DNA of 64,000 nucleotides from assembly GCF_003033925.1 (NCBI RefSeq), contig NZ_CP028365.1, positions 2,914,001 to 2,978,000 of the forward strand, in the 5' to 3' direction. Within the stretch, counting starts at the first letter, position 1. Every line of letters starts with the position of its first letter. Below are positions 1 to 64,000 of the stretch, one piece after another. The stretch is from Tannerella serpentiformis (lineage in GTDB: Bacteria > Bacteroidota > Bacteroidia > Bacteroidales > Tannerellaceae). The translations under genes were made by a program, and so were the position numbers. Under the pieces are notes generated by a model. It searched no databases, was not told the DNA's origin, and saw nothing but the letters and a program-made list of their open reading frames with translations.

Positions 1-49
1 GCTCTTGTCCGTGCCCCCTTTGGGTGTGGTCTTGATGAAGCCTTGAAAG

Positions 50-1321
50 CTACTTACGGGCTGCCTCTAACTCCTTTTTCAGGCGAGTGATCTCGTCACC
101 CTGATTCTGGATTGTAGTCAGGAGGGAGTTCAGCTCCTCGTTTTCAATCGAGGAGGGGAACTGCGCTTCTACGCGCAGGATGAAGTCGGAGAGCACGTTC
201 ATGTAGTTGTTGAAGGCGTCGTACGGGTTGTCGTACGGGCTGAAAAGGTTGTAGTGCTTCGTGCTCATATAATAGAGGTGGTCGCTGCTTTGCAGGTAGA
301 TCCAGTCCTGCTTGATACGGCGATTCTCACAGAGGCGCACGCGCTCGCTGATCTCGTTGAGCTTCTGGAAGGCCTCCTGTTGCAGGACGTTACCGAGCCA
401 TGAGCTACAATCCTTCTCTTCGTCTACCCACGACATGGGGTAGGGTACGGAGATGGAGTCCACGGGGCGCGTCTGGGCAAAGATCTCTGAGGGCAGGGAG
501 AAGGTGATGTCGTTTCGTTCGGCATACTGCGGAAGGGCCTTGAAGAAGTCGAAGATGCCGGTGTCGGCGGCGTGCATGGAGCCGAGCACCTCGTAGTTCA
601 TAAAGGCATTGATGATCTTCTCGCCTTCGGCTGTGGCGGAGATGGCGGAGATGTACTTATCGGCCGTCAGCGGATACTCCTTCCACGAGTGGTCGTCGAA
701 GCGGATGGAGAGGTCCTCACTGAAGCGATCGTTCTTGAGCAGCAACTTGAGCTGTGGACGGATGGCGGAGGCGTAGACGTAGTTCGGGCTTTTCCAACCC
801 AGGACATGCTTAGCGCCTTCGGTCAGCATACCTTCAAAGCCAAGCTCATAGACCAGTTCGGAGATGTCGTCGGAATAGATCAGCTCGGTGTTACGGAACA
901 CCTTCGGCTCGACGCCAAAGAGGGCCTTGACCTTCTCGGTGTGCATCCGAACTTGCGCCTTGAACTCTTCCGGGTCGCCGAGTGAGGCGAGTGAGTGGGC
1001 GTACGTCTCGGCCAAGAACTCTACGCAGCCCAGGCCGGCCAATTCGCGGAAGCTGTCGATCACCTCCGGGGCATAGATCTCCATCTGCTCGAGGGCAGTA
1101 CCGGAGATGGAGAAGGCAACCTTGAATTTCCCGCCGCTCTTGCGGATCATTTCCATGATGGCACGGTTAGCCGGCAGGTAGCACTTTTCGGAGATGCGGT
1201 GAAAGATCTCTTCGTTCTGGAAATCGTCGTAGTAATAATGGTTGTTGCCGATGTCGAAGAAACGGTAGCGCCTCAGGCGAAAAGGCTGGTGTATCTGGAA
1301 GTAAAAGCAAATGGTCTTCAT
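50..1321 (-). CDS. GH57 family alpha-amylase-like glycoside hydrolase
   Basis: A 423-residue cytoplasmic protein with no signal peptide. The N-terminus has the HQPFR signature of family 57 glycosidases (residues 11-15), and FRNTELIY near residue 142 probably carries the catalytic glutamate; MHAADTGIFDF near residue 250 is the likely region of the acid/base aspartate. The last 25 residues look like a short coiled coil. GH57 enzymes cleave or transfer alpha-1,4 glucan chains. It is the last gene of a three-gene minus-strand operon behind a glycosyltransferase (15 bp gap) and a debranching enzyme, an arrangement familiar from Bacteroides glycogen loci, so a role in intracellular glycogen turnover is inferred. 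Whether it hydrolyses or branches cannot be told from sequence alone. Confidence 0.88.
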   Translation of the reverse strand: MKTICFYFQIHQPFRLRRYRFFDIGNNHYYYDDFQNEEIFHRISEKCYLPANRAIMEMIRKSGGKFKVAFSISGTALEQMEIYAPEVIDSFRELAGLGCVEFLAETYAHSLASLGDPEEFKAQVRMHTEKVKALFGVEPKVFRNTELIYSDDISELVYELGFEGMLTEGAKHVLGWKSPNYVYASAIRPQLKLLLKNDRFSEDLSIRFDDHSWKEYPLTADKYISAISATAEGEKIINAFMNYEVLGSMHAADTGIFDFFKALPQYAERNDITFSLPSEIFAQTRPVDSISVPYPMSWVDEEKDCSSWLGNVLQQEAFQKLNEISERVRLCENRRIKQDWIYLQSSDHLYYMSTKHYNLFSPYDNPYDAFNNYMNVLSDFILRVEAQFPSSIENEELNSLLTTIQNQGDEITRLKKELEAARK

Positions 1322-1336
1322 ATATCTCTCTTCATT

Positions 1337-2605
1337 TTATTGTTTACCAAACAGAACTTGATCATAGATTTTGCGGACTTTCTGTCCGGCGTATTCCCAT
1401 TTAATGTTGTTGACCTCCTTGAGACCTTCGTCGCGGAGGAAAGTGTGCAGCGTGGGGTAGGTGATGAGGCCGTACATGGCATCGGCCAGGGCTTCGATGT
1501 CCCAATAGTCCACCTTGATGGCGTAATCCAAGATCTCAGCGCAGCCAGACTGCTTCGAGATGATGGAGGGCACGCCGCATTGCATGGCCTCAAGCGGCGA
1601 GATGCCGAAGGGCTCGGAGACGGAGGGCATAACATAGACATCACTGGCCCGGAGAATCTCATAGACCTGCTTACCCTTCATGAATCCGGTGAAGTGGAAA
1701 CGATCGGAGATGTTGCGTGAGGCGGCCAGGCGGATCATCTTGTCCATCATGTCGCCATTACCGGCCATGACGAAGCGCACGTTGTCGGCCTTCATCAGCA
1801 CGCGTGAGGCGGCCTCGACAAAATATTCCGGCCCCTTTTGCATGGTAATGCGGCCGAGGAAGGTGATGATCTTGTCCTTTACGCCGCGCTTGTCAGGGAT
1901 GGCAAGAATCTCGGGGCTAAGCGGCTCCACGGCGTTGTGGACGGTGGTCACCTTGGCCGGGTCTTGGTGGTACTTTTCGATCACTGTGCGGCGGGTTAGC
2001 TCGCTTACGGTCATGATGTGGTCGGCGTAGTCCATGCCGTTTTTCTCGATGCCGTAGACGTCCGGATTGACGTTGCCACGGCTGCGGTCGTAGTCGGTGG
2101 CGTGGACATGGATGACAAGTGGCTTACCGCTCACCGTCTTGGCGTGGATACCGGCGGGGTAGGTCAGCCAGTCGTGTGCGTGGATGATGTCATACTCCTC
2201 GGTGCGGGCGATGACGCCGGCCACGATGGAGTAGTTGTTGATCTCCTCGAGCAGGTTGTCCGGATAGCGACCCGAGAACTCGAAGCAACCCAGATCGTTC
2301 ACGTAACGATAGCTGAAGTCGGCGTAGATATGGTCGCGTAGGCGGAAGTAGTACTGCGGGTCCATGAACTTCGAGAGGCGTTCGGCGACGTAATCATAGT
2401 CGACGTCCTTCCACACAACCGGCGTGTTGCATGCCCCGATGATCTTCAAAAAACTCTGGTCTTCGTCCCCCCACGGCTTGGGGATCACCAGCGAAATATG
2501 CATATCCGGCTGCAGAGACATGCCTTTGATCAGGCCGTAGCTGGCTGTCCCCAGACCTCCCAGGATATGCGGAGGGAATTCCCATCCAAACATCAATGCT
2601 TTCAT
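1337..2605 (-). CDS. GT4/GT5-like glycosyltransferase, probable glycogen synthase
   Basis: A 422-residue GT-B fold protein. I start it at MKALMFGWEFPPH (2605) because the conserved N-terminal Rossmann motif EFPPHILGGLG begins there; an in-frame ATG at 2644 would overlap the upstream gene. HAHDWLTYPAG sits near residue 140 and the C-terminal EPFGISPLEAM motif, which holds the nucleotide-sugar-binding glutamate of retaining enzymes, near residue 335. Bacteroides homologues are annotated as glycogen synthase or group 1 glycosyltransferase. Flanked by the debranching enzyme and the GH57 enzyme, it most likely elongates alpha-1,4-glucan from a nucleotide glucose. The donor is not known. Confidence 0.85.
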   Translation of the reverse strand: MKALMFGWEFPPHILGGLGTASYGLIKGMSLQPDMHISLVIPKPWGDEDQSFLKIIGACNTPVVWKDVDYDYVAERLSKFMDPQYYFRLRDHIYADFSYRYVNDLGCFEFSGRYPDNLLEEINNYSIVAGVIARTEEYDIIHAHDWLTYPAGIHAKTVSGKPLVIHVHATDYDRSRGNVNPDVYGIEKNGMDYADHIMTVSELTRRTVIEKYHQDPAKVTTVHNAVEPLSPEILAIPDKRGVKDKIITFLGRITMQKGPEYFVEAASRVLMKADNVRFVMAGNGDMMDKMIRLAASRNISDRFHFTGFMKGKQVYEILRASDVYVMPSVSEPFGISPLEAMQCGVPSIISKQSGCAEILDYAIKVDYWDIEALADAMYGLITYPTLHTFLRDEGLKEVNNIKWEYAGQKVRKIYDQVLFGKQ

Positions 2606-2633
2606 ATCTGTATATCGTGTGCAGAGTGTGTAA

Positions 2634-4583
2634 TTAGTCTTCAACGTTGTAGGCCTTGAGGCGTTCGATGACGGTCAATATCGAGGCTACACTCATCAGG
2701 AACGAGATGGCGCCGCGACCGGTAAAGGGCGGGTTGCCGTCGAAGAGTTCGGAGATGGTGCTGACGCAGTGCATGGACATCTCTTCCTCCATATTGATCA
2801 GGGTGCGCTCGGCAAAGGATACGCCTCCGCGGCCAAAGAGGCTCAAGTATGCCGTCAGGTACATGCCCGTTAGCCAGGGCCAGACGGGGCCTTGATGGTA
2901 GGCCAGATCGCGCTCGTATTGCGGGCCGATGTAGTCCGGCCGGTAGCCCTCGCTTTTGGGGCTGAGGGAGCGGAGACCTTTGGGGGTGAGCAGCTCCTTG
3001 GTGACGATGTCGAGGGCGCCACGCTTCTGTACGCGGGTCAGTGGTGAGTAAGGGCAGGCCAAGGCGATGACCATGTTCGGCCGCACGCTCCAGTCTTGAT
3101 TGGCGCTGTTGTCCACGTAGTCAAAGAGGTAGTTGTACGGGTTGACGAAGGTGGCGGGGAAGGAGAGGTCGAGGGCGGCGATGAGTTGGTGCACCCGCTC
3201 CGGTGTTGCGTCGCCTTGCAGCTCGCGATAGAAGCAGAGGGCGTTGTACCAAAGGGCGTTGAACTCCACGATGTAGCCCGTGCGGGGGACGACGGGCCGG
3301 CCGTTGATGACGGAGTTCATCCACGTCACGGGCCGCTCGCGACCGTTGGTGTAGAGCAGACCGTTGTCGCGTAGGATCAGGTTGGGGTGCTTCTGGGCAA
3401 GGAGGTACTCGATGATCTCGTGAATCAGGTCGCCATAGAGTCGGCGCGCCTCTTCGACGCCCAACTTGAGGGCAAACTGCTGCACGTTCCATACGACCCA
3501 GAGCAGCACGTCGGGTTCGTCGATCTCGCGAATCACGGTGTCGGGCAGACCGTAACGCATAAAGGTCTGAAGGGCTGGGATGGCCGTCCGCATGAGGCGT
3601 TCGTAGCGTTCGCGCTCGCCCAGGTAGAGGGTGCAGGCCGTCATGGAGACAAACATGTCGCGGGCCCGGACTTTGAACCAAGGGTAGCCCGCCAAGAGGT
3701 AGACGTCGTCGCGGTCACTACGAGGGATGTAGAACATCTGGTGGGCCGAGTTCTTCAGGCAATTGTAGAAGCTCGACCGGGGGGTGCGCTCGGCCACTTC
3801 GGCGTCGAAGAAGGCGGGCAGTGCGGCCAGCCCCTCGACCGGTTTATCGCCGCCGCAGAAGACGATCGACTCGCCTTTAGCGATCGGCAGCTCGAAGTAT
3901 CCCGGCACGAAGAGGTCTTCCTTGTAAGGGTAGCCACGCTCCTGCTCCTTGGGGTACTCGATGCCGTTGTACCAATAGGGTTCGTAGACGAACTTCGGCG
4001 CCTTGTTGAACTGCATGTAGAGGTCTGCATAACCGGGATACATGCGGGCTTTGATGCCGTTGGGCACCTCTTCATACGATCGATCGGCCATGCCGTTGAC
4101 CTGCGTCAGCTCCTTCACGCTGCGGAAGGCCATGAAGGGTCGAAAGCGCAGCGTAGTGGGCGAGTGCGCGTCCATCAGCGTGTACTTGATCATGATTTGA
4201 TTGTCCGTGCGGGAGAAGATCATCTCCTTCGACAGGATCACTCCGCCGACGCGATAGACGGTCCGTGGGACGGTGTCCATCGTGTATTCGCGGATGTACT
4301 TGTGACCGTTGGGGCTGAAACTTCCGCCTTCATACTTGTGAAGGCCCAGGTTGAATTCGGCGCCGTGTTGGATCACGGTCTCATCGAGCGACGAGAGGAT
4401 CACGTGGTTGTCATCGTCCAGATTTGGCTCCGGCATGACCAGCAGACCGTGGTATTTCCGCGTGTTGCAATCCACGATGGTGGAGCAGTGATAGGCGCCC
4501 TTACGGTTTGTGCGAAGCACTTCGCGCGAGAGGGATTCTTCCAGGTTGATCAGCAGCGTTTTGTCAAATTTCAGGTAGCTCAT
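2634..4583 (-). CDS. glycogen debranching enzyme (amylo-alpha-1,6-glucosidase, GH133)
   Basis: A 649-residue cytoplasmic enzyme. The N-terminal debranching-enzyme domain (about residues 15-235) has the conserved TNRKGAYHCSTIVDCNTRKY stretch. The (alpha/alpha)6 catalytic domain (about 270-640) includes VEFNALWYNAL and GPVWPWLTG. The family removes alpha-1,6-linked glucose stubs from limit dextrin. It is the first gene of the glycogen operon: a canonical promoter lies at 4621-4650, 38 bp upstream of the ATG, and the following gene starts 28 bp beyond its stop. Length and motifs are typical; nothing appears truncated. Array A of 42-bp palindromic repeats begins 185 bp upstream. Confidence 0.92.
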   Translation of the reverse strand: MSYLKFDKTLLINLEESLSREVLRTNRKGAYHCSTIVDCNTRKYHGLLVMPEPNLDDDNHVILSSLDETVIQHGAEFNLGLHKYEGGSFSPNGHKYIREYTMDTVPRTVYRVGGVILSKEMIFSRTDNQIMIKYTLMDAHSPTTLRFRPFMAFRSVKELTQVNGMADRSYEEVPNGIKARMYPGYADLYMQFNKAPKFVYEPYWYNGIEYPKEQERGYPYKEDLFVPGYFELPIAKGESIVFCGGDKPVEGLAALPAFFDAEVAERTPRSSFYNCLKNSAHQMFYIPRSDRDDVYLLAGYPWFKVRARDMFVSMTACTLYLGERERYERLMRTAIPALQTFMRYGLPDTVIREIDEPDVLLWVVWNVQQFALKLGVEEARRLYGDLIHEIIEYLLAQKHPNLILRDNGLLYTNGRERPVTWMNSVINGRPVVPRTGYIVEFNALWYNALCFYRELQGDATPERVHQLIAALDLSFPATFVNPYNYLFDYVDNSANQDWSVRPNMVIALACPYSPLTRVQKRGALDIVTKELLTPKGLRSLSPKSEGYRPDYIGPQYERDLAYHQGPVWPWLTGMYLTAYLSLFGRGGVSFAERTLINMEEEMSMHCVSTISELFDGNPPFTGRGAISFLMSVASILTVIERLKAYNVED

Positions 4584-4620
4584 TGTATTCCTTCCTCCTA
4601 ACTTGTTGTATTTGATGCCC

Positions 4621-4650
4621 CAAAAGTAGGATTTGGGGGCGATTTTGCAA
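4621..4650 (-). promoter_or_regulatory. Bacteroidetes-type promoter of the glycogen operon
   Basis: On the minus strand, TTG (4650-4648) is followed after 19 bp by TACTTTTG (4628-4621), matching the Bacteroidetes -33/-7 consensus TTG-N19/20-TAnnTTTG. It ends 38 bp before the debranching-enzyme ATG. Confidence 0.75.
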
Positions 4651-4767
4651 GTGGGTGGGAGGTCTGAGGCGTATGCGCAGCCTGCGCCTATCGGATTTGG
4701 TCGCTCTCCCTCCCGTTCGAGCGCCGTGGCCGGTGAGCAATAGGCTCCAAAATGTATAAATCTGAGC

Positions 4768-5244
4768 TTTGTCTACGGACAAACAGATCATATAGATCTA
4801 TAGATGTCTATTGTCTATGGACAAATACCCTATTTACACGTAGACCTATAGTTTGTCTGCGGACGAAAGGGGTATATAGATTTATAGGAAGCTATTGTCT
4901 ATAGACAAAGACTCTATTTATACGTAAACCTATGGTTTGTCTACGGACAAATAGAGTTATATAGATCTGCGCAGCTCTATTGTCTATAGACAAAGAGCGT
5001 TTATACGTAAATTCATAGTTTGTCTGTAGACAAAGTGGATATATAGATCTGCATGAGTTTATTATCTATGGACAAAAGTGCTATTTATATGTAGACCTAC
5101 GTTTTGTCTGTGGACAATAGAGCCATATGGATCTATGAAGCTCTATTGTCTATGGACGAAAATTCAATCCGTACGTAAATCGAAGTTTTGTCTATGGACA
5201 AAAAGTCTGCATATATCTATCACTTTCGTTTGTCTGTAGACAAT
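4768..5244. repeat. array A: 12 dyads TTTGTC(N4)GACAAA at 42-bp spacing
   Basis: Twelve 16-bp dyads of the form WTTGTCTRYRGACAAA begin at 4768, 4810, 4852, 4894, 4936, 4979, 5019, 5061, 5103, 5145, 5187 and 5229. Centre spacings are 42 bp except for one 43 and one 40. Between them, TATAGATCTATA-like and TACGTA-like palindromes alternate, so there is also an 84-bp A/B superperiod. The array fills most of the 783-bp gap between the debranching enzyme start and the transporter terminator. No plausible gene lies in it. Confidence 0.9.
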
Positions 5245-5296
5245 GAAGGTCTATACATGGGATTCACCCCCTTGTTCGCCGTCGCTAAGTGTTTCC

Positions 5297-5334
5297 ACAA
5301 AGAAAAGACCCCATCCACGGGAGTGAACGGGGTC
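5297..5334 (-). terminator. rho-independent terminator of the AspT-type transporter
   Basis: Arms GACCCC (5307-5312) and GGGGTC (5329-5334) form a stem, with additional pairing inside. On the minus strand they are followed by TTTTCTTTG, just past the transporter stop. Confidence 0.75.
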
Positions 5335-5366
5335 AAAATCCAATTTCGGAGCGGGTGCGCTGCGGT

Positions 5367-7046
5367 TTATGTGAAAAGAAGGATCATCAGCTGGGCCGTG
5401 AGTACGCGCAGGAACATGGTGAGGGGATAGACGGTGGCGTAGCTGACGGCTGGGGCGTCGTTGCCAGCGGTGGTGTTGGCGTAGGCCAGGGCGGGGGGAT
5501 CGGTGGTGCTGCCGGCCAGAAGGCCCATGAGGGTGAAGTAGTTCAGGCGGAAGAAGCGGCGGGCCACGACGCCGACGGCCATGAGGGGCAGGAAGGTGAT
5601 GAGGAAGCCGTAGCCGACCCACGAGGCGCCACCACCGCGGACGAGGGTGTCGACGAAGCCGTCGCCAGCGCCGATGCCGACGCAGGCTAGGAAGATGGTG
5701 ATGCCCACTTCGCGCAGCATAAGGTTGGCGCTGGCCGTGGTGTAGGTCACCAGACCATAGCTCGCGCCGAAGCGGCTGACGAGGATGGCGACGATGAGCG
5801 GGCCGCCAGCCAGACCGAGCTTGACGGGCCGCGGTATGCCGGGCAGTAGCAGCGGAATGCTGCCGAGGAAGACACCGAGCGCAATGCCGAGGAAGAGGGG
5901 GATGAGGTTGGGCTCGTTGAGCCGCTTCATGGAGTTACCGAGCACCTTCTCGACGGCTTCGATGGCCGAGGAGGTGCCGACCACATTGACACGGTCGCCC
6001 ACCTGCAGGGTGAGTCGCGGCGTGGCCACGAGGTCGATGCCGGCGCGGCTGATACGGGTGATGTTGATCCCGCCACACGATTGGCGCAGGCGGAGTTCAC
6101 CGAGGCGCTTGCCGTTGATCTCGGGCTTGGTGACGAGGATGCGGCGGTTGAGGAGTTCGCTCTCTCGGCGCAGCCACTCCTCTTGCTTGAGGGGCGCCTC
6201 CTCGCCGACGAAGGTGCGGACGGTGGGGGCGTCGTGCTCGGTGGTGATGACCAGGACGCGGTCGTCTTCGTGGAGGACGGTTTGGCCGGAGACGATCTCG
6301 GTGCGGCCGTCGCTACAGTAGCGGATGCGGGAGAGGACAAAGTCGTAATGCGGCATGAGGGCGGAGAGCTCGCTGACGGTGCGGCCGAAGAGGGCGGGGT
6401 TCTTGACCACGAGCAGCAGCTGGTGCGCCTCGCGGTCGTGGCGGTCGTCCTCGGATTCGAGGTGGGCCGTCTCCTGGTCGTGATTGATGCGGAAGAGGAA
6501 GCGCAGGCAGATGATGGCGAGGATGATGCCGACCACGCCCAAGGGGTAGGCTACGGCGTAACCGAGGGCGATGGTGGGGGCGGCCTCGCCGTGGACATCG
6601 TTGTAGGCCTCCTGCGCGGCACCCAGTCCGGGGGTGTTGGTGACGGCGCCAGAGAGGATGCCGACCATCGTCTCCACCGGGATACCCGTTATATAATGTA
6701 TGGCGAGCGCAAGGATGACACCCAGAAGGACGATGGAGGCGGCGAGTAGGTTGAGCGTGATACCGCCGCGTTTGAAGGAGGAGAAGAAGCCGGGGCCGAC
6801 TTGCATACCGATGGAGTAGACGAAGAGGATGAGGCCGAACTCCTTGAAGAAGTGCATGACGACGGGGTCGATGGTGAGGCCAAAGTGGCCCATGACAATG
6901 CCGACGAAAAGGACGAAGGTGATGCCGAGCGAGATGCCTGCCACGCGGACTTTGCCGAGCAGGATGCCGAAGACGATGACGAGGGAAAGCAGGATGACGG
7001 AGTGTGCTACGCCGCTGCCCCATAGGAGATCATTGAACCATTCCAT
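5367..7046 (-). CDS. AspT/YidE-type putative transporter with two TrkA-C domains
   Basis: A 559-residue inner-membrane protein. About five N-terminal transmembrane helices (residues 15-190) include the family motif [12 protein letters not shown] soluble middle carries two RCK/TrkA-C-like domains (about 205-375), and the rest is a second helix bundle (about 385-558). This is the layout of the aspartate:alanine exchanger family and its uncharacterised relatives YidE and YbjL. The substrate cannot be assigned. It is monocistronic, with its own terminator (5297-5334) and a -7 element at 7108-7115. A paralogue of the same architecture lies at 45227-46891. Confidence 0.85.
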
Positions 7047-7107
7047 AGGACTGAGAGGGGTAAAGCTGAATGTGAAACGTGTAGTGTGTAAGTGTTTATG
7101 ATGGCGG

Positions 7108-7115
7108 CAAAGGTA
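7108..7115 (-). promoter_or_regulatory. -7 promoter element (TACCTTTG) of the transporter
   Basis: The minus strand reads TACCTTTG, a perfect TAnnTTTG, 62 bp upstream of the ATG at 7046. I do not see a good -33 TTG at the expected distance. Confidence 0.6.
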
Positions 7116-7143
7116 GACCCGTCTCCGGAACGAAACACTACAA

Positions 7144-7187
7144 ACGAAAAACGCGGACCGGGGTACATGCGCTGTATCCGGTCCGCG
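7144..7187 (-). terminator. terminator of TonB-dependent receptor 1
   Basis: Ten-base arms CGCGGACCGG (7152-7161) and CCGGTCCGCG (7178-7187) form a strong stem. On the minus strand it is followed by TTTTTCGTTTG. It stands 14 bp past the receptor stop. The loop contains GGTACATG, a motif found in other intergenic hairpins here. Confidence 0.8.
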
Positions 7188-7200
7188 TCGTGGGTGCAGG

Positions 7201-9612
7201 TCAGAGTCGGTCGTTGAAGGTCTCTGCGCCGGTGCGTCGCTGGCGGGAGCGTTTCACCTTGTCCGACCCGAAGCGGTAGCTGAAGTCGAGGCGGAGGTAG
7301 CGCGTGTCGGACTGAGCCCAGCCGTCGTTATCGATGTTGCCGTAACGGAGCACGTAATGCGAGGTCTCCCAGCGGAAGGGGTCGTTCAGCGTGGCCGATA
7401 GCGTGCCGCGGCCACTCCAGAGAGATTTCTCGACGCTAAGTTCCATCGAGCCGTACGCTCGGGAGCGCCTCGCCAGATACCAGCGGGGCGTGACGACGTA
7501 GCCATTCAGCTGCATCTGCCATCCGCGGCCCCAGTCGAAGCGGTTGTTGAAGTCCACGTAACCGTGGAGGGCTGTTTTGCGGAAGTCGCTGCCCATGAAT
7601 CGTGACCGATAGTTTCGGTATATCCCGTTGGCATTGATGTTCATCGTCCAGCGGGAGGCGACGGTGATGGGGATGTTCAAGGAGAGCGTGGCGTTGTCCA
7701 CTCGGCCGAAGTTCATGTAGGTGTAGTGCTGCATGCGGGTCGCATCGTCCTGCGAAGGCTCCTGAGTGATCATGTCATCGGTGCGGGTGTAGGAGAGCGT
7801 GAGGCTATAGCTGCGGAGGCGGTAGACCATTTGCAGGCTGTGGCGATAGCTCGGCTGCAGGTTGGGGTTGCCCTCTTGGTAGGACGTTGGCGATTCGTAG
7901 AACCGGAATGGGTTCAGGCTGCTGAACGACGGCCGATCCACCTTTCGCGCATAGGAGAGGGAGAGCGACTGCCCGCGGCCGATGGTGTATTGCACCGAAG
8001 CGGAGGGGAAAAGCTCCCAACGACGGTGCGTGAAGCCGGTGTCGCCCACCGCTTGATAGCCGTCCTGAAGCGTGTGTTCGGCCCGCAGACCGGCCGAGCA
8101 GCTGAAGCGTTCGCCCCAGGCGCGGCTGAGGTTGAGGTACAGCCCCGCGATCTGCTCTTTATAGATGAAGTGGTTCGACTGGCCCGGGTTGTCGATCCAT
8201 GCGTCGGCCGTGGCGAGCGTGAGGCCCCGCAAATTGTTGTCGCGTCGGATGCCGCTCAGCTGAGCGCCCGTCTCGAGGCGTACGCTGGCGGGCAGGGGCG
8301 CTTCGAGGTCTGTCTTCACCAGCCACACGTTCGTCTTTTGGAACACGCTGTGGCCCTTGCCCTCCCGCGGGCGAAGCTCTCGGCCGTCGGGGGCGACGTA
8401 ATGGAGCACCATCTGCTGCTCTTGGTTGTGGTCGGCGTAGGCATAGATGATGTCCGTGGAGAGGCGCGTCTGCTTGGTGGGCGTCCAGACGTGGTTCAGG
8501 TCTAAGGTGAGGTTGTTGTTGTAGATATCCATCGTCAGCGGGGCGTGGATGGCGGAGTCCACCTCGGTGCGGCCGAGGCGTCGGATGTCGGTCGTGGTGC
8601 GGTTGGTGTTGCCGCCGTCGTAGCGGCCTCCTCGCGCCAGGAAGCCAAGCGTGTGACTGTCCGAGGCGTACCAATCGACGCCGAAGGAGCCGTTGTGGAA
8701 TGTTCCGCTGGGGCGGAACACGCCGTGGTCAGTGTACTCCAGCGGCACGTCGAGGGCGTGGTAACGGTTGACGTTGTGGTATTGGTGCTCGTAGCGACCC
8801 ATGTTGCCGCCATAGCTGCCGTAGACGTTCCATCGGCCGGCGCGATAGTTGGCGCTGAGGCTCGGCTCTACGGCGGGGCCCGTCGTCTTGAGGTAGTAAC
8901 TGGCGGAGGCCGTTCCGTTGAAGCCCATCGACTCGTCGCGGCGCAAGCGGATATCGATGATGGCGCCTGAGTGGGCGGCTTCATAGCGCGCCGATGGGTT
9001 GGTGATCAGCTCCACGCGCTCGATGCGCTCGGCCTGCATGGTCTTGAGGAGTTGCTCGATGGTCGTTCCGGTCAGGTCGGCCGGCTTACCGTTGATGTAA
9101 ACGATGGCCGGCTTACCGACGATGGAGATTCCGCCGTTGGCATCGACGATGACGCCCGGCAACTGGCGGAGTACGTCGGCTGCGTTCTTGCCCGCGGTCA
9201 GCATGTAGACTTCGGGGCGGACAATCATTCGGTCAGCCTTCTGCAAGACGGCTGGCGCTGCGGCCGTGACCGTCACTTCGCTCAGCCCGACGCCCGTTTC
9301 GGTGAGGGTGATCGTGCCGAGGTCCGGTTCGGAGCCGCGGAGGTCGACGGGTTTGCGCACCGTTTGAAAGCCGATTAAGCGGACTTCAAGCGTATAGCGC
9401 CCGGGGGATACGCGGTCGAATTGGAAGGTGCCCGTGGCGTCGGTGACGCTGCCTTTGAAGAAGGCGGAATCTGAGTCGTAGAGCGCTGCGGTGGCAAACT
9501 CGAGCGGCTTACCGGCCGAGTCTGTCACGCGGCCCGTGAACCCACGCTGGGCGTGAGCCACCGAGAGCGAGAGGCTCAGCCATGCAATAAGGAAAAGGAA
9601 GTAGTGCTTCAT
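7201..9612 (-). CDS. TonB-dependent receptor 1 (CarboxypepD-like domain + plug + barrel)
   Basis: An 803-residue outer-membrane protein. It has a signal peptide (residues 1-21, cleavage after VAHA), a carboxypeptidase-regulatory-like beta domain (23-110), the junction LSEVTVTA, a plug domain with [14 protein letters not shown] (about 150-225) and a C-terminal outer-membrane barrel. There is no SusD partner. The N-terminal 115 residues are nearly identical to receptor 2 at 11671, at DNA level too, and homology drops abruptly after VTVTAA. Unlike receptors 2 and 3, it has lost the homologous promoter region: similarity in the leader ends about 20 bp upstream of the ATG, where a 33-bp repeat array begins. 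Ligand unknown; expression may depend on another promoter or be absent. Confidence 0.88.
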
Positions 9613-9640
9613 TGTGGTGATGTTTTTAGTGTAGACGATG

Positions 9641-9778
9641 GGGGCTTCGCCCCGTTTAGGTGTTGAGGGGCTGCGCCCCGTTTAGACGTTTAGGTGTTAG
9701 GGGCTGCGCCCTGTTTAGACGTTTAGGTGTTAGGGGCTTCGCCCCGTTTAGACGTTTAGGTGTTTAGGTGTTTAGGTG
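9641..9778. repeat. 33-bp tandem repeat with GGGGC(TG/TT)CGCCCC hairpins
   Basis: GGGGCTKCGCCC hairpins start at 9641, 9667, 9700 and 9733. The last three are 33 bp apart and separated by GTTTAGACGTTTAGGTGTTA. The 3' side decays into repeated TTTAGGTG 9-mers. It replaces the poly-G promoter found upstream of the two sister receptors, and it is the only array in the window that does not have a 40-42 bp unit. Confidence 0.85.
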
Positions 9779-10140
9779 TTAAACTGCTTGTCAAACCAAC
9801 GACTAAACAGATAAACAAACCAACGAATAAACAGATAAACAAACCAACAACTAAACGGGGCTTCAGCCCCCAACAACCTCCTCTATTCTTCCGGCAGGCG
9901 GTAGGGGGCGTCTACGGACGCCGGCGAATAGGGCCGGGTACATGATGGGGAAATCTCCACGTGTACCCGGCTTTAGTTTTTAGCTGTTAGATTTTCGATG
10001 TACCGCGGTAGGGGCGTATTGCATACGCCCCCACGTGTACCCGGCTGTTGGATCATTCGACCCCTTTCGGGTCCGTGTGGTGGGGCGTATGCAATACGCC
10101 CCTACATGTACCCGGCAAACTTGGCTGGCGTCCCTGACGC
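9779..10140. other. gene-free region: AAACAAACCAAC repeats and hairpins
   Basis: 9790-9860 is A-rich with repeated AACAGATAAACAAACCAACRA, roughly complementary in character to the adjoining TTTAGGTGTT tract. GGGGCTTCAGCCCC at 9857-9870 is a further hairpin. 9933-9974 is an inverted repeat with CCGGGTACATG and GTGTACCCGG arms and a trailing T-rich stretch. GGGGCGTATTGCATACGCCCC-type palindromes occur at about 10011 and 10083 in opposite orientation, each next to a TGTACCCGGC copy. The last ones probably terminate the DUF6261 gene on the minus strand. I see no gene. Confidence 0.6.
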
Positions 10141-11064
10141 CTATTCCTCCGGCAGCTTGATGTCCGGATTGCCGTCGCCGCCCGGTTTGGGTTTCTCGCC
10201 CGGCTGCTTAGGCTGCTCGCCCGAGCCACCGCCGGGCTTCTCCGGCTGCTTCGGATCCTTGGGGTTCTTGGGCGTGTCGGGCTGTTTGGGCTCTTTCGGA
10301 TCCTTGGGCTGCTTGGGCTCCTTCGGCTCTTTGGGCTGCTTGGGTTCCTTCGGCTCTTTGGGCTCCTTCTTCTTCGTCTCCGGACGCTCGGCCAGGAGGG
10401 CCTGCTGTATGTCCGCATTGATGCTGCTCATCAGACGTTTATAGGGCGCTTCGCCGCCGAGTGTGGCCAGTGCGTTGATCGTGTGGGCCAGGTGGCGATA
10501 CTCATCGTCGAGGGCGATACGCTTCTCCTTGGTTTGGCCCACGAGATCCATGTTGCGCTGCGTACGGGCGTTGTAGGCGGCTTCAAATTTCTTGTTCGCG
10601 TCCTTGAGCTCGTCCAGCCATTTTTCGGCGCCGATCAGCGTCAGTTTAGCCTTTGCGTCGGCCACCTCCAAGTCGCTGACGACGTTGGAGACGATGGCCG
10701 TTTCTTCGCGTAAGGGCTTCGTTTGCGGCGCCTTGTCGTACTTCAGCAGGATGGCCTGTAGCTGTTGCGCGGCCGTCGCCTTGGCCTCCTCGGGGAAGCC
10801 GGTGAAGACGCGCACGTGTCCGTAAAGCCCCATCAGGGCCTTGTCGCGTCGCTCGTCGAGCTTGTTCAGCTCTTTCGTGTCCACATCGCCACGCATCGGT
10901 TGCACGGCCGCGTCGAAAGCCTTGTACTTCTCATCGAAGACCTTGGCCGCGTCTTTCAGCTTCAGCGTCTCCAGATCTTCCTGAGAGAGGAACAGTTGCA
11001 CATTCGTCATCACCTGATAGAAATTCATCAGGCGGAGCTTGGTGAGATTGAAGTAAAGTATCAT
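10141..11064 (-). CDS. DUF6261-family protein 1 with Pro/Lys-rich tail
   Basis: A 307-residue protein of unknown function. I start it at MILYFNLTKLRLMNFY (11064) because the paralogue at 58387 begins with the same pattern. Residues 1-230 are helical and match the DUF6261 pattern (LDERRDKALMGLYGHVR, REETAIVSNVVSDL, INALATLGGEAPY). Residues 235-295 are PKEPKQPKD-type repeats, and the end is KPKPGGDGNPDIKLPEE, conserved in two other DUF6261 proteins here. There is no signal peptide or membrane segment, so it is probably cytoplasmic. It lies between two TonB receptors. Repeat array C starts about 60 bp upstream of its start. Confidence 0.75.
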   Translation of the reverse strand: MILYFNLTKLRLMNFYQVMTNVQLFLSQEDLETLKLKDAAKVFDEKYKAFDAAVQPMRGDVDTKELNKLDERRDKALMGLYGHVRVFTGFPEEAKATAAQQLQAILLKYDKAPQTKPLREETAIVSNVVSDLEVADAKAKLTLIGAEKWLDELKDANKKFEAAYNARTQRNMDLVGQTKEKRIALDDEYRHLAHTINALATLGGEAPYKRLMSSINADIQQALLAERPETKKKEPKEPKEPKQPKEPKEPKQPKDPKEPKQPDTPKNPKDPKQPEKPGGGSGEQPKQPGEKPKPGGDGNPDIKLPEE

Positions 11065-11124
11065 TTCTGTAAAATTTAGAGTGCAATCCTGTAATTGTAG
11101 TAAGCAATACGCCCAACTGACCTC

Positions 11125-11445
11125 CATTGAAGGCGTTTCCTTGAGTAATTTTCACCGACGGACTTCTTTTGGAGGAATTTCCTTGAGTAATTTTCACCGA
11201 CGACTCTCTTTTGGAGGAATTTCTCCGAGTAAATTCGTCCAAAAGCATTCGGTTGGAGGAATTTCTCCGAGTAAATTCGTCCAAAAGCATTCGGTCGGAG
11301 GAATTTCTCCGAGTAAATTCGTCCAAAAGCATTCGGTTGGAGGAATTTCTCCGAGTAAATTCGTCCAAAAGCATTTGGTTGGAGGAATTTCTCCGAAGAA
11401 ATTCGTTCAAAAGCATTCGGTCGGAGGAATTTCTCCGAAGAAAGG
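11125..11445. repeat. array C: 8 units of exactly 42 bp upstream of DUF6261 gene 1
   Basis: TTCTCC/TTCCTT anchors lie at 11137, 11179, 11221, 11263, 11305, 11347, 11389 and 11431, every step 42 bp. Each unit has the imperfect palindrome GGAGGAATTTCTCC. The two units nearest the DUF6261 gene are the most diverged but keep phase. Because 42 is a multiple of three, several frames stay open across the array and give false ORFs. Confidence 0.92.
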
Positions 11446-11670
11446 CCTTCGCCAGCCTTCAGCCGGGGCGTATGGCCAAAAGCGCCGGCGAAGAAAAGGA
11501 AAAAGATCGTTTGGCGGCCGGGGGAAAACGGTAAACGAAAAACGAAGGCCGGATATCCGCATTCGGGGTACCCGGCCAACGATTCAGAAGCTGTTTGAAA
11601 TTTATTTCGGAGGCTACCCAAGAGGATATCCCCCTTAAAACAATCACTCAATAAATTCCAAACAGCTTCG
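11446..11670. other. gene-free region with terminator of receptor 2
   Basis: Arms GGCCGG (11547-11552) and CCGGCC (11572-11577), with a partly paired interior, are followed on the minus strand by TTCGTTTTTCG, a credible terminator for receptor 2. 11460-11510 carries a looser inverted repeat (CTTCGCC and GGCGAAG arms). 11579-11660 has diffuse similarity to the stretch at 54470-54510. I see no gene. Confidence 0.6.
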
Positions 11671-13992
11671 TTAGAGCCTGTTTTTCTCTTTCGCAGCGGC
11701 AGAGCGGCCGCCGTATTTCAGTTGCTGCTGATTGAAACGATAGATGAGGCTGAGCGAGACGTCCCACTGGGCGTAATATTCGTTCTGATAGAAGCTGAAG
11801 CGGTTGATGCGTGCCCGTTCGTAGTAGTCGAGCGTGTGGAAAAGGTCGCTGGCGGAGAGTTTGACGTCGAGTCGGTTGCTGAGGAAGCTCTTGCGAAGCC
11901 CCGCACCGAGCGACCAATAGGGGTCGAAGCGATAGATGCCCTGGTTGCCGCCGCTGTTGTAGTAGAAGTCGAGGTTGAAGGTCATGCCGAGCGGCAGCTG
12001 GAGGTAGTGGTTCGTCTGCACGTAATAGCTCGGGTGGTTGTAATCGACGGTTTCGCCCAGATAAACGCCCTGAAGTTGGGGCTTGACGACGCCCGCGGAG
12101 AGCGATGGCGACCAGGGGCCGAAGGCGTGGCGGAGGTCGATGCTGGCTTGCCAGAATTCGGCCTTGGGGAAGTTCTGCCAGGTGCTGATGATGGCGTCCG
12201 GGAGGGCCGGATCGTCCACAAAGAGGCTGGAGATATAGTTGTTGGTGCGGGTGTATCCGGCCCGGAGGTTCAGCCACTGCCACCCGAAGGCCCACTCGAG
12301 GTTGTACGAGGTCGAGGGTTTGAGCAGCGGATTGCCCTTTTGGTAGACGAAGCGGCTCTGATAATACGTCCGGCTGCCGAGGTAGGAGAGCGCGGGCCGA
12401 TCCGTTTTGGTGGAGAGGGTGAGGGAGGTGTTGAAGTGGTCGTCGGCGTAGGAGGCGGAGGCGGAGGGGAAGAGCTGGACGTCCGTGTCGCTGAGGCTCT
12501 CGGAGGCGTCCACGAGGTCGGTGTGGTTGCGGGCGACACGCTCGTAGCGCAGTCCGGCGCTGAAGGCCCATCGCTCAAGGCCCAGCGCCAGCTCGGCATA
12601 GCCCGCGGCCTTGTCCTCAGTGCTCCGATAGTGCGACTCGGGCAATCGGCCGGCATAAATGAAGTGCTGTCCGCTGCCATTGATGCGGCTGTATTCGGCA
12701 CCGAGAGAGAGCGAAAGGGCGTCGGAGAGGTTCCAATCGGCCGTGAGGTCGGTGGCATAGATGTCGTAGTCGGCCAGCAGCTTCGAGTCGGTCAGGGCCG
12801 TATCCCGGGCCATGAGCTCGCGCACGGTCTGGAACTTTTTGTCGCGCGAGGAGACATAGTCGGCGTTGATCGACGTCGAAAATCGCTTGCTCCAGTCGGC
12901 ATTATAGAAGACGTTCAGCTGGAAGTCCGTTCCGCCATGATTCATGCTGCTGGGACTGTCAAACTCCTCCGTGATCACGCCTCCGCGGCTCACGATGTTG
13001 TGATCGTCGGAGGTCACGCCCGCGTCGGTGCGCGATCCGATCAGCTGTGCGCCGATCGTATGCCCGGAGCGGATCTCCCAGTCGGCGCTGAGGCTGTAGT
13101 CGTGCTCTCGGCTGCGGGGAAGCTGGTGGCTGTCGGTGGTGTATTGGCGCGCGGTGTCGGCTTCGATTCCCTGGATGGAGAATTGGTGCGAGCGGTTGCG
13201 ATAGTCGCTATATCCATAGTAGGCCGAGAGGTTGAGGCGCTTCGTTTTGTAGCCGATCGAGGCGTGCTCGCCGTGGCTGAAGCGCTCGCTGAGGCTACCG
13301 TTGGCGCCCGCCTCGATGGAGAGGCCCGTGGCGCGATGCAAGGTGTAGATCTTGATCACCGCCGTCACGTCCGCGCCATACTTAGCGCCGGCGTTGGTCA
13401 GCAGTTCGACCTTGCGAATGTTCTTCACGTCGAGCATGCTCAGCTCCGTACCACTGCGCACACGTCGGTTATCGATGTAGTAGATCGGCGAGCCTCCGCC
13501 AAAAACGGAGATGCCGCCCTGGTCGCTGATGATGCCCGGGATCTTCCCCAGCAGGTCGGTAAGCGTGTGTTCGTTGGCCAGCACGGAGCCTACGACGGTC
13601 GTCGTCAGCACGCCGTTGCGATTGGTGATGTTTGGTCGGGCGGCCGTGACCGTCACTTCGCTCAGCCCGACGCCCGTTTCGGCGAGGGTGATCGTGCCGA
13701 GGTTCGGTTCGGAGGCGCGGAGGTCGACGGGTTTGCGCACCGTTTGAAAGCCGATTAAACGGACTTCAAGCGTATAGCGCCCGGGGGATACGCGGTCGAG
13801 TTGGAAGGTGCCCGTGGCGTCGGTGACGCTGCCTTTGAAGAAGGCGGAGTCCGAGTCGTAGAGCGCTGCGGTGGCAAACTCGAGCGGCTTACCGGCCGCG
13901 TCTGTTACGCGGCCCGTGAACGCAAGCTGGGCGTGAGCCACCGAGAGCGAGAGGCTCAGCCATGCAATAAGGAAAAGAAAGTAGTGCTTCAT
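11671..13992 (-). CDS. TonB-dependent receptor 2, poly-G-controlled promoter
   Basis: A 773-residue outer-membrane receptor. I start it at [12 protein letters not shown] (13992), which gives a proper signal peptide ending VAHA; the frame stays open further upstream but runs through the promoter. The CarboxypepD-like domain (23-110) is nearly identical to receptor 1. After VTVTAA the plug (LLGKIPGIISDQGGISVFGG, about 155-225) and barrel differ. It ends in a positively charged stretch rather than an obvious terminal aromatic. No SusD-like gene is adjacent. Its promoter has a 12-G tract in the spacer (14025-14055), so expression may vary by slippage. Ligand unknown. Confidence 0.87.
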   Translation of the reverse strand: MKHYFLFLIAWLSLSLSVAHAQLAFTGRVTDAAGKPLEFATAALYDSDSAFFKGSVTDATGTFQLDRVSPGRYTLEVRLIGFQTVRKPVDLRASEPNLGTITLAETGVGLSEVTVTAARPNITNRNGVLTTTVVGSVLANEHTLTDLLGKIPGIISDQGGISVFGGGSPIYYIDNRRVRSGTELSMLDVKNIRKVELLTNAGAKYGADVTAVIKIYTLHRATGLSIEAGANGSLSERFSHGEHASIGYKTKRLNLSAYYGYSDYRNRSHQFSIQGIEADTARQYTTDSHQLPRSREHDYSLSADWEIRSGHTIGAQLIGSRTDAGVTSDDHNIVSRGGVITEEFDSPSSMNHGGTDFQLNVFYNADWSKRFSTSINADYVSSRDKKFQTVRELMARDTALTDSKLLADYDIYATDLTADWNLSDALSLSLGAEYSRINGSGQHFIYAGRLPESHYRSTEDKAAGYAELALGLERWAFSAGLRYERVARNHTDLVDASESLSDTDVQLFPSASASYADDHFNTSLTLSTKTDRPALSYLGSRTYYQSRFVYQKGNPLLKPSTSYNLEWAFGWQWLNLRAGYTRTNNYISSLFVDDPALPDAIISTWQNFPKAEFWQASIDLRHAFGPWSPSLSAGVVKPQLQGVYLGETVDYNHPSYYVQTNHYLQLPLGMTFNLDFYYNSGGNQGIYRFDPYWSLGAGLRKSFLSNRLDVKLSASDLFHTLDYYERARINRFSFYQNEYYAQWDVSLSLIYRFNQQQLKYGGRSAAAKEKNRL

Positions 13993-14024
13993 TGTCGTGA
14001 TGTTTTTAGTGTAAATAACGGCCC

Positions 14025-14055
14025 CAAATATCGCCCCCCCCCCCCGCCTGTGCAA
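14025..14055 (-). promoter_or_regulatory. promoter of receptor 2 with G12 tract in the spacer
   Basis: On the minus strand, TTG (14055-14053) is followed after 20 bp by GATATTTG (14032-14025), one mismatch from TAnnTTTG. The spacer contains an uninterrupted run of 12 G (14045-14034). The 20-bp spacing equals that of the susC and HmuY promoters in this window. The poly-G location suggests slippage-controlled transcription. Confidence 0.65.
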
Positions 14056-14150
14056 TACCGTGGCGAAAAGGGGCGAATCTCCCTCGAAAAAATAGGTGCG
14101 ACCGATGGCTACGGGATGGCCGTCGGCTGCACCTCGCCTTGATGAGAGGC

Positions 14151-16439
14151 CTATAACGAGATGCCCTCCTCCCGACTGTGGACAACGTTGTCGAGTCGGA
14201 TCTTCGACTTGGCGTTGCGGCGGATCGTATAGCGCAGTAGCACCCACGGGCGGAAGGATTGGCTGATCATCTCTTGCCGGAAGTAGGCCGAGTAGCTGTC
14301 CGCCCGCGTGTTGGTCTCGGTCGCAAGCCGGCCGATGAAGTAGGGCAGGGCCAGGGCGATGTAGAAGTCCTTCGTGAAGTTGTAGTTCACCTGCACTTGC
14401 GAGTATTCAGGCGTCAGCTGGCGGGTGCGCGAGAAAGGCGTGTAGGTGTAGTTGCGGTAGGAGATGTCGCCGCCCACGTACCAGCGGCCCCACGTGTACC
14501 ATGCGCCAGCACCGAGCGAAAGGCTGCGGCGGGGCGAGAGGCCCTCGAAGTAGTTCTCGATGTGGTAGGCGCTGATGTAGGCGCTGCCGCGGTTGTCCTT
14601 GAAGCGATACTGGATCATGCCGCCGGCCGAGAGCGTGGCGTAACGTCCGGCATTGCGGTAGGTGCGGACGAAGTGGCTGACGTCGTTGTAGGCGTGGGCT
14701 TGGATGAGGTCCGAGGCCAAGTCGACGTAGACGGCGGGCATAAGGTAGAGGCCACCGCGGCCGTAGGTGTGCGAGAGGGCGATGCTGTGCCACTGTTCGG
14801 GCTGCAGCGCGGGGTTGCCACGGGTGACGACGAGCGGATCGGTGGAGGTGTTGTAGGGGTTGAGTTGGCCGATCGACGGGGCGCGGTTGGTGAGCGTGTA
14901 GGAGAGGCGTGTGGAGTGTCCGGCGCCGAGGTTGAGCGTGGCGCTGGTGGAGATGCGCGGCTTGAGGTAGGCGTTCGTTGCGTCGCCGGCGGTCAGTCGG
15001 ATGGCCTCGAGGCCGGCCGAAGCCATGTAGTAGAGTCGGCTGAGGCGGCTGCTGAAGGAGGCGTAGACGTAGCCGTTCCACTCGCGGTGGCGGAAGACGG
15101 GCACGGGCGGGTAGCTGAACTTCTCCACGCGGTCGCTGACGCCGCGCAGTGTGGTGCCGACGTTCAGGCTACTGGCCTCGCCCCAAGAGGCGGAATAGTC
15201 GGCATTGAGCCCGGCCGAGGTGCGTCGGTTGTCGTAGCTATAGTCGGTGATGGAGGGGTGGGGGGCGACGTACACCTCGCGGCGATCGCCTTTGTCCGTG
15301 TCGCTGTTGCGGTTGTAGTCGAGGGTGGCCTCGAAGCGTCGGCGGTCGGAGAAGTCGTGCAGGTAGTAGAGGCTCGAGGTGAGGACATAGGCGTCGTTCT
15401 TGTCGTACCCTTCATACGTGAAGGCGCCGGGCGTGTTCATACGTAGCTCCCCCTGCCCATTCGACTCGGAAGTCTTGTGCTTCTTCCACCCGTAGGCATG
15501 CAGCGCCCAATAGTCTCGCGGCGACATGCTCCATTTGAAGAGCAGTTCGCCAATTAGGGAGCCATCGTTGCTGCGCGTTTGGCCATTGTACGTCTTGAGG
15601 TACCTCACGTCGCTCTGGCGAGAGTCGATGCGGCTGTCGTCGTGGTGCGTGCCTTCGGCTACGGCGCGTCCGTAGAGCGAGGCCTTGGGATTGCCGACTT
15701 CGAAATAGACCACGCCGAAGCTGTGGCGCCGCGGGATGTCGTGGCGTGTGGCGGCCTCGAAGAAGAGGTACGGGTCACGTTTCTTCTTGAGACGGATGTT
15801 GAGGATGTGGCGGACGCCCATCTGTACGTAGCGGGCGCCGACGGCGTCGATCAGCTCCACCGTCTCGATGTCCTTCGGATCGATCGGCGTGATGCCCGAA
15901 TTGACCATGCGGCCGTCGATGAGCACGAGCAGCTGGCTGCCGTCTATCATGCTGACGGTTTGTAGCGACTCGTTGACGGCGAGGCGGGGGATCTCGCGGA
16001 GGGCGCGGTAGGGGTCGCCCGAGGAGCGGGCAGAGTCGGAGAGGCGGAACACCTCGCCGGTGGCTGTGCGACGAACGACGCCCGAGGCCGAGGCGGTGAC
16101 GGTCACTTCGTCCAGCCGCCCGGTCATCTCCTCGTTCATGACAAACGTCGTGTGGAGATCGCGCGTCAGGGGGCACGTCTCCTCGATCGTCGTAAAGCCG
16201 GGAAAAATCATCTGCAAGCGAAACGTGTCGGCCGGCAGATCGGACAATGCGAAGCGCCCCTTTGCGTCCGTCAGGCAGGCGGCCATGAGCGAATCGCCGC
16301 GGGAGAGCAGCACGCGCACGCCAACCAAGGGCTGACGCTGCGTGTCCGTCACTCGACCGCTGAAGGCGTGGTGTTGGGCGTGAGCCACAGAGAGCGAGAG
16401 GCTCAGCCATGCAATAAGCAGGGAGAAGTAGTGCTTCAT
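14151..16439 (-). CDS. TonB-dependent receptor 3, poly-G-controlled promoter
   Basis: A 762-residue outer-membrane receptor with a signal peptide almost identical to those of receptors 1 and 2 (MKHYFSLLIAWL to VAHAQ). Its CarboxypepD-like domain (24-115, FSGRVTDTQRQPLVGVRV) is clearly different from theirs. A plug-like region with IPRLAVNESLQTVSMIDG (about 150-220) leads into a barrel (about 230-750). The family is outer-membrane beta-barrel TonB receptors without SusD. The 158-bp gap to receptor 2 carries that gene's promoter. Its own promoter (16472-16498) has a shorter poly-G tract of 8 and a 16-bp spacer, predicted to be weak or off. Ligand unknown. Confidence 0.87.
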   Translation of the reverse strand: MKHYFSLLIAWLSLSLSVAHAQHHAFSGRVTDTQRQPLVGVRVLLSRGDSLMAACLTDAKGRFALSDLPADTFRLQMIFPGFTTIEETCPLTRDLHTTFVMNEEMTGRLDEVTVTASASGVVRRTATGEVFRLSDSARSSGDPYRALREIPRLAVNESLQTVSMIDGSQLLVLIDGRMVNSGITPIDPKDIETVELIDAVGARYVQMGVRHILNIRLKKKRDPYLFFEAATRHDIPRRHSFGVVYFEVGNPKASLYGRAVAEGTHHDDSRIDSRQSDVRYLKTYNGQTRSNDGSLIGELLFKWSMSPRDYWALHAYGWKKHKTSESNGQGELRMNTPGAFTYEGYDKNDAYVLTSSLYYLHDFSDRRRFEATLDYNRNSDTDKGDRREVYVAPHPSITDYSYDNRRTSAGLNADYSASWGEASSLNVGTTLRGVSDRVEKFSYPPVPVFRHREWNGYVYASFSSRLSRLYYMASAGLEAIRLTAGDATNAYLKPRISTSATLNLGAGHSTRLSYTLTNRAPSIGQLNPYNTSTDPLVVTRGNPALQPEQWHSIALSHTYGRGGLYLMPAVYVDLASDLIQAHAYNDVSHFVRTYRNAGRYATLSAGGMIQYRFKDNRGSAYISAYHIENYFEGLSPRRSLSLGAGAWYTWGRWYVGGDISYRNYTYTPFSRTRQLTPEYSQVQVNYNFTKDFYIALALPYFIGRLATETNTRADSYSAYFRQEMISQSFRPWVLLRYTIRRNAKSKIRLDNVVHSREEGISL

Positions 16440-16471
16440 TGTAGTGATGTTTTTAGCGTAAATGATGGCCC

Positions 16472-16498
16472 CAAATATCGCCCCCCCCGCCTGTGCAA
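16472..16498 (-). promoter_or_regulatory. promoter of receptor 3 with G8 tract in the spacer
   Basis: The sequence matches the receptor 2 promoter: TTG (16498-16496), GATATTTG (16479-16472), and the same flanks. The G run is 8 (16488-16481), so the spacer is 16 bp instead of 20. The difference lies in the G run alone. Confidence 0.6.
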
Positions 16499-16548
16499 TA
16501 CCGTGGCGAAAATGGGTGCAAATCGGGCGACGAAGCGGGGTATGAAAA

Positions 16549-16586
16549 AGCCGGATACATGTGAGTCGCCTCTATATGTACCCGGC
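16549..16586 (-). terminator. terminator of DUF6261 gene 2
   Basis: Eleven-base arms GCCGGATACAT (16550-16560) and ATGTACCCGGC (16576-16586) form a near-perfect stem; on the minus strand TTTTTC follows. It belongs to the GTACATG/CATGTACCCGGC family of hairpins scattered through the window. Confidence 0.8.
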
Positions 16587-16626
16587 TGGTTGAGTTGTTC
16601 AACAAATCGTTCTTAGATCGCTCCGC

Positions 16627-17583
16627 CTATTCCTCCGGCAGATGGATATCTGGGCCGCCACCGTCGCCACCCGGCTTGGGTTTCTCGTCGGGTTTCTTGG
16701 GCGGCTCGCCACCACCGGGAGTCTCCGGCTTCTTGGGCTCCTTCGGATCCTTGGGATCTTTCGGATCCTTCGGCCCGTCGGGCTTCTTGGGCTTCTCGTC
16801 CTCCGGTAAACGGATGTCGGGGTCGTTACCCCTCCGCTTTTTGTCGCGACGTTTCCGTTGGGCCTCGCTCTGGTTAAAGGTGGCTTTGGCTTCACGGATA
16901 CGCTGGTTGATCTGGTCGATCAATTCGCCGACCACCTTCCGATCCGCCTCGTTGGTGGCCATTGAGTAGGCCATTTGGATGTGGAAAAAGATGTCGGTGG
17001 TCATCTGGTCGTTAGCCTTCCGCACCGATGCGCTGGAGGGCAGGTTGATGCCGGCTGCCTTCGACGATCGCGACTCACGCAGGGTGTTGAATTCGTCGTT
17101 GGCCGTGCGCAGCATGGTCACGAGTTGGCCCACTCCGATGGCCGTCACCGCGGCTGCGGACTCGGGCTTACCCAGGTCGTTGAGCAGGCCGTTGATGTGA
17201 GCCGTCTTTCCGGCCCAGCGTTCGCTCTGCAGGCCCTTGTAGGTGTCTACGATCAGTCGCAGCACGTGGCCCGAGGCCTGGCGGGTGGGGATGGGAGACT
17301 TGTCGGCCTGCCGAATCTCTTGGAACAGGGCCGTGATGATCTCGTCGCGCTCCTCGTCCTTCTTCTTGATCGATTCAGACTCTTTGGAAGCGCGCCCCTC
17401 ACGGGCAATTTCGCTCTCGGATTCGATCCCCGTGTGCCACCGAGCGATGTCGGCTGCGTCGAGGAAGATTTTCTCCGGCTCGATTTTCGAGATCACGCCA
17501 TAGAGGCGTTGTTGATAATCTGTGTGCAGGTCCAGTTGGTACTGCCCACTCATTGTTTTGTCTATAGCCTTTACAGGTTTCAT
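16627..17583 (-). CDS. DUF6261-like protein 2 with Pro/Lys-rich tail
   Basis: About 318 residues, starting at MKPVKAIDKTMSG; ATGs at 17589 and 17553 are alternatives. The helical body (to about residue 240) follows the DUF6261 layout: EERDEIITALFQEIR, INGLLNDLGKPE, a final segment ending NQSEAQRKRRDKK. It then has an internal NDPDIRLPEDEKPKKP copy, PKDPKDPKEPKKP repeats, and the end EKPKPGGDGGGPDIHLPEE. So the PDIxLPEE motif occurs twice. No signal peptide. It sits upstream of receptor 3 and is separated from it by a terminator. Array D lies upstream of its start. Assignment to the family is by pattern only. Confidence 0.65.
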   Translation of the reverse strand: MKPVKAIDKTMSGQYQLDLHTDYQQRLYGVISKIEPEKIFLDAADIARWHTGIESESEIAREGRASKESESIKKKDEERDEIITALFQEIRQADKSPIPTRQASGHVLRLIVDTYKGLQSERWAGKTAHINGLLNDLGKPESAAAVTAIGVGQLVTMLRTANDEFNTLRESRSSKAAGINLPSSASVRKANDQMTTDIFFHIQMAYSMATNEADRKVVGELIDQINQRIREAKATFNQSEAQRKRRDKKRRGNDPDIRLPEDEKPKKPDGPKDPKDPKDPKEPKKPETPGGGEPPKKPDEKPKPGGDGGGPDIHLPEE

Positions 17584-17846
17584 GGACATAAACGTTTTTG
17601 GCTTAACACTAATGTGAAAGGGTAAATGTCGGAAGCGGCCCGGGGGGCGGGGAGGCGCCGACGGCCCTCGCAGCATTTTTTGCCGCGGACGGCTGTCGAT
17701 CCCGCGCTCACGTCGAACGGCCCGACTGGAGCACCGCAAAGAATGGGGCGGCTGCCACGTGCTCCGATAGCAGCGCCTGACCGCGATAGGCCCACCGCCG
17801 GATGTTCCGACCGGGGCCACCGGGCTACATCATCCCCCCGAAAAAA

Positions 17847-18560
17847 GTCCGACGGGGGTGTCTGAGCAAAAAGACGCCTCGTTGGAGAGTCCGACGAGGG
17901 TGTCTGAGCAAAAAGACGTCTCGTTGGAGAGTCCGACGGGGGTGTCTGAGCAAAAAGACGCCTCGTTGGAGAGTCCGACGGGGGTGTCTGAGCAAAAAGA
18001 CGCCCTGTTGGAGAGTCCGACGGGGGTGTCTGAGCAAAAAGACGCCTTGTTGGAGAGTCCGACGGGGGTGTCTGAGCAAAAAGACGCCCTGTTGGAGAGT
18101 CCGACGGGGGTGTCTGAGCAAAAAGACGCCTTGTTGGAGAGTCCGACGGGGGTGTCTGAGCAAAAAGACGCCTTGTTGGAGAGTCCGACGGGGGTGTCTG
18201 AGCAAAAAGACGCCTCGTTGGAGAGTCCGACGGGGGTGTCTGAGCATAAGCGGCTCCTGTCGGACTCTCCAGCAGGGGCGCTTGAGTGCAATCGGCTCTC
18301 ATCGGAATTTACGACGAGGGCGACTGGGTGCAATCGGCTCCTATCGTACTTTACGACGGGAGCGACTGGGTGCAGGTGGCTCTCATCGGAATTTACGACG
18401 AGGGCGACTGGGTGCAGGTGGCTCCTGCCGGATTTTACGACGGGAGCGGCGGAACGGTGGGGGCTCTCGCTGGAAAATCCAGCGGGGGCCATCAAGTGAT
18501 CAAAGCACACGACGGAAAGTCCATCGGGGGCGCCTCCTGAGTGGGGGCGCCCGTCCGACA
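17847..18560. repeat. array D: about 17 units of 42 bp upstream of DUF6261 gene 2
   Basis: GTCCGACGGGGG anchors start at 17847, 17889, 17931 and so on to 18225, always 42 bp apart. Seven further units with much altered sequence (TTTACGACGAGGGCGACTGG type) keep 42-bp phase to about 18560. Each early unit can fold as an imperfect hairpin between AGACGCCTCGTTGG and CCGACGGGGGTGTCT. 17630-17846 has GC-rich sequence with possible older, decayed units. Long open frames on both strands are a product of the unit length. Confidence 0.92.
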
Positions 18561-18973
18561 GTCCGACTGAGGCTTCAGCGCGCCCGAAGTGGGCTGTGGC
18601 GTCTCCGGCGAAAGCGGCCGAGGCACCGTAGGTCTGCGCGTACATATATAATACAGCTGAATCGTTCATGGCATGGCAAATTGAAAGTCTATCGGGAGCC
18701 ACGGAGCGGTCGTAGCCGTGAAGGCATAATCCTTTTCGCAGCTCTGGGGGCTGTGTCGCTCATCGTCTGAGGGTATTTGATTGTTTGAGTCATCTCTTTT
18801 CTGCTTTATGCACCGCAAATGTAACCCTTTATTTGTAACCAATAAACAAACCCAACAAAAAAACGAACAACTTTCTCTCCGCCGCTCCTATACATTATAT
18901 ATATAGGAGCCACCGACAGAAATGGGCCGCCCATGGAGAGTAGGAGAGGGGCGCCCTGCGGAGCGTGGCCACC
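18561..18973. other. gene-free region between arrays D and E
   Basis: GC-rich to 18640, then AT-rich. It includes A-rich ACCAATAAACAAACCCAACAAAAA (about 18838, resembling the AAACAAACCAAC tract at 9790) and TATACATTATATATATAGG near 18890. I see no gene, RNA or clear promoter. Confidence 0.5.
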
Positions 18974-19245
18974 GAATAAAATCCGGTTGTAAGCAGATTC
19001 CACCTTGCGGCTTATGAATAGAATCCCGTTGAAGGCTTTTCCAGCTATTGGGCCGCCGAATAAAATCCGGTTGTAAGCAGAATCTGCCCCGCGGCTTATG
19101 AATAGAAACCCGTTGAAGGCTTTTCCAGCTATTGGGCCACCGAATAAAATCCGATTATAAGCAGATTTTGCCCCGCGGCTTACGAATAGAAACCCATTAA
19201 TGGCTCCGCCCAGCCATTTGCTGGGGGAATAAATTACGCCGAAGG
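18974..19245. repeat. array E: alternating 42-bp units (84-bp superperiod)
   Basis: GAATA anchors lie at 18974, 19016, 19058, 19100, 19142 and 19184, each 42 bp apart, with a seventh near 19227. Two unit types alternate: AATAAAATCCGGTTGTAAGC and AATAGAAACCCGTTGAAGGC, clearly homologous. The array is 280 bp upstream of the susC-like gene. A 179-residue open frame on the minus strand is repeat-derived. Confidence 0.88.
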
Positions 19246-19442
19246 CCTTTTTCGGGCAGCTGCTCGTGGGTGAAAATACGTTGCGAGCGACGCGTAAAAG
19301 GTTGCTTGTCGAGATAAATGCTTGTGAAAGCCACCCCGTCGGCACAGCTCTCGATGGGTTCTAAACTGTAAGCTAAAGAGCGCGTTTCGCTGATGAATTG
19401 AAATTGAATCAAAGATCAAAACGAGGAAATATCACTCAAAAG

Positions 19443-19473
19443 TTGTATTTTCTCAAATGATGTTCTATTTTTG
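19443..19473 (+). promoter_or_regulatory. promoter of the susC/susD-like operon
   Basis: TTG (19443-19445), 20 bp, then TATTTTTG (19466-19473): an exact TTG-N20-TAnnTTTG. The ATG follows 56 bp later. Confidence 0.8.
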
Positions 19474-19529
19474 CCCCGTCGAGATATGAGAAATTTAAGC
19501 TGACTATTAACTAACACACGAGAGTTTCT

Positions 19530-22500
19530 ATGAAAAGGATTACAATGATTCTCCTATACCTCCTCATAGGTATAGGGTGGACCGTAGCCCAAACGGTGAA
19601 AGTGAGTGGAACGGTGATTTCCGATGAGGATGGGCAACCCATCATCGGCGCAGCAGTCACCGTCAGAGGCGCCGCAAACGCGGGCACCGTCACAGACATG
19701 GACGGACGCTATACGCTGAACGTACCCGCCTCTGCCAAAACCCTGATCATCTCCTACGTGGGGATGCGATCAGAAGAAATTCCCATCTCGGATAAGCACG
19801 TGACCACGGTGCTCCGCGCAAATCTGGCGCTGGACGAGGTGGTGGTTACCGCCCTCGGCATATCGAGAGAAAAGAAGGCGCTTGGATACGCCGTGACCGA
19901 GGTGGGTGGCGATGAAATGTTGAAATCGCGTGGTGGTGTCAGCAATCCGATCAATGCGTTGCAGGGTAAAGTGGCTGGTCTGCAAATTGCCGGCGGCGCG
20001 GGATCGATGGGTGGCTCGTCGAAGATCCTGATCCGCGGCACGAGCTCTATATCGGGCAACAACCAGCCCCTCTTCGTGATCGACGGCGTGCCCATCGAGG
20101 GCCAAGGCTTTAACGACGCAGGTAGCGCGGGCAGCGACCAGTATAGCACCGCCCGCGGTGGAGGTGGCTATGACTATGGCAACTTGATCCAGGACATCAA
20201 CCCGGACGACATCGCAAGCATCTCCGTGCTCAAGGGTCCCAACGCATCGGCCCTCTACGGCTCACGCGCCACGAACGGCGTCGTGATGATCACCACCAAG
20301 AAGGGAGCGAAGAACGAAGGCTACGGCATTACGTTCAACACCGCCGTGGGATTCGAAGTGGTTAACAAACTGCCTAAGCTGCAAAAGCTCTATGGCGGTG
20401 GTGGCGAAGACAAGTTTACCGAGGTGATGATCAACGGGCAGAAGTACCTCTATCCGGACTATGCCACGGACGAAAGCTGGGGGCCGAAGCTGGACAACCA
20501 ACAGGTGCTCTCATGGGCCGACTTGGCGCGCTGGGAAATCGGTGGTCAGGTGGGCAACCCGAAGACGTCCGCCTGGAAGACTCCGGACAATGACGTGGAG
20601 ACCTTCTTCAAGACCGGGGTCTCGTTCACGAACAATATCGCCATCTCGCAGGCCACGGATCGCTCATCCGTACGTGTCTCTTACACCAACTCGGAGCTTA
20701 GCGGTTACATGCCGAACAGCTCGCTGCGTAAGAACGTCTTCAATGTCTCCGCCTCGACCACCAGCGCCAATAAAAAGCTGGAGGTGATGACCAACGTGAC
20801 CTATTTCAACTCCGCCGCTCGCGGCCGTTCGCAGACGGGTTACGACAACAACAACGTGATGGAGAAATTCATCCAGTGGGGCCACCGCCAGCTGGACATG
20901 AAGGAGCTCGAGGCCCTCTACAAGAGTCCCATCGACGGCTCGCAGATCACTTGGAACCGCAGTGACTGGAACGATCCGCGCCCTGCCTACGCCAACAACC
21001 CCTATTGGAGTCGCTACGAGAACTATCAGAACGATACCCGTAACCGCGTCTATGGCAACGTGGGCTTCGTCTACCATATCCTGCCCAGCCTGAAGTTCCA
21101 ATACAAGGCCAATCTGGACTTCTTCGCCGACAAGCAGTTCGAGCGTAACGCCGTCTACTCGCAAGAGCAGTCCCAATACAAGGAGACCGCCCGCCAGCAG
21201 TACGAGCTGAACAACGAGTTCATGCTCCTCTACAACCAGACCGTGAGCGACCTCACCGTGAACGCTAACTTGGGCGCCAACCTGATGAAACGCCACTACG
21301 AGATGACGTACGGTCGCACCGTGGGCGGACTGGCCATTGCGGACTTCTACAACATGAGCAACTCCGTCTCGCCCGCCACGGCCGAGAATTACCAGCTCAA
21401 GAAGGCCATCAACTCCGTCTTTGCCAGCGCAACGCTCGGCTGGCGCAGCATGCTTTATCTCGATGCTTCGCTGCGTAACGACTGGTCGTCGACGCTGCCC
21501 GTGGGCAACAATTCCTATATGTATCCCTCGGTGACGGGTAGCTTTGTCTTCTCGGAACTGCTGAAGAATAAGCTCACGTGGCTCAACTTCGGAAAGCTGC
21601 GCCTCGGCTATGCTCAGGTGGGTAACGACACCGATCCGTATCAGGTGATCAACACCATGACGCAGTACACCCATGTCGACCCCTCCACACCGGGCTACGT
21701 CGTTAGCAATACGCTCAAAAACGAGAACCTGAAGCCCGAGTCGACGAACTCCTTCGAGGCCGGACTCGAACTCTCGCTCTTCGACAACCGGGTCAGCCTC
21801 GAAGCTACGGTCTATGCCAGCCAAACGAAGGATCAGATCGTGCCGCTGTCCGTTTCAGGGACTACGGGCTACACCTTCCGCGTGGTGAACGGTGGCGTGA
21901 TCGAAAACAAGGGTATGGAGCTTATGGTAAAAGTCCTGCCCATTCGTAGCCGCACCTTCACCTGGGAGACGGCCCTCACGTTGGCCTCGAACAAGAACAA
22001 GGTGAAGGAGATGGTGGTCGATTATTACCGCATCGCCACCGCACCGTTCAAGGTGGAGATTGGCGCTATGAAGGGCGAGGCCTATGGCGTAATCATGGGC
22101 ACGGACTATAAGTATGACAAGAACGGCAACAAGCTGATCGACGCCAACGGACGCTATATGTACACCGACGGCAACGTGAACTTGGGCAGCATCTTCCCCG
22201 ACTTCACCGGAGGCTGGAGCAACACCTTCCGCTTGGGCAACATCGACCTGAGCGTACTCCTGGACTTCTCTAAGGGCGGCCATTACTTCTCCACGTCTTA
22301 CCTCTGGGGAATGTATTCCGGTATGCTCGAAGAGTCCGCCGCCAACGGCATCCGTGAAAACGGTATCGTCCTCGAGGGCGTGCACGAAGACGGAACGCCC
22401 AACACGACCAAGATCTCAGCCAAGCAGTACGGCAACGACCATAACTCAGGCCCCGCAGTGCAGAATGTGCTCAGATCGGACTACGTCAAGCTCCGCGAGA

Positions 22501-22718
22501 TCAACATCGGTTACACCATTCCGCTCAAGAAGAAGGACGCCTTCTTCAAAGCCGTACGCGTGTCGGCCTACGGTCGTAACCTGGCCGTTTGGGGGCCGGA
22601 TACGAAGCACTTCGACCCGGAAATGATCGTCACCGGCTCTGGAAACATTCAGGGTATCGAAGGCGGTGCACTGCCTTCGGTGGCGAACTTCGGATTCAAC
22701 GTGAACTTGAAATTTTAA
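19530..22718 (+). CDS. SusC/RagA-type TonB-linked outer-membrane protein
   Basis: A 1062-residue transporter with a signal peptide (1-20), a CarboxypepD-like domain (23-105; SGTVISDEDGQPIIGAAV), a TonB-linkage region DEVVVTALGISREKKALGYA, a plug with LQGKVAGLQIAGGAG and ILIRGTSSISGNNQPLFVID (about 145-190) and a long barrel ending VNLKF. SusC proteins import large ligands, glycans or peptides, with a SusD lid. Its SusD-like partner begins 20 bp after the stop and a terminator follows that gene. The downstream HmuY-like protein and peptidases hint that the ligand may be proteinaceous or haem-linked; this is inference. Confidence 0.93.
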   Translation: MKRITMILLYLLIGIGWTVAQTVKVSGTVISDEDGQPIIGAAVTVRGAANAGTVTDMDGRYTLNVPASAKTLIISYVGMRSEEIPISDKHVTTVLRANLALDEVVVTALGISREKKALGYAVTEVGGDEMLKSRGGVSNPINALQGKVAGLQIAGGAGSMGGSSKILIRGTSSISGNNQPLFVIDGVPIEGQGFNDAGSAGSDQYSTARGGGGYDYGNLIQDINPDDIASISVLKGPNASALYGSRATNGVVMITTKKGAKNEGYGITFNTAVGFEVVNKLPKLQKLYGGGGEDKFTEVMINGQKYLYPDYATDESWGPKLDNQQVLSWADLARWEIGGQVGNPKTSAWKTPDNDVETFFKTGVSFTNNIAISQATDRSSVRVSYTNSELSGYMPNSSLRKNVFNVSASTTSANKKLEVMTNVTYFNSAARGRSQTGYDNNNVMEKFIQWGHRQLDMKELEALYKSPIDGSQITWNRSDWNDPRPAYANNPYWSRYENYQNDTRNRVYGNVGFVYHILPSLKFQYKANLDFFADKQFERNAVYSQEQSQYKETARQQYELNNEFMLLYNQTVSDLTVNANLGANLMKRHYEMTYGRTVGGLAIADFYNMSNSVSPATAENYQLKKAINSVFASATLGWRSMLYLDASLRNDWSSTLPVGNNSYMYPSVTGSFVFSELLKNKLTWLNFGKLRLGYAQVGNDTDPYQVINTMTQYTHVDPSTPGYVVSNTLKNENLKPESTNSFEAGLELSLFDNRVSLEATVYASQTKDQIVPLSVSGTTGYTFRVVNGGVIENKGMELMVKVLPIRSRTFTWETALTLASNKNKVKEMVVDYYRIATAPFKVEIGAMKGEAYGVIMGTDYKYDKNGNKLIDANGRYMYTDGNVNLGSIFPDFTGGWSNTFRLGNIDLSVLLDFSKGGHYFSTSYLWGMYSGMLEESAANGIRENGIVLEGVHEDGTPNTTKISAKQYGNDHNSGPAVQNVLRSDYVKLREINIGYTIPLKKKDAFFKAVRVSAYGRNLAVWGPDTKHFDPEMIVTGSGNIQGIEGGALPSVANFGFNVNLKF

Positions 22719-22738
22719 CGACCTAAGAATTTGCAGTG

Positions 22739-24322
22739 ATGAAAGCAACATATAAATACCTCGTTCTGCCCGTCGTGGCTGGTGTCTTTGCCCTTTCGTG
22801 CGAGAAGCTGGAAACGACGAACGTCGACCCGAACAACCCCGTAGAGGTTCCCTCGCACATGTTGATGAGCGGCGCCCAAAAGCACATGATGGACGACGTC
22901 TACGACAACTGGTTCAGCGCCCGCCAATGCCTCACCTACAGCCAGTATTGGGCGCAACGCAACTACACGGAGGAGGATCGCTATCAGATTCGTGAATCAG
23001 TGAACAACGGTCACTTCAATAGCTTCTACCGTAACCTTTACTACATGGATCGCATCATCGAGCTTAACACCGACCCGAAGAAGGCAGCCATCTCGGTCAA
23101 TTATGGCAACAACAAGAACCAGATCGCAGCTGCCAAGATCATGAAGGTCTGGATGCTCTCCATCATCACCGACACGTGGGGCAATGTGCCCTACTCGGAG
23201 GCTGGCAAACTGATCCAGGACGTCTATCACCCCAAGTATGACGACCAGAAGGACATCTACGCCGCCATGATCCGTGAGCTGACCGAGGCTTCGCAGATGA
23301 TCGACGTCAAGGAGAAGGCCTTCATCGGTGGCGACATCATCTACAAGGGCGACGCCGCGAAGTGGAAGAAGTTTGCCAACAGCCTCAAGTGCCGCCTGGC
23401 CATCCACCTCTCTAAAGTGGACAGCAACTGGAAGACCTACATCGCCGAGGCGCTCAAGGATGGCGTCTTCGAAAGCAATGCTGACAACGCCGTCTTCAAG
23501 TATTCCACCACGGGGCAGGACTACTGCCAGTTCTACGAAGGCTTTTTCGTCGCCCAGCGTAACGACTTCACCATTGCGCGGCCCTTCATGGACATCCTCA
23601 AGGGGCAACCCGATACGCTCAACAAGAAGTCGCACCCCTGGGCAGGCGTCGTAGACCCTCGACTGGAGGTCTACACCACGTCGCGTAATGGAAAATACAT
23701 CGGCATCCCCTTCGGCATCGCCAGCGGTGATATGTCTTCTGCTTATCGCAACATAGCGCCGAGTTGGTACAGCAACCCGCCCATTCACCTCTCCAAGGAC
23801 TTCGCTGTGCCCATCATGACTTACGCCGAACTGCAGTTCATCCTCAGTGAATACAAAGGATTCTCGGCCGATGAATACAAGACGGGCGTCCGCGCCTCCG
23901 TCACGTATTGGACCACGCTGAACGGCAAGCCCATCTCCACCGAAGACCTCGATAAGTATGTCGACGCCGTCTCGAAGAAGGTGGACGCTGAGGCCGTAGC
24001 CCTCCAGAAGTACATCGACCTCTATATGAACGGCACCGAGGCTTGGGTCGAGATCCGTCGGACGGGCTATCCCGACCAGCTCATTCGTCCGGGTGAGGTC
24101 TCCCTCGTCGGGCCTAAGGGTAACACGATCAAGTTCAACCCCCTCTCCGACACCAAGGGGATGATCATCCCCCGCGTGAAGTACCCCACGAACGAGAGTA
24201 CGCTGAACGGCGAGAACTTCAACGCTGCCGTATCGAAGCTCGAAGGAGGCACGAACAACTACTACTCCAAGATGTATTGGGACGTTCGCACCGGCCCCTA
24301 TGATCATCCAGCGAACAAGTAG
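22739..24322 (+). CDS. SusD/RagB-like outer-membrane lipoprotein (SusD-like_2 type)
   Basis: A 527-residue lipoprotein. The start is the ATG at 22739 rather than the GTG three bases earlier. Signal peptide and lipobox FALSC put the lipidated cysteine near residue 21. The early NVDPNNP and MMDDVYDNWFSARQCLTYSQ region and the WNxxxWVEIRRTGYP-type segment (AWVEIRRTGYPDQL, about 440) are typical of SusD-like proteins with TPR-like folds. It is translationally close to the SusC gene (20 bp) and forms the surface lid of that transporter. Ligand unknown. Confidence 0.92.
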   Translation: MKATYKYLVLPVVAGVFALSCEKLETTNVDPNNPVEVPSHMLMSGAQKHMMDDVYDNWFSARQCLTYSQYWAQRNYTEEDRYQIRESVNNGHFNSFYRNLYYMDRIIELNTDPKKAAISVNYGNNKNQIAAAKIMKVWMLSIITDTWGNVPYSEAGKLIQDVYHPKYDDQKDIYAAMIRELTEASQMIDVKEKAFIGGDIIYKGDAAKWKKFANSLKCRLAIHLSKVDSNWKTYIAEALKDGVFESNADNAVFKYSTTGQDYCQFYEGFFVAQRNDFTIARPFMDILKGQPDTLNKKSHPWAGVVDPRLEVYTTSRNGKYIGIPFGIASGDMSSAYRNIAPSWYSNPPIHLSKDFAVPIMTYAELQFILSEYKGFSADEYKTGVRASVTYWTTLNGKPISTEDLDKYVDAVSKKVDAEAVALQKYIDLYMNGTEAWVEIRRTGYPDQLIRPGEVSLVGPKGNTIKFNPLSDTKGMIIPRVKYPTNESTLNGENFNAAVSKLEGGTNNYYSKMYWDVRTGPYDHPANK

Positions 24323-24350
24323 CGGTGCATTGAACGACGAGAATCAGTCT

Positions 24351-24390
24351 GCGGGCGGGTCTGCAATGAAGCGGATCCGCCCGCTTTGCG
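24351..24390 (+). terminator. terminator of the susC/susD operon
   Basis: Eight-base arms GCGGGCGG (24351-24358) and CCGCCCGC (24377-24384), then TTTGCG. It separates the pair from the HmuY-like gene. Confidence 0.7.
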
Positions 24391-24447
24391 TTCGGTGCGT
24401 CCCGAATTTCGGTGATTGCGCCAATCCGAAATCCCCCCTAATTGGGA

Positions 24448-24478
24448 TTGTGACCCCCTACAGGCGCCTCTACTTTTG
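24448..24478 (+). promoter_or_regulatory. promoter of the HmuY-like gene
   Basis: TTG (24448-24450), 20 bp, TACTTTTG (24471-24478), a perfect Bacteroidetes promoter 32 bp before the ATG. The HmuY-like gene is therefore transcribed separately from susC/susD. Confidence 0.8.
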
Positions 24479-24510
24479 CGGCCGTTAATAACCAATAAAA
24501 ACCTGACGAA

Positions 24511-25254
24511 ATGATGAAAATGAAGCACCTGATGATGCTCGCGCTCATGGCGTGTAGTATGACAATGATGGTTGGATGTGGCGATGACAAGCCTGAACCT
24601 ACGCCTACGCCGCAACCCCAACCGCAGCCCCAACCGCAGCCGCAGCCTCAACCGCAACCCAAGCCGGATCAAGGCGTGACGAAGAAGATGACCGTCGACG
24701 CCACGAACTATGCCGACTGGACCTACATCAACCTCGAAACGGGCGAGACGGAAGTACATCGCGACTTCAGCGAGTGGGTCTACTTCAAAGGTATGAAGCG
24801 CGACTCCGTGGTTAACCGAACACCCGCCAAGGGATCAGAGTCGGACGTGAAGATCAAGTGGCACATCGCCATCCACCGCTTTGAGGTCAAGACCAACGCA
24901 GGCGAAGCCGTTGCCACCACAGAGACAGATCTGGACAAAGTGACCAGCCTGCCCGCCGCTGGCTACAAGCCTGATACCGTGGTCAAAGCGCGCGTGATCA
25001 CAGACATGTCGAAGATGCAGCAAGGCCTCGTAGGCTATGCCGCTCAATCCAGCCTCAACGCCACCCTCGGCGGCTGGCTGATCCGCACCCCGACCGGCAC
25101 CATGCCGCCCTACACCTACAAGCTCTCAGGAAAAGTCTACGTCGTGAAGTTCAAGAGCGGCGCCAACGCCAAGTTGAAGTTCACGGACTACAGTGACGCC
25201 ACGGGGCAGAAGAACGGCGTCGTGACGTTCAGCTACGTCTATCAAGCGAAATAG
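24511..25254 (+). CDS. HmuY-like haem-binding lipoprotein
   Basis: A 247-residue lipoprotein with signal peptide and lipobox MMVGC, an unusual linker of PTP then about nine QP dipeptides (residues 31-53), and a C-terminal HmuY-like domain: VDATNYADWTYINLETGE, WHIAIHRFEVKTNAGEA, ITDMSKMQQG, GTMPPYTYKLSGKVYVV. HmuY of Porphyromonas gingivalis and Tfo of Tannerella forsythia are surface or secreted haemophores. HmuY uses two histidines; methionines in DMSKM and GTMPPY could be ligands here, but I cannot align this with certainty. No hmuR-like receptor is immediately adjacent; a TonB receptor lies one gene further on. Confidence 0.85.
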   Translation: MMKMKHLMMLALMACSMTMMVGCGDDKPEPTPTPQPQPQPQPQPQPQPQPKPDQGVTKKMTVDATNYADWTYINLETGETEVHRDFSEWVYFKGMKRDSVVNRTPAKGSESDVKIKWHIAIHRFEVKTNAGEAVATTETDLDKVTSLPAAGYKPDTVVKARVITDMSKMQQGLVGYAAQSSLNATLGGWLIRTPTGTMPPYTYKLSGKVYVVKFKSGANAKLKFTDYSDATGQKNGVVTFSYVYQAK

Positions 25255-25281
25255 TTCTGCTTTTCTGGCCATTACTCCATC

Positions 25282-25328
25282 AGCGGCGCTCCCCTCCAAC
25301 AGTGAGAGGCGGGCGCCGCTTCTTTGTA
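25282..25328 (+). terminator. terminator of the HmuY-like gene
   Basis: AGCGGCGC (25282-25289) pairs with GCGCCGCT (25313-25320), with inner CCCTC/GAGAG pairing, followed by TCTTTG. Confidence 0.75.
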
Positions 25329-25348
25329 GCCCCAATTCGTCACTTGGC

Positions 25349-25770
25349 GAACATCTCCCGCAATTTGTTTGGGCCTATCGTAGATGTACGAACATCTCCC
25401 GCAACTTGCAGGAGATACTCCGTAGGGCTACGAACATTCCCCGCAACTTGCAGGAGACAATTGTAGGGCTACGAACATCTCCCGCAATTTGCAGGAGACG
25501 ATTGTAGGGCTACGAACATTCCCCGCAACTTGCAGGAGACGATTGTAGGGCTACGAACATCTCCCGCAGTTTGCAGGAGATACTCCGTAGGGCGACGAAC
25601 ATCCTACGCAAGTTGCAGGAGATCATTGTAGGGCTACGAACATCTCCCGCAACTTGCAGGAGATACTCCGTAGGGCGACGAACATTCCCTGCAGTTTGCA
25701 GGAGATACTTCGTAGGGCTACGAACATTCCCCGCAGTTTGCAGGAGACAATTGTAGGGCTACGGACGTCT
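25349..25770. repeat. array F: 11 units of 41/42 bp with two dyads each
   Basis: GAACAT (or GGACGT) anchors start at 25349, 25390, 25432, 25473, 25514, 25555, 25597, 25638, 25680, 25722 and 25763. Each unit has CTCCCGCAACTTGCAGGAG, an imperfect dyad, and most have CGTAGGGCTACG. Units with ATACTCCGTAGGG are 42 bp; those with ACRATTGTAGGG are 41 bp. It occupies the gap upstream of the M64 peptidase. The rest of the gap (25771-25945) is featureless. Confidence 0.9.
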
Positions 25771-25945
25771 CCCGCAGGCTGCGGGGAGAGGGAAGCGCCG
25801 CCCTGGGCTTCATTTTTATTATACCGGAGAAAGCCCGATAAGGGCTGTGAGAGAGAGTGAGTTGCGAGGAGAAAGCAGGATAAGTTTCGGGCTATGGCGC
25901 ATTTTTCAGTGATTCATTCTTGCAATTGTTCGAAGGCTTTTCCTT

Positions 25946-25953
25946 TACCTTTG
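25946..25953 (+). promoter_or_regulatory. -7 element (TACCTTTG) of the M64 peptidase gene
   Basis: Perfect TAnnTTTG 39 bp before the ATG. TTG triplets lie 17 and 23 bp upstream, neither at the 19-20 bp optimum. Confidence 0.6.
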
Positions 25954-25992
25954 GCGCAAAGTTATAATTCAAGTTTAACGCAATAAATACAA

Positions 25993-27273
25993 ATGCCCCG
26001 TATGAAAAAGGTACTCTTGGCCATGTGTATTGTCTGTGGAGCCACCGCGGCTTCCGCACAGAACTTCAATGACTATTTTGAAGATCGGACATTGCGCATC
26101 GACTACGATTTTACGGGAGATGTCAACAAACAAGAGATCTCCGTTATCCGACTGAACGCTATCCCTCGCTGGTATGGCAAACGACAAAACCTGGCCGAAG
26201 TCCCTACTGCGGGCAACGGCGACATCACCGTCCGATCGAAAGACGGTCGCGTGATCTACAAAAACTCCTTCTCCACCCTCTTTCAAGAGTGGCTCGCCTA
26301 CCCGGAAGCCAAGCAGGTGAGGAAATCGTTCGAGAACGTCTTCCTCCTGCCTATGCCCAAGGACACGGTCGACGTGACCGTGGAGCTGCGCACCAGCCGC
26401 CTCGACGTCCTGGTCAGCTACACCCACCGCGTGATACCGTCTGACATCCTCATCAAGCACATCGGCGAGAAAGAAGTGACGCCCTACAAGACCCTCATGC
26501 AGGCCGCAGACACGAATAAGTGTATGCACATCGCCTACATCGCTGAAGGGTATCGCAAGGAAGACATGGACGACTTTATCGCCCACGCCACCGAGGCCAA
26601 CGAGGCGCTTTTTGCTCACGAGCCCTTCAAGTCGCTCAAAGGCCGTTTCAACGTCATCGCCGTCATGTCTGAATCGAAAGAGAGCGGCACCAGTGTCCCC
26701 TCCAAAGGCGTGTGGAAAAACACCGTACTCGGTTCGCACTTCGACACCTTCTACAGCGATCGCTACCTGACCACGCTCAACCTGCGTGACATGCACGACC
26801 AGCTGGCTGGAACGCCCTACGAACACATCATCGTCCTGGTCAACTCCGAGACCTACGGTGGCGGTGGCATCTACAACTCGTACAACCTCACCTCCACGCG
26901 GCACAAATACTTCAAGCCCGTCGTAGTGCACGAATTTGGCCACAGCATCGCTGGCCTGGGCGACGAATACGCGTTTGAAGAAGAGCTTATCCCGCTCTAT
27001 CCGCACGACATCGAGCCGTGGGAGCCGAACCTGACCACACTCGTTGACTTCGCTAGCAAGTGGAAAGACATGGTCAAGAAGGGCACGAAGATCCCCACCA
27101 TCCCCACGGAGAAAAACAAAATGGAAGTAGGCGTCTACGAAGGCGCAGGCTACAGCGTGAAAGGCGTCTATCGTGCCTTCCAAGACTGCCGTATGCGCAC
27201 CAACCAATTCCCCGAATTTTGCCCCGTATGTAAGCGGGCACTCACGCATTTAATTGACTTCTACACGAAGTGA
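25993..27273 (+). CDS. secreted M64-family metallopeptidase (IgA peptidase M64)
   Basis: A 426-residue secreted protease with signal peptide ending ATAASA (MKK at 26002 is an alternative start). Residues 25-150 form an N-terminal beta domain. The catalytic domain has the zinc motif VVHEFGHSIAGLGDEY (about 312-327), as in the M64 family related to Clostridium ramosum IgA protease. CRMRTNQFPEFCPVC near the C-terminus holds conserved cysteines. Lipobox absent, so periplasmic or exported. It stands between the HmuY-like gene and a TonB receptor, consistent with proteolysis tied to nutrient capture. Confidence 0.9.
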   Translation: MPRMKKVLLAMCIVCGATAASAQNFNDYFEDRTLRIDYDFTGDVNKQEISVIRLNAIPRWYGKRQNLAEVPTAGNGDITVRSKDGRVIYKNSFSTLFQEWLAYPEAKQVRKSFENVFLLPMPKDTVDVTVELRTSRLDVLVSYTHRVIPSDILIKHIGEKEVTPYKTLMQAADTNKCMHIAYIAEGYRKEDMDDFIAHATEANEALFAHEPFKSLKGRFNVIAVMSESKESGTSVPSKGVWKNTVLGSHFDTFYSDRYLTTLNLRDMHDQLAGTPYEHIIVLVNSETYGGGGIYNSYNLTSTRHKYFKPVVVHEFGHSIAGLGDEYAFEEELIPLYPHDIEPWEPNLTTLVDFASKWKDMVKKGTKIPTIPTEKNKMEVGVYEGAGYSVKGVYRAFQDCRMRTNQFPEFCPVCKRALTHLIDFYTK

Positions 27274-27280
27274 TGGTCAA

Positions 27281-27335
27281 GGCCCGAGGCTGGCAGAGAG
27301 AACAGATCTGTCGGAGTCCTCGGGCTTCCTTTTGT
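27281..27335 (+). terminator. terminator of the M64 peptidase gene
   Basis: GCCCGAGG (27282-27289) pairs with CCTCGGGC (27318-27325), followed by TTCCTTTTG. Confidence 0.75.
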
Positions 27336-27401
27336 CCCTCTTCCACAAACATATCGCAGAACACAACCAATTAGAGATAATCATTTTATAGTAATCACGA
27401 C

Positions 27402-29672
27402 GTGAAAACCAGTATTTTCATTCTATCAGCAGCGCTCGCTTTGCCCTTTGCGGCACATGCACAGCATGACGAAGTGAGCAAGGACACCGCAGCGGTGCCC
27501 AACACCAAGGAAGTGAAGAACCGCAATGTGTTGCTCAATGCTTCCTACGACAACCGCCCTCGACAGATCTCAATCGGACTGCCCTCGGGTGTGTCAGCAA
27601 CCATTTTCGAAGACGGTCTACCCGTCACTTATGACGAGTGGCCAGGCGTGCCCTATTTCTATTGGACCGCCATGGGCATTCATGACCACATCGGCCTCTC
27701 GTCCCTAAGCGAAAGTGCCATCACGAATGGTACCGTCAACTACACCGTGCTCTCCACCACCCGCCGCGGATCGGAGAAGTTTGAAGGCCGCGCCGCCTAT
27801 AACACCAATATCTACGGTTTGCAGCGCTTCGACATCGCTCTCTCCGGCCCCATCGGCAAAGGATGGAGCTACACCGCCGGTATGTACGTCAATCACGACC
27901 CAGGAACAATCAAGATTGAAGACGCCGACATCGCCGAGAAGATGGAAATCTTCAAGGCCGGTCTGACCAAGACTTGGAAAGACGGTAAGGGCGTCTTCAG
28001 CCTCCTCTATAAGCATGTCAACACCCGCCTCTTCTTCGACAACATTGGCCCGTACTACTACGTGGGCGACGGAACATCGAAGGAATATCCCGGTTTCAAG
28101 CTGGGTCGAGACAATCTGCTGCCGAACAATGGCCGCTATCGTTACTACGACGTAGTGGACGGCGAGTTCAAAGACGTACTCCGTCTGCACAACAACGCCA
28201 ACAACAGTAACGACCTCTTGGCCCGCCTCGACTATGAGTTCGACAACAAACTGAAGCTCTACGTTTCCAGTAAGATTCGTCGCGGTAACCTCGATCAGGC
28301 GCGTCCGGACCAGAACGGTCTCGGTACAGCCAAGGCGGGCGACGGCTTCACTTATGCCTACGACGCCAAGGGCCACAAGGCAGGCGAAGAGTACACCGGC
28401 AAATACTTGCAGCGTTACCTGAGCCGCGATAAGGGTTTCGAGTCCACCTGGATGACGACAGCCGAACTCTCTCGCGCTTCTGCACGCCACAGCTGGCGCG
28501 CGGGTATGAACTTCTGGTGGGGACGTTCGTTCGTTAACTCCAGTGCCGGAACAATGGTGCACACCTTGGAGGCATCGCCCGTATGGTTGAAGCAAAAGGG
28601 TGAGCTCATCACCGGTTGCAACTGGACAGGCGAGTATATGGATATGCACGAAGAGAAGGCCGCTCTTTATTTCTCTGATGACTGGCAGGCTACCGATCGC
28701 CTCTGGCTCTCTGGCGGTCTCCGCATGGAATACTACGGCATCGGTGGACTCACCACGCTGGCTTACATGACCTATCCCAAGCTGGACGGTATGAAGCCCG
28801 ACCACCCCGAGAACGTCCGTAAAGAGAACTGGAGCATCAAGGATGGCAAATTGGTTGACTTCTCTAAGGGTTGGATCAACCCCGCTGCTGCCATCAATGG
28901 CCGCTATACGCTGCTTGACGGCTTCGGTCTGACGGGTGAATACGTCTTCGCGATGCGTCGCCCCTACGCTTATGACTTTGCTGGTGAAGAAATACCGAAC
29001 CTCGACCCCGTGAGCATTCACTTAGGCCGCGCCGGTATCTTCTGGAACAACTCTTGGATTCAATTGGCTTCGCAGTTCTCGTTCGTTCGCCAGACCAATT
29101 ACAAATGGCGCACGCAGTTCAACCACCCGACCAACGAGACGGACTTCACCACCGTGTTCGTGAACTATGACGTACAGACGCTTGGTTGGACCACCGACAT
29201 GGTGCTGCAACCGGCTAAGGGCTTCACCTTCCACGCCCTCTTCACCCTGCAAGATCCGCGCTACAAGAACTACGAGATCGACCCCGTGTTCAAAGACGGA
29301 ACGAAGAGCCACGCCAGCTTCAGCAACAAGAAGACAACCGGCGTCAGCGACGTGATCATCGAGCTGAACCCAAGCTATACGTACGACAAGTTCAACATCT
29401 GGCTGAGCGCACGCTACTCCAGCGCCTACTACGTCAACAAGATGAACACACTCAAGTTCAATGGCCTTTGGACCACCTTCGCTGGCGTAAGCTACGCACT
29501 GAACAAGAACGTAGACTTCTCCGTCAACTTCGTCAACCTGCTTAACGTAAGCGGTGCCAGTGGTGGCGTATCGACCTCTGACCTGAAGCCGAAAAACGTA
29601 GAGAACTATCTGGCCGTAGGCTCCTACATCCGTCCGTTCACCGTATCGTTCGGAGCGAAAGTCAGATTCTAA
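27402..29672 (+). CDS. TonB-dependent receptor 4 (no CarboxypepD domain)
   Basis: A 756-residue outer-membrane protein beginning with GTG at 27402 (reads MKTSIFIL), signal peptide to AAHA. It lacks the CarboxypepD-like domain of the other receptors and goes straight to a plug-like region (NRNVLLNASYDNRP, GLPSGVSATIFEDGLPV, residues 40-150), then a barrel with LYFSDDWQATDRLWLSGGLRMEYY and a terminal FGAKVRF ending in phenylalanine. It resembles receptors annotated only as TonB-dependent receptor in Bacteroidales. It sits between M64 and S9 peptidase genes, so peptide or protein-bound cofactor uptake is a reasonable guess. Confidence 0.85.
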   Translation: MKTSIFILSAALALPFAAHAQHDEVSKDTAAVPNTKEVKNRNVLLNASYDNRPRQISIGLPSGVSATIFEDGLPVTYDEWPGVPYFYWTAMGIHDHIGLSSLSESAITNGTVNYTVLSTTRRGSEKFEGRAAYNTNIYGLQRFDIALSGPIGKGWSYTAGMYVNHDPGTIKIEDADIAEKMEIFKAGLTKTWKDGKGVFSLLYKHVNTRLFFDNIGPYYYVGDGTSKEYPGFKLGRDNLLPNNGRYRYYDVVDGEFKDVLRLHNNANNSNDLLARLDYEFDNKLKLYVSSKIRRGNLDQARPDQNGLGTAKAGDGFTYAYDAKGHKAGEEYTGKYLQRYLSRDKGFESTWMTTAELSRASARHSWRAGMNFWWGRSFVNSSAGTMVHTLEASPVWLKQKGELITGCNWTGEYMDMHEEKAALYFSDDWQATDRLWLSGGLRMEYYGIGGLTTLAYMTYPKLDGMKPDHPENVRKENWSIKDGKLVDFSKGWINPAAAINGRYTLLDGFGLTGEYVFAMRRPYAYDFAGEEIPNLDPVSIHLGRAGIFWNNSWIQLASQFSFVRQTNYKWRTQFNHPTNETDFTTVFVNYDVQTLGWTTDMVLQPAKGFTFHALFTLQDPRYKNYEIDPVFKDGTKSHASFSNKKTTGVSDVIIELNPSYTYDKFNIWLSARYSSAYYVNKMNTLKFNGLWTTFAGVSYALNKNVDFSVNFVNLLNVSGASGGVSTSDLKPKNVENYLAVGSYIRPFTVSFGAKVRF

Positions 29673-29737
29673 CGAATGGCTCCCCATCGCTTGAATATTA
29701 AGACAAGCGGGAGAGCAGATTAACCCAAGAAAGAATG

Positions 29738-29790
29738 GCCGGTGCAGGGCTGCGAAATCGGCAGACTTGCACCGGCTTCTATTTTATATT
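29738..29790 (+). terminator. terminator of TonB receptor 4
   Basis: Arms GCCGGTGCA (29738-29746) and TGCACCGGC (29768-29776), then TTCTATTTTAT. It lies only 35 bp before the next ATG, so the S9 peptidase gene must have a start signal in or just after it, or rely on readthrough. Confidence 0.8.
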
Positions 29791-29811
29791 CTCATCAATC
29801 ACACCATCATC

Positions 29812-32010
29812 ATGAGATTCAAATCGTATTTCACATTGGCACTCACCATGACCCTCGCCGCAGCTATCCCTCAGACGGGAGCGGCACAGAAGAAACTCTT
29901 CACGCTGGAGGATCTCAACTTCGGCGGAACGAACTATCGCAACATGACGCCGCAGAACCGCTCTATCGTTTGGTGGGGCGAGGAAGCCGTGCGTACCGAC
30001 GCAGACTTCTGCGCCCTGATCAACAAAACCACCGGACGCGAAACACGCCTCTTCACCCTCGCCGACATCAACCAGTGGATCGGCGCCAAGGATGATAACC
30101 ATCGTGTGAAGAGCCTCCGATACGCCACTTTCCCCTACGCCAAACAGTCGCTCGTGCTGGTCGAAAACCTCACGGAGCGCATGCTCGTCGATTGGAAAGC
30201 GCATCGTGTAGTTTGGCGTCAAGCCTCCGCCTTACAGGAACATACCGACTTTGCTCCGGCCTCACGCGCCACGGCCTACGTACGCGACCACAACCTTTTC
30301 GTGATCGACGGTGAGGGTCGGGTACGACAGATCTCCACCGACGGTAGCCGCGAAATGGTCTACGGCGTCACCGCTTACCGCGAGATGTTCGGCATCTACA
30401 AAGGCACTTTCTGGAACCCCGACGGCTCACGCCTCGCCTTCTATCGCATGGACCAAACGATGGTGCCCGATTATCCTCTCGTCGACGTGGATCCGGATAG
30501 CATGGCTGTGCTCGCTCCGGAGAAGTATCCCATGGCCGGACGCACCACCCACGAAGTGACCATCGGTGTCTACGACGTAAAGTCCGACAAGACGATCTAC
30601 CTCAAGGTGGGCAACCCCAAAGACCGCTACTTCGTCAACATCGGCTGGAGCCCCGACGGCAAGACCATTTACCTCAAGGAGTTCAACCGCAAGCAGAACG
30701 AGATGTCGCTCGACGCTTACGACGCCGAGACGGGCGACAAACGTGCCACGCTCTACACCGAGCGCCACGAGAAGTATATCACTTCTTACACCTCCGTGGC
30801 CTTCCTGCCGTGGGACGCCGACAAGTTCATCCTCCAAAGCCAGAAGGACGGCTACAACCACCTCTACCTTTTCAACACCAAGGGTGAGATGCTGCGTCAG
30901 CTGACCAGCGGCAACTTCGTCGTTTATGACCTGCTCGGCTTTGATAAGGCGAGGAAACGCGCTATCATCCTCTCGGCCGAGAGTAGCCCGATCCAAAGCA
31001 ATCTCTACGCCGTGGACATCGCCACGGGCAAGCGCACACTACTCGACAATGGTCGCGGCGTGCACGCCAACATCATCTCCCCAAGCGGCTTCCACGACCG
31101 CGCCCTCTCGCCCGACGGAGGATGGATCATCGACAACTACGCCGAGCCAACGGTGCCGCGTAATATCGACTTTATCAACCTGAAGACCGACAAAGGCACG
31201 CGTTACTTCACCGCCGACAACCCGTGGAAGGACTACGCCGAGCCGCAGATCTCCTCCGGAACGATCAAGGCCGCCGACGGTCGCACGGATCTTTACTATC
31301 GCCTGGTGAAACCCGCCGACTTCGATGCCTCGAAGAAGTATCCCACCGTCGTTTACGTTTACGGAGGCCCCATGACGCGCAACGTCGACGCCTATTGGCA
31401 CTATCGCCTGCGCGGCTGGGAGGCCTACATGGCGCAGAAGGGATTCATCGTCTTCGTCCTCGACAACCGTGGCAGTAGCGACCGAGGCCGCGACTTCGAG
31501 CAGGCCACCTACCGCCACCTCGGCACCGAGGAGATGAAGGATCAGATGAAGGGCGTGGATTTCCTCAAGACCTTGCCCTACGTCGACGCCAATCGCCTCG
31601 GCATCCACGGTTGGAGCTTCGGTGGCTTCATGACCATCAACCTGATGACCACCTATCCGGACGTCTTCAAAGTGGGCGTGGCCGGCGGCCCGGTCATCGA
31701 CTGGAATTGGTACGAAGTTCAGTACGGCGAGCTCTACATGGGCACCCCGCAGGACAATCCCGAGGGTTACGCGGCCGGCTCCTTACTGCCCAAGGCCAAG
31801 AACCTGAAGGGCAAGTTGCAGATCATTATCGGCATGAACGACCCCGTCGTTTTGCCGCAGAACGCCCTGCGCTTCCTCAAGGAATGCATCTCCGCCGGCA
31901 CACAGCCCGACTTCTTCGTCTACCCTGGCGAGCCGCACAACATGCGCGGCCATCAGAGCGTACACCTGCACGAGCGCATCACGCAATACTTCATCGATTA
32001 CCTGAAGTAG
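29812..32010 (+). CDS. S9 dipeptidyl-peptidase IV-like serine peptidase
   Basis: A 732-residue secreted enzyme. I start it at MRFKSYFTLAL (29812) for a proper signal peptide ending TGAAQ. The beta-propeller (about 30-480; WNPDGSRLAFYRMD, IGWSPDGKTIYL) precedes an alpha/beta hydrolase domain with YVYGGPMTRNV, the nucleophile in GWSFGGF (about residue 602), an aspartate in GMNDPVV and the histidine in PGEPHNM. This is the DPP-IV (S9B) triad order. Such enzymes release N-terminal dipeptides with penultimate proline or alanine in the periplasm of asaccharolytic oral Bacteroidales. Exact specificity is not shown. Confidence 0.9.
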   Translation: MRFKSYFTLALTMTLAAAIPQTGAAQKKLFTLEDLNFGGTNYRNMTPQNRSIVWWGEEAVRTDADFCALINKTTGRETRLFTLADINQWIGAKDDNHRVKSLRYATFPYAKQSLVLVENLTERMLVDWKAHRVVWRQASALQEHTDFAPASRATAYVRDHNLFVIDGEGRVRQISTDGSREMVYGVTAYREMFGIYKGTFWNPDGSRLAFYRMDQTMVPDYPLVDVDPDSMAVLAPEKYPMAGRTTHEVTIGVYDVKSDKTIYLKVGNPKDRYFVNIGWSPDGKTIYLKEFNRKQNEMSLDAYDAETGDKRATLYTERHEKYITSYTSVAFLPWDADKFILQSQKDGYNHLYLFNTKGEMLRQLTSGNFVVYDLLGFDKARKRAIILSAESSPIQSNLYAVDIATGKRTLLDNGRGVHANIISPSGFHDRALSPDGGWIIDNYAEPTVPRNIDFINLKTDKGTRYFTADNPWKDYAEPQISSGTIKAADGRTDLYYRLVKPADFDASKKYPTVVYVYGGPMTRNVDAYWHYRLRGWEAYMAQKGFIVFVLDNRGSSDRGRDFEQATYRHLGTEEMKDQMKGVDFLKTLPYVDANRLGIHGWSFGGFMTINLMTTYPDVFKVGVAGGPVIDWNWYEVQYGELYMGTPQDNPEGYAAGSLLPKAKNLKGKLQIIIGMNDPVVLPQNALRFLKECISAGTQPDFFVYPGEPHNMRGHQSVHLHERITQYFIDYLK

Positions 32011-32036
32011 CGTAAGCGCAGCCGATCAATCTTTAG

Positions 32037-32075
32037 AGGGGGCGTCTCCATGAAAGTGGTGCGCCCCCTTTTTTT
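32037..32075 (+). terminator. terminator of the S9 peptidase gene
   Basis: GGGGGCG (32038-32044) pairs with CGCCCCC (32062-32068) followed by seven T. Confidence 0.85.
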
Positions 32076-32207
32076 GCGGTGAGTTCGACGAAAGAATAAA
32101 GCCAGCAAAGAGTTTCTATGGAAGTCACGCGATGGCCAAAGTGCGCGATCAAAGACATTCTCCAGAGATAAAGAATCTCTTTCCTTCGTCTAACTCACGT
32201 TGTTTAT

Positions 32208-32528
32208 GAGATCACCTATTTCCTATTGGCAGCGGCATCCAAAACGCGTTTTTCGGCCCGTTGACAACAGTCAGAGGCATCCAAAACGTGTTTTTCGGCC
32301 CATTGACAGCAGTCAGAGGCACCTAAAATGCGTTTTTCGGCTCATTGACAACTGTCAGAGGGGTAAAAAATGCGTTTGGCATGCCTCTGACTGCTGTCAA
32401 TGGGTGATCTGTTAAGTATTTTAACGCACCGACCGCAGATCCCGCTTCTCTGCTTGTATTTTCGGATCGGCAGCTTGGGGATGAGTGTTCATTTATTGAT
32501 GGGATCACCCATTTCCGATTGGCCATGC
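32208..32528. repeat. array G: four 42-bp units, inverted end unit and flanking direct repeats
   Basis: GGCATCC-like anchors at 32234, 32276, 32318 and 32360 are each 42 bp apart. Units hold AAAACGCGTTTT and TGACAACAGTCA dyads. From about 32379, half a unit reappears inverted (TGCCTCTGACTGCTGTCAAT). The block is bracketed by similar 21-mers (GATCACCTATTTCCTATTGG at about 32210; GATCACCCATTTCCGATTGG at about 32512). Confidence 0.88.
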
Positions 32529-32548
32529 GATTTTCAGGGCTTATTCAT

Positions 32549-32556
32549 TACGTTTG
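32549..32556 (+). promoter_or_regulatory. -7 element (TACGTTTG) of the NfeD-like gene
   Basis: A TAnnTTTG match 37 bp before the ATG; no well-placed -33 seen. Confidence 0.5.
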
Positions 32557-32592
32557 CCCGTGATTTTTTAACGATCTAAAAACAGAAGACCT

Positions 32593-33174
32593 ATGCAAAC
32601 CTGGTGGGGATCCTTGGATCCGTTTATGCAAACCCTTTGGGGCATCGCCATTGTCGCGTCGGCGGTGTTCATCATTCAAAGTATCATGACGTTCGTGGGG
32701 ATGGATTCGGAAACGAATTTCGACGGCGATTTCGACGGCGACATGTCCGCCGATGGCGCGGGCGAATCGACCCCCTTCCAACTCTTCACGTTTCGGAACC
32801 TGATCAATTTCATGCTCGGCTTCAGCTGGACGGCCATCGCCCTGCGTGCCTCGACGGAGAGCACCTCCCTGATGCTCGTCGGCGGCGTGGTGGTCGGCGT
32901 GTTGCTCGTCTGCGTCGTGATGTACCTATTTAAGTGGATGAGCGGCATGCAGCAGTCGGGCACCATCGAGCCGGAGGCGCTCGTCGGCTGCAAGGGGTCG
33001 GTCTACCTGACCATTCCGGCCGGCCGCACGGGCGAAGGCAAAGTGCAAATCACCGTCCGCAGCGCCATCCGCGAGTACAACGCCATGACCGACGGCGATC
33101 GCCTGCCGAACGAAGCTCCCATCCGCGTCGTCGCCGTCCTGAACGGACACACGGTGCTGGTGGAGAAAATATAG
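32593..33174 (+). CDS. NfeD-like membrane protein with OB-fold tail
   Basis: A 193-residue protein with three predicted membrane segments (about 12-36, 68-82 and 90-112) and a soluble C-terminal OB-fold-like domain (125-193; LVGCKGSVYLTIPAGRTGEGKVQITV). A glycine/aspartate-rich segment (FDGDFDGDMSADG) separates the first helices. NfeD/YuaF proteins act with flotillin-type SPFH proteins in membrane organisation. The flotillin gene lies 49 bp past a small VOC gene, supporting that pairing. Confidence 0.8.
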   Translation: MQTWWGSLDPFMQTLWGIAIVASAVFIIQSIMTFVGMDSETNFDGDFDGDMSADGAGESTPFQLFTFRNLINFMLGFSWTAIALRASTESTSLMLVGGVVVGVLLVCVVMYLFKWMSGMQQSGTIEPEALVGCKGSVYLTIPAGRTGEGKVQITVRSAIREYNAMTDGDRLPNEAPIRVVAVLNGHTVLVEKI

Positions 33175-33194
33175 TTTACATCATCATCCATCCT

Positions 33195-33542
33195 ATGAAA
33201 ACAGATAATTATTTCTTCCCCGCAAAGGATTTTGAAGCGACCAAACACTTTTATGCCGAAGTGTTGGGGTTGGCAGTGAAGTTTGATTTTTCCTCTATGG
33301 GCATGGTGGCCTATCGTATCGGCGACGACGAGCCAGCACTTATCCTCAAGGATACGGCGCGATTCCCGGATGCCAAACCGGCTTTGTGGATAGAGGTAGA
33401 AGATGTGGCCGCCGAGTATGCCAAAATGAAAGAGAGAGGTGTCCGATTCCTCTCCGAGCCCTTCCCAATCCAAACGGGTTGGGCCGTCGAGTTTGAGGAT
33501 CCATCGGGCAACCGGTTAGGAATAACCGATTATAAAGCGTGA
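33195..33542 (+). CDS. VOC-superfamily (glyoxalase-like) protein
   Basis: A 115-residue protein of one VOC fold: FFPAKDFEATKHFYAEVLGL at the N-terminus, LWIEVEDVAAEYAKMKERGV in the middle and the signature EFEDPSGNRLGITDY at the end. The family covers metal-dependent lyases, dioxygenases and binding proteins; the substrate cannot be told. It sits between the NfeD-like and flotillin genes, 20 bp after the former, so it is probably co-transcribed. Its placement inside that pair is unusual to me. Confidence 0.85.
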   Translation: MKTDNYFFPAKDFEATKHFYAEVLGLAVKFDFSSMGMVAYRIGDDEPALILKDTARFPDAKPALWIEVEDVAAEYAKMKERGVRFLSEPFPIQTGWAVEFEDPSGNRLGITDYKA

Positions 33543-33591
33543 CAAACCGTATCATCAGCAATCATTCGAAACAATCTTAATTCAATAGCTT

Positions 33592-35040
33592 ATGCCCAGT
33601 TTATATTTAATCGTAGTGATCGCAGGCGTCCTTTTCGTGACGTTCGCATCGATCCTTTCGCGTTACAAACGCTGTCCGTCGGACAAAGTCCTGGTCGTTT
33701 ATGGTAAAACCGGTCGCAACAAAGAGGGGGGCGTCAGCTCCGCACGCTGTATCCACGGCGGCGCCGCCTTCATCTGGCCCGTGTTTCAGAACTATGCCTT
33801 CCTCGACCTCACGCCCATCTCCATCGAGTGTAACCTAACCAACGCGCTGAGTAAGCAGAACATCCGCGTGGATGTGCCCTGCCGATTCACCGTCGGTATT
33901 TCCACCGAACCGGAGAGCATGACCAACGCGGCCGAACGACTGCTCGGCCAGAACACGCACAACATCCAAAACATTGCCACCGACATCCTCTTCGGTCAGC
34001 TGCGCCTCGTCATCGCCACGATGGACATCGAGGAGATCAACTCCGACCGCGACAAGTTTCTGGCCAACGTCAGCGCCAACGTCGAGGCTGAGCTGCGGAA
34101 GATCGGTCTGAAGCTGATCAACGTCAACGTGACCGACATCCGCGACGAGTCGGGCTACATCGAGGCGCTCGGTAAGGAAGCTGCCGCCAAAGCCATCAAC
34201 GAGGCCAAGAAAAGCGTCGCCGAACAGAACCGTTTCGGTGAAATCGGTAAGGCCGAGGCCGACCGTGACAAAGACATCCGCATCGCCGAGACACTGCGTG
34301 ACACGCGTATCCGCACCTCCGAAGCCAACGCGCTGGCGGTCGAGGGTGAGAACAACGCCAAGATTGCCATCGCCAACTCTGAGGCCACGCGTCGTGAGAA
34401 GGAGGCCGAAGCGGCCCGTCGCGCCATAGCCGCCGAGAAAGTACAGACGGCCAAGGCCCTGCAAGAGGCTTATCAGTCGGAGCGCGAGGCTGAAATGACG
34501 CGTGCTGAGCGCGAGAAGGCGACGCAGACGGCCAACGTGGTCGTGCCCGCCGAGATCGAAAAGGAGAAAGCCATCATCAACGCCGAAGCAGAGGCCGAGA
34601 AGATGCGCCGCATAGCCAAAGGTCAGGCGGACGCCATCTTCGCCAAGATGGACGCCGAAGCGCGCGGTACGTACGAGCTCCTCACCAAGCAGGCCGAGGG
34701 TTACGACCGACTCGTCCGCGCGGCCGGCGGCGACCCGGACAAGGCCGTGCTGATGCTCATCACGGACAAGTTGCCCGAGCTGGTTCGCACGCAGGTCGAG
34801 GCCGTCAAGAACATCAAGATCGACAAGATCACCGTCTGGGACGGCAACAATGCCGACGGCAACGGCATGACGTCGACAGCCAACTTTATCTCTGGCATGA
34901 TGAAGTCCGTGCCGCCGCTCAACGACCTCTTCAACATGGCCGGCCTGAACCTGCCGACCTACCTCAAAGGCGCCGATCGCCCGACGATCCCCCTGCGCCC
35001 CACCGACAGCAAGTCGCCTGAGACGCCGCCAGCGAAGTAG
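33592..35040 (+). CDS. flotillin-family SPFH protein
   Basis: A 482-residue membrane-anchored scaffold. An N-terminal hydrophobic segment (1-22) precedes the SPFH/band-7 domain (about 25-200; CPSDKVLVVYGKTG, INVNVTDIRDESGY). A long alanine/glutamate-rich coiled coil follows (about 200-370) and a C-terminal region ending in a proline-rich stretch. Flotillins oligomerise at the cytoplasmic face of the membrane and organise microdomains. The NfeD-like protein two genes upstream is its usual partner. Length is normal. Confidence 0.92.
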   Translation: MPSLYLIVVIAGVLFVTFASILSRYKRCPSDKVLVVYGKTGRNKEGGVSSARCIHGGAAFIWPVFQNYAFLDLTPISIECNLTNALSKQNIRVDVPCRFTVGISTEPESMTNAAERLLGQNTHNIQNIATDILFGQLRLVIATMDIEEINSDRDKFLANVSANVEAELRKIGLKLINVNVTDIRDESGYIEALGKEAAAKAINEAKKSVAEQNRFGEIGKAEADRDKDIRIAETLRDTRIRTSEANALAVEGENNAKIAIANSEATRREKEAEAARRAIAAEKVQTAKALQEAYQSEREAEMTRAEREKATQTANVVVPAEIEKEKAIINAEAEAEKMRRIAKGQADAIFAKMDAEARGTYELLTKQAEGYDRLVRAAGGDPDKAVLMLITDKLPELVRTQVEAVKNIKIDKITVWDGNNADGNGMTSTANFISGMMKSVPPLNDLFNMAGLNLPTYLKGADRPTIPLRPTDSKSPETPPAK

Positions 35041-35064
35041 TAAGGACCTATCCCCCCTTAAAAG

Positions 35065-35122
35065 AAGAAGGCCGGGTACCTGCGAGGCACATGCCTCCGG
35101 TACCCGGCCGTCTTTCTTTCCC
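35065..35122. terminator. bidirectional terminator between convergent genes
   Basis: Eleven-base perfect arms GGCCGGGTACC (35070-35080) and GGTACCCGGCC (35099-35109), with AAAGAAGAA before and TTTCTTTC after, so it can serve the flotillin operon and the nitroreductase gene alike. Confidence 0.85.
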
Positions 35123-35134
35123 GCCTCGATAGAC

Positions 35135-35839
35135 CTATTCGATGTAGCGAATCTTCGACGCATCGCGGGGCTTGGCCTCGGGCGACTCGTCGGGATAGCC
35201 GATGGCGATGGCGTAGAGCAGTTCGTAGCCGTCGGAGAAAGCCAGCTGCTTGAGGTAGTTCGCTGCGCCGGGGTTGCTGTTCAGGAAGCCCGCCGCACTG
35301 CCCAGACAACACGTGCCGAGGCCCATCGACTGGGCGGCCAGCATGATATTTTCGCCAAGCAGTCCGCAGTCGATCGGCGACGACTTTTCGTCAGCCTTAC
35401 CGGCCACGAAGATCACCGTCGGGGCGTTGCGAAACATGTTGTGGAAGTCCGGATTCTCGACCATTTTCTTCACCCGCTCGTCGTTTTCGGCTGACTCGAC
35501 AAAGACCTTCGTGACGCCATCGATGAAGGCCTTGCTGTTCGTCACACGCACCTCCCACCGCTGTTCGTTCATGGCGTTCGGGGCGTTGATGCCGCAGTGC
35601 AGGATGACGTCCAACATCTCTTTCGGCACCGGTTCAGGCTTGTATTTACGCACACTGCGGCGATCCATGATGGCGCGGACGACAGCATTGTCCAGTGGGC
35701 TTTCGGCCACGACCGAATCCGTGGCAGCATTCGTTGAGTCAGCCGTTTCTGCCGGCTTGTTTTGGCAGCCCGTTGTCATCGCGAGGGCAGCCAACATGCA
35801 GAGAGCGCACGCTCTCCACGTCTTGTTTGAATACTTCAT
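35135..35839 (-). CDS. nitroreductase-family lipoprotein
   Basis: A 234-residue protein with a lipoprotein signal (MTTGC, cysteine near residue 25) and a short linker followed by a nitroreductase domain: MDRRSVRKYKPEPVPKEML, NAPNAMNEQRWEVRV (FMN-binding region), GLLGENIMLAAQSMGLGTC. Nitroreductases use FMN and NAD(P)H; a lipoprotein version is exported, so the physiological donor is unclear. It is transcribed alone. Repeat array H lies upstream. Confidence 0.85.
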   Translation of the reverse strand: MKYSNKTWRACALCMLAALAMTTGCQNKPAETADSTNAATDSVVAESPLDNAVVRAIMDRRSVRKYKPEPVPKEMLDVILHCGINAPNAMNEQRWEVRVTNSKAFIDGVTKVFVESAENDERVKKMVENPDFHNMFRNAPTVIFVAGKADEKSSPIDCGLLGENIMLAAQSMGLGTCCLGSAAGFLNSNPGAANYLKQLAFSDGYELLYAIAIGYPDESPEAKPRDASKIRYIE

Positions 35840-35974
35840 TTCGTTTGTGCTATAAATAATGATGAGGGCACAAGCCCTCGGTTGTTATCGGTGAAATTTC
35901 CAGCCGGAGGAGGCCGAATGACAAGCCCGCCAACTGATCCTTCTTCTAAACGTGGGTCCTACGTAAGAGATGGG

Positions 35975-36242
35975 CGCCGTCATGCGACATTTTGGGAAGC
36001 CTGCGTGCCAGCGATGCCGTCATGCGACATTCTGGGAAGCCTGCGTGCCAGCGACGCCGTCATGCGACATTTTGAGAAGCCTGCGTGCCAGCGGCGCCGT
36101 CATGCGACATTCTGGGGAGCCTGTGAGCCAGCGGCGCCAGAATGCGACATTTTGGGAAGCCTGCGTGCCAGCGGCGCCGTCATGCGACATTTTGGGAAGC
36201 CTGCGTGCCAGCGGCGCCGGAATGCGACATGACGACGAGCAA
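35975..36242. repeat. array H: 7 units of 40 bp
   Basis: ATGCGACATT anchors at 35982 and every 40 bp to 36222, with small substitutions. Unit ends CCAGCGGCGCC. Weak pairing is possible between CGCCGTCATGCG and GCGTGCCAGCGGCG. This is the only array with exactly 40 bp. It lies between the nitroreductase start and the end of the DUF4296 gene. 35860-35880 holds a small GAGGGC/GCCCTC hairpin. Confidence 0.9.
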
Positions 36243-36272
36243 AAAGCGGCATTCCCCCACGTCGTGCCCATG

Positions 36273-37073
36273 TTATTCCAGCGGTGGGAGTGGGGGCTCG
36301 AGTTGGTCGACGGACACGGACTCGCCGGGAGTGAGGCGGAGGCTGTCTACGTAAACTTTGCTCGAGGGGGCAATCACGCGCAGGTAGCCATAGATGCGCC
36401 GCACATAGTTGCCGGGCGGATTGATGAGCGCAACGCGATGCGGGCCGTCGGCGGTGATCGTGTCACGCTGGATGAGGGTGGAATCGTTTTCCACATCGGC
36501 GCGCAGGCTAACCACGATCCGCTCGTTCGCAGCCGGTTGTAATCCCCAAATCTGCATTTCCAGCACATACTCAGCGGCCGTAGCGTGCGCCCCGCCACCG
36601 GGCGAGGTTTCAAACACGACGCGGTCCGAAAGGTCGCTGGGAGAGAAGGCGTAGTAACGCTTGCCCGACCAGAGATCCGGAGTGGCGGGGCTCGACGACC
36701 GTCGGACGGTCACGTCGCTGCTGACCTCACTACCGGCCGATTTCAGTCGGCGGTCCACCTCCTCGAGCGCCATGTCACAGACGCCCATGTAAAGGTCCAA
36801 GTTGCGGCCGTACCACATCAACGAGCTGTCATACTGGGCTTCGGTGAGGTGGTGTTTGGCGAAAACATCGTTGAAGAGTGCGCGTCGCTGTTCGAAGGTC
36901 TCGTAACGCTGGGGTTCGTCGTAGATCATCGCCTCGGCGGTGTAGAGGTCGATCATCACGTCACGCATCTGCTTTTCTGTGAGCACACCCTCGGGCGTAT
37001 GGCTGCACGCCGAAAGGCCGATGAGGGCCGACAGACTCACTACAAGGAAGGTCTGAAATCCGGAGATAGTCAT
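36273..37073 (-). CDS. DUF4296 lipoprotein
   Basis: A 266-residue lipoprotein (lipobox LSAC near residue 23). The DUF4296 domain occupies residues 28-115 (LTEKQMRDVMIDLYTAEAMI, YDSSLMWYGRNLDLYM). The remainder, about 150 residues, is a beta-rich domain without a family I recognise (RYYAFSPSDLSDRVVFE onward). Function unknown. It follows lspA by 20 bp in an ileS-traR-lspA-DUF4296 order that is common in Bacteroidales, which suggests an envelope role. Confidence 0.8.
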   Translation of the reverse strand: MTISGFQTFLVVSLSALIGLSACSHTPEGVLTEKQMRDVMIDLYTAEAMIYDEPQRYETFEQRRALFNDVFAKHHLTEAQYDSSLMWYGRNLDLYMGVCDMALEEVDRRLKSAGSEVSSDVTVRRSSSPATPDLWSGKRYYAFSPSDLSDRVVFETSPGGGAHATAAEYVLEMQIWGLQPAANERIVVSLRADVENDSTLIQRDTITADGPHRVALINPPGNYVRRIYGYLRVIAPSSKVYVDSLRLTPGESVSVDQLEPPLPPLE

Positions 37074-37093
37074 GTAAGAATGGGGGAGGGGGA

Positions 37094-37744
37094 CTATTCT
37101 TTTTCGTCCTTCGAGGAGGAGGGTTTCTTAGAAAGGCTGAAGCTCAGCGTACGGCTGTGGAAGATGAGCAGCAGGAAGACACCGACGCAGATGCTCGAAT
37201 CGGCCAGGTTGAAAATGGGCCGAAAGAAGACGAACTCCTGCCCACCGAAGATGGGCACCCACGCGGGCAGTGTGGTCTCGATCAGCGGGAAGTAGAGCAT
37301 GTCCACGACTTTACCGTGCAACAGGGGTGCGTAGCCGCCGCTCGCGGGCATTAGTGTGGCCACCTGCCCATAGCTGTGATTGAAGATGACGCCGTAGAAG
37401 ACGCTGTCGATGATGTTCCCCAGGGCGCCCGCGAAGATCATGGCGATGCAGACGATGTAGCCCATGGGGTACTCCTTCCGAATGAGTTGCACCAAGTAGT
37501 AGCCGATGCCCACCACGGCCACGATGCGGAAGACGGAGAGGACGAGTTTGTTGAAGAACTCCATGCCGAACGCCATGCCGGGGTTCTCCGTGAAATAGAG
37601 TTGGAACCAAGGGAAGATGGTGATGCTCTCACCCAACGTCATGTGCGTCTTCACCCAAATCTTGAAGGCTTGGTCCAAAAAAAGGAGCAGCAGGATGATC
37701 GCCGCTGCTCCCCAAGCCTTAGTTGCTCGTGTCTGTTCGTTCAT
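37094..37744 (-). CDS. lspA: lipoprotein signal peptidase (signal peptidase II)
   Basis: A 216-residue inner-membrane aspartyl peptidase with four hydrophobic segments. The catalytic aspartates are in GALGNIIDSVFYG and FNLADSSICVG, the two conserved family motifs. It removes signal peptides from prolipoproteins such as the SusD-like, BamD and HmuY-like proteins here. The start overlaps the stop of the TraR/DksA-like gene (ATGA), so translation is coupled. It is longer than the typical 160-170 residues because of an insert of about 35 residues around PASGGYAPLLHGKVVDMLYF, usual for Bacteroidetes. Confidence 0.95.
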   Translation of the reverse strand: MNEQTRATKAWGAAAIILLLLFLDQAFKIWVKTHMTLGESITIFPWFQLYFTENPGMAFGMEFFNKLVLSVFRIVAVVGIGYYLVQLIRKEYPMGYIVCIAMIFAGALGNIIDSVFYGVIFNHSYGQVATLMPASGGYAPLLHGKVVDMLYFPLIETTLPAWVPIFGGQEFVFFRPIFNLADSSICVGVFLLLIFHSRTLSFSLSKKPSSSKDEKE

Positions 37745-38121
37745 TTCACGCCGCTTTGTTTGGCTTCGATGCTCAATGTGGCGTGGGGCACCGCCCGCAG
37801 TCGTTCTTTCGAGATCAGTTTGCCCGTCTCACGACAGATGCCGTAGGTCTTGTTTTCGATACGGATCAATGCCGCTTGCAGGTTCTGAATGAACTTCATC
37901 TGGCGCTGCGCCAACCGTCCGACTTCCTCTTTCGAGAGTGTCGAGGCACCCTCTTCCATCACCTTAAACGTGGGCGAGGTGTCGGATACATCATTGCCTT
38001 CCGAGTTGGAAATGCCTTCGCGCAGGAGGTCGTAATCCCTCTTTGCCTTATCTAACTTCTCCATAATGATGGTGCGAAACTCCTCGAGCTCCGCATCCGA
38101 GTATCGTGTTTTCTCAGCCAT
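37741..38121 (-). CDS. TraR/DksA-like protein lacking the zinc cysteines
   Basis: A 126-residue protein with a long N-terminal coiled coil (residues 8-85) and a C-terminal globule with YGICRETGKLISKERLRAVP. DksA binds the RNA polymerase secondary channel with the coiled-coil tip. Only one cysteine of the usual C4 zinc finger is present (YGIC), as in other Bacteroidales members I recall, so zinc is probably not bound. Placed between ileS and lspA. Transcription regulation is inferred from family. Confidence 0.85.
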   Translation of the reverse strand: MAEKTRYSDAELEEFRTIIMEKLDKAKRDYDLLREGISNSEGNDVSDTSPTFKVMEEGASTLSKEEVGRLAQRQMKFIQNLQAALIRIENKTYGICRETGKLISKERLRAVPHATLSIEAKQSGVK

Positions 38122-38192
38122 GACTCCAGTCTCCTTGATTGATATAATGTTTCGTTTCCTGTTGTTCTACTGTTTATTCCGTGAGTGTGTGG

Positions 38193-41100
38193 TTACACCT
38201 TCTCGATCTTGACGGGCAGTTGGAAGTCGTCAAACTCCAAGTCCGTCATGTTGGCAGAGCGTTCCGTGGTGGTTATGGCATCGGCCAACACCTGCCGACG
38301 GATATAGTCGCCATACGTTTCGAGCACGCCCTCCATCTCTTCTGCCGGAGCGAGGGTAACGCGGATATGATCCGTGATTTCCAATCCGCTGCTCTTGCGC
38401 AGGTTCTGTAAGCGGTTCACCAACTCGCGAGCAAGTCCCTCGCGGCGCAACTCGTCCGTCACCGTGATGTCGAGCGCAATAGTCAAGCGACCTTCATTGG
38501 CTACGAGCCATCCGGGGATGTCCTCGGAGATGATCTCCACGTCGTCCGTCAGCACCGTGCAGGCGTTGCCTTCGATGGGGAAGGTGAACGATCCGTCGCG
38601 TTCGAACGTGGCGATCTCCGCTTGTGTCATCGCTTGGATAGCCGCCGCGAGTGCCTTCATCACCTTGCCGTAACGTGGGCCGAGCTTCTTGAAGTCGGGC
38701 TTCACCTTCTTCACAAGGATGTTCGATCCGGCATCGGCGAACTTCAGCTCCTTCACGTTGACCTCGTTCAGGATGATGTCCTGCACCGCCTCCACGGCTG
38801 CGCGCTGATGTTCGTCGACAGCAGAGACGAGCAGGGTGTGCAGGGGTTGGCGCACCTTGATATTCACCTTCCGACGCAGCGCCAACGTCATCGAAGAGAT
38901 GTCCTGTGCGATCTGCATCCGTTCCTCCAACTCCTTATCGATCATCGCCTCGTCGCACACGGGGAAGTCGGCCAAATGCACCGATTCGGCGCTCTCGCGT
39001 CCCGTCACGGCGATCAGGTCGCCATAGAGACGATCGGCATAGAAGGGTGCGATGGGCGCCATCAACTTGGCCACCGTCTCCAAGCAGGTATAGAGCGTCT
39101 GATAAGCCGACAACTTATCGGTTGTCATGCCGCCGCCCCAGAAACGTCGACGATTGAGCCGCACGTACCAGTTACTCAGGTGGTCGTTGATGAAGTCCGC
39201 TATGGCACGGCCCGCGCGGGTCGGATCGTACGTATTCAGATAGCCGTCCACGTCCTTAACGAGCGAGTGGAGCAGTGACAAGATCCAACGATCGATCTCC
39301 GGGCGCTCGGCCATCGGCACGTCTGGCTCGCTGTAGGTGAAGCCGTCGACATTGGCGTAGAGGGCAAAGAAGGAGTACGTATTGTATAAGGTGCCGAAGA
39401 ACTTGCGACGCATCTCTTCGACACCGTCTGGATCGAATTTCAGGTTGTCCCACGGCGAGGCGTTCGTGATCATGTACCAGCGCAGCGGATCGGAGCCGTA
39501 CTGCCGAATGGTCGCAAACGGATCGACGGCGTTGCCGAGGCGCTTGGACATCTTGTTGCCATTCTTATCGAGCACGAGGCCGTTGGAGACAACGTTTTTG
39601 AAGGCCACACTATCGAAGAGCATGGTGCCCAGTGCATGGAGCGTGAAGAACCAGCCACGTGTCTGGTCGACCCCTTCGGCGATAAAGTCAGCGGGGTAGA
39701 CTTTGCGTGCGTCGAAGGCCTCCTTATTCTCGAACGGATAATGGATCTGTGCGTAAGGCATGGCGCCGGAGTCGAACCATACGTCGATGAGGTCCGTCTC
39801 ACGCTTCATCGGGCGCCCTGTGGGGGAGACGAGCACGATGTCGTCCACGTAAGGGCGATGCAGGTCGATACGGTCGTAATTCTCGGCCGTGTAAGTATCG
39901 GGCACGAAGCCGTTGTCCTTATAGGGATTGCTCTTCATGAAGCCCGCTTCAACGGAGCGTTCGATCTCGGCGTAGAGTTCGCTGACGGAGCCGATGCACT
40001 TCTCTTCCGCATTGTCTTCCGTGCGCCAAATGGGCAGCGGCGTGCCCCAATAGCGGCTACGGCTCAGGTTCCAATCTTGCAAGTTCTCGAGCCATTTGCC
40101 GAAGCGACCCGTGCCTGTGCTTTGTGGCTTCCAGTTGATCGTGTTGTTGAGCTCGATCATGCGATCGCGGCAGGCGGTGGTGCGGATAAACCAGCTGTCA
40201 AGCGGATAGTAAAGGATGGACTTATCGGTGCGCCAGCAGTGCGGATAGTTGTGCACGTATTTCTCGATCTTGAAAGCCTGCCCCTGCTGCTTGAGCATGA
40301 CACAGAGGTCGACGTCGAGCGGATCCTTGTCGTTGGGGTTGGTGAGGGCGGGATCGTAATCGTTCTTCACGTAGCGCCCTGCGTATTCCTTATATAAGGC
40401 TGTGTTTACGCGCTCCTTCACGTAGGTCTCGTCGAGGTCTTCGAGGCGATAGAAGCGCCCCTTGAGGTCGACGGCTGGGCGAAGATTTCCAGCCTTATCG
40501 ACAAGTTGCAACGGTGGGATGCCGAAGGCTTTACCCACGCGGGCGTCGTCAGCACCAAAGGTGGGAGCGATGTGCACGATGCCTGTACCATCTTCCGTCG
40601 TGACGTAACTGTCGGAGATGAGGCGGAAGGCACCGTCGCCGGGGTTGAACCAAGGGATGAGTTGCTCGTAAGAGAGCCCGACAAGGTCGCGGCCTTTGCA
40701 TCGGCCGATCACCTCGTAAGGGATCAGTTTGTCGCCCGGCTTGTAGGCGCTGAGGGGCATGTCTGCGGCCTTGGGGTTGAAGTAAGCCGCGAGGCGTGCC
40801 TCGGCCAAGATGTAGGTGTTTGGGGCGCCCGTGTAGGGGTTGAAGGAGCGAACAGCCACGTAGTCGATGTCTGCGCCGACGCACAGCGCCGTATTCGATG
40901 ATAACGTCCACGGCGTTGTGGTCCACGCAAGAAAATAAACGTCCGACGGCGCGTCACTGCCGGCGAACACACTTCTCTGGAAGTCGTTGGCGAGCTGCTC
41001 GGGCTTTACGGCCCGGAACTGCGCCGTCACGGTCGTATCCTTCACGTCGCGGTAGCAACCGGGCTGGTTCAGCTCGTGCGAGCTGAGCCCCGTGCCCGCC

Positions 41101-41657
41101 GCAGGCGAGTAGGGTTGTATGGTGTATCCTTTATAGAGGAGTCCTTTTTCGTAGAGGGCCTTGAGCAGGTACCAAAGGGTTTCGATGTAGCGGTTGTCGT
41201 AGGTGATGTAGGGGTGCTCCATGTCGACCCAGTAGCCCATCTGCTGCGTGAGGTCTTCCCACTCCTTGGTGTAGGTCATCACGTTCTTGCGGCAGGCGGC
41301 GTTGTATTCGGCCACGCTGACCTTGCGCCCGATGTCCTCTTTGGTGATGCCTAATTCTTTTTCGACGCCGAGCTCCACGGGCAGTCCGTGGGTGTCCCAA
41401 CCGGCTTTGCGATCGACGCGGAAGCCTTTCATCGTTTTGTATCGGCAGAAGATGTCTTTGATCGTGCGGGCGATGACGTGGTGGATGCCCGGCATGCCGT
41501 TGGCCGAGGGCGGGCCCTCGTAGAACACGAAATCAGGCGCTCCCGTACGTATAGATAGGCTCTTGTGGAAGAGGTCGCCCTCTTGCCACTTCTTCAACAC
41601 TTCACGATTGATCTCCGACAAATCGAATGAATCATACTCGGCAAATCGATTCTTCAT
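38193..41657 (-). CDS. ileS: isoleucyl-tRNA synthetase (long form)
   Basis: A 1154-residue class I synthetase. The HIGH-type motif is GIHHVIAR (about 58-65) and the KMSKR motif is NGNKMSKRLGN (about 690-700). Editing domain (about 200-420), anticodon-binding helices (about 790-950) and a C-terminal extension complete the long, eukaryote-like form usual in Bacteroidetes. It charges tRNA-Ile with isoleucine and edits valine. It leads the ileS-traR-lspA-DUF4296 set, 71 bp before the TraR-like gene. Its -7 element is at 41703-41710 and array I lies upstream. Confidence 0.97.
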   Translation of the reverse strand: MKNRFAEYDSFDLSEINREVLKKWQEGDLFHKSLSIRTGAPDFVFYEGPPSANGMPGIHHVIARTIKDIFCRYKTMKGFRVDRKAGWDTHGLPVELGVEKELGITKEDIGRKVSVAEYNAACRKNVMTYTKEWEDLTQQMGYWVDMEHPYITYDNRYIETLWYLLKALYEKGLLYKGYTIQPYSPAAGTGLSSHELNQPGCYRDVKDTTVTAQFRAVKPEQLANDFQRSVFAGSDAPSDVYFLAWTTTPWTLSSNTALCVGADIDYVAVRSFNPYTGAPNTYILAEARLAAYFNPKAADMPLSAYKPGDKLIPYEVIGRCKGRDLVGLSYEQLIPWFNPGDGAFRLISDSYVTTEDGTGIVHIAPTFGADDARVGKAFGIPPLQLVDKAGNLRPAVDLKGRFYRLEDLDETYVKERVNTALYKEYAGRYVKNDYDPALTNPNDKDPLDVDLCVMLKQQGQAFKIEKYVHNYPHCWRTDKSILYYPLDSWFIRTTACRDRMIELNNTINWKPQSTGTGRFGKWLENLQDWNLSRSRYWGTPLPIWRTEDNAEEKCIGSVSELYAEIERSVEAGFMKSNPYKDNGFVPDTYTAENYDRIDLHRPYVDDIVLVSPTGRPMKRETDLIDVWFDSGAMPYAQIHYPFENKEAFDARKVYPADFIAEGVDQTRGWFFTLHALGTMLFDSVAFKNVVSNGLVLDKNGNKMSKRLGNAVDPFATIRQYGSDPLRWYMITNASPWDNLKFDPDGVEEMRRKFFGTLYNTYSFFALYANVDGFTYSEPDVPMAERPEIDRWILSLLHSLVKDVDGYLNTYDPTRAGRAIADFINDHLSNWYVRLNRRRFWGGGMTTDKLSAYQTLYTCLETVAKLMAPIAPFYADRLYGDLIAVTGRESAESVHLADFPVCDEAMIDKELEERMQIAQDISSMTLALRRKVNIKVRQPLHTLLVSAVDEHQRAAVEAVQDIILNEVNVKELKFADAGSNILVKKVKPDFKKLGPRYGKVMKALAAAIQAMTQAEIATFERDGSFTFPIEGNACTVLTDDVEIISEDIPGWLVANEGRLTIALDITVTDELRREGLARELVNRLQNLRKSSGLEITDHIRVTLAPAEEMEGVLETYGDYIRRQVLADAITTTERSANMTDLEFDDFQLPVKIEKV

Positions 41658-41702
41658 CTTGCGTATATCTACTTAATCTGTTATCTTCTTGGAAAATCGC
41701 CG

Positions 41703-41710
41703 CAAAAGTA
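41703..41710 (-). promoter_or_regulatory. -7 element (TACTTTTG) of ileS
   Basis: Minus-strand TACTTTTG, 46 bp before the ileS ATG. The -33 is not clear. Array I begins about 105 bp further upstream. Confidence 0.6.
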
Positions 41711-41814
41711 ATCTTTCGAGTGAATTGAAAAAGGTGAGAAGTGGCCCCCGACGGGTGGCTTATTGCGGCTTGGAGCCAGTGATTTGGATGGGCTATATAG
41801 CTACGCCCAAGGCA

Positions 41815-42391
41815 TGATCGTGCTGGCGACAGTGTCGCCGGGGCTATCACACCCCATGATCGTGCCGGCGACAGTGTCGCCGGGGCTACCACACCCCATG
41901 ATCATGCTGGCGACAGTGTCGCCGGGGCTACCATACCCCATGATCGTGCTGGCGACAGTGTCGCCGGGGCTACTACACCCCATGATCGTGCTGGCGACAG
42001 TGTCGCCGGGGCTACCATACCCCATGATCATGCTGGCGACAGTGTCGCCGGGGCTATCACACCCCATGATCGTGCCGGCAGACATTCTGCCGCGACCATC
42101 ACACCCCATGATCGTGCCGGCAGACATTCTGCCGAGGCTATCACACCCCATGAGTACGTCGGCAGACATTCTGCCGCGACCATCACACCCCATGATCGTG
42201 CCGGCAGACATTCTGCCGCGACTATCACACCCCATGATCGTGCTGGCAGACATTCTGCCGCGACTATCACACCCCATGAGTACGCCGGCAGACATTCTGC
42301 CGCGACTATCACACCCCATGATCGTGCCGGCAGACATTCTGCCGCGACTATCACACCCCATGAGTATGCCGGCAGACATTCTGCCGAGTGA
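41815..42391. repeat. array I: 14 units of exactly 42 bp with a change of palindrome
   Basis: Palindrome starts: 41825, 41867, 41909, 41951, 41993, 42035 carry GGCGACAGTGTCGCC; 42077, 42119, 42161, 42203, 42245, 42287, 42329, 42371 carry GGCAGACATTCTGCC. Spacing is 42 bp throughout, with common ATCACACCCCATGAT between. Both arms of the dyad change together at the switch, so dyad symmetry is conserved while sequence is not. Located upstream of ileS. Confidence 0.95.
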
Positions 42392-42419
42392 ATGAACGCC
42401 CCTGCGCCCAAACAGTGCC

Positions 42420-44993
42420 TCAAAACGAGAATTGCACCTTGAAGCGGACGCCGCTGTTGGGCGTGTGCGGGTGGTCGCGGTAGGAGAGGCGCCAGACGTA
42501 GTCCACGCGGACGAGCTTGAAGATGTTGTCGAGGCCGACGCTTAGCTCCATGTAGGGACGGCGGCCCATGAGGTAGGTGTTCGAGGGGAAGGCGTAGAGG
42601 CCGGCGTTGTCGGCGAGGAAGGGGTTGTTCTTATCCGTGAGCGTGCCGTACCAGCCGCGGAAGGCAACGACCTCGCGCAGTTGCAGGCGCTTGAGGAGCG
42701 GCAGGCGGTTGAGCAGCGCGCCATTAAGAAAGTAGGTGGCTTCCCAGGAGACGAAGCGGTCGTTGATGAACTCCATCGGATCCATTAGGGCGTAGCTCTC
42801 GGGCTCGATGGAGTATGACAAGTTGGCATTCGGAATGATCAGTAGCGGGTAGGGCACACGATTCCAGACGGCGCCCGCCTGGCCGTAGAGGTCGATGTAG
42901 CCAAAGGGCGAGAGCCAGAAGCGCTTGCGGACGCCGAGCTCGGTGCGGTTGTAATTATGCTCGGTGCCGAGGATGCCGCGGCGGGCCAGCGTGTGGGTGA
43001 GGGTGATGATGGGCGCGTCGAGCGTGATGGGATAGCGGTAGTTGCGCGACTGGTAGAACTTTTCGTTGGGCGCCCAGCGTATGCTGACCTCTAACTGTGC
43101 CGATTGATAGCTCTTTACGGGCACGGTGGTGGCGTCGGGAAGGAAGCGCTGGAAAGGCACGTAGCGGGTGGCCCACTCGGTGCGGTGGCGCAGGGTGAGG
43201 CCATAGCCGAGGCCGTTGTAATGCTCATGGTAGTAGCTCAGCTCGGCGTTGCGCATGTAGGTGATGAGGTCGTTGCGGCGACGCTTGGGCATCATAAAGA
43301 TGTTGTCGGGGTTGGTGTAGAGGTAGTGTTGGCCGATCTGATTGATGTCGTAACGATACTCGGCGCGTAGGTAATGGAAGGGGAATTCCTTGCGGAAGTT
43401 GCGCTTCTTGTTGAAGGAATATTCGGCCAAAATGTCACCCTTCAGCTTCCTGTCGCCCGCCCCGTAGGCCGCGTAACCATCGATGAAGAAGCGGTTGCTG
43501 AGGGCCGTGGTCGTTGTTCCACCGAAGCGATAGCGGGCCCCCTCGAGGACGTTGCCACTGATGAAGGTGTTGACCGGGCCGAACTCCACGGGGCTATTCT
43601 TCTCCATCGGCTGCACGTAGCCGCCGATCAGTGCGCTGGCCACCTTCTCCGTCCAGTAGAAGACGGGGACGCGCCGCAGCTGGGCCATCATTCGCTCGAC
43701 CGACGTCTGGCGGGTGGCGTCGCTGGTGCTGTCGCCCTGCTGCGCGCGTTGCTGCTGCCAGTAGTCGTCCGACCGGCGGCGTGCCTCCTCGGTCTCCATC
43801 ACGGGGTTGTTTTCGCGAAAGACGGACGAGTCGTCGGGCGCCCGGAACGATTGGTTGCGGTAGAGGCAGATGCGACGCGCATAGGTGCCCTTGCTCTTGG
43901 CATGGAGGCGGAACTCGACCGTGATGTCGTTCTTGAGGATGAGCCGTGTGCCGTCGTCGGTGCGGCGGAAATCCTGCTCAATCTGCATGAAGTCGACGTA
44001 GTTCAGATTGATGTGTTTAGGCACATTCAGGCGGACGCGGCGGACGAAGTAGGTGGAGTCGAGCGTGACGTAGAGGTGGCCTGTGAAGCCAAACGATTCG
44101 GCGTTGAAGGGCACGAAGCTGAGGTCGGCACAGCGCTCGCCATCGATCTCGACGGTGTCCGTGAGATAGTACTTATAAAAGGTAGGGCCGAAGGAGGCCA
44201 GCGGACTGACGAAGCGCTGGAGGAAGAGGGGAATGTTGTCCTGAAAGACGTCCGGCTCACGGAACACCTCATTGACGAACTGCGTGATGCCGTCCTCAGA
44301 GAAGATCTCTACGAGCCCCGCCCGCTTGACGCCCTGCACCAAGCGACGCTCCGTGCGCGGCGTGCGGCGGAAGTAGGTCTGTTCGATCACTTCCTCGTTG
44401 TAGAGCGGCAGGATGGGCTTTCCGGAGACGTGCGAGGTATCGATATAGTCGAAGATGAAGTCGATGCGACGGTAACGCTTCTTGCCGCGCTCCTCGGCCT
44501 CCTCGAAGTCGTTTTTGGCGAAAATCTTACGGTCGTAAGTGCTGAAGCTGAAGTAGTCGTGGTTGCGAGGGGCATTAAGCTCGCGGCGTTCGATCACGTT
44601 CCGGACGAAGTCCACCGCCTGGTTGCGACGGGAGTAACGCTCGTGTCCGGGCCGCACCACAACATCATTCAGCGTGTACGTCATGGGCTGGAGCCGAATG
44701 GTGAGGCGGTTCGTGCCGCTAAGGGAGCGCTCATAAGTTTCGTATCCCAAATACGAGACGCTGAGGGTCCGTGCGGCGGATTCAGCCTCGAGGGTGAAGC
44801 GGCCGTTGTTGTCGGTGACGGTACCGATGGTCGTTCCTTTCAGCATCACGGCGACGGCCGGCAGCGCCTCACCTGTGACGGAGTCTTTTACGATACCCTC
44901 GACGTGCACCGTGTGTTGCGCCTGCGTTCGTGTCGTCCACGGGCCACAGAGCCCCAGAAGCATGAGCAGAGCGCAGAAAATTCTTCTTGTCAT
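42420..44993 (-). CDS. DUF5686/CarboxypepD-like outer-membrane protein
   Basis: An 857-residue protein with a signal peptide (to TQAQ), a CarboxypepD-like domain (29-105; VEGIVKDSVTGEALPAVAVM) and the DUF5686 domain, a large beta-rich region ending VRFKVQFSF, a typical barrel terminus with phenylalanine. Role unknown; Bacteroidetes members are widespread outer-membrane proteins. It has no TonB plug signature. Transcribed alone, divergent from the transporter at 45227. Confidence 0.85.
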   Translation of the reverse strand: MTRRIFCALLMLLGLCGPWTTRTQAQHTVHVEGIVKDSVTGEALPAVAVMLKGTTIGTVTDNNGRFTLEAESAARTLSVSYLGYETYERSLSGTNRLTIRLQPMTYTLNDVVVRPGHERYSRRNQAVDFVRNVIERRELNAPRNHDYFSFSTYDRKIFAKNDFEEAEERGKKRYRRIDFIFDYIDTSHVSGKPILPLYNEEVIEQTYFRRTPRTERRLVQGVKRAGLVEIFSEDGITQFVNEVFREPDVFQDNIPLFLQRFVSPLASFGPTFYKYYLTDTVEIDGERCADLSFVPFNAESFGFTGHLYVTLDSTYFVRRVRLNVPKHINLNYVDFMQIEQDFRRTDDGTRLILKNDITVEFRLHAKSKGTYARRICLYRNQSFRAPDDSSVFRENNPVMETEEARRRSDDYWQQQRAQQGDSTSDATRQTSVERMMAQLRRVPVFYWTEKVASALIGGYVQPMEKNSPVEFGPVNTFISGNVLEGARYRFGGTTTTALSNRFFIDGYAAYGAGDRKLKGDILAEYSFNKKRNFRKEFPFHYLRAEYRYDINQIGQHYLYTNPDNIFMMPKRRRNDLITYMRNAELSYYHEHYNGLGYGLTLRHRTEWATRYVPFQRFLPDATTVPVKSYQSAQLEVSIRWAPNEKFYQSRNYRYPITLDAPIITLTHTLARRGILGTEHNYNRTELGVRKRFWLSPFGYIDLYGQAGAVWNRVPYPLLIIPNANLSYSIEPESYALMDPMEFINDRFVSWEATYFLNGALLNRLPLLKRLQLREVVAFRGWYGTLTDKNNPFLADNAGLYAFPSNTYLMGRRPYMELSVGLDNIFKLVRVDYVWRLSYRDHPHTPNSGVRFKVQFSF

Positions 44994-45141
44994 TTTGGAT
45001 CAATGGGTAGAGGATCAGAAAAAATGGGTCGCGAAAGTCGAGCTTTTCATTCGAGGGCGTGGGGATTTGTAAGCATACGGACATAAATAGAGAAAGGAAG
45101 AATAGAAAATGCGACCGGGGGCTATGTTTTTTGGCATGACC

Positions 45142-45180
45142 CTGAAATCAGCAATTTCAGTGCTTAGAAAAAAATCTAAG
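45142..45180. promoter_or_regulatory. two inverted repeats upstream of the AspT paralogue
   Basis: CTGAAAT-N5-ATTTCAG (45142-45160) and CTTAGA-A6-TCTAAG (45163-45180) are perfect dyads that end just upstream of the -7 element at 45195. They look like operators for a dimeric regulator; this is inference. The remainder of the 233-bp divergent gap is unremarkable. Confidence 0.5.
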
Positions 45181-45194
45181 TCTTATTCACCCTC

Positions 45195-45202
45195 TACCTT
45201 TG
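45195..45202 (+). promoter_or_regulatory. -7 element (TACCTTTG) of the AspT paralogue
   Basis: TAnnTTTG match 24 bp before the ATG at 45227. Confidence 0.65.
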
Positions 45203-45226
45203 CGGCCGAACTCAGAGAGAAGAACA

Positions 45227-46891
45227 ATGGATTGGTTTATCAGTTTATTCAGCGAACACACTGCACTACAAGCGATGGTGGTGATCTCTTTTATCTCCGC
45301 CATCGGATTGGGACTGGGCAAAGTGCGCCTTATGGGCATCTCACTCGGCGTCACGTTTGTCTTTTTTGTGGGCATTCTGGCTGGCCACCTCGGCTTTACC
45401 GTCGATCCGGCCATGCGCACCTACGCCGAGAGTTTCGGCCTCGTCATTTTCGTTTACGCCCTCGGGCTACAGGTCGGCCCGGGCTTCTTCAGCTCGTTTC
45501 ATACGGGCGGATTGACGCTTAACATGCTTTCGATGGGCGTCGTTGTGCTCGGCACGCTTATGGCCGTCACCTTTTCGTACGCTACGGGCGTTTCCCTGCC
45601 TGACATGGTCGGCATACTCTGTGGCGCCACGACGAATACACCCGCGCTCGGTGCTGCACAGCAGACGCTCGTGCAACTCGGACTCGACGGATCGACGGCA
45701 GCCCTCGGTTGCGCCGTGACTTACCCACTGGGTGTCGTGGGCGTCATTATCGCCGTCATGCTCATGCGCAAGACACTCGTGAAGCCCGGCGACACAGGCG
45801 CTCAGGAGAAGGAGGACGCGAACAAGGTCTATATGGCCGCCTTTCAGGTGCACAACCCCGCCGTCTTCGGCAAAAGCGTGAAGGACATTGGGGCCATCAG
45901 TACCACACGCTTCGTCATCTCTCGTCTTTGGCGTGACGGGCATGTCAGCATCCCTACATCGGCCTCTACGCTCCGTGAGGGCGACCGTCTGCTGGTCATT
46001 ACGTCCGAAAAAGACGTACCCGCGTTGACCGTACTCTTCGGCGAACAGGAAAATAAGGACTGGAATAAGGACGACATCGACTGGAACGCCATCGATAGCG
46101 AGCTCGCGTCGGAGCGGATCGTTGTTACACGCCCCGAATTGAACGGCAAGCGCCTCGGATCCCTCCGCCTACGCAATCATTACGGCATCAATATCAGCCG
46201 CGTCTATCGTTCCGGGGTGCAACTACTGGCTACGCCCGAGCTGGTGCTCCAACTTGGCGACCGATTGACCGTTGTGGGTGAGTCGGCAGCCATTCGGAAC
46301 GTCGAAAAGGTACTTGGCAATGCGGTGAAAAGCCTCAATGAACCGAATCTGGTAGTCATATTTATAGGTATAGTGCTGGGGCTCGTGCTGGGATCATTAC
46401 CCATCGCCATTCCAGGCATTTCTACGCCCGTTAAGTTAGGTCTGGCCGGCGGACCGATCATCGTAGGCATTCTTTTGGGCACGTTTGGCCCACGGTTGCA
46501 CATGATTACGTACACCACGCGTAGTGCGAACCTCATGTTGCGCGCCTTGGGACTGTCGATGTACCTCGCATGTCTCGGACTCGACGCGGGAGCGCATTTT
46601 TTCGAGACCGTGTTTCGTCCCGAGGGCTTGTTGTGGATCGGATTGGGCTTCGTGTTGACACTTATCCCCACTTTGATCGTCGGTGCGATAGCTATGAAGT
46701 GGCTGAAGATCGATTTTGCCAGCGTATTCGGCATGCTGTGTGGCAGCATGGCCAATCCGATGGCGCTGAACTATGTCAACGATACCGTCTCGGGCGATAA
46801 CCCCGCCGTTGCCTATGCCACGGTCTACCCGCTAAGCATGTTTGCCCGTGTGATCCTGGTGCAGGTGTTGCTGATGGCCCTTTTGGGCTGA
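45227..46891 (+). CDS. AspT/YidE-type putative transporter, second copy
   Basis: A 554-residue paralogue of the protein at 5367: same helix bundle-TrkA-C-TrkA-C-helix bundle order, [17 protein letters not shown] near residue 90, LCGATTNTPALGAAQQ near 135 and LCGSMANPMALNY near 500. I start at MDWFISLFSEHT (45227), matching MEWFNDLL of the paralogue; the frame extends upstream through the promoter. Substrate not known. Two dyads lie upstream, absent at the other copy, so regulation is probably different. Confidence 0.85.
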   Translation: MDWFISLFSEHTALQAMVVISFISAIGLGLGKVRLMGISLGVTFVFFVGILAGHLGFTVDPAMRTYAESFGLVIFVYALGLQVGPGFFSSFHTGGLTLNMLSMGVVVLGTLMAVTFSYATGVSLPDMVGILCGATTNTPALGAAQQTLVQLGLDGSTAALGCAVTYPLGVVGVIIAVMLMRKTLVKPGDTGAQEKEDANKVYMAAFQVHNPAVFGKSVKDIGAISTTRFVISRLWRDGHVSIPTSASTLREGDRLLVITSEKDVPALTVLFGEQENKDWNKDDIDWNAIDSELASERIVVTRPELNGKRLGSLRLRNHYGINISRVYRSGVQLLATPELVLQLGDRLTVVGESAAIRNVEKVLGNAVKSLNEPNLVVIFIGIVLGLVLGSLPIAIPGISTPVKLGLAGGPIIVGILLGTFGPRLHMITYTTRSANLMLRALGLSMYLACLGLDAGAHFFETVFRPEGLLWIGLGFVLTLIPTLIVGAIAMKWLKIDFASVFGMLCGSMANPMALNYVNDTVSGDNPAVAYATVYPLSMFARVILVQVLLMALLG

Positions 46892-46926
46892 AAGACAGCG
46901 TCACTTTCCGGTTTCGGGGGATGAAT

Positions 46927-46934
46927 TACTTTTG
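46927..46934 (+). promoter_or_regulatory. -7 element (TACTTTTG) of the bamD operon
   Basis: TAnnTTTG match with a TTT triplet 19 bp upstream (46905-46907), 34 bp before the bamD start. Confidence 0.6.
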
Positions 46935-46968
46935 CCGCCGTTAAAAAACAGCGCCTAACTATAGCAGA

Positions 46969-47775
46969 ATGAAGAATATCGGATGGGTTATTGGGATCAT
47001 GCTCCTGTTTGCCTCGTGCGGCGAATACAACAAGATCCTCAAGAGCACGGACTACGAATTGAAGTACTCCTACGCTAAAAAATACTTCGACGAAAAGAAA
47101 TACGCCAAAGCAGCCACGCTGCTGGAGGAGCTTGTGCCCATTTTTAAGGGTACAACGCACGCCGAGGAGTCGCTTTACCTGCTGGCTCAAACTTATTATA
47201 GCCAGAAGGACTATGAAACGGCGGCAGAGTATTTCAAAACCTATTACACCACGTATCCCAAAGGCGAATACGCCGAGCAGGCCCGTTTTTACTCCGGTTA
47301 TGGGCTCTATTTGGACTCCCCGGACCCTCGACTTGACCAATCGCAAACCTACGAGGCCATTGCGCAACTCCAACTCTACATGGAATATTATCCGCAGAGT
47401 GAGCGTGCCAAACAAGCTCAAGAAATCCTCTTTCAATTGCAGGAAAAATTGGCCTACAAGGAGCTTCTTGCCGCCGAATTATACTACAACTTAGGCACCT
47501 ACATGGGAAATAATTACAGATCGTGCGTCATCACGGCCGATAATGCTCTCCGCGATTATCCCTACACTAAGTACCGTGAGGATTTTATCTTCCTGAAGAT
47601 CAAATCGAAGTTCGAGTTAGCCTCGGTCAGCGTAGAAGATCGTTTGCAGGGCCGCTATCGTGACGTAGTAGACGAATATTACAATTATAAGAACGAGTTC
47701 CCCGACGGGAAGTACAGCCGACAAGTACAGAAGTACTTCAACGAGGCCAACTCACACATCACAACGAAATATTGA
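46969..47775 (+). CDS. bamD: outer-membrane assembly lipoprotein BamD
   Basis: A 268-residue lipoprotein (lipobox LFASC, cysteine near residue 17) built of TPR repeats: YAKKYFDEKKYAKAATLLEE, SLYLLAQTYYSQKDYETAAE, QLQLYMEYYPQSERAKQAQE. BamD is the essential partner of BamA in inserting barrel proteins, including all TonB receptors here. First gene of an apparent bamD-rpoZ-DUF4293-mtgA run with gaps of 18-35 bp. Length normal. Confidence 0.92.
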   Translation: MKNIGWVIGIMLLFASCGEYNKILKSTDYELKYSYAKKYFDEKKYAKAATLLEELVPIFKGTTHAEESLYLLAQTYYSQKDYETAAEYFKTYYTTYPKGEYAEQARFYSGYGLYLDSPDPRLDQSQTYEAIAQLQLYMEYYPQSERAKQAQEILFQLQEKLAYKELLAAELYYNLGTYMGNNYRSCVITADNALRDYPYTKYREDFIFLKIKSKFELASVSVEDRLQGRYRDVVDEYYNYKNEFPDGKYSRQVQKYFNEANSHITTKY

Positions 47776-47808
47776 CACATCAATTCTTTAACAAGAGCAT
47801 AACGAGAA

Positions 47809-48141
47809 ATGGATTACCGCAAGACAACGGCGCCGACGAATACCGTCACGCGAGACATGATTAAACTCTGTCACGACAATCAAGACAACGTGTACGAAAC
47901 CGTCATGGTGATTGCCAAACGCGCCAATCAGATCAGTAACGAAATGAAGCAGGATCTGGAGAAGAAACTCGAGGAGTTTACGAATCTCAGCGACAACCTG
48001 GAGGAGGTTTTTGAAAACCACGAGCAGATCGAAATCTCCCGATCCTACGAAAAAATGCCCAAACCGACCCTCATCGCTACTCAGGAGTATCTCGAGGACA
48101 AGATTTACTACAAAAATCCCTCGCGCGAGAAGAGTTTCTAA
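47809..48141 (+). CDS. rpoZ: RNA polymerase omega-like subunit
   Basis: A 110-residue protein matching the Bacteroidetes form of omega: VTRDMIKLCHDNQDNVYETV then IAKRANQIS, with IATQEYLEDKIYYKNPS at the end. Omega helps assemble beta-prime. The order bamD-rpoZ-DUF4293 is conserved in Bacteroidales as far as I recall, which supports the call. Confidence 0.85.
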   Translation: MDYRKTTAPTNTVTRDMIKLCHDNQDNVYETVMVIAKRANQISNEMKQDLEKKLEEFTNLSDNLEEVFENHEQIEISRSYEKMPKPTLIATQEYLEDKIYYKNPSREKSF

Positions 48142-48159
48142 TCGTTCTGATATTCAGAT

Positions 48160-48624
48160 ATGATTCAACGTATTCAGACCGTCTATTTGCTGATCGTAGC
48201 CGCACTTAACCTCCTTGTGGTGTTCATGCCGCTGGCTACGGTGCAGTTTGACGGCATTTTTTATTCGTTCGACGCCTCGGGAATGAGCACAATGGCTTCT
48301 CCCGAGGCGCTCGTCTATCCCACGTGGGCCTTGATGGCTCTTTCGGCACTCATTTCGCTGTTGGCACTTGTCACCATCTTCCTTTTTCGCCGACGCATGC
48401 TGCAGATTAGGCTTTGCACCTTCAATACGCTGCTCATCGTAGGCTTTTATGGCCTCTTCGCCTTCTATCTCTGGCGACTTGCAGGCTCGATGGATGCCTT
48501 CACCTTCAATTTTCGGATCGCCCTAGCCTTCCCACTTATTTCGCTCATCCTAAATTGGTTGGCTATCCGAGCTATCGGTGCTGACGAGATGCTCGTTCGC
48601 TCGCTCGACAGGCTTCGGAAATGA
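48160..48624 (+). CDS. DUF4293 four-helix membrane protein
   Basis: A 154-residue inner-membrane protein with four hydrophobic helices (about 7-27, 55-77, 85-108, 117-137) and the DUF4293 start MIQRIQTVYLL. No catalytic motif visible; function unknown. 18 bp after rpoZ, 34 bp before mtgA. Confidence 0.85.
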   Translation: MIQRIQTVYLLIVAALNLLVVFMPLATVQFDGIFYSFDASGMSTMASPEALVYPTWALMALSALISLLALVTIFLFRRRMLQIRLCTFNTLLIVGFYGLFAFYLWRLAGSMDAFTFNFRIALAFPLISLILNWLAIRAIGADEMLVRSLDRLRK

Positions 48625-48658
48625 TTCGAAGAGCCCCTCGATCTCATTTTTTCATCTG

Positions 48659-49504
48659 ATGAAACTACGTTTCAAACGCATACTACGCTGGTGCCGCAAC
48701 GCGGTGCTGGCGTTGTTTGTTTTTAGCCTCTTTATGGTGCTCGTATATAAGTGGTTGCCCGTTCCGTTCACGCCGCTGATGTTCATCCGTGCCCTCGACC
48801 CCGAAACGCCGCAAATGAAACACCATTGGGTATCCATTGATAAGATTTCGCATGCCATGCCACTAGCTGTGGTGGCTTCGGAAGACAATCGTTTTATGAC
48901 GCATCATGGTTTCGACCATGAGCAGATCCGTCAAGCGATGGAAGAAGCCAAGCGAGGCGGACGGAAGCGCGGAGCCAGCACCATATCGCAGCAGACGGCT
49001 AAAAACGTCTTCCTCTGGCCCGGTCGATCGTGGATCCGCAAAGGCTTGGAGGCCTATTTTACCGTCCTCATCGAGTTCGTGTGGGGCAAGGAGCGCATTA
49101 TGGAAGTCTATCTCAACTCCATCGAGATGGGACGTGGCATTTTCGGCGTCGAGGCCGCTTCCAGAACCTACTTTTCTAAGTCAGCCGCCTCGTTGACCCG
49201 CCCAGAAGCCGCGCTCATCGCCGCTGCGTTGCCCAATCCACGTAAACGCAATCCCGGAGCCCCTTCGGCCTATATGCGTAAACGTCAGGGCGCTATCCTC
49301 TCGCTCATGGGCAAAGTAGGCGCAGTTCCCATCGGTTCGGGTAGCCCTGCGGCAGTCGATGCGGCACCAGCCGAAAAGCCCCAACCCGCCGCGCCGTCGT
49401 CCCGTCCCAAACCCACCCCTCAGACAGTCGAACCAGCGCCCAAAGACGAACTTCCCGAAAACGTTACAGTCGACGACGAGGAAGAAGACGATGACGAGGA
49501 ATAA
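48659..49504 (+). CDS. mtgA: monofunctional peptidoglycan glycosyltransferase
   Basis: A 281-residue GT51 enzyme. I start it at MKLRFKRILRW (48659), giving a normal N-terminal membrane anchor (about 13-33). Catalytic glutamate in ASEDNRFMTHHGFD, then GASTISQQTAKNVFLW and VYLNSIEMGRGIFGVEAA motifs. It polymerises lipid II into glycan strands on the periplasmic face. Residues 230-281 are an extra proline-rich tail ending in a run of Asp/Glu (VDDEEEDDDEE), beyond the usual family length. Confidence 0.92.
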   Translation: MKLRFKRILRWCRNAVLALFVFSLFMVLVYKWLPVPFTPLMFIRALDPETPQMKHHWVSIDKISHAMPLAVVASEDNRFMTHHGFDHEQIRQAMEEAKRGGRKRGASTISQQTAKNVFLWPGRSWIRKGLEAYFTVLIEFVWGKERIMEVYLNSIEMGRGIFGVEAASRTYFSKSAASLTRPEAALIAAALPNPRKRNPGAPSAYMRKRQGAILSLMGKVGAVPIGSGSPAAVDAAPAEKPQPAAPSSRPKPTPQTVEPAPKDELPENVTVDDEEEDDDEE

Positions 49505-49769
49505 CGTAAAGACGAAAAATAAAAAGCAGATCAAGTACACATCACGTACCAAGCCAAATTGGCCGGCGTCCCTGAGGCCTTGATTTTCTTTTGATTCTTT
49601 TCTTCTATCAAGAGAAGGCGGCTGCGGCCGCCGGCGAAGTTTGCCAGATACATAACGGAGAATCTCATGTACCCGGCCAGCTTCCCCGGCCTCGGCAGAG
49701 GCCTTGATTTTCTTTTGATTCTTTTCTTCTATCAAGAGAAGAAAAGAAGACCATTTAACCCCCACACTT
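49505..49769. repeat. intergenic 44-bp direct repeat and CATGTACCCGGC hairpin
   Basis: A 44-bp segment (GAGGCCTTGATTTTCTTTTG onward to ATCAAGAGAAG) occurs at about 49574 and again at about 49698, 124 bp apart. Between them CCAGATACAT and ATGTACCCGG form a loose hairpin of the dispersed family. The second copy abuts lipB. I see no gene. Confidence 0.7.
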
Positions 49770-50435
49770 ATGTTCATTTATCAAGATCTCAAACGCATAG
49801 ACTACGCCGAAGCACTGGCGATACAAACCGCCGCCTTCGACGAACTCCTCGCCCTCAAAGAACGCGGAGAGACCGGCACAAGTCGACTCTTTTTTTGCGA
49901 ACACAACCCCGTTCTCACCCTTGGCAAACACGGTCTGGATGCCAATTTACTTGTCTCGGAAGACGTGCTCCGTCGTCGCGGCGTAGCCTTCTACCACACC
50001 AATCGCGGAGGAGACATCACGTATCACGGCCCCGGCCAAATCACCGGTTATCCCGTCTTCGACCTTGAGCCGCTGCACCTCGGATTACGCGCCTATATCG
50101 AAGCTCTCGAAGAGACCGTCATCCGTTTCCTCGCACGCTTCGATCTCCATGCCGAACGTATGGCAGGCGCTACGGGAGTCTGGTTAGACGTCGGGAAAAC
50201 ACGTGCCCGGAAGATATGCGCCATTGGCGTCCGTAGTCGAAGGTTCGTCACCATGCACGGGTTCGCACTGAATATATCGACAGATCTCAGCTACTTCTCA
50301 CTCATCCACCCCTGCGGATTTATCGATAAGGGAGTCACCTCGTTAGCCAAAGAGCTCTCTCCGTCCGAATCACCCGATATGGAGACCTCCAAGCAGCTTC
50401 TCCTCGAGGATTTTCGATCCATCTTTGGCAGTTAA
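49770..50435 (+). CDS. lipB: octanoyl-[acyl-carrier-protein]:protein octanoyltransferase
   Basis: A 221-residue cytoplasmic enzyme transferring octanoyl from ACP to lipoyl domains. Motifs: NPVLTLGKHG, RGGDITYHGPGQITGYPVFD, the catalytic lysine in RKICAIGV and catalytic cysteine in HPCGF. Complete and of normal length. A strong terminator follows. Confidence 0.95.
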   Translation: MFIYQDLKRIDYAEALAIQTAAFDELLALKERGETGTSRLFFCEHNPVLTLGKHGLDANLLVSEDVLRRRGVAFYHTNRGGDITYHGPGQITGYPVFDLEPLHLGLRAYIEALEETVIRFLARFDLHAERMAGATGVWLDVGKTRARKICAIGVRSRRFVTMHGFALNISTDLSYFSLIHPCGFIDKGVTSLAKELSPSESPDMETSKQLLLEDFRSIFGS

Positions 50436-50470
50436 CGAAGCGCTAAAAGTAACCTCAAGAAAATAGAGAA

Positions 50471-50515
50471 GTGCCAGATACATGATTTGCATGTGTCTGG
50501 CACTTTCGTTTTCTG
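50471..50515 (+). terminator. terminator of lipB
   Basis: Fourteen-base arms GTGCCAGATACATG (50471-50484) and CATGTGTCTGGCAC (50490-50503), one mismatch, then TTTCGTTTTC. Confidence 0.88.
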
Positions 50516-50583
50516 CTACTTTGTCCCCCGTTCTCTATGTAAGTACAAATTCAATACTATCATTTTTAGTTTGATGTGCTCCA

Positions 50584-50912
50584 ATTACATCGTACACCCT
50601 ATCATATACCGTAATCTGAAATCAAATACATAAATTGATCTCAAATTACGATGTATTCTTTATATTATCGCATATTCATATCCAAGATTACGTCGTTATT
50701 GAAATTCTGAGTGTGTGATTATGTCACGATTACGGTGTAATCTTATGGCTTTCGATATGGTTATGCTTTAATTACGTCGTAATTTTTGAGTTATGAATAT
50801 GATAGATAGATAATAACGTCGTAATCTTCATATCACGAATATGATGGATATAAGATCTCACTGGAATTTTGATCTGATTAATGGTGGGAACTCAAGATTA
50901 CGGCGTAATCTA
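50584..50912. repeat. array J: AT-rich 42-bp array of GATTACGNCGTAATC dyads
   Basis: The ACG of ATTACGNYGTAAT falls at 50648, 50690, 50732, 50774, 50816 and 50900, that is steps of 42, 42, 42, 42 and 84; the unit expected at 50858 is decayed but its length is kept. A looser copy starts at 50584. ATATTCATAT-like dyads alternate with them. About 130 bp upstream of DUF6261-like gene 4. Confidence 0.85.
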
Positions 50913-51040
50913 AAGATTCTATGTGCGATAATTTCCGATCAACTACAAATGATTATCTTCGCGCCTGAATAAGCATAGAAAATGAATTTCATGTGCTATT
51001 ACCCGAATGCCTACCCTTCATCAAGTCGGAGAATAACAGT

Positions 51041-51817
51041 ATGATAGAAACCATTCATATCGAAAAAATCAGTCAGCATAGACTAAGCCTTGCGCTGCAT
51101 GCCTTTTTTCATGGCGATGTTTGTAGTCGCATGATGAACGAAGACCCGGATAAAATCGGTGTACCCAAATTGCAATCAGAGGAATATAAAAAATGGGTCG
51201 ACGAAGAACTTGACATGATTTCCGAGGCGCGCGAGAGTTACAACACGAGAGAAATAAAGAAAAAAAACTTCGAATGCGATCGCTTATTGTCGTTCATACT
51301 CAGCATGGTACGCACAATGCGCCTATCTCCGAAGCCGGAGGAGGTCGAGTCGGCCGAAAAACTGTACATTATTATGCGTGTGGGTAAGCGCATCCAAGCG
51401 GAAGGTGTCACACGTAAGCCCGCACGTATCGAATCCTTGCTTATCGATCTAAAAAAGCCTGAGTGCACCGAGCATATCTCCCGACTCAGACTCGAGGAGG
51501 GGATCGGACTACTCGAAAAGTCCTATAAGGAATTGCGTACGCTGGTAGCAGAACGCACCAATGAGCGAGCCGAAAAAAAACGGCCTTCAGCTACTCAAAT
51601 TCGTCCCAAAACGGACAAAGCTTATTACGAAATACTCCGACTTTTAGAGGTGGCTTATATTCAGGGACAGGCGCCAGTAGACCGGGAATCGATTGAAAAT
51701 CTGGTGAGATACCTCAATGAACACACGAACAACGTGCGCATGGTACATCGGCAGAGTCAGGCACAACGGAAGTCCCGCAGCAATCAAAAAGAGGAGTCGG
51801 AGGAGATATCGGATTGA
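51041..51817 (+). CDS. DUF6261-like protein 4, without tail
   Basis: A 258-residue helical protein. I start at MIETIHIEKISQHRL (51041); the open frame extends 16 codons upstream without good initiation context. Its layout matches protein 2: paired helices, RKPARIESLLIDLKKPECTE, a segment ending MVHRQSQAQRKSRSNQKEE (compare NQSEAQRKRRDKK). It lacks the proline/lysine tail and PDIxLPEE end. A weak -7 (TATCTTCG) lies at 50954. Base composition is lower in GC than its neighbours. Assignment to the family is by pattern only and needs a profile search. Confidence 0.55.
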   Translation: MIETIHIEKISQHRLSLALHAFFHGDVCSRMMNEDPDKIGVPKLQSEEYKKWVDEELDMISEARESYNTREIKKKNFECDRLLSFILSMVRTMRLSPKPEEVESAEKLYIIMRVGKRIQAEGVTRKPARIESLLIDLKKPECTEHISRLRLEEGIGLLEKSYKELRTLVAERTNERAEKKRPSATQIRPKTDKAYYEILRLLEVAYIQGQAPVDRESIENLVRYLNEHTNNVRMVHRQSQAQRKSRSNQKEESEEISD

Positions 51818-51831
51818 ATGTTCAGAAAGTT

Positions 51832-53166
51832 TCACCGCATCTCGCGGAAAGCGCTATGGAGAATGGGCAACGTAAGGGAGAAGGCAAGCACATCACTGAC
51901 AGTTTGACACATCTCTACACCCATCAAACCGAACGTATTCGGCAAAATCATCATCAGCGGAATGAAGAAAAGTCCGCTACGTGCCGCCGCTAAAATATTG
52001 GCCCGTATCGTCTTGCGGATGGTCTGCGTGAACATATTGCCAAGGATAATCAGCCCCGTCAGAGGTAGCGAAGCCAACTGCCATTTCAGTGCCACAGTGC
52101 CGACAGCTACGACCGCCGGATCACGACGGAAAAGAACGATAATGTGATCCGAAAAAATCCACCCGATGACACTACAGACGAGTAGGAATAACGTGCTGAC
52201 ACGCACCGCATACCAGAAGCCATCCTTGACTCGCTCGTAGAGGCGGGCGCCATAGCAGAAGCCACAAAAAGGCTGGAATCCCTGTCCAAAACCGATGACG
52301 GCAGCCAGTAGGATCATCGTAAAACGATTCACGACAGACATGCCGGCAATAGCCGCATCGCCATACGCACCGGCGCCATAGTTAAGCATAACCGTGGCCA
52401 GGCTGCTGAGTCCCTGACGGGAGAGCGAAGGGGTTCCGCCGGCCATAATTTCTTGAATATAGACCTTGGAGGGGGAAAAATTCTGTAGGCGAATGCGAAT
52501 ACTACCACCGCGATGGGTCATGCGCAGGAGAATAACGAAGCTGACAGCTTGTCCGATTACCGTGGCCACCGCGGCGCCGGCAATTCCCATGTTGAAGACA
52601 AAAATGAACAGCGGATCGAGCGCCACATTGAGGATGGCACCCGTCGCGATGCCTCGCATGGCATAAATGGCGTTGCCCTGGAAGCGCATTTGGTTGTTTA
52701 GCGTAAAGGCCCCGGTGACGAGGGGTGTCCCGAGCAGTGTAATTCCGAGATAAGTACGGGTATAGGGCAATATGGTAGGCGTGCTGCCGAGCCAGCGTGA
52801 GAGTGGGGTGAGGAAGAGTTCGCCGACGATGAGAATAAGTAGCCCGCCGGCCAAGGCATATACGAAGCCTGTGGTAGCCATGACCTCGGCATTGCGGCGA
52901 CGTTTGGCGCCGAGCTCGCGGGAGATGTAGTTGCCAGATCCGTTACCGAAAAAGAAGCTGATGGCCTGCACGAGGAACATGACAGAGAAGACGATACCGA
53001 TGGCGGCCGTGGACTGCGTGTCGATACGGCCCACGAAAAAGGTGTCGGCCATGTTGTAAAGCGAAATCACGAGCATGCTAATGATCGTGGGCACGGCCAT
53101 CGTCCCGATCACGCGATGAACGGGGCCTTCGGTCAAGAAGGCGTAATTGTCTCTGCGTTGTTCCAT
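51832..53166 (-). CDS. MATE-family efflux transporter
   Basis: A 444-residue inner-membrane protein with about 12 helices. VPTIISMLVISLYNMADTFF and GNGSGNYISRELGAKRRRNAE in the N-terminal half, IGFGQGFQPFCGFCYGARLYERV in the C-terminal half are the MATE repeats. It exports cationic compounds with Na+ or H+; substrate unknown. Convergent with the DUF6261-like gene (14 bp apart). Confidence 0.93.
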   Translation of the reverse strand: MEQRRDNYAFLTEGPVHRVIGTMAVPTIISMLVISLYNMADTFFVGRIDTQSTAAIGIVFSVMFLVQAISFFFGNGSGNYISRELGAKRRRNAEVMATTGFVYALAGGLLILIVGELFLTPLSRWLGSTPTILPYTRTYLGITLLGTPLVTGAFTLNNQMRFQGNAIYAMRGIATGAILNVALDPLFIFVFNMGIAGAAVATVIGQAVSFVILLRMTHRGGSIRIRLQNFSPSKVYIQEIMAGGTPSLSRQGLSSLATVMLNYGAGAYGDAAIAGMSVVNRFTMILLAAVIGFGQGFQPFCGFCYGARLYERVKDGFWYAVRVSTLFLLVCSVIGWIFSDHIIVLFRRDPAVVAVGTVALKWQLASLPLTGLIILGNMFTQTIRKTIRANILAAARSGLFFIPLMMILPNTFGLMGVEMCQTVSDVLAFSLTLPILHSAFREMR

Positions 53167-53182
53167 TTGATTTGACGGGTAT

Positions 53183-53219
53183 AGATAAAAGGTAGGGACG
53201 AAAGATTTTCGCCCCTACC
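53183..53219 (-). terminator. terminator of the GH5 gene
   Basis: Arms GGTAGGGACGAA and TTCGCCCCTACC (53191-53219) with a short loop; on the minus strand TTTTATC follows. The GTAGGGGCG arm is shared with the hairpin at 58317. Confidence 0.75.
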
Positions 53220-53235
53220 TCATGGATTGATGCCT

Positions 53236-54387
53236 CTATTTCTGCGCGTTTTTGCGCAGTGCAGCGCGGATCACTTTGGCGCGCTCCGTTTCGGTCTTAG
53301 CCGGCGATGCGGCAGGATCGCCTTTGTAACGGAAGGTGTGCCTTCCCTCGGGGTGCTCTAAGCTCCAGCCGTCCCATTCGCGGAAGGCGTGGTAGCACCA
53401 CGTCCATTTGCGCTCTTCGAAGAGCGATACGACGTCCGTCAGCCAGCGTGCAGACGACGGAAAAGGGGCCCAACGCACGACACTAAACTCGCCGACGAAA
53501 ATGGGCACGTTGTACCGACGCTGGAAGTCGTCTACAACTTCAAGCTCGCGCTCCAGCGCGGCGCGATCCCATTGCTTGCCTTTTATCTTGCCGGGATACT
53601 CCACGCCAAGTGATGCGATGGCTTCGGCTTTTGTCGCCATGTTCACACCTTGATGAGTAAATTTTCCGGGGAGGTAGAAATGCAGACTATACATCACGCG
53701 TTTGTCGGCGAGAGGCTGCAGGTTGCGGTAGTTGTCCGGGCCGTTCCAGGGGCCGGGCTCGTAGATGATCCAGACGTCGCGATCGATGGCGCGAATGGCC
53801 TTGACAATCTCGGGGGCCATGGCCCGCCACTTGTGGGGGACGTGGTCGGTGCCTTGAACCCATTCGGCGGGCTCGTTATAGATGTCGTAGCCGTAGATGA
53901 GGTCGTTGTAGGCGGGGTCTTTGAACTTGTTGGCCACTGCGGTCCAGAAGCGGAGGAAGCCGTCGCGAGTCTGCGGGTTGTCCCAGAAGGCGGGGAATCC
54001 GGGATCGGTGTAGCCGTTGACGGGCGGCTCGTGTAAGTCGAGCACAACCTTTAGGCCGCGGGCTTTGGCCCACTTGAGGCGTTCGTCGATACGGATCAAG
54101 TAGACCGGGAGGGCCTCCCAGATGTTGCGATTGTTCTTCGTGGCATATGCCACCGGGCAAATTTGAAGTCGGATGATGTTCGCGCCCCATGCGGCCACGT
54201 CGTCCAATGTACGTTCGCTCACATCCTCCACGCGGGCTACCATAAAACCGCGTAAGCGGGCTGGTCGCACGGGTTGTTCTGTGCCGGGATTTGGTTTGGG
54301 CTCGGGTTCGGGCGTGTCCTTCTTCCCGCAAGCTGAAAGTGCGCAAATGGCCAGCGCCGTCAGTAGGAATTGTTTTGTAGTTCTCAT
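53236..54387 (-). CDS. GH5-family glycoside hydrolase lipoprotein
   Basis: A 383-residue lipoprotein. I start at MRTTKQFLLTAL (54387) because this yields a lipobox (LSAC) near residue 18; the frame continues upstream without a signal. A PEPEPKPNPGTEQP linker precedes the TIM barrel. Acid/base glutamate in YDIYNEPAEW (about 195) and nucleophile in FVGEFSVVRW (about 310). The family hydrolyses beta-1,4 or beta-1,3 glucans and mannans; specificity not shown. Confidence 0.88.
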   Translation of the reverse strand: MRTTKQFLLTALAICALSACGKKDTPEPEPKPNPGTEQPVRPARLRGFMVARVEDVSERTLDDVAAWGANIIRLQICPVAYATKNNRNIWEALPVYLIRIDERLKWAKARGLKVVLDLHEPPVNGYTDPGFPAFWDNPQTRDGFLRFWTAVANKFKDPAYNDLIYGYDIYNEPAEWVQGTDHVPHKWRAMAPEIVKAIRAIDRDVWIIYEPGPWNGPDNYRNLQPLADKRVMYSLHFYLPGKFTHQGVNMATKAEAIASLGVEYPGKIKGKQWDRAALERELEVVDDFQRRYNVPIFVGEFSVVRWAPFPSSARWLTDVVSLFEERKWTWCYHAFREWDGWSLEHPEGRHTFRYKGDPAASPAKTETERAKVIRAALRKNAQK

Positions 54388-54663
54388 TTCAATAAGGGTT
54401 AGGAATGAATGATTTCGTCGAAAGTGCTTTAGTGAACCTTCGACGGAATGAAAACGCACAATGCGACGAAATTGTTCGGGTGTTCGGGATTGTTTGAAGT
54501 TTATTCCGGAGGGGATCCTCGTCCGTTTCATCTCCTCCCATCGCACGCAACGTCTATCGTCTGACAAAAAGAGCGGTCAAAAACATCCTCAGGATGCGCT
54601 CCGCAGTAAGCCTCTAAACAATTTTCAGAATAGGCCGTCACCCTGCCGATTGGGCGATTCCCG

Positions 54664-55107
54664 TTATTCTCTGAGCAGCTCAAGGCGCCCAGTGAGCAGT
54701 TGCGAATTGCGTTTGCCATCAGGGCCCGTAAATGTCAGAAAGACGGTCACCGTTTTTTCTTTGAAGTCGATCACTTGGCTCGCAGTCGTGCCGTCGTTTT
54801 CTATCCAGTTCACGAAGAAGCGGCTGTTGTCGATGCGTCGTTGAACCATTGTGTTGCGCTCTTCTGCCACGCTACCGTTCACGGTGGTTTTCCTGTGCAG
54901 CGTCGTATCATTCAGATATTGTACTTCAGCCTTCATCCCTCCGTCATAGAGCAACTGGACGCGTTGTCCGATCAGCTCGTACGTCGGTTCAGCTTGAGCC
55001 GCTTCAACGTTTTCAGAGGAGAGCAGTTTTTTCCGCTTGGCGTTGTTGCTTGCGACAAAGAAGAGGCCGCATAGGGCTAACGCAATCCTAACTGTTTTCT
55101 TTTTCAT
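54664..55107 (-). CDS. small secreted MoaF-like protein
   Basis: A 147-residue protein with an N-terminal hydrophobic signal (about 1-20) lacking a lipobox. The 90-residue C-terminal domain (GQRVQLLYDGGMKAEVQYLN, FFVNWIENDGTTASQVIDFK) resembles the calycin-like MoaF domain. Function unknown. Its -7 element is at 55138-55145. The 96 bp before it (54568-54663) and the 276 bp to the GH5 start are featureless apart from faint similarity to 11579-11640. Confidence 0.55.
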   Translation of the reverse strand: MKKKTVRIALALCGLFFVASNNAKRKKLLSSENVEAAQAEPTYELIGQRVQLLYDGGMKAEVQYLNDTTLHRKTTVNGSVAEERNTMVQRRIDNSRFFVNWIENDGTTASQVIDFKEKTVTVFLTFTGPDGKRNSQLLTGRLELLRE

Positions 55108-55137
55108 TGCCTGATCACTTTAATGTTTAATCACCGG

Positions 55138-55145
55138 CAAAGGTA
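55138..55145 (-). promoter_or_regulatory. -7 element (TACCTTTG) of the MoaF-like gene
   Basis: Minus-strand TAnnTTTG match, 31 bp before the ATG. Confidence 0.6.
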
Positions 55146-55230
55146 CCCCCGGCAGCGCAGCTTTTCGCATGACCCTTTCAATAAGTAGTCCTTGAAAAGC
55201 GTGATTCTCCTCATTCGACTCAAAATAGTT

Positions 55231-55322
55231 CATCCGGAGAGCGTGCTCCCCAAATCTTTGTTCAAAATGATCCATCCGGAGAGCGTGCTCCCCGATTCTT
55301 GGTTCAAGGAGATCCCCCGGAG
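55231..55322. repeat. array K: 2-3 units of 42 bp
   Basis: CATCCGGAGAGCGTGCTCCCC begins at 55231 and 55273 (42 bp apart), and a decayed third copy (CCCCCGGAGAG) at about 55315. GGAG-N6-CTCC is the dyad. It lies between the MoaF-like start and the DUF1460 gene end. Confidence 0.75.
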
Positions 55323-55368
55323 AGGGGCCTTCGAGAAAAAAACGCAGAGAATAAGCCGCTGAGCGTAC

Positions 55369-56232
55369 CTAATCCACGGGCCTAACGACCATGATACCTA
55401 TCGTGCGCGGGTTACGGGCGGCGTAGGCGTGGAGGGAGGTCGGCTCGACGATGACACGTCCGGCGGAGGAGGAGGCGTGAACGAACGTTACCGTACGCCC
55501 GCGTCTGCAAATGATGCCGACGTGCGAGATGTCTAAGCCAGGGACGTTGGTCACGAAGCAGACGATGTCGCCGTCGCGCAGGTAGCCGGCGGCAGAGGGG
55601 ATGGCGGCCGTCGGGAGGAGGGCATAACCGGTGCGGGCGGAGATCTCGGCCTCCTTGACGCGCAGCAGGTTGACGCGCGTGGGGTGGGAGCGTAGCGCCG
55701 CGTAACGGTCGGGGTGAGTGGACATGAAGGAGAGCCGCGGCTGATAGGGGCGGCCGCCGATCTCGGCGGTGACGTCGCGCACGAGTCCGCGGCGGGCGTT
55801 TTCGTAGATCCAGTCGGTGAAGTAGTGCAGGCGGTCGGTATAGTCGGTGATGACGGCCGTGCGGTAACGTAGGCGGGAGAGTTCGCGGAGGTAAACGTCA
55901 AACGTCGGCGTGGGACTTTGGGCGGTGCGGGCTAAGGCGACGGCCGACTCGACGAGCGTGGTGCAATCCCATTCGCGGAGGTTGATCACTAAGCGTTCCG
56001 GCTCCCGTTCGAGCGTGGAGGCGACGTAGGGACGGCCGACGAAGTATCGCGCGGCGGCGAGTGTGGCGTCGCCGACGGGGCGCGGGCTGGTGACAGATCG
56101 GAGTGTCCCCATGCAGCCGTTGAAGGCGGTCATATCTTCCACGGAAAACGTCAAGTTTCCCGACCAATCGTCTGCCGAACTCGACGCGATCGCCCACCAG
56201 GCGCAGAGCAAGATGCTGATCACACGTTTCAT
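55369..56232 (-). CDS. DUF1460 family peptidoglycan amidase-like protein
   Basis: A 287-residue secreted protein with signal peptide (to about residue 20). The DUF1460 domain, an NlpC/P60-like cysteine fold, has catalytic cysteine in EWDCTTLVES (about 90) and histidine in DISHVGIICR (about 237). Members act as N-acetylmuramoyl-L-alanine amidases or related muropeptide enzymes. Start overlaps the uvrB stop by four bases (ATGA), so the two are co-translated; a functional link is not apparent. Confidence 0.85.
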   Translation of the reverse strand: MKRVISILLCAWWAIASSSADDWSGNLTFSVEDMTAFNGCMGTLRSVTSPRPVGDATLAAARYFVGRPYVASTLEREPERLVINLREWDCTTLVESAVALARTAQSPTPTFDVYLRELSRLRYRTAVITDYTDRLHYFTDWIYENARRGLVRDVTAEIGGRPYQPRLSFMSTHPDRYAALRSHPTRVNLLRVKEAEISARTGYALLPTAAIPSAAGYLRDGDIVCFVTNVPGLDISHVGIICRRGRTVTFVHASSSAGRVIVEPTSLHAYAARNPRTIGIMVVRPVD

Positions 56233-58289
56233 CGCCGACCCTCCTTCGGTTGCGGTTCGTCGTCCTTCGGTTTTCCGTCGAGCAGCTCCTGGAGCTTCAG
56301 CATTTCGTCGCGGTATTGGGCTGCCTCGATGAACTCCAGTTTGCGAGCCGCCTCCGTCATCCGACGGCGCGCGCGTTCGATGGCCTTTTCAAGTTGTGGA
56401 CGCGTCATGTAGCTCACTACCGGCTCGGCAACGAGCGAGGGTTCGGGCTCGGTGTAGGCGTAGGGCACGGCGGATGCTTGTGCGCGATCGCCCAGCACGG
56501 AGGCGGAGCTCTGTTTGATGGCGGTGCGGGGGGTGATGCCGTGTGCGCGGTTGTAATTGAGCTGTTTTTCGCGTCGGCGATTCGTTTCGTCGATCGTCAT
56601 GCGCATGCTGTCGGTGATCTTGTCGGCATAGAAGATCACGCGGCCGTTGAGGTTACGGGCCGCGCGCCCGGCCGTCTGCGTGAGCGAGCGGTGGGAGCGG
56701 AGGAAGCCCTCTTTGTCTGCGTCGATGACGGCCACGAGCGAGACCTCCGGCAGGTCGAGGCCCTCGCGGAGGAGGTTGACGCCGATGAGCACGTCGAACT
56801 CTCCGCTGCGGAGGTCGTCCATGATGCGGATGCGCTCGAGCGTGTCGACGTCGCTATGGATATAGTTGCAGCGCACGTTCATGCGCTTGAGATAGTCCGT
56901 TAATTCTTCGGCCATGCGCTTGGTGAGGGTCGTGACGAGCACGCGTTCGTTGACCTCCGTCCGTTGCGAGATCTCCTCCATCAGGTCGTCGATCTGGTTT
57001 TGGCTCGGGCGGACCTCGATGACCGGGTCGGGCAGGCCCGTCGGGCGGATCACCTGCTCCACGACGATGCCGCCGCTCTTGGCCAGCTCGTACTCGGCCG
57101 GAGTGGCGCTGACGTAGACGGCTTGCGGCGTGAGGGACTCAAATTCGTCGAACGTTTGCGGCCTGTTGTCGAGTGCGGCCGGCAGTCTGAAGCCGTATTC
57201 GACGAGCGTCTCCTTGCGCGAGCGGTCGCCGCCATACATGGCGCGAATCTGCGGTACAGTGACATGGCTTTCGTCGATGACGAGCAGAAAGTCCTTCGGA
57301 AAATAGTCCAGCAAACAAAATGGGCGCTCACCCGGTTGGCGTCCGTCCAGGTAACGCGAATAGTTTTCGATGCCCGCGCAGTGGCCCAGCTCCTGAATCA
57401 TCTCCAGATCGTACGTGACGCGCTCCTCGAGACGCTTGGCCTCGAAGGGTTTGCCCATCTCCTGCAGCTGCTGCACGCGTTCGCCGAGGTCGAGGCGAAT
57501 CTGCCCGAGCGCCGAGTGGATGCGCTCTTGGGTGGTGACGAAGAGGTTGGTGGGATAGATCTGAAGCGTGTCTTGTTCGTCATACTCGCGCCCGTCGACA
57601 GGGTTAAATGAGGAGATGCGCTCGACCTCGTCGCCCCAGAACTCGATGCGGTATGCCATTCCGTCATAGCCCTCGATGGCGGGGAAGATGTCGACCGTGT
57701 CGCCATTGACCCGGAAGCTGCCGGAGTTGAATTCTACTTTATTATTGACGTAGAGCGCGTCTACGAAGCGGCGGAGCAACTTGTCGCGGGCGATGCGCAT
57801 GCCGCGCTCCACGTGCACGACTTGCTCTTCGAAGGCCCGCGGGTCGGCCATGCCATAAAGGCAGGAGACGGACGAGACGACCAGCACGTCGCGACGCCCG
57901 GAGAGGAGCGAAGCCGTGGCGCGCAGGCGAAGCTTGTCGATTTCTTGATTGATGGCCATATCCTTCTCGATGTACGTATCGGTGGTGGGCAGGTAAGCCT
58001 CGGGCTGATAGTAGTCGTAGTAGGAAACGAAGTACTCGACGGCGTTCTGCGGGAAGAAGGACTTGAATTCGCTGTAGAGTTGGGCGGCCAGCGTCTTGTT
58101 GTGACTCAAAACGAGCGTGGGTTTGCGGACCCGCTCCACGACGTTTGCGATGGTGAACGTTTTGCCGGAGCCGGTGACGCCGAGAAGGGTCTGATACGGC
58201 ACGCCGCTCTCGATGCCCCGCGATAGGGCATCGATGGCCTCGGGTTGGTCGCCCGTCGGCCGGTATGAAGAGACGAGTTTGAAATCCAT
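56229..58289 (-). CDS. uvrB: UvrABC system protein B
   Basis: A 686-residue helicase-like DNA damage verifier. I start at MDFKLVSSYRPTGDQ (58289), the conserved beginning; the frame is open further upstream. Walker A GVTGSGKT (about 38-45), beta-hairpin YYDYYQPEAYLP (about 92-103), helicase motif QTAGRAARN and a C-terminal UVR domain (LEKAIERARRRMTEAARKLE). Works with UvrA and UvrC in nucleotide excision repair. Length normal. Confidence 0.97.
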   Translation of the reverse strand: MDFKLVSSYRPTGDQPEAIDALSRGIESGVPYQTLLGVTGSGKTFTIANVVERVRKPTLVLSHNKTLAAQLYSEFKSFFPQNAVEYFVSYYDYYQPEAYLPTTDTYIEKDMAINQEIDKLRLRATASLLSGRRDVLVVSSVSCLYGMADPRAFEEQVVHVERGMRIARDKLLRRFVDALYVNNKVEFNSGSFRVNGDTVDIFPAIEGYDGMAYRIEFWGDEVERISSFNPVDGREYDEQDTLQIYPTNLFVTTQERIHSALGQIRLDLGERVQQLQEMGKPFEAKRLEERVTYDLEMIQELGHCAGIENYSRYLDGRQPGERPFCLLDYFPKDFLLVIDESHVTVPQIRAMYGGDRSRKETLVEYGFRLPAALDNRPQTFDEFESLTPQAVYVSATPAEYELAKSGGIVVEQVIRPTGLPDPVIEVRPSQNQIDDLMEEISQRTEVNERVLVTTLTKRMAEELTDYLKRMNVRCNYIHSDVDTLERIRIMDDLRSGEFDVLIGVNLLREGLDLPEVSLVAVIDADKEGFLRSHRSLTQTAGRAARNLNGRVIFYADKITDSMRMTIDETNRRREKQLNYNRAHGITPRTAIKQSSASVLGDRAQASAVPYAYTEPEPSLVAEPVVSYMTRPQLEKAIERARRRMTEAARKLEFIEAAQYRDEMLKLQELLDGKPKDDEPQPKEGRR

Positions 58290-58302
58290 AAGGGGAAAGG
58301 GG

Positions 58303-58343
58303 GAGGGAAAATGAAAGTAGGGGCGAACGCCATTCGCCCCTAC
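58303..58343 (-). terminator. terminator of DUF6261 gene 3
   Basis: Arms GTAGGGGCGAA (58317-58327) and TTCGCCCCTAC (58333-58343), then TTTCATTTTCC on the minus strand. It shares its arm with the hairpin at 53191. Confidence 0.78.
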
Positions 58344-58386
58344 CCGGATAGACGGCTGCGGCCGCCAGTAAAATTTGTCGGGTATC

Positions 58387-59274
58387 TTATTCCTCGGGCA
58401 GCGTAATGTCGGGATTACCGTCGCCGCCCGGCTTTGGTTTCTCACCGCCCGGTTTAGGCGGCTGAGGCGTCTCCGGCTGCTTCGGATCCTTCGGCTGCTC
58501 AGGTTGCTTCGGTTCCTTGGGTTGTTTCGGCTCCTTAGGCTCCTTCGGAGTCTTGGGCTGCTTAGGGTCAGACGGCTTCTTGGTCTCCGGGCGCTCGGCC
58601 AGGACGGCTTTCTTCATCTCGGTATTGATCATGTCAATGATCGACTTGTATGCCGCCTCGCCACCGAGCGTTGCCAGCGCGTTGATGACGTTCGTGAGCT
58701 TCTTGAACTCGTCGTACACCGCGTCGCGTTTCTCTTTCACGGCGCCCGGATCAAGCATGGACTCGTGCTTAACCTGCCGGCCATACATGACGCTGAATGC
58801 GTCGTTCGCCTCCTTGAGCACGCTGACCCACTTATCGGCGCCAATCAGGGCAAGCTTCGCTTTGATGTCGGCCGGCTCAAAGTCTTGCAGGAGGTTTTTG
58901 ATGAGGGCCGTCTCTTCACGATTCGGCTTGTTCTGCGGCAAACTCCCGTACTTACGATAGATCTGAAGCAGCTCCTTAGCCGCCTTGGCCTTGTCTGCTT
59001 CGGGATAATCGGAGAAGAGACGCAGGTGTGTAGAGAGCCGCCCCATGGCCCTGTCACGCCGATCGTCGAGTTCGTACAGATCTTTCGACAGCCCACTGCT
59101 ACGCATCGGCTGGATGAGCTTATCGAAATCGTTGAACTTGTCAGTGAAGACCTTAACTGGATCCTTCAACTTCAAAGTTTCCAAGTCTTCCTGATTCAAA
59201 TAGGTGATTACGTTGTCCATTATCTGATAGAAATTCAGCATGCGGACCCTTGTCAAATTGGTGTTATCGATCAT
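58387..59274 (-). CDS. DUF6261-family protein 3 with Pro/Lys-rich tail
   Basis: A 295-residue protein close to protein 1: MIDNTNLTRVRMLNFYQIMDN start, LDDRRDRAMGRLSTHLRLF, INALATLGGEAAYKSIIDMI, then PKEPKEPKQP repeats and the end KPKPGGDGNPDITLPEE. Helical, no signal peptide. Array L starts about 45 bp upstream. It is 40 kb from the other tailed copies, so this is a dispersed rather than a local tandem family. Function unknown. Confidence 0.75.
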   Translation of the reverse strand: MIDNTNLTRVRMLNFYQIMDNVITYLNQEDLETLKLKDPVKVFTDKFNDFDKLIQPMRSSGLSKDLYELDDRRDRAMGRLSTHLRLFSDYPEADKAKAAKELLQIYRKYGSLPQNKPNREETALIKNLLQDFEPADIKAKLALIGADKWVSVLKEANDAFSVMYGRQVKHESMLDPGAVKEKRDAVYDEFKKLTNVINALATLGGEAAYKSIIDMINTEMKKAVLAERPETKKPSDPKQPKTPKEPKEPKQPKEPKQPEQPKDPKQPETPQPPKPGGEKPKPGGDGNPDITLPEE

Positions 59275-59312
59275 ATGAATATTGAATTATAGCTGCATAA
59301 GAGGTTGTGCGT

Positions 59313-59750
59313 GAAAGCAAGCCTTGCAATGTGCTTCAGAATCTGATTCCGAAGGATTGCAGACCGTTGCAAAGGCTCAGAATCCGATTCCGAAGGATTG
59401 CAGGCCGTTGCAAAGGCTCAGAATCCGATTCTGGAAGATTGCAGACCGTTGCAAAGGCTCAGAATCCGATTCTGGAAGATTGCAGACCCTTGCAAAGGCT
59501 CAGAATCCGATTCTGGAAGATTGCAGACCCTTGCAAAGGCTCAGAATCTGATTCTGGAGGATTGCAGACCGTTGCAAAGGCTCAGAATCAGATTCTGGAG
59601 GATTGCAGACCGTTGCAAAGGCTCAGAATCTGATTCTGGAAGATTGCAGACCCTTGCAAAGGCTCAGAATCTGATTCTGGAGGATTGCAGACCGTTGCAA
59701 AGGCTCAGAATCTGATTCTGGAGGATTGCAGACCGTTGCAACGCGTCCAA
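59313..59750. repeat. array L: about 10 units of 41 bp with two dyads each
   Basis: GATTGCAG anchors at 59355, 59396, 59437 and on, every 41 bp, to about 59724. Dyads are CAGAATCTGATTCTG and TTGCAGACCGTTGCAA. The centre base of the first dyad and one position in the arms vary (CCGATTC or CTGATTC; CCGTTGC or CCCTTGC). It lies between the divergent DUF6261 and AAA15 ATPase genes. Confidence 0.9.
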
Positions 59751-59882
59751 AACCCGGTTTTGGAGAAAAATCAAATCAAACAACGCGCTCCGGAGGGCAT
59801 CTTTCCGCCCGAGCCGGCGGCGAATGTAGAAAGATTCGTGAACCGGCCGCCCCTTGTATGCGTTCAGTCCCCCGCCCCGGCC

Positions 59883-59890
59883 TATTTTTG
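59883..59890 (+). promoter_or_regulatory. -7 element (TATTTTTG) of the ATPase/RloB operon
   Basis: TAnnTTTG match 25 bp before the ATG at 59915. The nearest TTG is 26 bp upstream, too far for the usual geometry. Confidence 0.6.
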
Positions 59891-59914
59891 CCGCCAAGTA
59901 AAAGCAGTAGACCC

Positions 59915-61237
59915 ATGATTCTCAATTTCAGCATACAGAACTTCGGTTCGATTAAAGACAAGCAGACGCTTTCGTTCGAGGCCGATAAGTCCGACCACCT
60001 CGAAGAGGCGTACGTCACCCGTTGCGGAGGCCGACGAATACTCAAGCTGGCCCTCCTCTACGGAGCCAACGCCTCGGGTAAAACGACGGTGCTCAAAGCG
60101 CTCGACTTCCTCCGGAAGTTGGTAGTCGAACCCAAAAGCAAGAAGACAGAGCGCCTGGACTTCGAACCCTACCTCTTCGATCCCGACACCCCGAAACAGC
60201 CCACCGTCCTCTCCATCGAATTTATCCGTAACGAGGTGCGGTACGCCTACCGGGTGGAGTTCACGCAGGAGGCCGTCGTGGCCGAGGAACTCTATGCCTA
60301 TTATACCTCCAACAAAGCCCGCATCTACCAACGGACGACGGACCTCGAGCGGCAATTTGTCGAAATCAAATTCGGCAGCAAGATGACGAAAAGCAAAGCC
60401 GTGAAGCAGAGTCTTACTGCAAACACATTATGGAACAACACGGTGCTGGGGGGGTATCTGAAAACCAACGTCGACTCCAAAGAGCTGCAAGAGGTGGTGG
60501 ACTGGTTCAAGCTTTACCTAAAGCGCATGGTGCAGCCGCAAACCTCTTTCGAAGATCTCATCTTATTTCAGATGGAAGACGGGGAGATCCTCTCGTCGGA
60601 TATGATCCCTATTCTACAACAAGCAGACCTGCATATCTCTGATATTGTCATCCAAAGTCGAGAAATAGTGGATAGACAGGAGGTTGAGGATTTCCTGTCA
60701 TTAATCAATGATCATCATTCTGTGATGTCTAAGGGGGATGTAATAGAGTTTAGAGAAGAAGCAAAAGCGGTCATTAAAAAGGTCATGCTCGAGCATACCG
60801 TAAACGGCGAGAAATATCAGTTGCCATTGGCTGAAGAGTCGCGCGGAACAAAGCGGTATTATGATTTTGCTGGCTTGCTGGCCCTCTTTATCAAAGACCC
60901 GCGTGCCATGCTCATCGACGAATTAGAATCTTCACTACACCCCGATCTCTATCGGCATTTCATCGTCTCCTACCTGCTCAACACGAAGGATTCACAGATC
61001 CTCGCCACGACGCACAATCGGGAGCTGCTGGACGACCGCGACCTCTTCCGAAACGATGCCATTTGGTTTACGGATAAGTCTAACGCCGATGCTACCGAAC
61101 TCTATTCGCTGGCCGACTTCGACCGTTCGGTAATTGGAAAAAAGACCAACGTGCTGAACGCCTACAAAAGCGGCAAACTGAGCGGCACGCCAATCCTCGG
61201 TGACACGCATATCGATTTGAATCATGGGAAGAATTAA
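59915..61237 (+). CDS. AAA15-family ATPase, AbiL-like defence component
   Basis: A 440-residue protein starting MILNFSIQNFGSIKDKQT, typical of OLD-like/AAA15 ATPases. Walker A GANASGKTT (about 50-58), signature-like region SRGTKRYYD (about 309), Walker B AMLIDELESSLHPD (about 329-342), H-loop ATTHNREL (about 368). Fourteen bases overlap the RloB gene. The AAA15+RloB pair corresponds to AbiLi/AbiLii or RloA/RloB, linked to phage abortive infection. An AT-rich stretch (60635-60860) inside the gene is unlike the flanks. Start chosen at the conserved N-terminus. Confidence 0.82.
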   Translation: MILNFSIQNFGSIKDKQTLSFEADKSDHLEEAYVTRCGGRRILKLALLYGANASGKTTVLKALDFLRKLVVEPKSKKTERLDFEPYLFDPDTPKQPTVLSIEFIRNEVRYAYRVEFTQEAVVAEELYAYYTSNKARIYQRTTDLERQFVEIKFGSKMTKSKAVKQSLTANTLWNNTVLGGYLKTNVDSKELQEVVDWFKLYLKRMVQPQTSFEDLILFQMEDGEILSSDMIPILQQADLHISDIVIQSREIVDRQEVEDFLSLINDHHSVMSKGDVIEFREEAKAVIKKVMLEHTVNGEKYQLPLAEESRGTKRYYDFAGLLALFIKDPRAMLIDELESSLHPDLYRHFIVSYLLNTKDSQILATTHNRELLDDRDLFRNDAIWFTDKSNADATELYSLADFDRSVIGKKTNVLNAYKSGKLSGTPILGDTHIDLNHGKN

Positions 61238-61862
61238 GCGAAAAACGAATCCGGCGTTTGCCATCGTGGCCGACGGGGAGACAGAGATCTGGTACCTGCA
61301 AATGATGAAGCAGAATGAGCGGCAGGTGCGCCTCACCATCAAGCCAGAACTCCCTAAGAAGAAGCGTATCGAAGACCAATGCGAGCTTGTTTGTAAGCTG
61401 GCCCAAGGGGAGTACGATAAGGTCTTTTGGATCGTCGACTTGGACCAGATCACAAAGGAGCAGCGAGAAGCAACCGGGGGTAAAAAAGACCCGATGCGGA
61501 CGTTTATCGAATGCCGAGAGAAAGTGCTTCATGGTAAGAAATACGCGAAGCGGGTCCGGGTGATCGTGAATAACCCCTGCCTTGAGTTCTGGTTCCTGCT
61601 TCATTACACACATACGGACAAATCTTTCGGGGGCTACGAGGAATTGGCAAAAGCACTGAAGAAGCACATGAAAGACTACAATAAGTCGGAAGGCTATTTC
61701 AAGCAGAAAAACAATGACATCTATTTGAAGCTAAAGCCGCGCTTAAAGAAGGCCATGGAGCATTCCGATCGCCTCGGCTCATTTGAGCCGAAAGATTCTT
61801 CGAGAGCGGTAAGCGAAATGCCGCAATTCTTCCGAACCGAAGAGTTGAACGGGCTCTTTTGA
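61224..61862 (+). CDS. rloB: RloB-family protein (TOPRIM-like), AbiL-like defence component
   Basis: A 212-residue protein of the RloB family, with N-terminal AIVADGETEIWYLQMMK (metal-site glutamate candidate), FWIVDLDQ (aspartates) and VIVNNPCLEFWFLLHY, a hallmark of the family. RloB is thought to be a TOPRIM-type nuclease effector controlled by the partner ATPase. Overlap with the ATPase gene by 14 bp indicates coupled translation. Phage defence is inferred from family knowledge. Confidence 0.87.
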   Translation: MGRIKRKTNPAFAIVADGETEIWYLQMMKQNERQVRLTIKPELPKKKRIEDQCELVCKLAQGEYDKVFWIVDLDQITKEQREATGGKKDPMRTFIECREKVLHGKKYAKRVRVIVNNPCLEFWFLLHYTHTDKSFGGYEELAKALKKHMKDYNKSEGYFKQKNNDIYLKLKPRLKKAMEHSDRLGSFEPKDSSRAVSEMPQFFRTEELNGLF

Positions 61863-61877
61863 GGTGTTCCCCAAACA

Positions 61878-61984
61878 GCAAATCGGGTAGAGAGATCCTA
61901 TAAAGATTTCCCTACCCGATTTGCCGTTTATGGGCGGACAATTAAAGATTTCCCTACCCGATTTGCCGTTTATGGGCGGACAAT
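61878..61984. repeat. array M: perfect two-copy 42-bp direct repeat plus inverted arm
   Basis: 61901-61942 and 61943-61984 are identical 42-mers (begin TAAAGATTTC, end GGGCGGACAAT). The first is also paired with GCAAATCGGGTAG at 61878-61890, complementary to CTACCCGATTTGC inside each unit, which may form a terminator-like hairpin between convergent genes. Confidence 0.92.
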
Positions 61985-62006
61985 GATTGGCTGCCCTCTC
62001 GAAGCA

Positions 62007-63794
62007 TTACGGGCGAATGCGCTCGAAGCGGTAGAGCGTCACGCTGCTGCGTACGTCGGAGAGCCTGCGCGTGGAGTGGGCGATGCGGCGGAAGGTGTAC
62101 AGCCGGCCGAAGCGCTCAGTGAGCAGATCTTCGTCGCAGTCGGCCAAGAGGAGGGCACCCTCGGCGGGACGTTCGGCGTCGAAGTTGCGGAAGCGGTTGC
62201 CGAGGTAAAAATTGAGGCCGTAGAGGTTGGTGAAGCCCGCGCGGAGGTCGTTCATGACGTAGATCCGATCCCGCTCGGCCGGAAACTCGCTGCGGATGCG
62301 GTCGGCAAACTCGCGCGAGGAGGTGAGGTTGCGCAAGTTGTGCATGATGGCGCCGTCGACGAAGAGGTTCAGGGCGACGCTCAGGAAAAGCGAGGCGTAG
62401 AGGATCTTGATGTTGATCCGCCGCGACATTTGATAGCCGACCGTCAGCAGGGCCAGGACTAAGATGGCGAGGATGACGATCGTGCCGGCCGAGGGATGGG
62501 CAAAGCCTTGCGCAACGGCGCTGACCGTCTCGAGCGTGTCGGCGCGGTCAGTGAATTTGGCGACGATCTCCACCGGGCGCAGGGCACCGGCAGCGGTGAG
62601 CACGGCCACGCCGAATGCGGCACAGCCGACGACGGCCAGAACGGCGGCAAAGACGCGTGTGCAGCGGGAGCGGTGTTCGGCCACGTAGAGCATCGCCTGC
62701 GCCACAAAGAGGGAGATAAAGGGATAGGCGGGCATCAGGTAGACGTTCCGCTTGCTGCCCGGGATGGTGTAGAAGACGAGCGTGCAGACGGCGGCGACGA
62801 GGCTGAAAAGGCGTACGCGATCCATCGCCAGAAGGGCGCCGCCGATGTGGCGCACGCGGCCGCTGAGCGTGGGGCGCTCGCCGCGTTTGTCGTTCGGCTT
62901 GCGGTTGAAGCCGAAGAGGGAGAAGGCAAGGAGGAGCGTCCAGGGCAGGAAGCCGGCCACGAGCGTGACGAAGTTGTACCAAATGGGTTCCTTGTGCCCC
63001 AGGTCGTAGGAGATGGCGGCCTCGCTGAGGTGGAAGAAGCGGCCGAAGTTTTCAGCTAAAACGACGTTGAGGAACGCGTCGCCACCCTGGCGCCACGCAG
63101 CGATGTACCAGAGCAGGGGCAGAAAGGCGGCGCTGACTCCGATGTAAAGCAGGGCCTTGAAGATCTGCAAGGCGCTGTGGCGGCGGAGCAGGATGAGGTA
63201 CGTGCCGAAAATGAAAAGCGGCAGGATGATGCCGACCGGCCCCTTGGTGAGCACGGCGCCGCTGAGTAAAAGCGGGATGATGACGGGTAGGCCTTTCAGG
63301 GCGAGCTTTTCTTCCCACCGGTACATCTGCAGGAGGGCGGCGACGATGAAGCCGGTGAGCACCATGTCGACCCGGGCAGTCATGCCGGCGCGGTGGATCT
63401 CGACGCACGTGAGCATGACACAGACGGCGATGAAGGCTTCCTGAAAGCGCACACGCCGCCCCAAGAAGATGAGCATCATGGCGCCGAGCACGGTGTAGGC
63501 CACTGCTGAGGGGAGGCGGGCGGTCAGCTCCGTGACGCGGCCGCCAGGCAGGGAGGCAAGGGCCATCATCCAGTGCGCCATCGGCGGCTTGTAGGCGAAC
63601 TCGTCGGCGTAGACCTTCGGCAGGGTCCAGTTGCCGGTTTCGAGCATGGAGACGGCCACGGAGGCTTCGCGCGGCTCGCCTTTGGTGGAAAAGTCGCCGG
63701 TGGCGATCCAGGGCAGGATGGTGACGAGGCAAAGCACGATGATCGTCGTCACGGGCTTCTGCAAATAGAGGTATTGAAGGGCGGAGGCGCGCAT
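62007..63794 (-). CDS. ArnT-like GT39/GT83 membrane glycosyltransferase
   Basis: A 595-residue inner-membrane protein with about 12 helices. The first periplasmic loop has STKGEPREASVAVSMLETGN and a WTLPKVYADEFAYKPPMAHW stretch typical of PMT/ArnT-type enzymes, which take sugar from polyprenyl phosphate. The C-terminal 120 residues form a periplasmic domain (VMNDLRAGFTNLYGLNFYLG). Acceptor may be lipid A or another envelope glycan; substrate not known. 21 bp from the following permease gene. Confidence 0.85.
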   Translation of the reverse strand: MRASALQYLYLQKPVTTIIVLCLVTILPWIATGDFSTKGEPREASVAVSMLETGNWTLPKVYADEFAYKPPMAHWMMALASLPGGRVTELTARLPSAVAYTVLGAMMLIFLGRRVRFQEAFIAVCVMLTCVEIHRAGMTARVDMVLTGFIVAALLQMYRWEEKLALKGLPVIIPLLLSGAVLTKGPVGIILPLFIFGTYLILLRRHSALQIFKALLYIGVSAAFLPLLWYIAAWRQGGDAFLNVVLAENFGRFFHLSEAAISYDLGHKEPIWYNFVTLVAGFLPWTLLLAFSLFGFNRKPNDKRGERPTLSGRVRHIGGALLAMDRVRLFSLVAAVCTLVFYTIPGSKRNVYLMPAYPFISLFVAQAMLYVAEHRSRCTRVFAAVLAVVGCAAFGVAVLTAAGALRPVEIVAKFTDRADTLETVSAVAQGFAHPSAGTIVILAILVLALLTVGYQMSRRINIKILYASLFLSVALNLFVDGAIMHNLRNLTSSREFADRIRSEFPAERDRIYVMNDLRAGFTNLYGLNFYLGNRFRNFDAERPAEGALLLADCDEDLLTERFGRLYTFRRIAHSTRRLSDVRSSVTLYRFERIRP

Positions 63795-63815
63795 AGGGTA
63801 GGGGATGATTAAGTT

Positions 63816-63998
63816 TTACCGCGGGGCTTTGCGGTAAAGGTGGATGGTGATAAAGAGGTAGATAATGTTCGGGATCCAGACTGCGATCATGGGGCTGACA
63901 TAGCCGCTGATGGCGAAGGTGGAGGTGATTTTGGAGAAGAGGATGTAGGAGAAGCTGAGGGCGAAGCCGATGCCGATGTTGAGGCCCATTCCGCCCTT
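63816..63998 (-). CDS. LptF/LptG (YjgP/YjgQ) family permease, C-terminal part
   Basis: Only the last 60 residues are in the window; the start is beyond 64000. GGMGLNIGIGFALSFSYILF and VSPMIAVWIPNIIYLFITIH are the two last helices of an LPS export permease, and a basic tail ends at TAA (63818-63816). LptF/LptG with LptB moves LPS from the inner membrane to the LptC bridge. Which of the two cannot be told from this fragment. Same strand as the ArnT-like gene, 21 bp away, hinting at an envelope operon. Confidence 0.8.
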   Translation of the reverse strand, partial: KGGMGLNIGIGFALSFSYILFSKITSTFAISGYVSPMIAVWIPNIIYLFITIHLYRKAPR

Positions 63999-64000
63999 GA

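Follow-up and report, generated by a model that had tools for sequence, protein, structure and literature searches.

The unit length of 40-42 bp that is shared by the tandem arrays of this Tannerella chromosome follows from their affiliation: the arrays belong to an uncharacterized protein family, DUF6261 (PF19775), whose genes usually have an array directly upstream, and this is the case in two phyla. We propose that the family has its cis-acting DNA partner in these arrays, with sites spaced four helical turns apart. The binding is what we infer, and we regard the proposal as having about an even prospect of being right.

Arrays in the window and on the chromosome

The window is the whole stretch of DNA that was analyzed, 64,000 nucleotides at positions 2914001-2978000 of a single contig of 3,013,500 bp (a Tannerella chromosome of 3.01 Mb); its features are given in Table 1. 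The chromosome at large was sampled in 20 systematic stretches of 20 kb (400 kb; GC 57.1%), and tandem arrays were called with TRF. This program recovers 11 of the 12 places at which a first-pass annotation of the window had listed arrays of 40-42 bp. The twelfth (at 50584) lies under the TRF threshold and is decayed, yet it is periodic: at lag 42 it matches itself at 0.48, whereas the highest value among 500 shuffles over lags 20-99 is 0.39. The one exception that had been noted, an array of 33 bp, is confirmed at 9653. Further, the annotation had staked its reading on an excess at 40-42 bp in the genome-wide distribution of periods, and we find this excess. Among the 75 sampled arrays with a period of at least 15 and a score of at least 100, 62 have periods of 40-42 bp or multiples thereof up to nine, three have periods of 20-23 and ten have others, and a Markov-1 control yielded no arrays. 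Counted by base period, 56 of the 76 sampled arrays of any period fall at 40-43 bp (five at 40, 23 at 41, 27 at 42 and one at 43).

Other statements of the annotation must be narrowed. The units had been called unrelated in sequence; this holds within the window, but genome-wide many units group into families. That every intergenic gap above 300 bp holds an array was too strong a claim: by rough ORF-based gene calls, which missed at least one DUF6261 gene, arrays are present in 52 of the 91 gaps of at least 300 bp in the window and sample (8 of 11 in the window). Nor is the phase kept by decayed units a special property, as indels are not rarer in these arrays than in the genome's other arrays (mismatch-to-indel ratio of 15.4, versus 14.0 in the other arrays of the sample). 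At the Treponema loci described below, this ratio is 26.2 in 42-bp arrays versus 8.3 in other arrays.

Table 1. Arrays and DUF6261 genes of the window (window coordinates; orphan, no adjoining DUF6261 gene)
Feature	Position	Strand	Evidence
Array A, 42/84 bp, orphan	4768..5157	.	TRF
DUF6261 gene 1, 328 aa, Pro/Lys-rich tail ending NPDIKLPEE	10141..11127	-	Pfam PF19775, E 2.4e-35
Array B, 42 bp, directly upstream of DUF6261 gene 1	11136..11438	.	TRF
DUF6261 gene 2, ATG start; open frame extends to 17820	16627..17676	-	Pfam
Array C, 42 bp then 84/42 bp, upstream of DUF6261 gene 2	17846..18468	.	TRF
Array D, 84 (2x42) bp	18967..19195	.	TRF (84/42)
Array E, 41/83 bp, orphan; unit matches array of DUF6261 gene at 2342249	25348..25776	.	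TRF
Array F, 42 bp, orphan	32230..32377	.	TRF
Array G, 40 bp, orphan	35973..36230	.	TRF
Array H, 42 bp, 13.7 copies, orphan, upstream of IleS	41813..42386	.	TRF
Array J, decayed 42 bp, upstream of DUF6261 gene 3	50560..50950	.	lag-42 self-match; not TRF
DUF6261 gene 3, ATG start, without Pro-rich tail; GTG-start frame from 50993	51041..51817	+	Pfam, E 5.2e-30
Array K, 42 bp, ~2 copies, orphan	55220..55324	.	TRF
DUF6261 gene 4, 295 aa, tail ending NPDITLPEE	58387..59274	-	Pfam, E 7.4e-35
Array L, 41 bp, 9.9 copies, upstream of DUF6261 gene 4	59336..59741	.	TRF
Array M, 42 bp, 2 exact copies, orphan	61901..61984	.	TRF

Linkage of arrays to DUF6261 genes

The chromosome carries 55 DUF6261 genes, all scoring over the Pfam curated cut-off; none of 14 control genomes has a DUF6261 match over it. 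With TRF alone, 37 of the 55 have an array in the 600 bp upstream of the domain, and in 35 of these 37 it ends 29-263 bp ahead of the start codon. A more sensitive scan for 40-43 bp periodicity, which admits decayed arrays (cut-off at the 99th percentile of 60 shuffles per region), is positive upstream of 49/55 genes versus downstream of 11/55. We take the downstream positives to reflect the general density of orphan arrays. Four of the genes lie in the window, with an array just upstream of each (4/4), one of them decayed. The first-pass annotation had overlooked this placement of four of its arrays directly upstream of paralogous genes.

The DUF6261 paralogs form a large family, and their tails vary. 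The motif [P/D][D/E]I-x-LP occurs within the last 20 residues of 38 of the 55 proteins, mostly following a Pro/Lys-rich tail. An AlphaFold2 model of the domain of gene 4 is all helical, with nine helices (pLDDT 89.5, pTM 0.61), and it has no significant structural match in the PDB or among viral structures. With a pI of 5.6-7.8 in four proteins, the domain ranges from neutral to acidic. No transposase, toxin or ParB match above the Pfam cut-off was found in the DUF6261 proteins of the window, and all that PADLOC matched was weak and unrelated (E of at least 0.011).

DUF6261 and arrays in other organisms

A search for related loci returned 44: 37 from Treponema, which stem from few assemblies, four from Parabacteroides, two from Tannerella and one from Hallella. 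In Treponema, TRF places an array within 800 bp upstream at 28 of the 30 loci with enough upstream DNA and downstream at 0 of 31. The base period is 42 in all 28, and two unlinked arrays occur in 438,013 bases. LRR_5, Big_2 or ankyrin repeat proteins are encoded by nine of the 14 next genes scanned there. In other Bacteroidota, the TRF counts are 31/44 upstream (12 arrays of period 41 and 19 of period 42) and 1/47 downstream, with one unlinked array in 217,475 bases; the sensitive scan gives 34/41 upstream versus 2/38 downstream. Upstream arrays of another period (25-130) were detected by TRF neither in Treponema nor in the other Bacteroidota. On a replicon of Prevotella nigrescens, a 41-bp array overlaps the annotated start of a DUF6261 gene. 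As a control, the sensitive scan was applied upstream of IleS in 12 Tannerella relatives, and none (0/12) was periodic there; IleS is 80-81% identical between this genome and its nearest three relatives. The linkage has exceptions, a detectable array being absent upstream of 6/55 genes of this genome and 7/41 of other Bacteroidota by the sensitive scan, and at 2/30 Treponema loci by TRF.

The spread of DUF6261 is sporadic (12 of 395 genomes in a phylum survey). Its copy number in relatives runs from 0 to at least 23 scored genes, with first-look candidates numbering up to 58, and the density of arrays roughly tracks the number of DUF6261 genes across 12 genomes (Table 2).

Table 2. Array density (arrays of 40-42 x n bp, score of at least 100) and DUF6261 number. 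Relatives were sampled at 40-80 kb each, and their partly fragmented assemblies may lose arrays. Numbers marked rough are first-look candidates; 23 were scored in each of those genomes.
Genome	Arrays per 100 kb	DUF6261 genes
This genome	15.5	55
G083	8.8	58 (rough)
G070	6.7	42 (rough)
G074	5.0	44 (rough)
G014 (same-genus relative)	1.7	15
G026	1.7	13
G077	0 arrays (60 kb)	14
G081	0	1
G050	1.2 (one array, 21-bp base)	0
G027, G023, G017	0 arrays	0 each

Dyad symmetry of the units

Dyads in the units exceed those in column-permuted units in three sets of arrays (mean top scores of 6.06 versus 3.16, 5.43 versus 2.96, and 5.06 versus 2.99). Two dyads are present in 14 of 33 gene-linked units of this genome, in 15 of 35 units of a Treponema set and in 23 of 85 orphan units, compared with fractions of 0.10-0.13 after permutation. 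The Treponema set, used also for the stem and folding analyses below, includes a few Tannerella, Parabacteroides and Hallella loci. Where two are found, they mostly lie half a unit, or two helical turns, apart (at least 19.5 bp): in 11/14 cases in this genome, 11/15 in the Treponema set and 15/23 among orphans, beyond the respective 0.31, 0.20 and 0.28 of permuted two-dyad units. Over half of the units have fewer than two dyads.

A model for the arrays

If the arrays are indeed cognate sites of the family, a DUF6261 protein, or a complex that contains it, would assemble on its own array, each 42 bp taking up one protomer set, and successive sites would thereby fall on the same face of the helix. 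The contact between protein and array would be the ruler: units would be gained and lost by recombination, but only whole four-turn steps would stay in register. Upstream of its own gene, such an assembly would likely act as a self-specific nucleoprotein array, either autoregulatory or centromere-like. Orphan arrays would then represent additional binding sites or selfish copies.

A ruler had already been invoked in the first-pass annotation, and part of that idea has gained ground. A single length is kept despite unrelated units, half-unit dyads exceed their control, and the 41/42-bp period recurs in a second phylum. A general nucleoid protein or an amplifying machinery, which had been named as possible rulers, is not supported by the distribution: four relatives without DUF6261 have one array in 240 kb, and the arrays of Treponema are nearly all at DUF6261 loci. 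The remaining suggestion, phased binding by small dimeric factors, is possible, with DUF6261 as the candidate factor. Simple regulation does not fit the arrays in convergent gaps, of which 9/17 hold one. Other findings also count against the model. Compensated changes in the stems exceed the permuted fraction only slightly in this genome (19 of 257 changed pairs, 0.074 versus 0.049) and among orphans (81/768, 0.105 versus 0.063), and show no excess in the Treponema set (22/437, 0.050 versus 0.051). To these are added the neutral to acidic domain with no significant structural match, the units with fewer than two dyads, the genes and loci that lack an array, the 67 orphans that match no DUF6261-linked array, indels that are as common as in the genome's other arrays, and the genome with 14 DUF6261 genes in which 60 kb held no array.

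In Treponema, the similarity of units falls as the proteins diverge (Mantel r 0.45, 0/2000 permutations, 29 loci). Mean unit similarity is 0.75 for proteins more than 90% identical, 0.24 at 80-90% and 0.15-0.18 at lower identities, against a shuffled background of 0.14. Co-inheritance alone could explain this correlation.

Copying of modules and alternative readings

Three copies of a gene (579308-580751, 2178959-2180378 and 2275917-2277337; chromosome coordinates here and below) keep 96-97% identity over the stretch that runs from the first dyad of the array through the stop codon, and the surrounding 11-20 kb contain no further blastn match at 1e-10. Since array and gene share this identity and nothing detectable outside them does, the two were copied jointly, perhaps by transposition, perhaps by recombination via the repetitive tail. 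A second pair (113599 and 2797821) and a third (2924417 and 2737871) share longer stretches. Orphan arrays are also connected to the genes: 29 of 96 match a DUF6261-linked array, versus 0 in each of ten column-permuted controls, and the other 67 have no such match. Examples are found in the window, where array G shares 93% identity across 258 nt with the array that precedes the DUF6261 gene at 1954107, and the unit of array H is related to that of the gene at 773814. Among the gene-linked arrays, the unit of array B recurs in the array of the gene at 2737871, and that of array L has a match in an orphan array at 2557789. The intergenic DNA of some Tannerellaceae has been populated by gene-free arrays, some of which bear DUF6261-linked units.

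These observations also bear on a different reading, in which DUF6261 and its array form a mobile element with the arrays as its ends. DUF6261 or a host enzyme would move the array DNA, and the orphans would be non-autonomous, standing to DUF6261 as REP/BIME does to RAYT. A module copied as a unit with sharp ends would be expected of such an element, and so would the variable copy number in relatives, the sporadic distribution over two phyla, the orphan families and a density that tracks gene number. We nonetheless consider this reading unlikely, if worth serious attention. DUF6261 has no transposase match above the cut-off, the nearest approach being a sub-threshold match to IS21 (E 0.023) in one NCBIfam scan, and the sole Y1_Tnp match found in the genome is a separate gene, which adjoins a DUF6261 gene that lacks a 42-bp array. 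Further, the array is one-sided, and neither a target duplication nor a terminal repeat was seen by eye in the three aligned copies of the one triplet. The right end of these modules is the stop codon, and there, too, the repetitive tail could recombine.

Could the upstream arrays merely tune the expression of DUF6261 through changes in copy number, as contingency loci, with the orphans as unrelated debris? The short distance from array to start codon and the large paralogous family with variable tails would suit this idea. It is improbable, however, because it leaves three facts unexplained: the fixed length across phyla, the orphans that share units with gene-linked arrays, and the tracking of copy number by array density.

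A role as RNA, in which the array is transcribed as in type III toxin-antitoxin loci, has the layout of tandem repeats directly before a small gene in its favor, along with a hairpin at 13/30 Treponema loci, whose GC-rich stem of 6 bp lies no more than 90 bp ahead of the start codon. Against this reading, the array stems in the gene sense show no excess of G-U over A-C pairs (77 versus 117 in this genome and 137 versus 154 in the Treponema set), and the sense strand folds no better than the antisense strand in this genome (p 0.93) and worse in the Treponema set (+5.7 kcal per 100 nt, p 3e-5). These two results make it likelier that the dyad symmetry is read as double-stranded DNA. With most arrays of this genome gene-free, and no toxin match above the curated cut-off in DUF6261, we view an RNA function as quite improbable.

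Ordinary slippage minisatellites without function, which the varying copy numbers and the unremarkable mismatch-to-indel ratio of this genome would permit, are scarcely credible in the face of the sharp 40-42 bp mode, the dyads above permuted units and a one-sided linkage to a single gene family in two phyla, whose statistics already contradict slippage.

Implications

An odd repeat length has led to a testable pair, an uncharacterized protein family and a DNA array of fixed spacing, that occurs in two phyla with unrelated units. If DUF6261 does read the array, dozens of diverged protein-site pairs per genome would be a ready set for studies of recognition. Much of the intergenic DNA in this Tannerella genome could derive from the arrays. 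A loss of synteny between Tannerella sp. BU063 and T. forsythia has been reported (PMC7014623); DUF6261 arrays may lie behind it, a link that is drawn here. More tentatively than not, we suggest that DUF6261 might found an undescribed class of gene-array pairs. Each copy would read a private four-turn array, and the modules would have multiplied and diversified in specificity within one chromosome (55 genes), seeded gene-free arrays by the hundred and passed between Bacteroidota and Spirochaetota.

Comparison with known systems

We found no description of a DUF6261-array pair in the literature searched, and within that scope we therefore hold the system to be new. In type III toxin-antitoxin systems (ToxIN, CptIN, TenpIN), short tandem repeats stand directly before the protein gene and act as RNA. 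The DUF6261 arrays share this position directly upstream of a gene. They differ in reaching ~32 units and in being gene-free in many cases; DUF6261 has no ToxN/AbiQ match in Pfam, and the G-U and folding tests gave no RNA signature.

The BrickBuilt MITE of Porphyromonas gingivalis is likewise a multi-copy intergenic tandem array in a Bacteroidales genome. Its single unit is 23 nt long, it is present in 19 copies in strain ATCC 33277 and has inverted repeats in its leader and tail, and the description of the element there names no linked gene family (PMC4596501). The DUF6261 system, by contrast, has many unit families at 40-42 bp. At the ends of one DUF6261 triplet of recent copies, no terminal inverted repeats were seen by eye.

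In the REP/BIME system, RAYT (TnpA_REP) is a Y1-type transposase with REPs on both flanks (PMC2817692). The likeness extends to palindromic repeats linked to a gene, an abundance of cognate repeats that tracks the gene, dispersed intergenic copies and co-divergence, as far as these are described in that report (PMC2817692). DUF6261 differs in that it has no transposase match, and its array is on one side only and is tandem at a fixed 40-42 bp.

The F-plasmid site sopC/parS_F consists of twelve 43-bp tandem repeats with ten 16-bp inverted repeats and is bound by SopB/ParB_F (PMC6238139). DUF6261 arrays are tandem repeats of about this class (40-42 bp) with dyads, and by our arithmetic both units measure about four helical turns. 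Unlike sopC, they come without a recognizable partition protein: Pfam gave no ParB/ParA match in 40 window frames scanned, DUF6261 included, and no ParA/ParB was found among 20 neighbors downstream of DUF6261 elsewhere. They also lie upstream of their gene, in dozens of modules with differing units per chromosome. By analogy, sopC/SopB is the nearest working counterpart of the DUF6261 arrays, and REP/RAYT is the nearest evolutionary one. The system falls outside both ParABS and REP/RAYT, as the defining protein is absent in each case. If binding is shown, it would be fair to class the DUF6261 pair among the binding-site arrays that have their own reader protein.

Features of DUF6261 proteins and their surroundings

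A [P/D][D/E]I-x-LP motif is present in the last 20 residues of 38 of the 55 DUF6261 paralogues in the chromosome, possibly as a docking or sorting signal. Repetitive tails (PKEPKDPK...) are found in the products of DUF6261 genes 1, 2 and 4 of the window.

In Treponema, the next gene 3' of DUF6261 encodes an LRR_5, Big_2 or ankyrin repeat protein at nine of the 14 loci scanned (L090, L091, L096, L100, L103, L104, L107, L110 and L114). On the 5' side, the 90 bp preceding the DUF6261 start codon contain a hairpin with a perfect 6-bp stem at 13 of 30 Treponema loci. At L094, L095, L099, L106, L110 and others, the hairpin, which is GC-rich, lies between the array and the ribosome-binding site, at most 90 bp from the start codon.

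Array L, the 41-bp array upstream of DUF6261 gene 4, is adjoined by AAA_21 ATPase and RloB-like genes, possibly a defence pair. The genome's sole Y1 transposase match precedes the domain of DUF6261 gene 1381096 + by no more than about 750 bp; the repeats upstream of this gene are 29-bp, not 42-bp. DUF6261-like proteins are also encoded on two unannotated faecal scaffolds labelled as phage, and the 42-bp array is absent from both. The genome further holds a second kind of repeat, with periods of 168-378 bp, close to multiples of 42; part of this kind is built around GGGGCGTATGCAATACGCCCC.

Coordinates of the features described
Feature	Sequence	Position
Repetitive tail, gene 1	window	10233-10369
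Repetitive tail, gene 2	window	16732-16793
Repetitive tail, gene 4	window	58474-58548
AAA_21 ATPase and RloB-like genes	window	59726-61862
Y1 transposase match (L212)	genome	1380004-1380351 +
DUF6261-like (L255)	MT839608.1	2071-2757
DUF6261-like (L256)	MT837725.1	4376-4870
Long-period repeats (among others)	genome	2566366-2567800, 2850306-2851032
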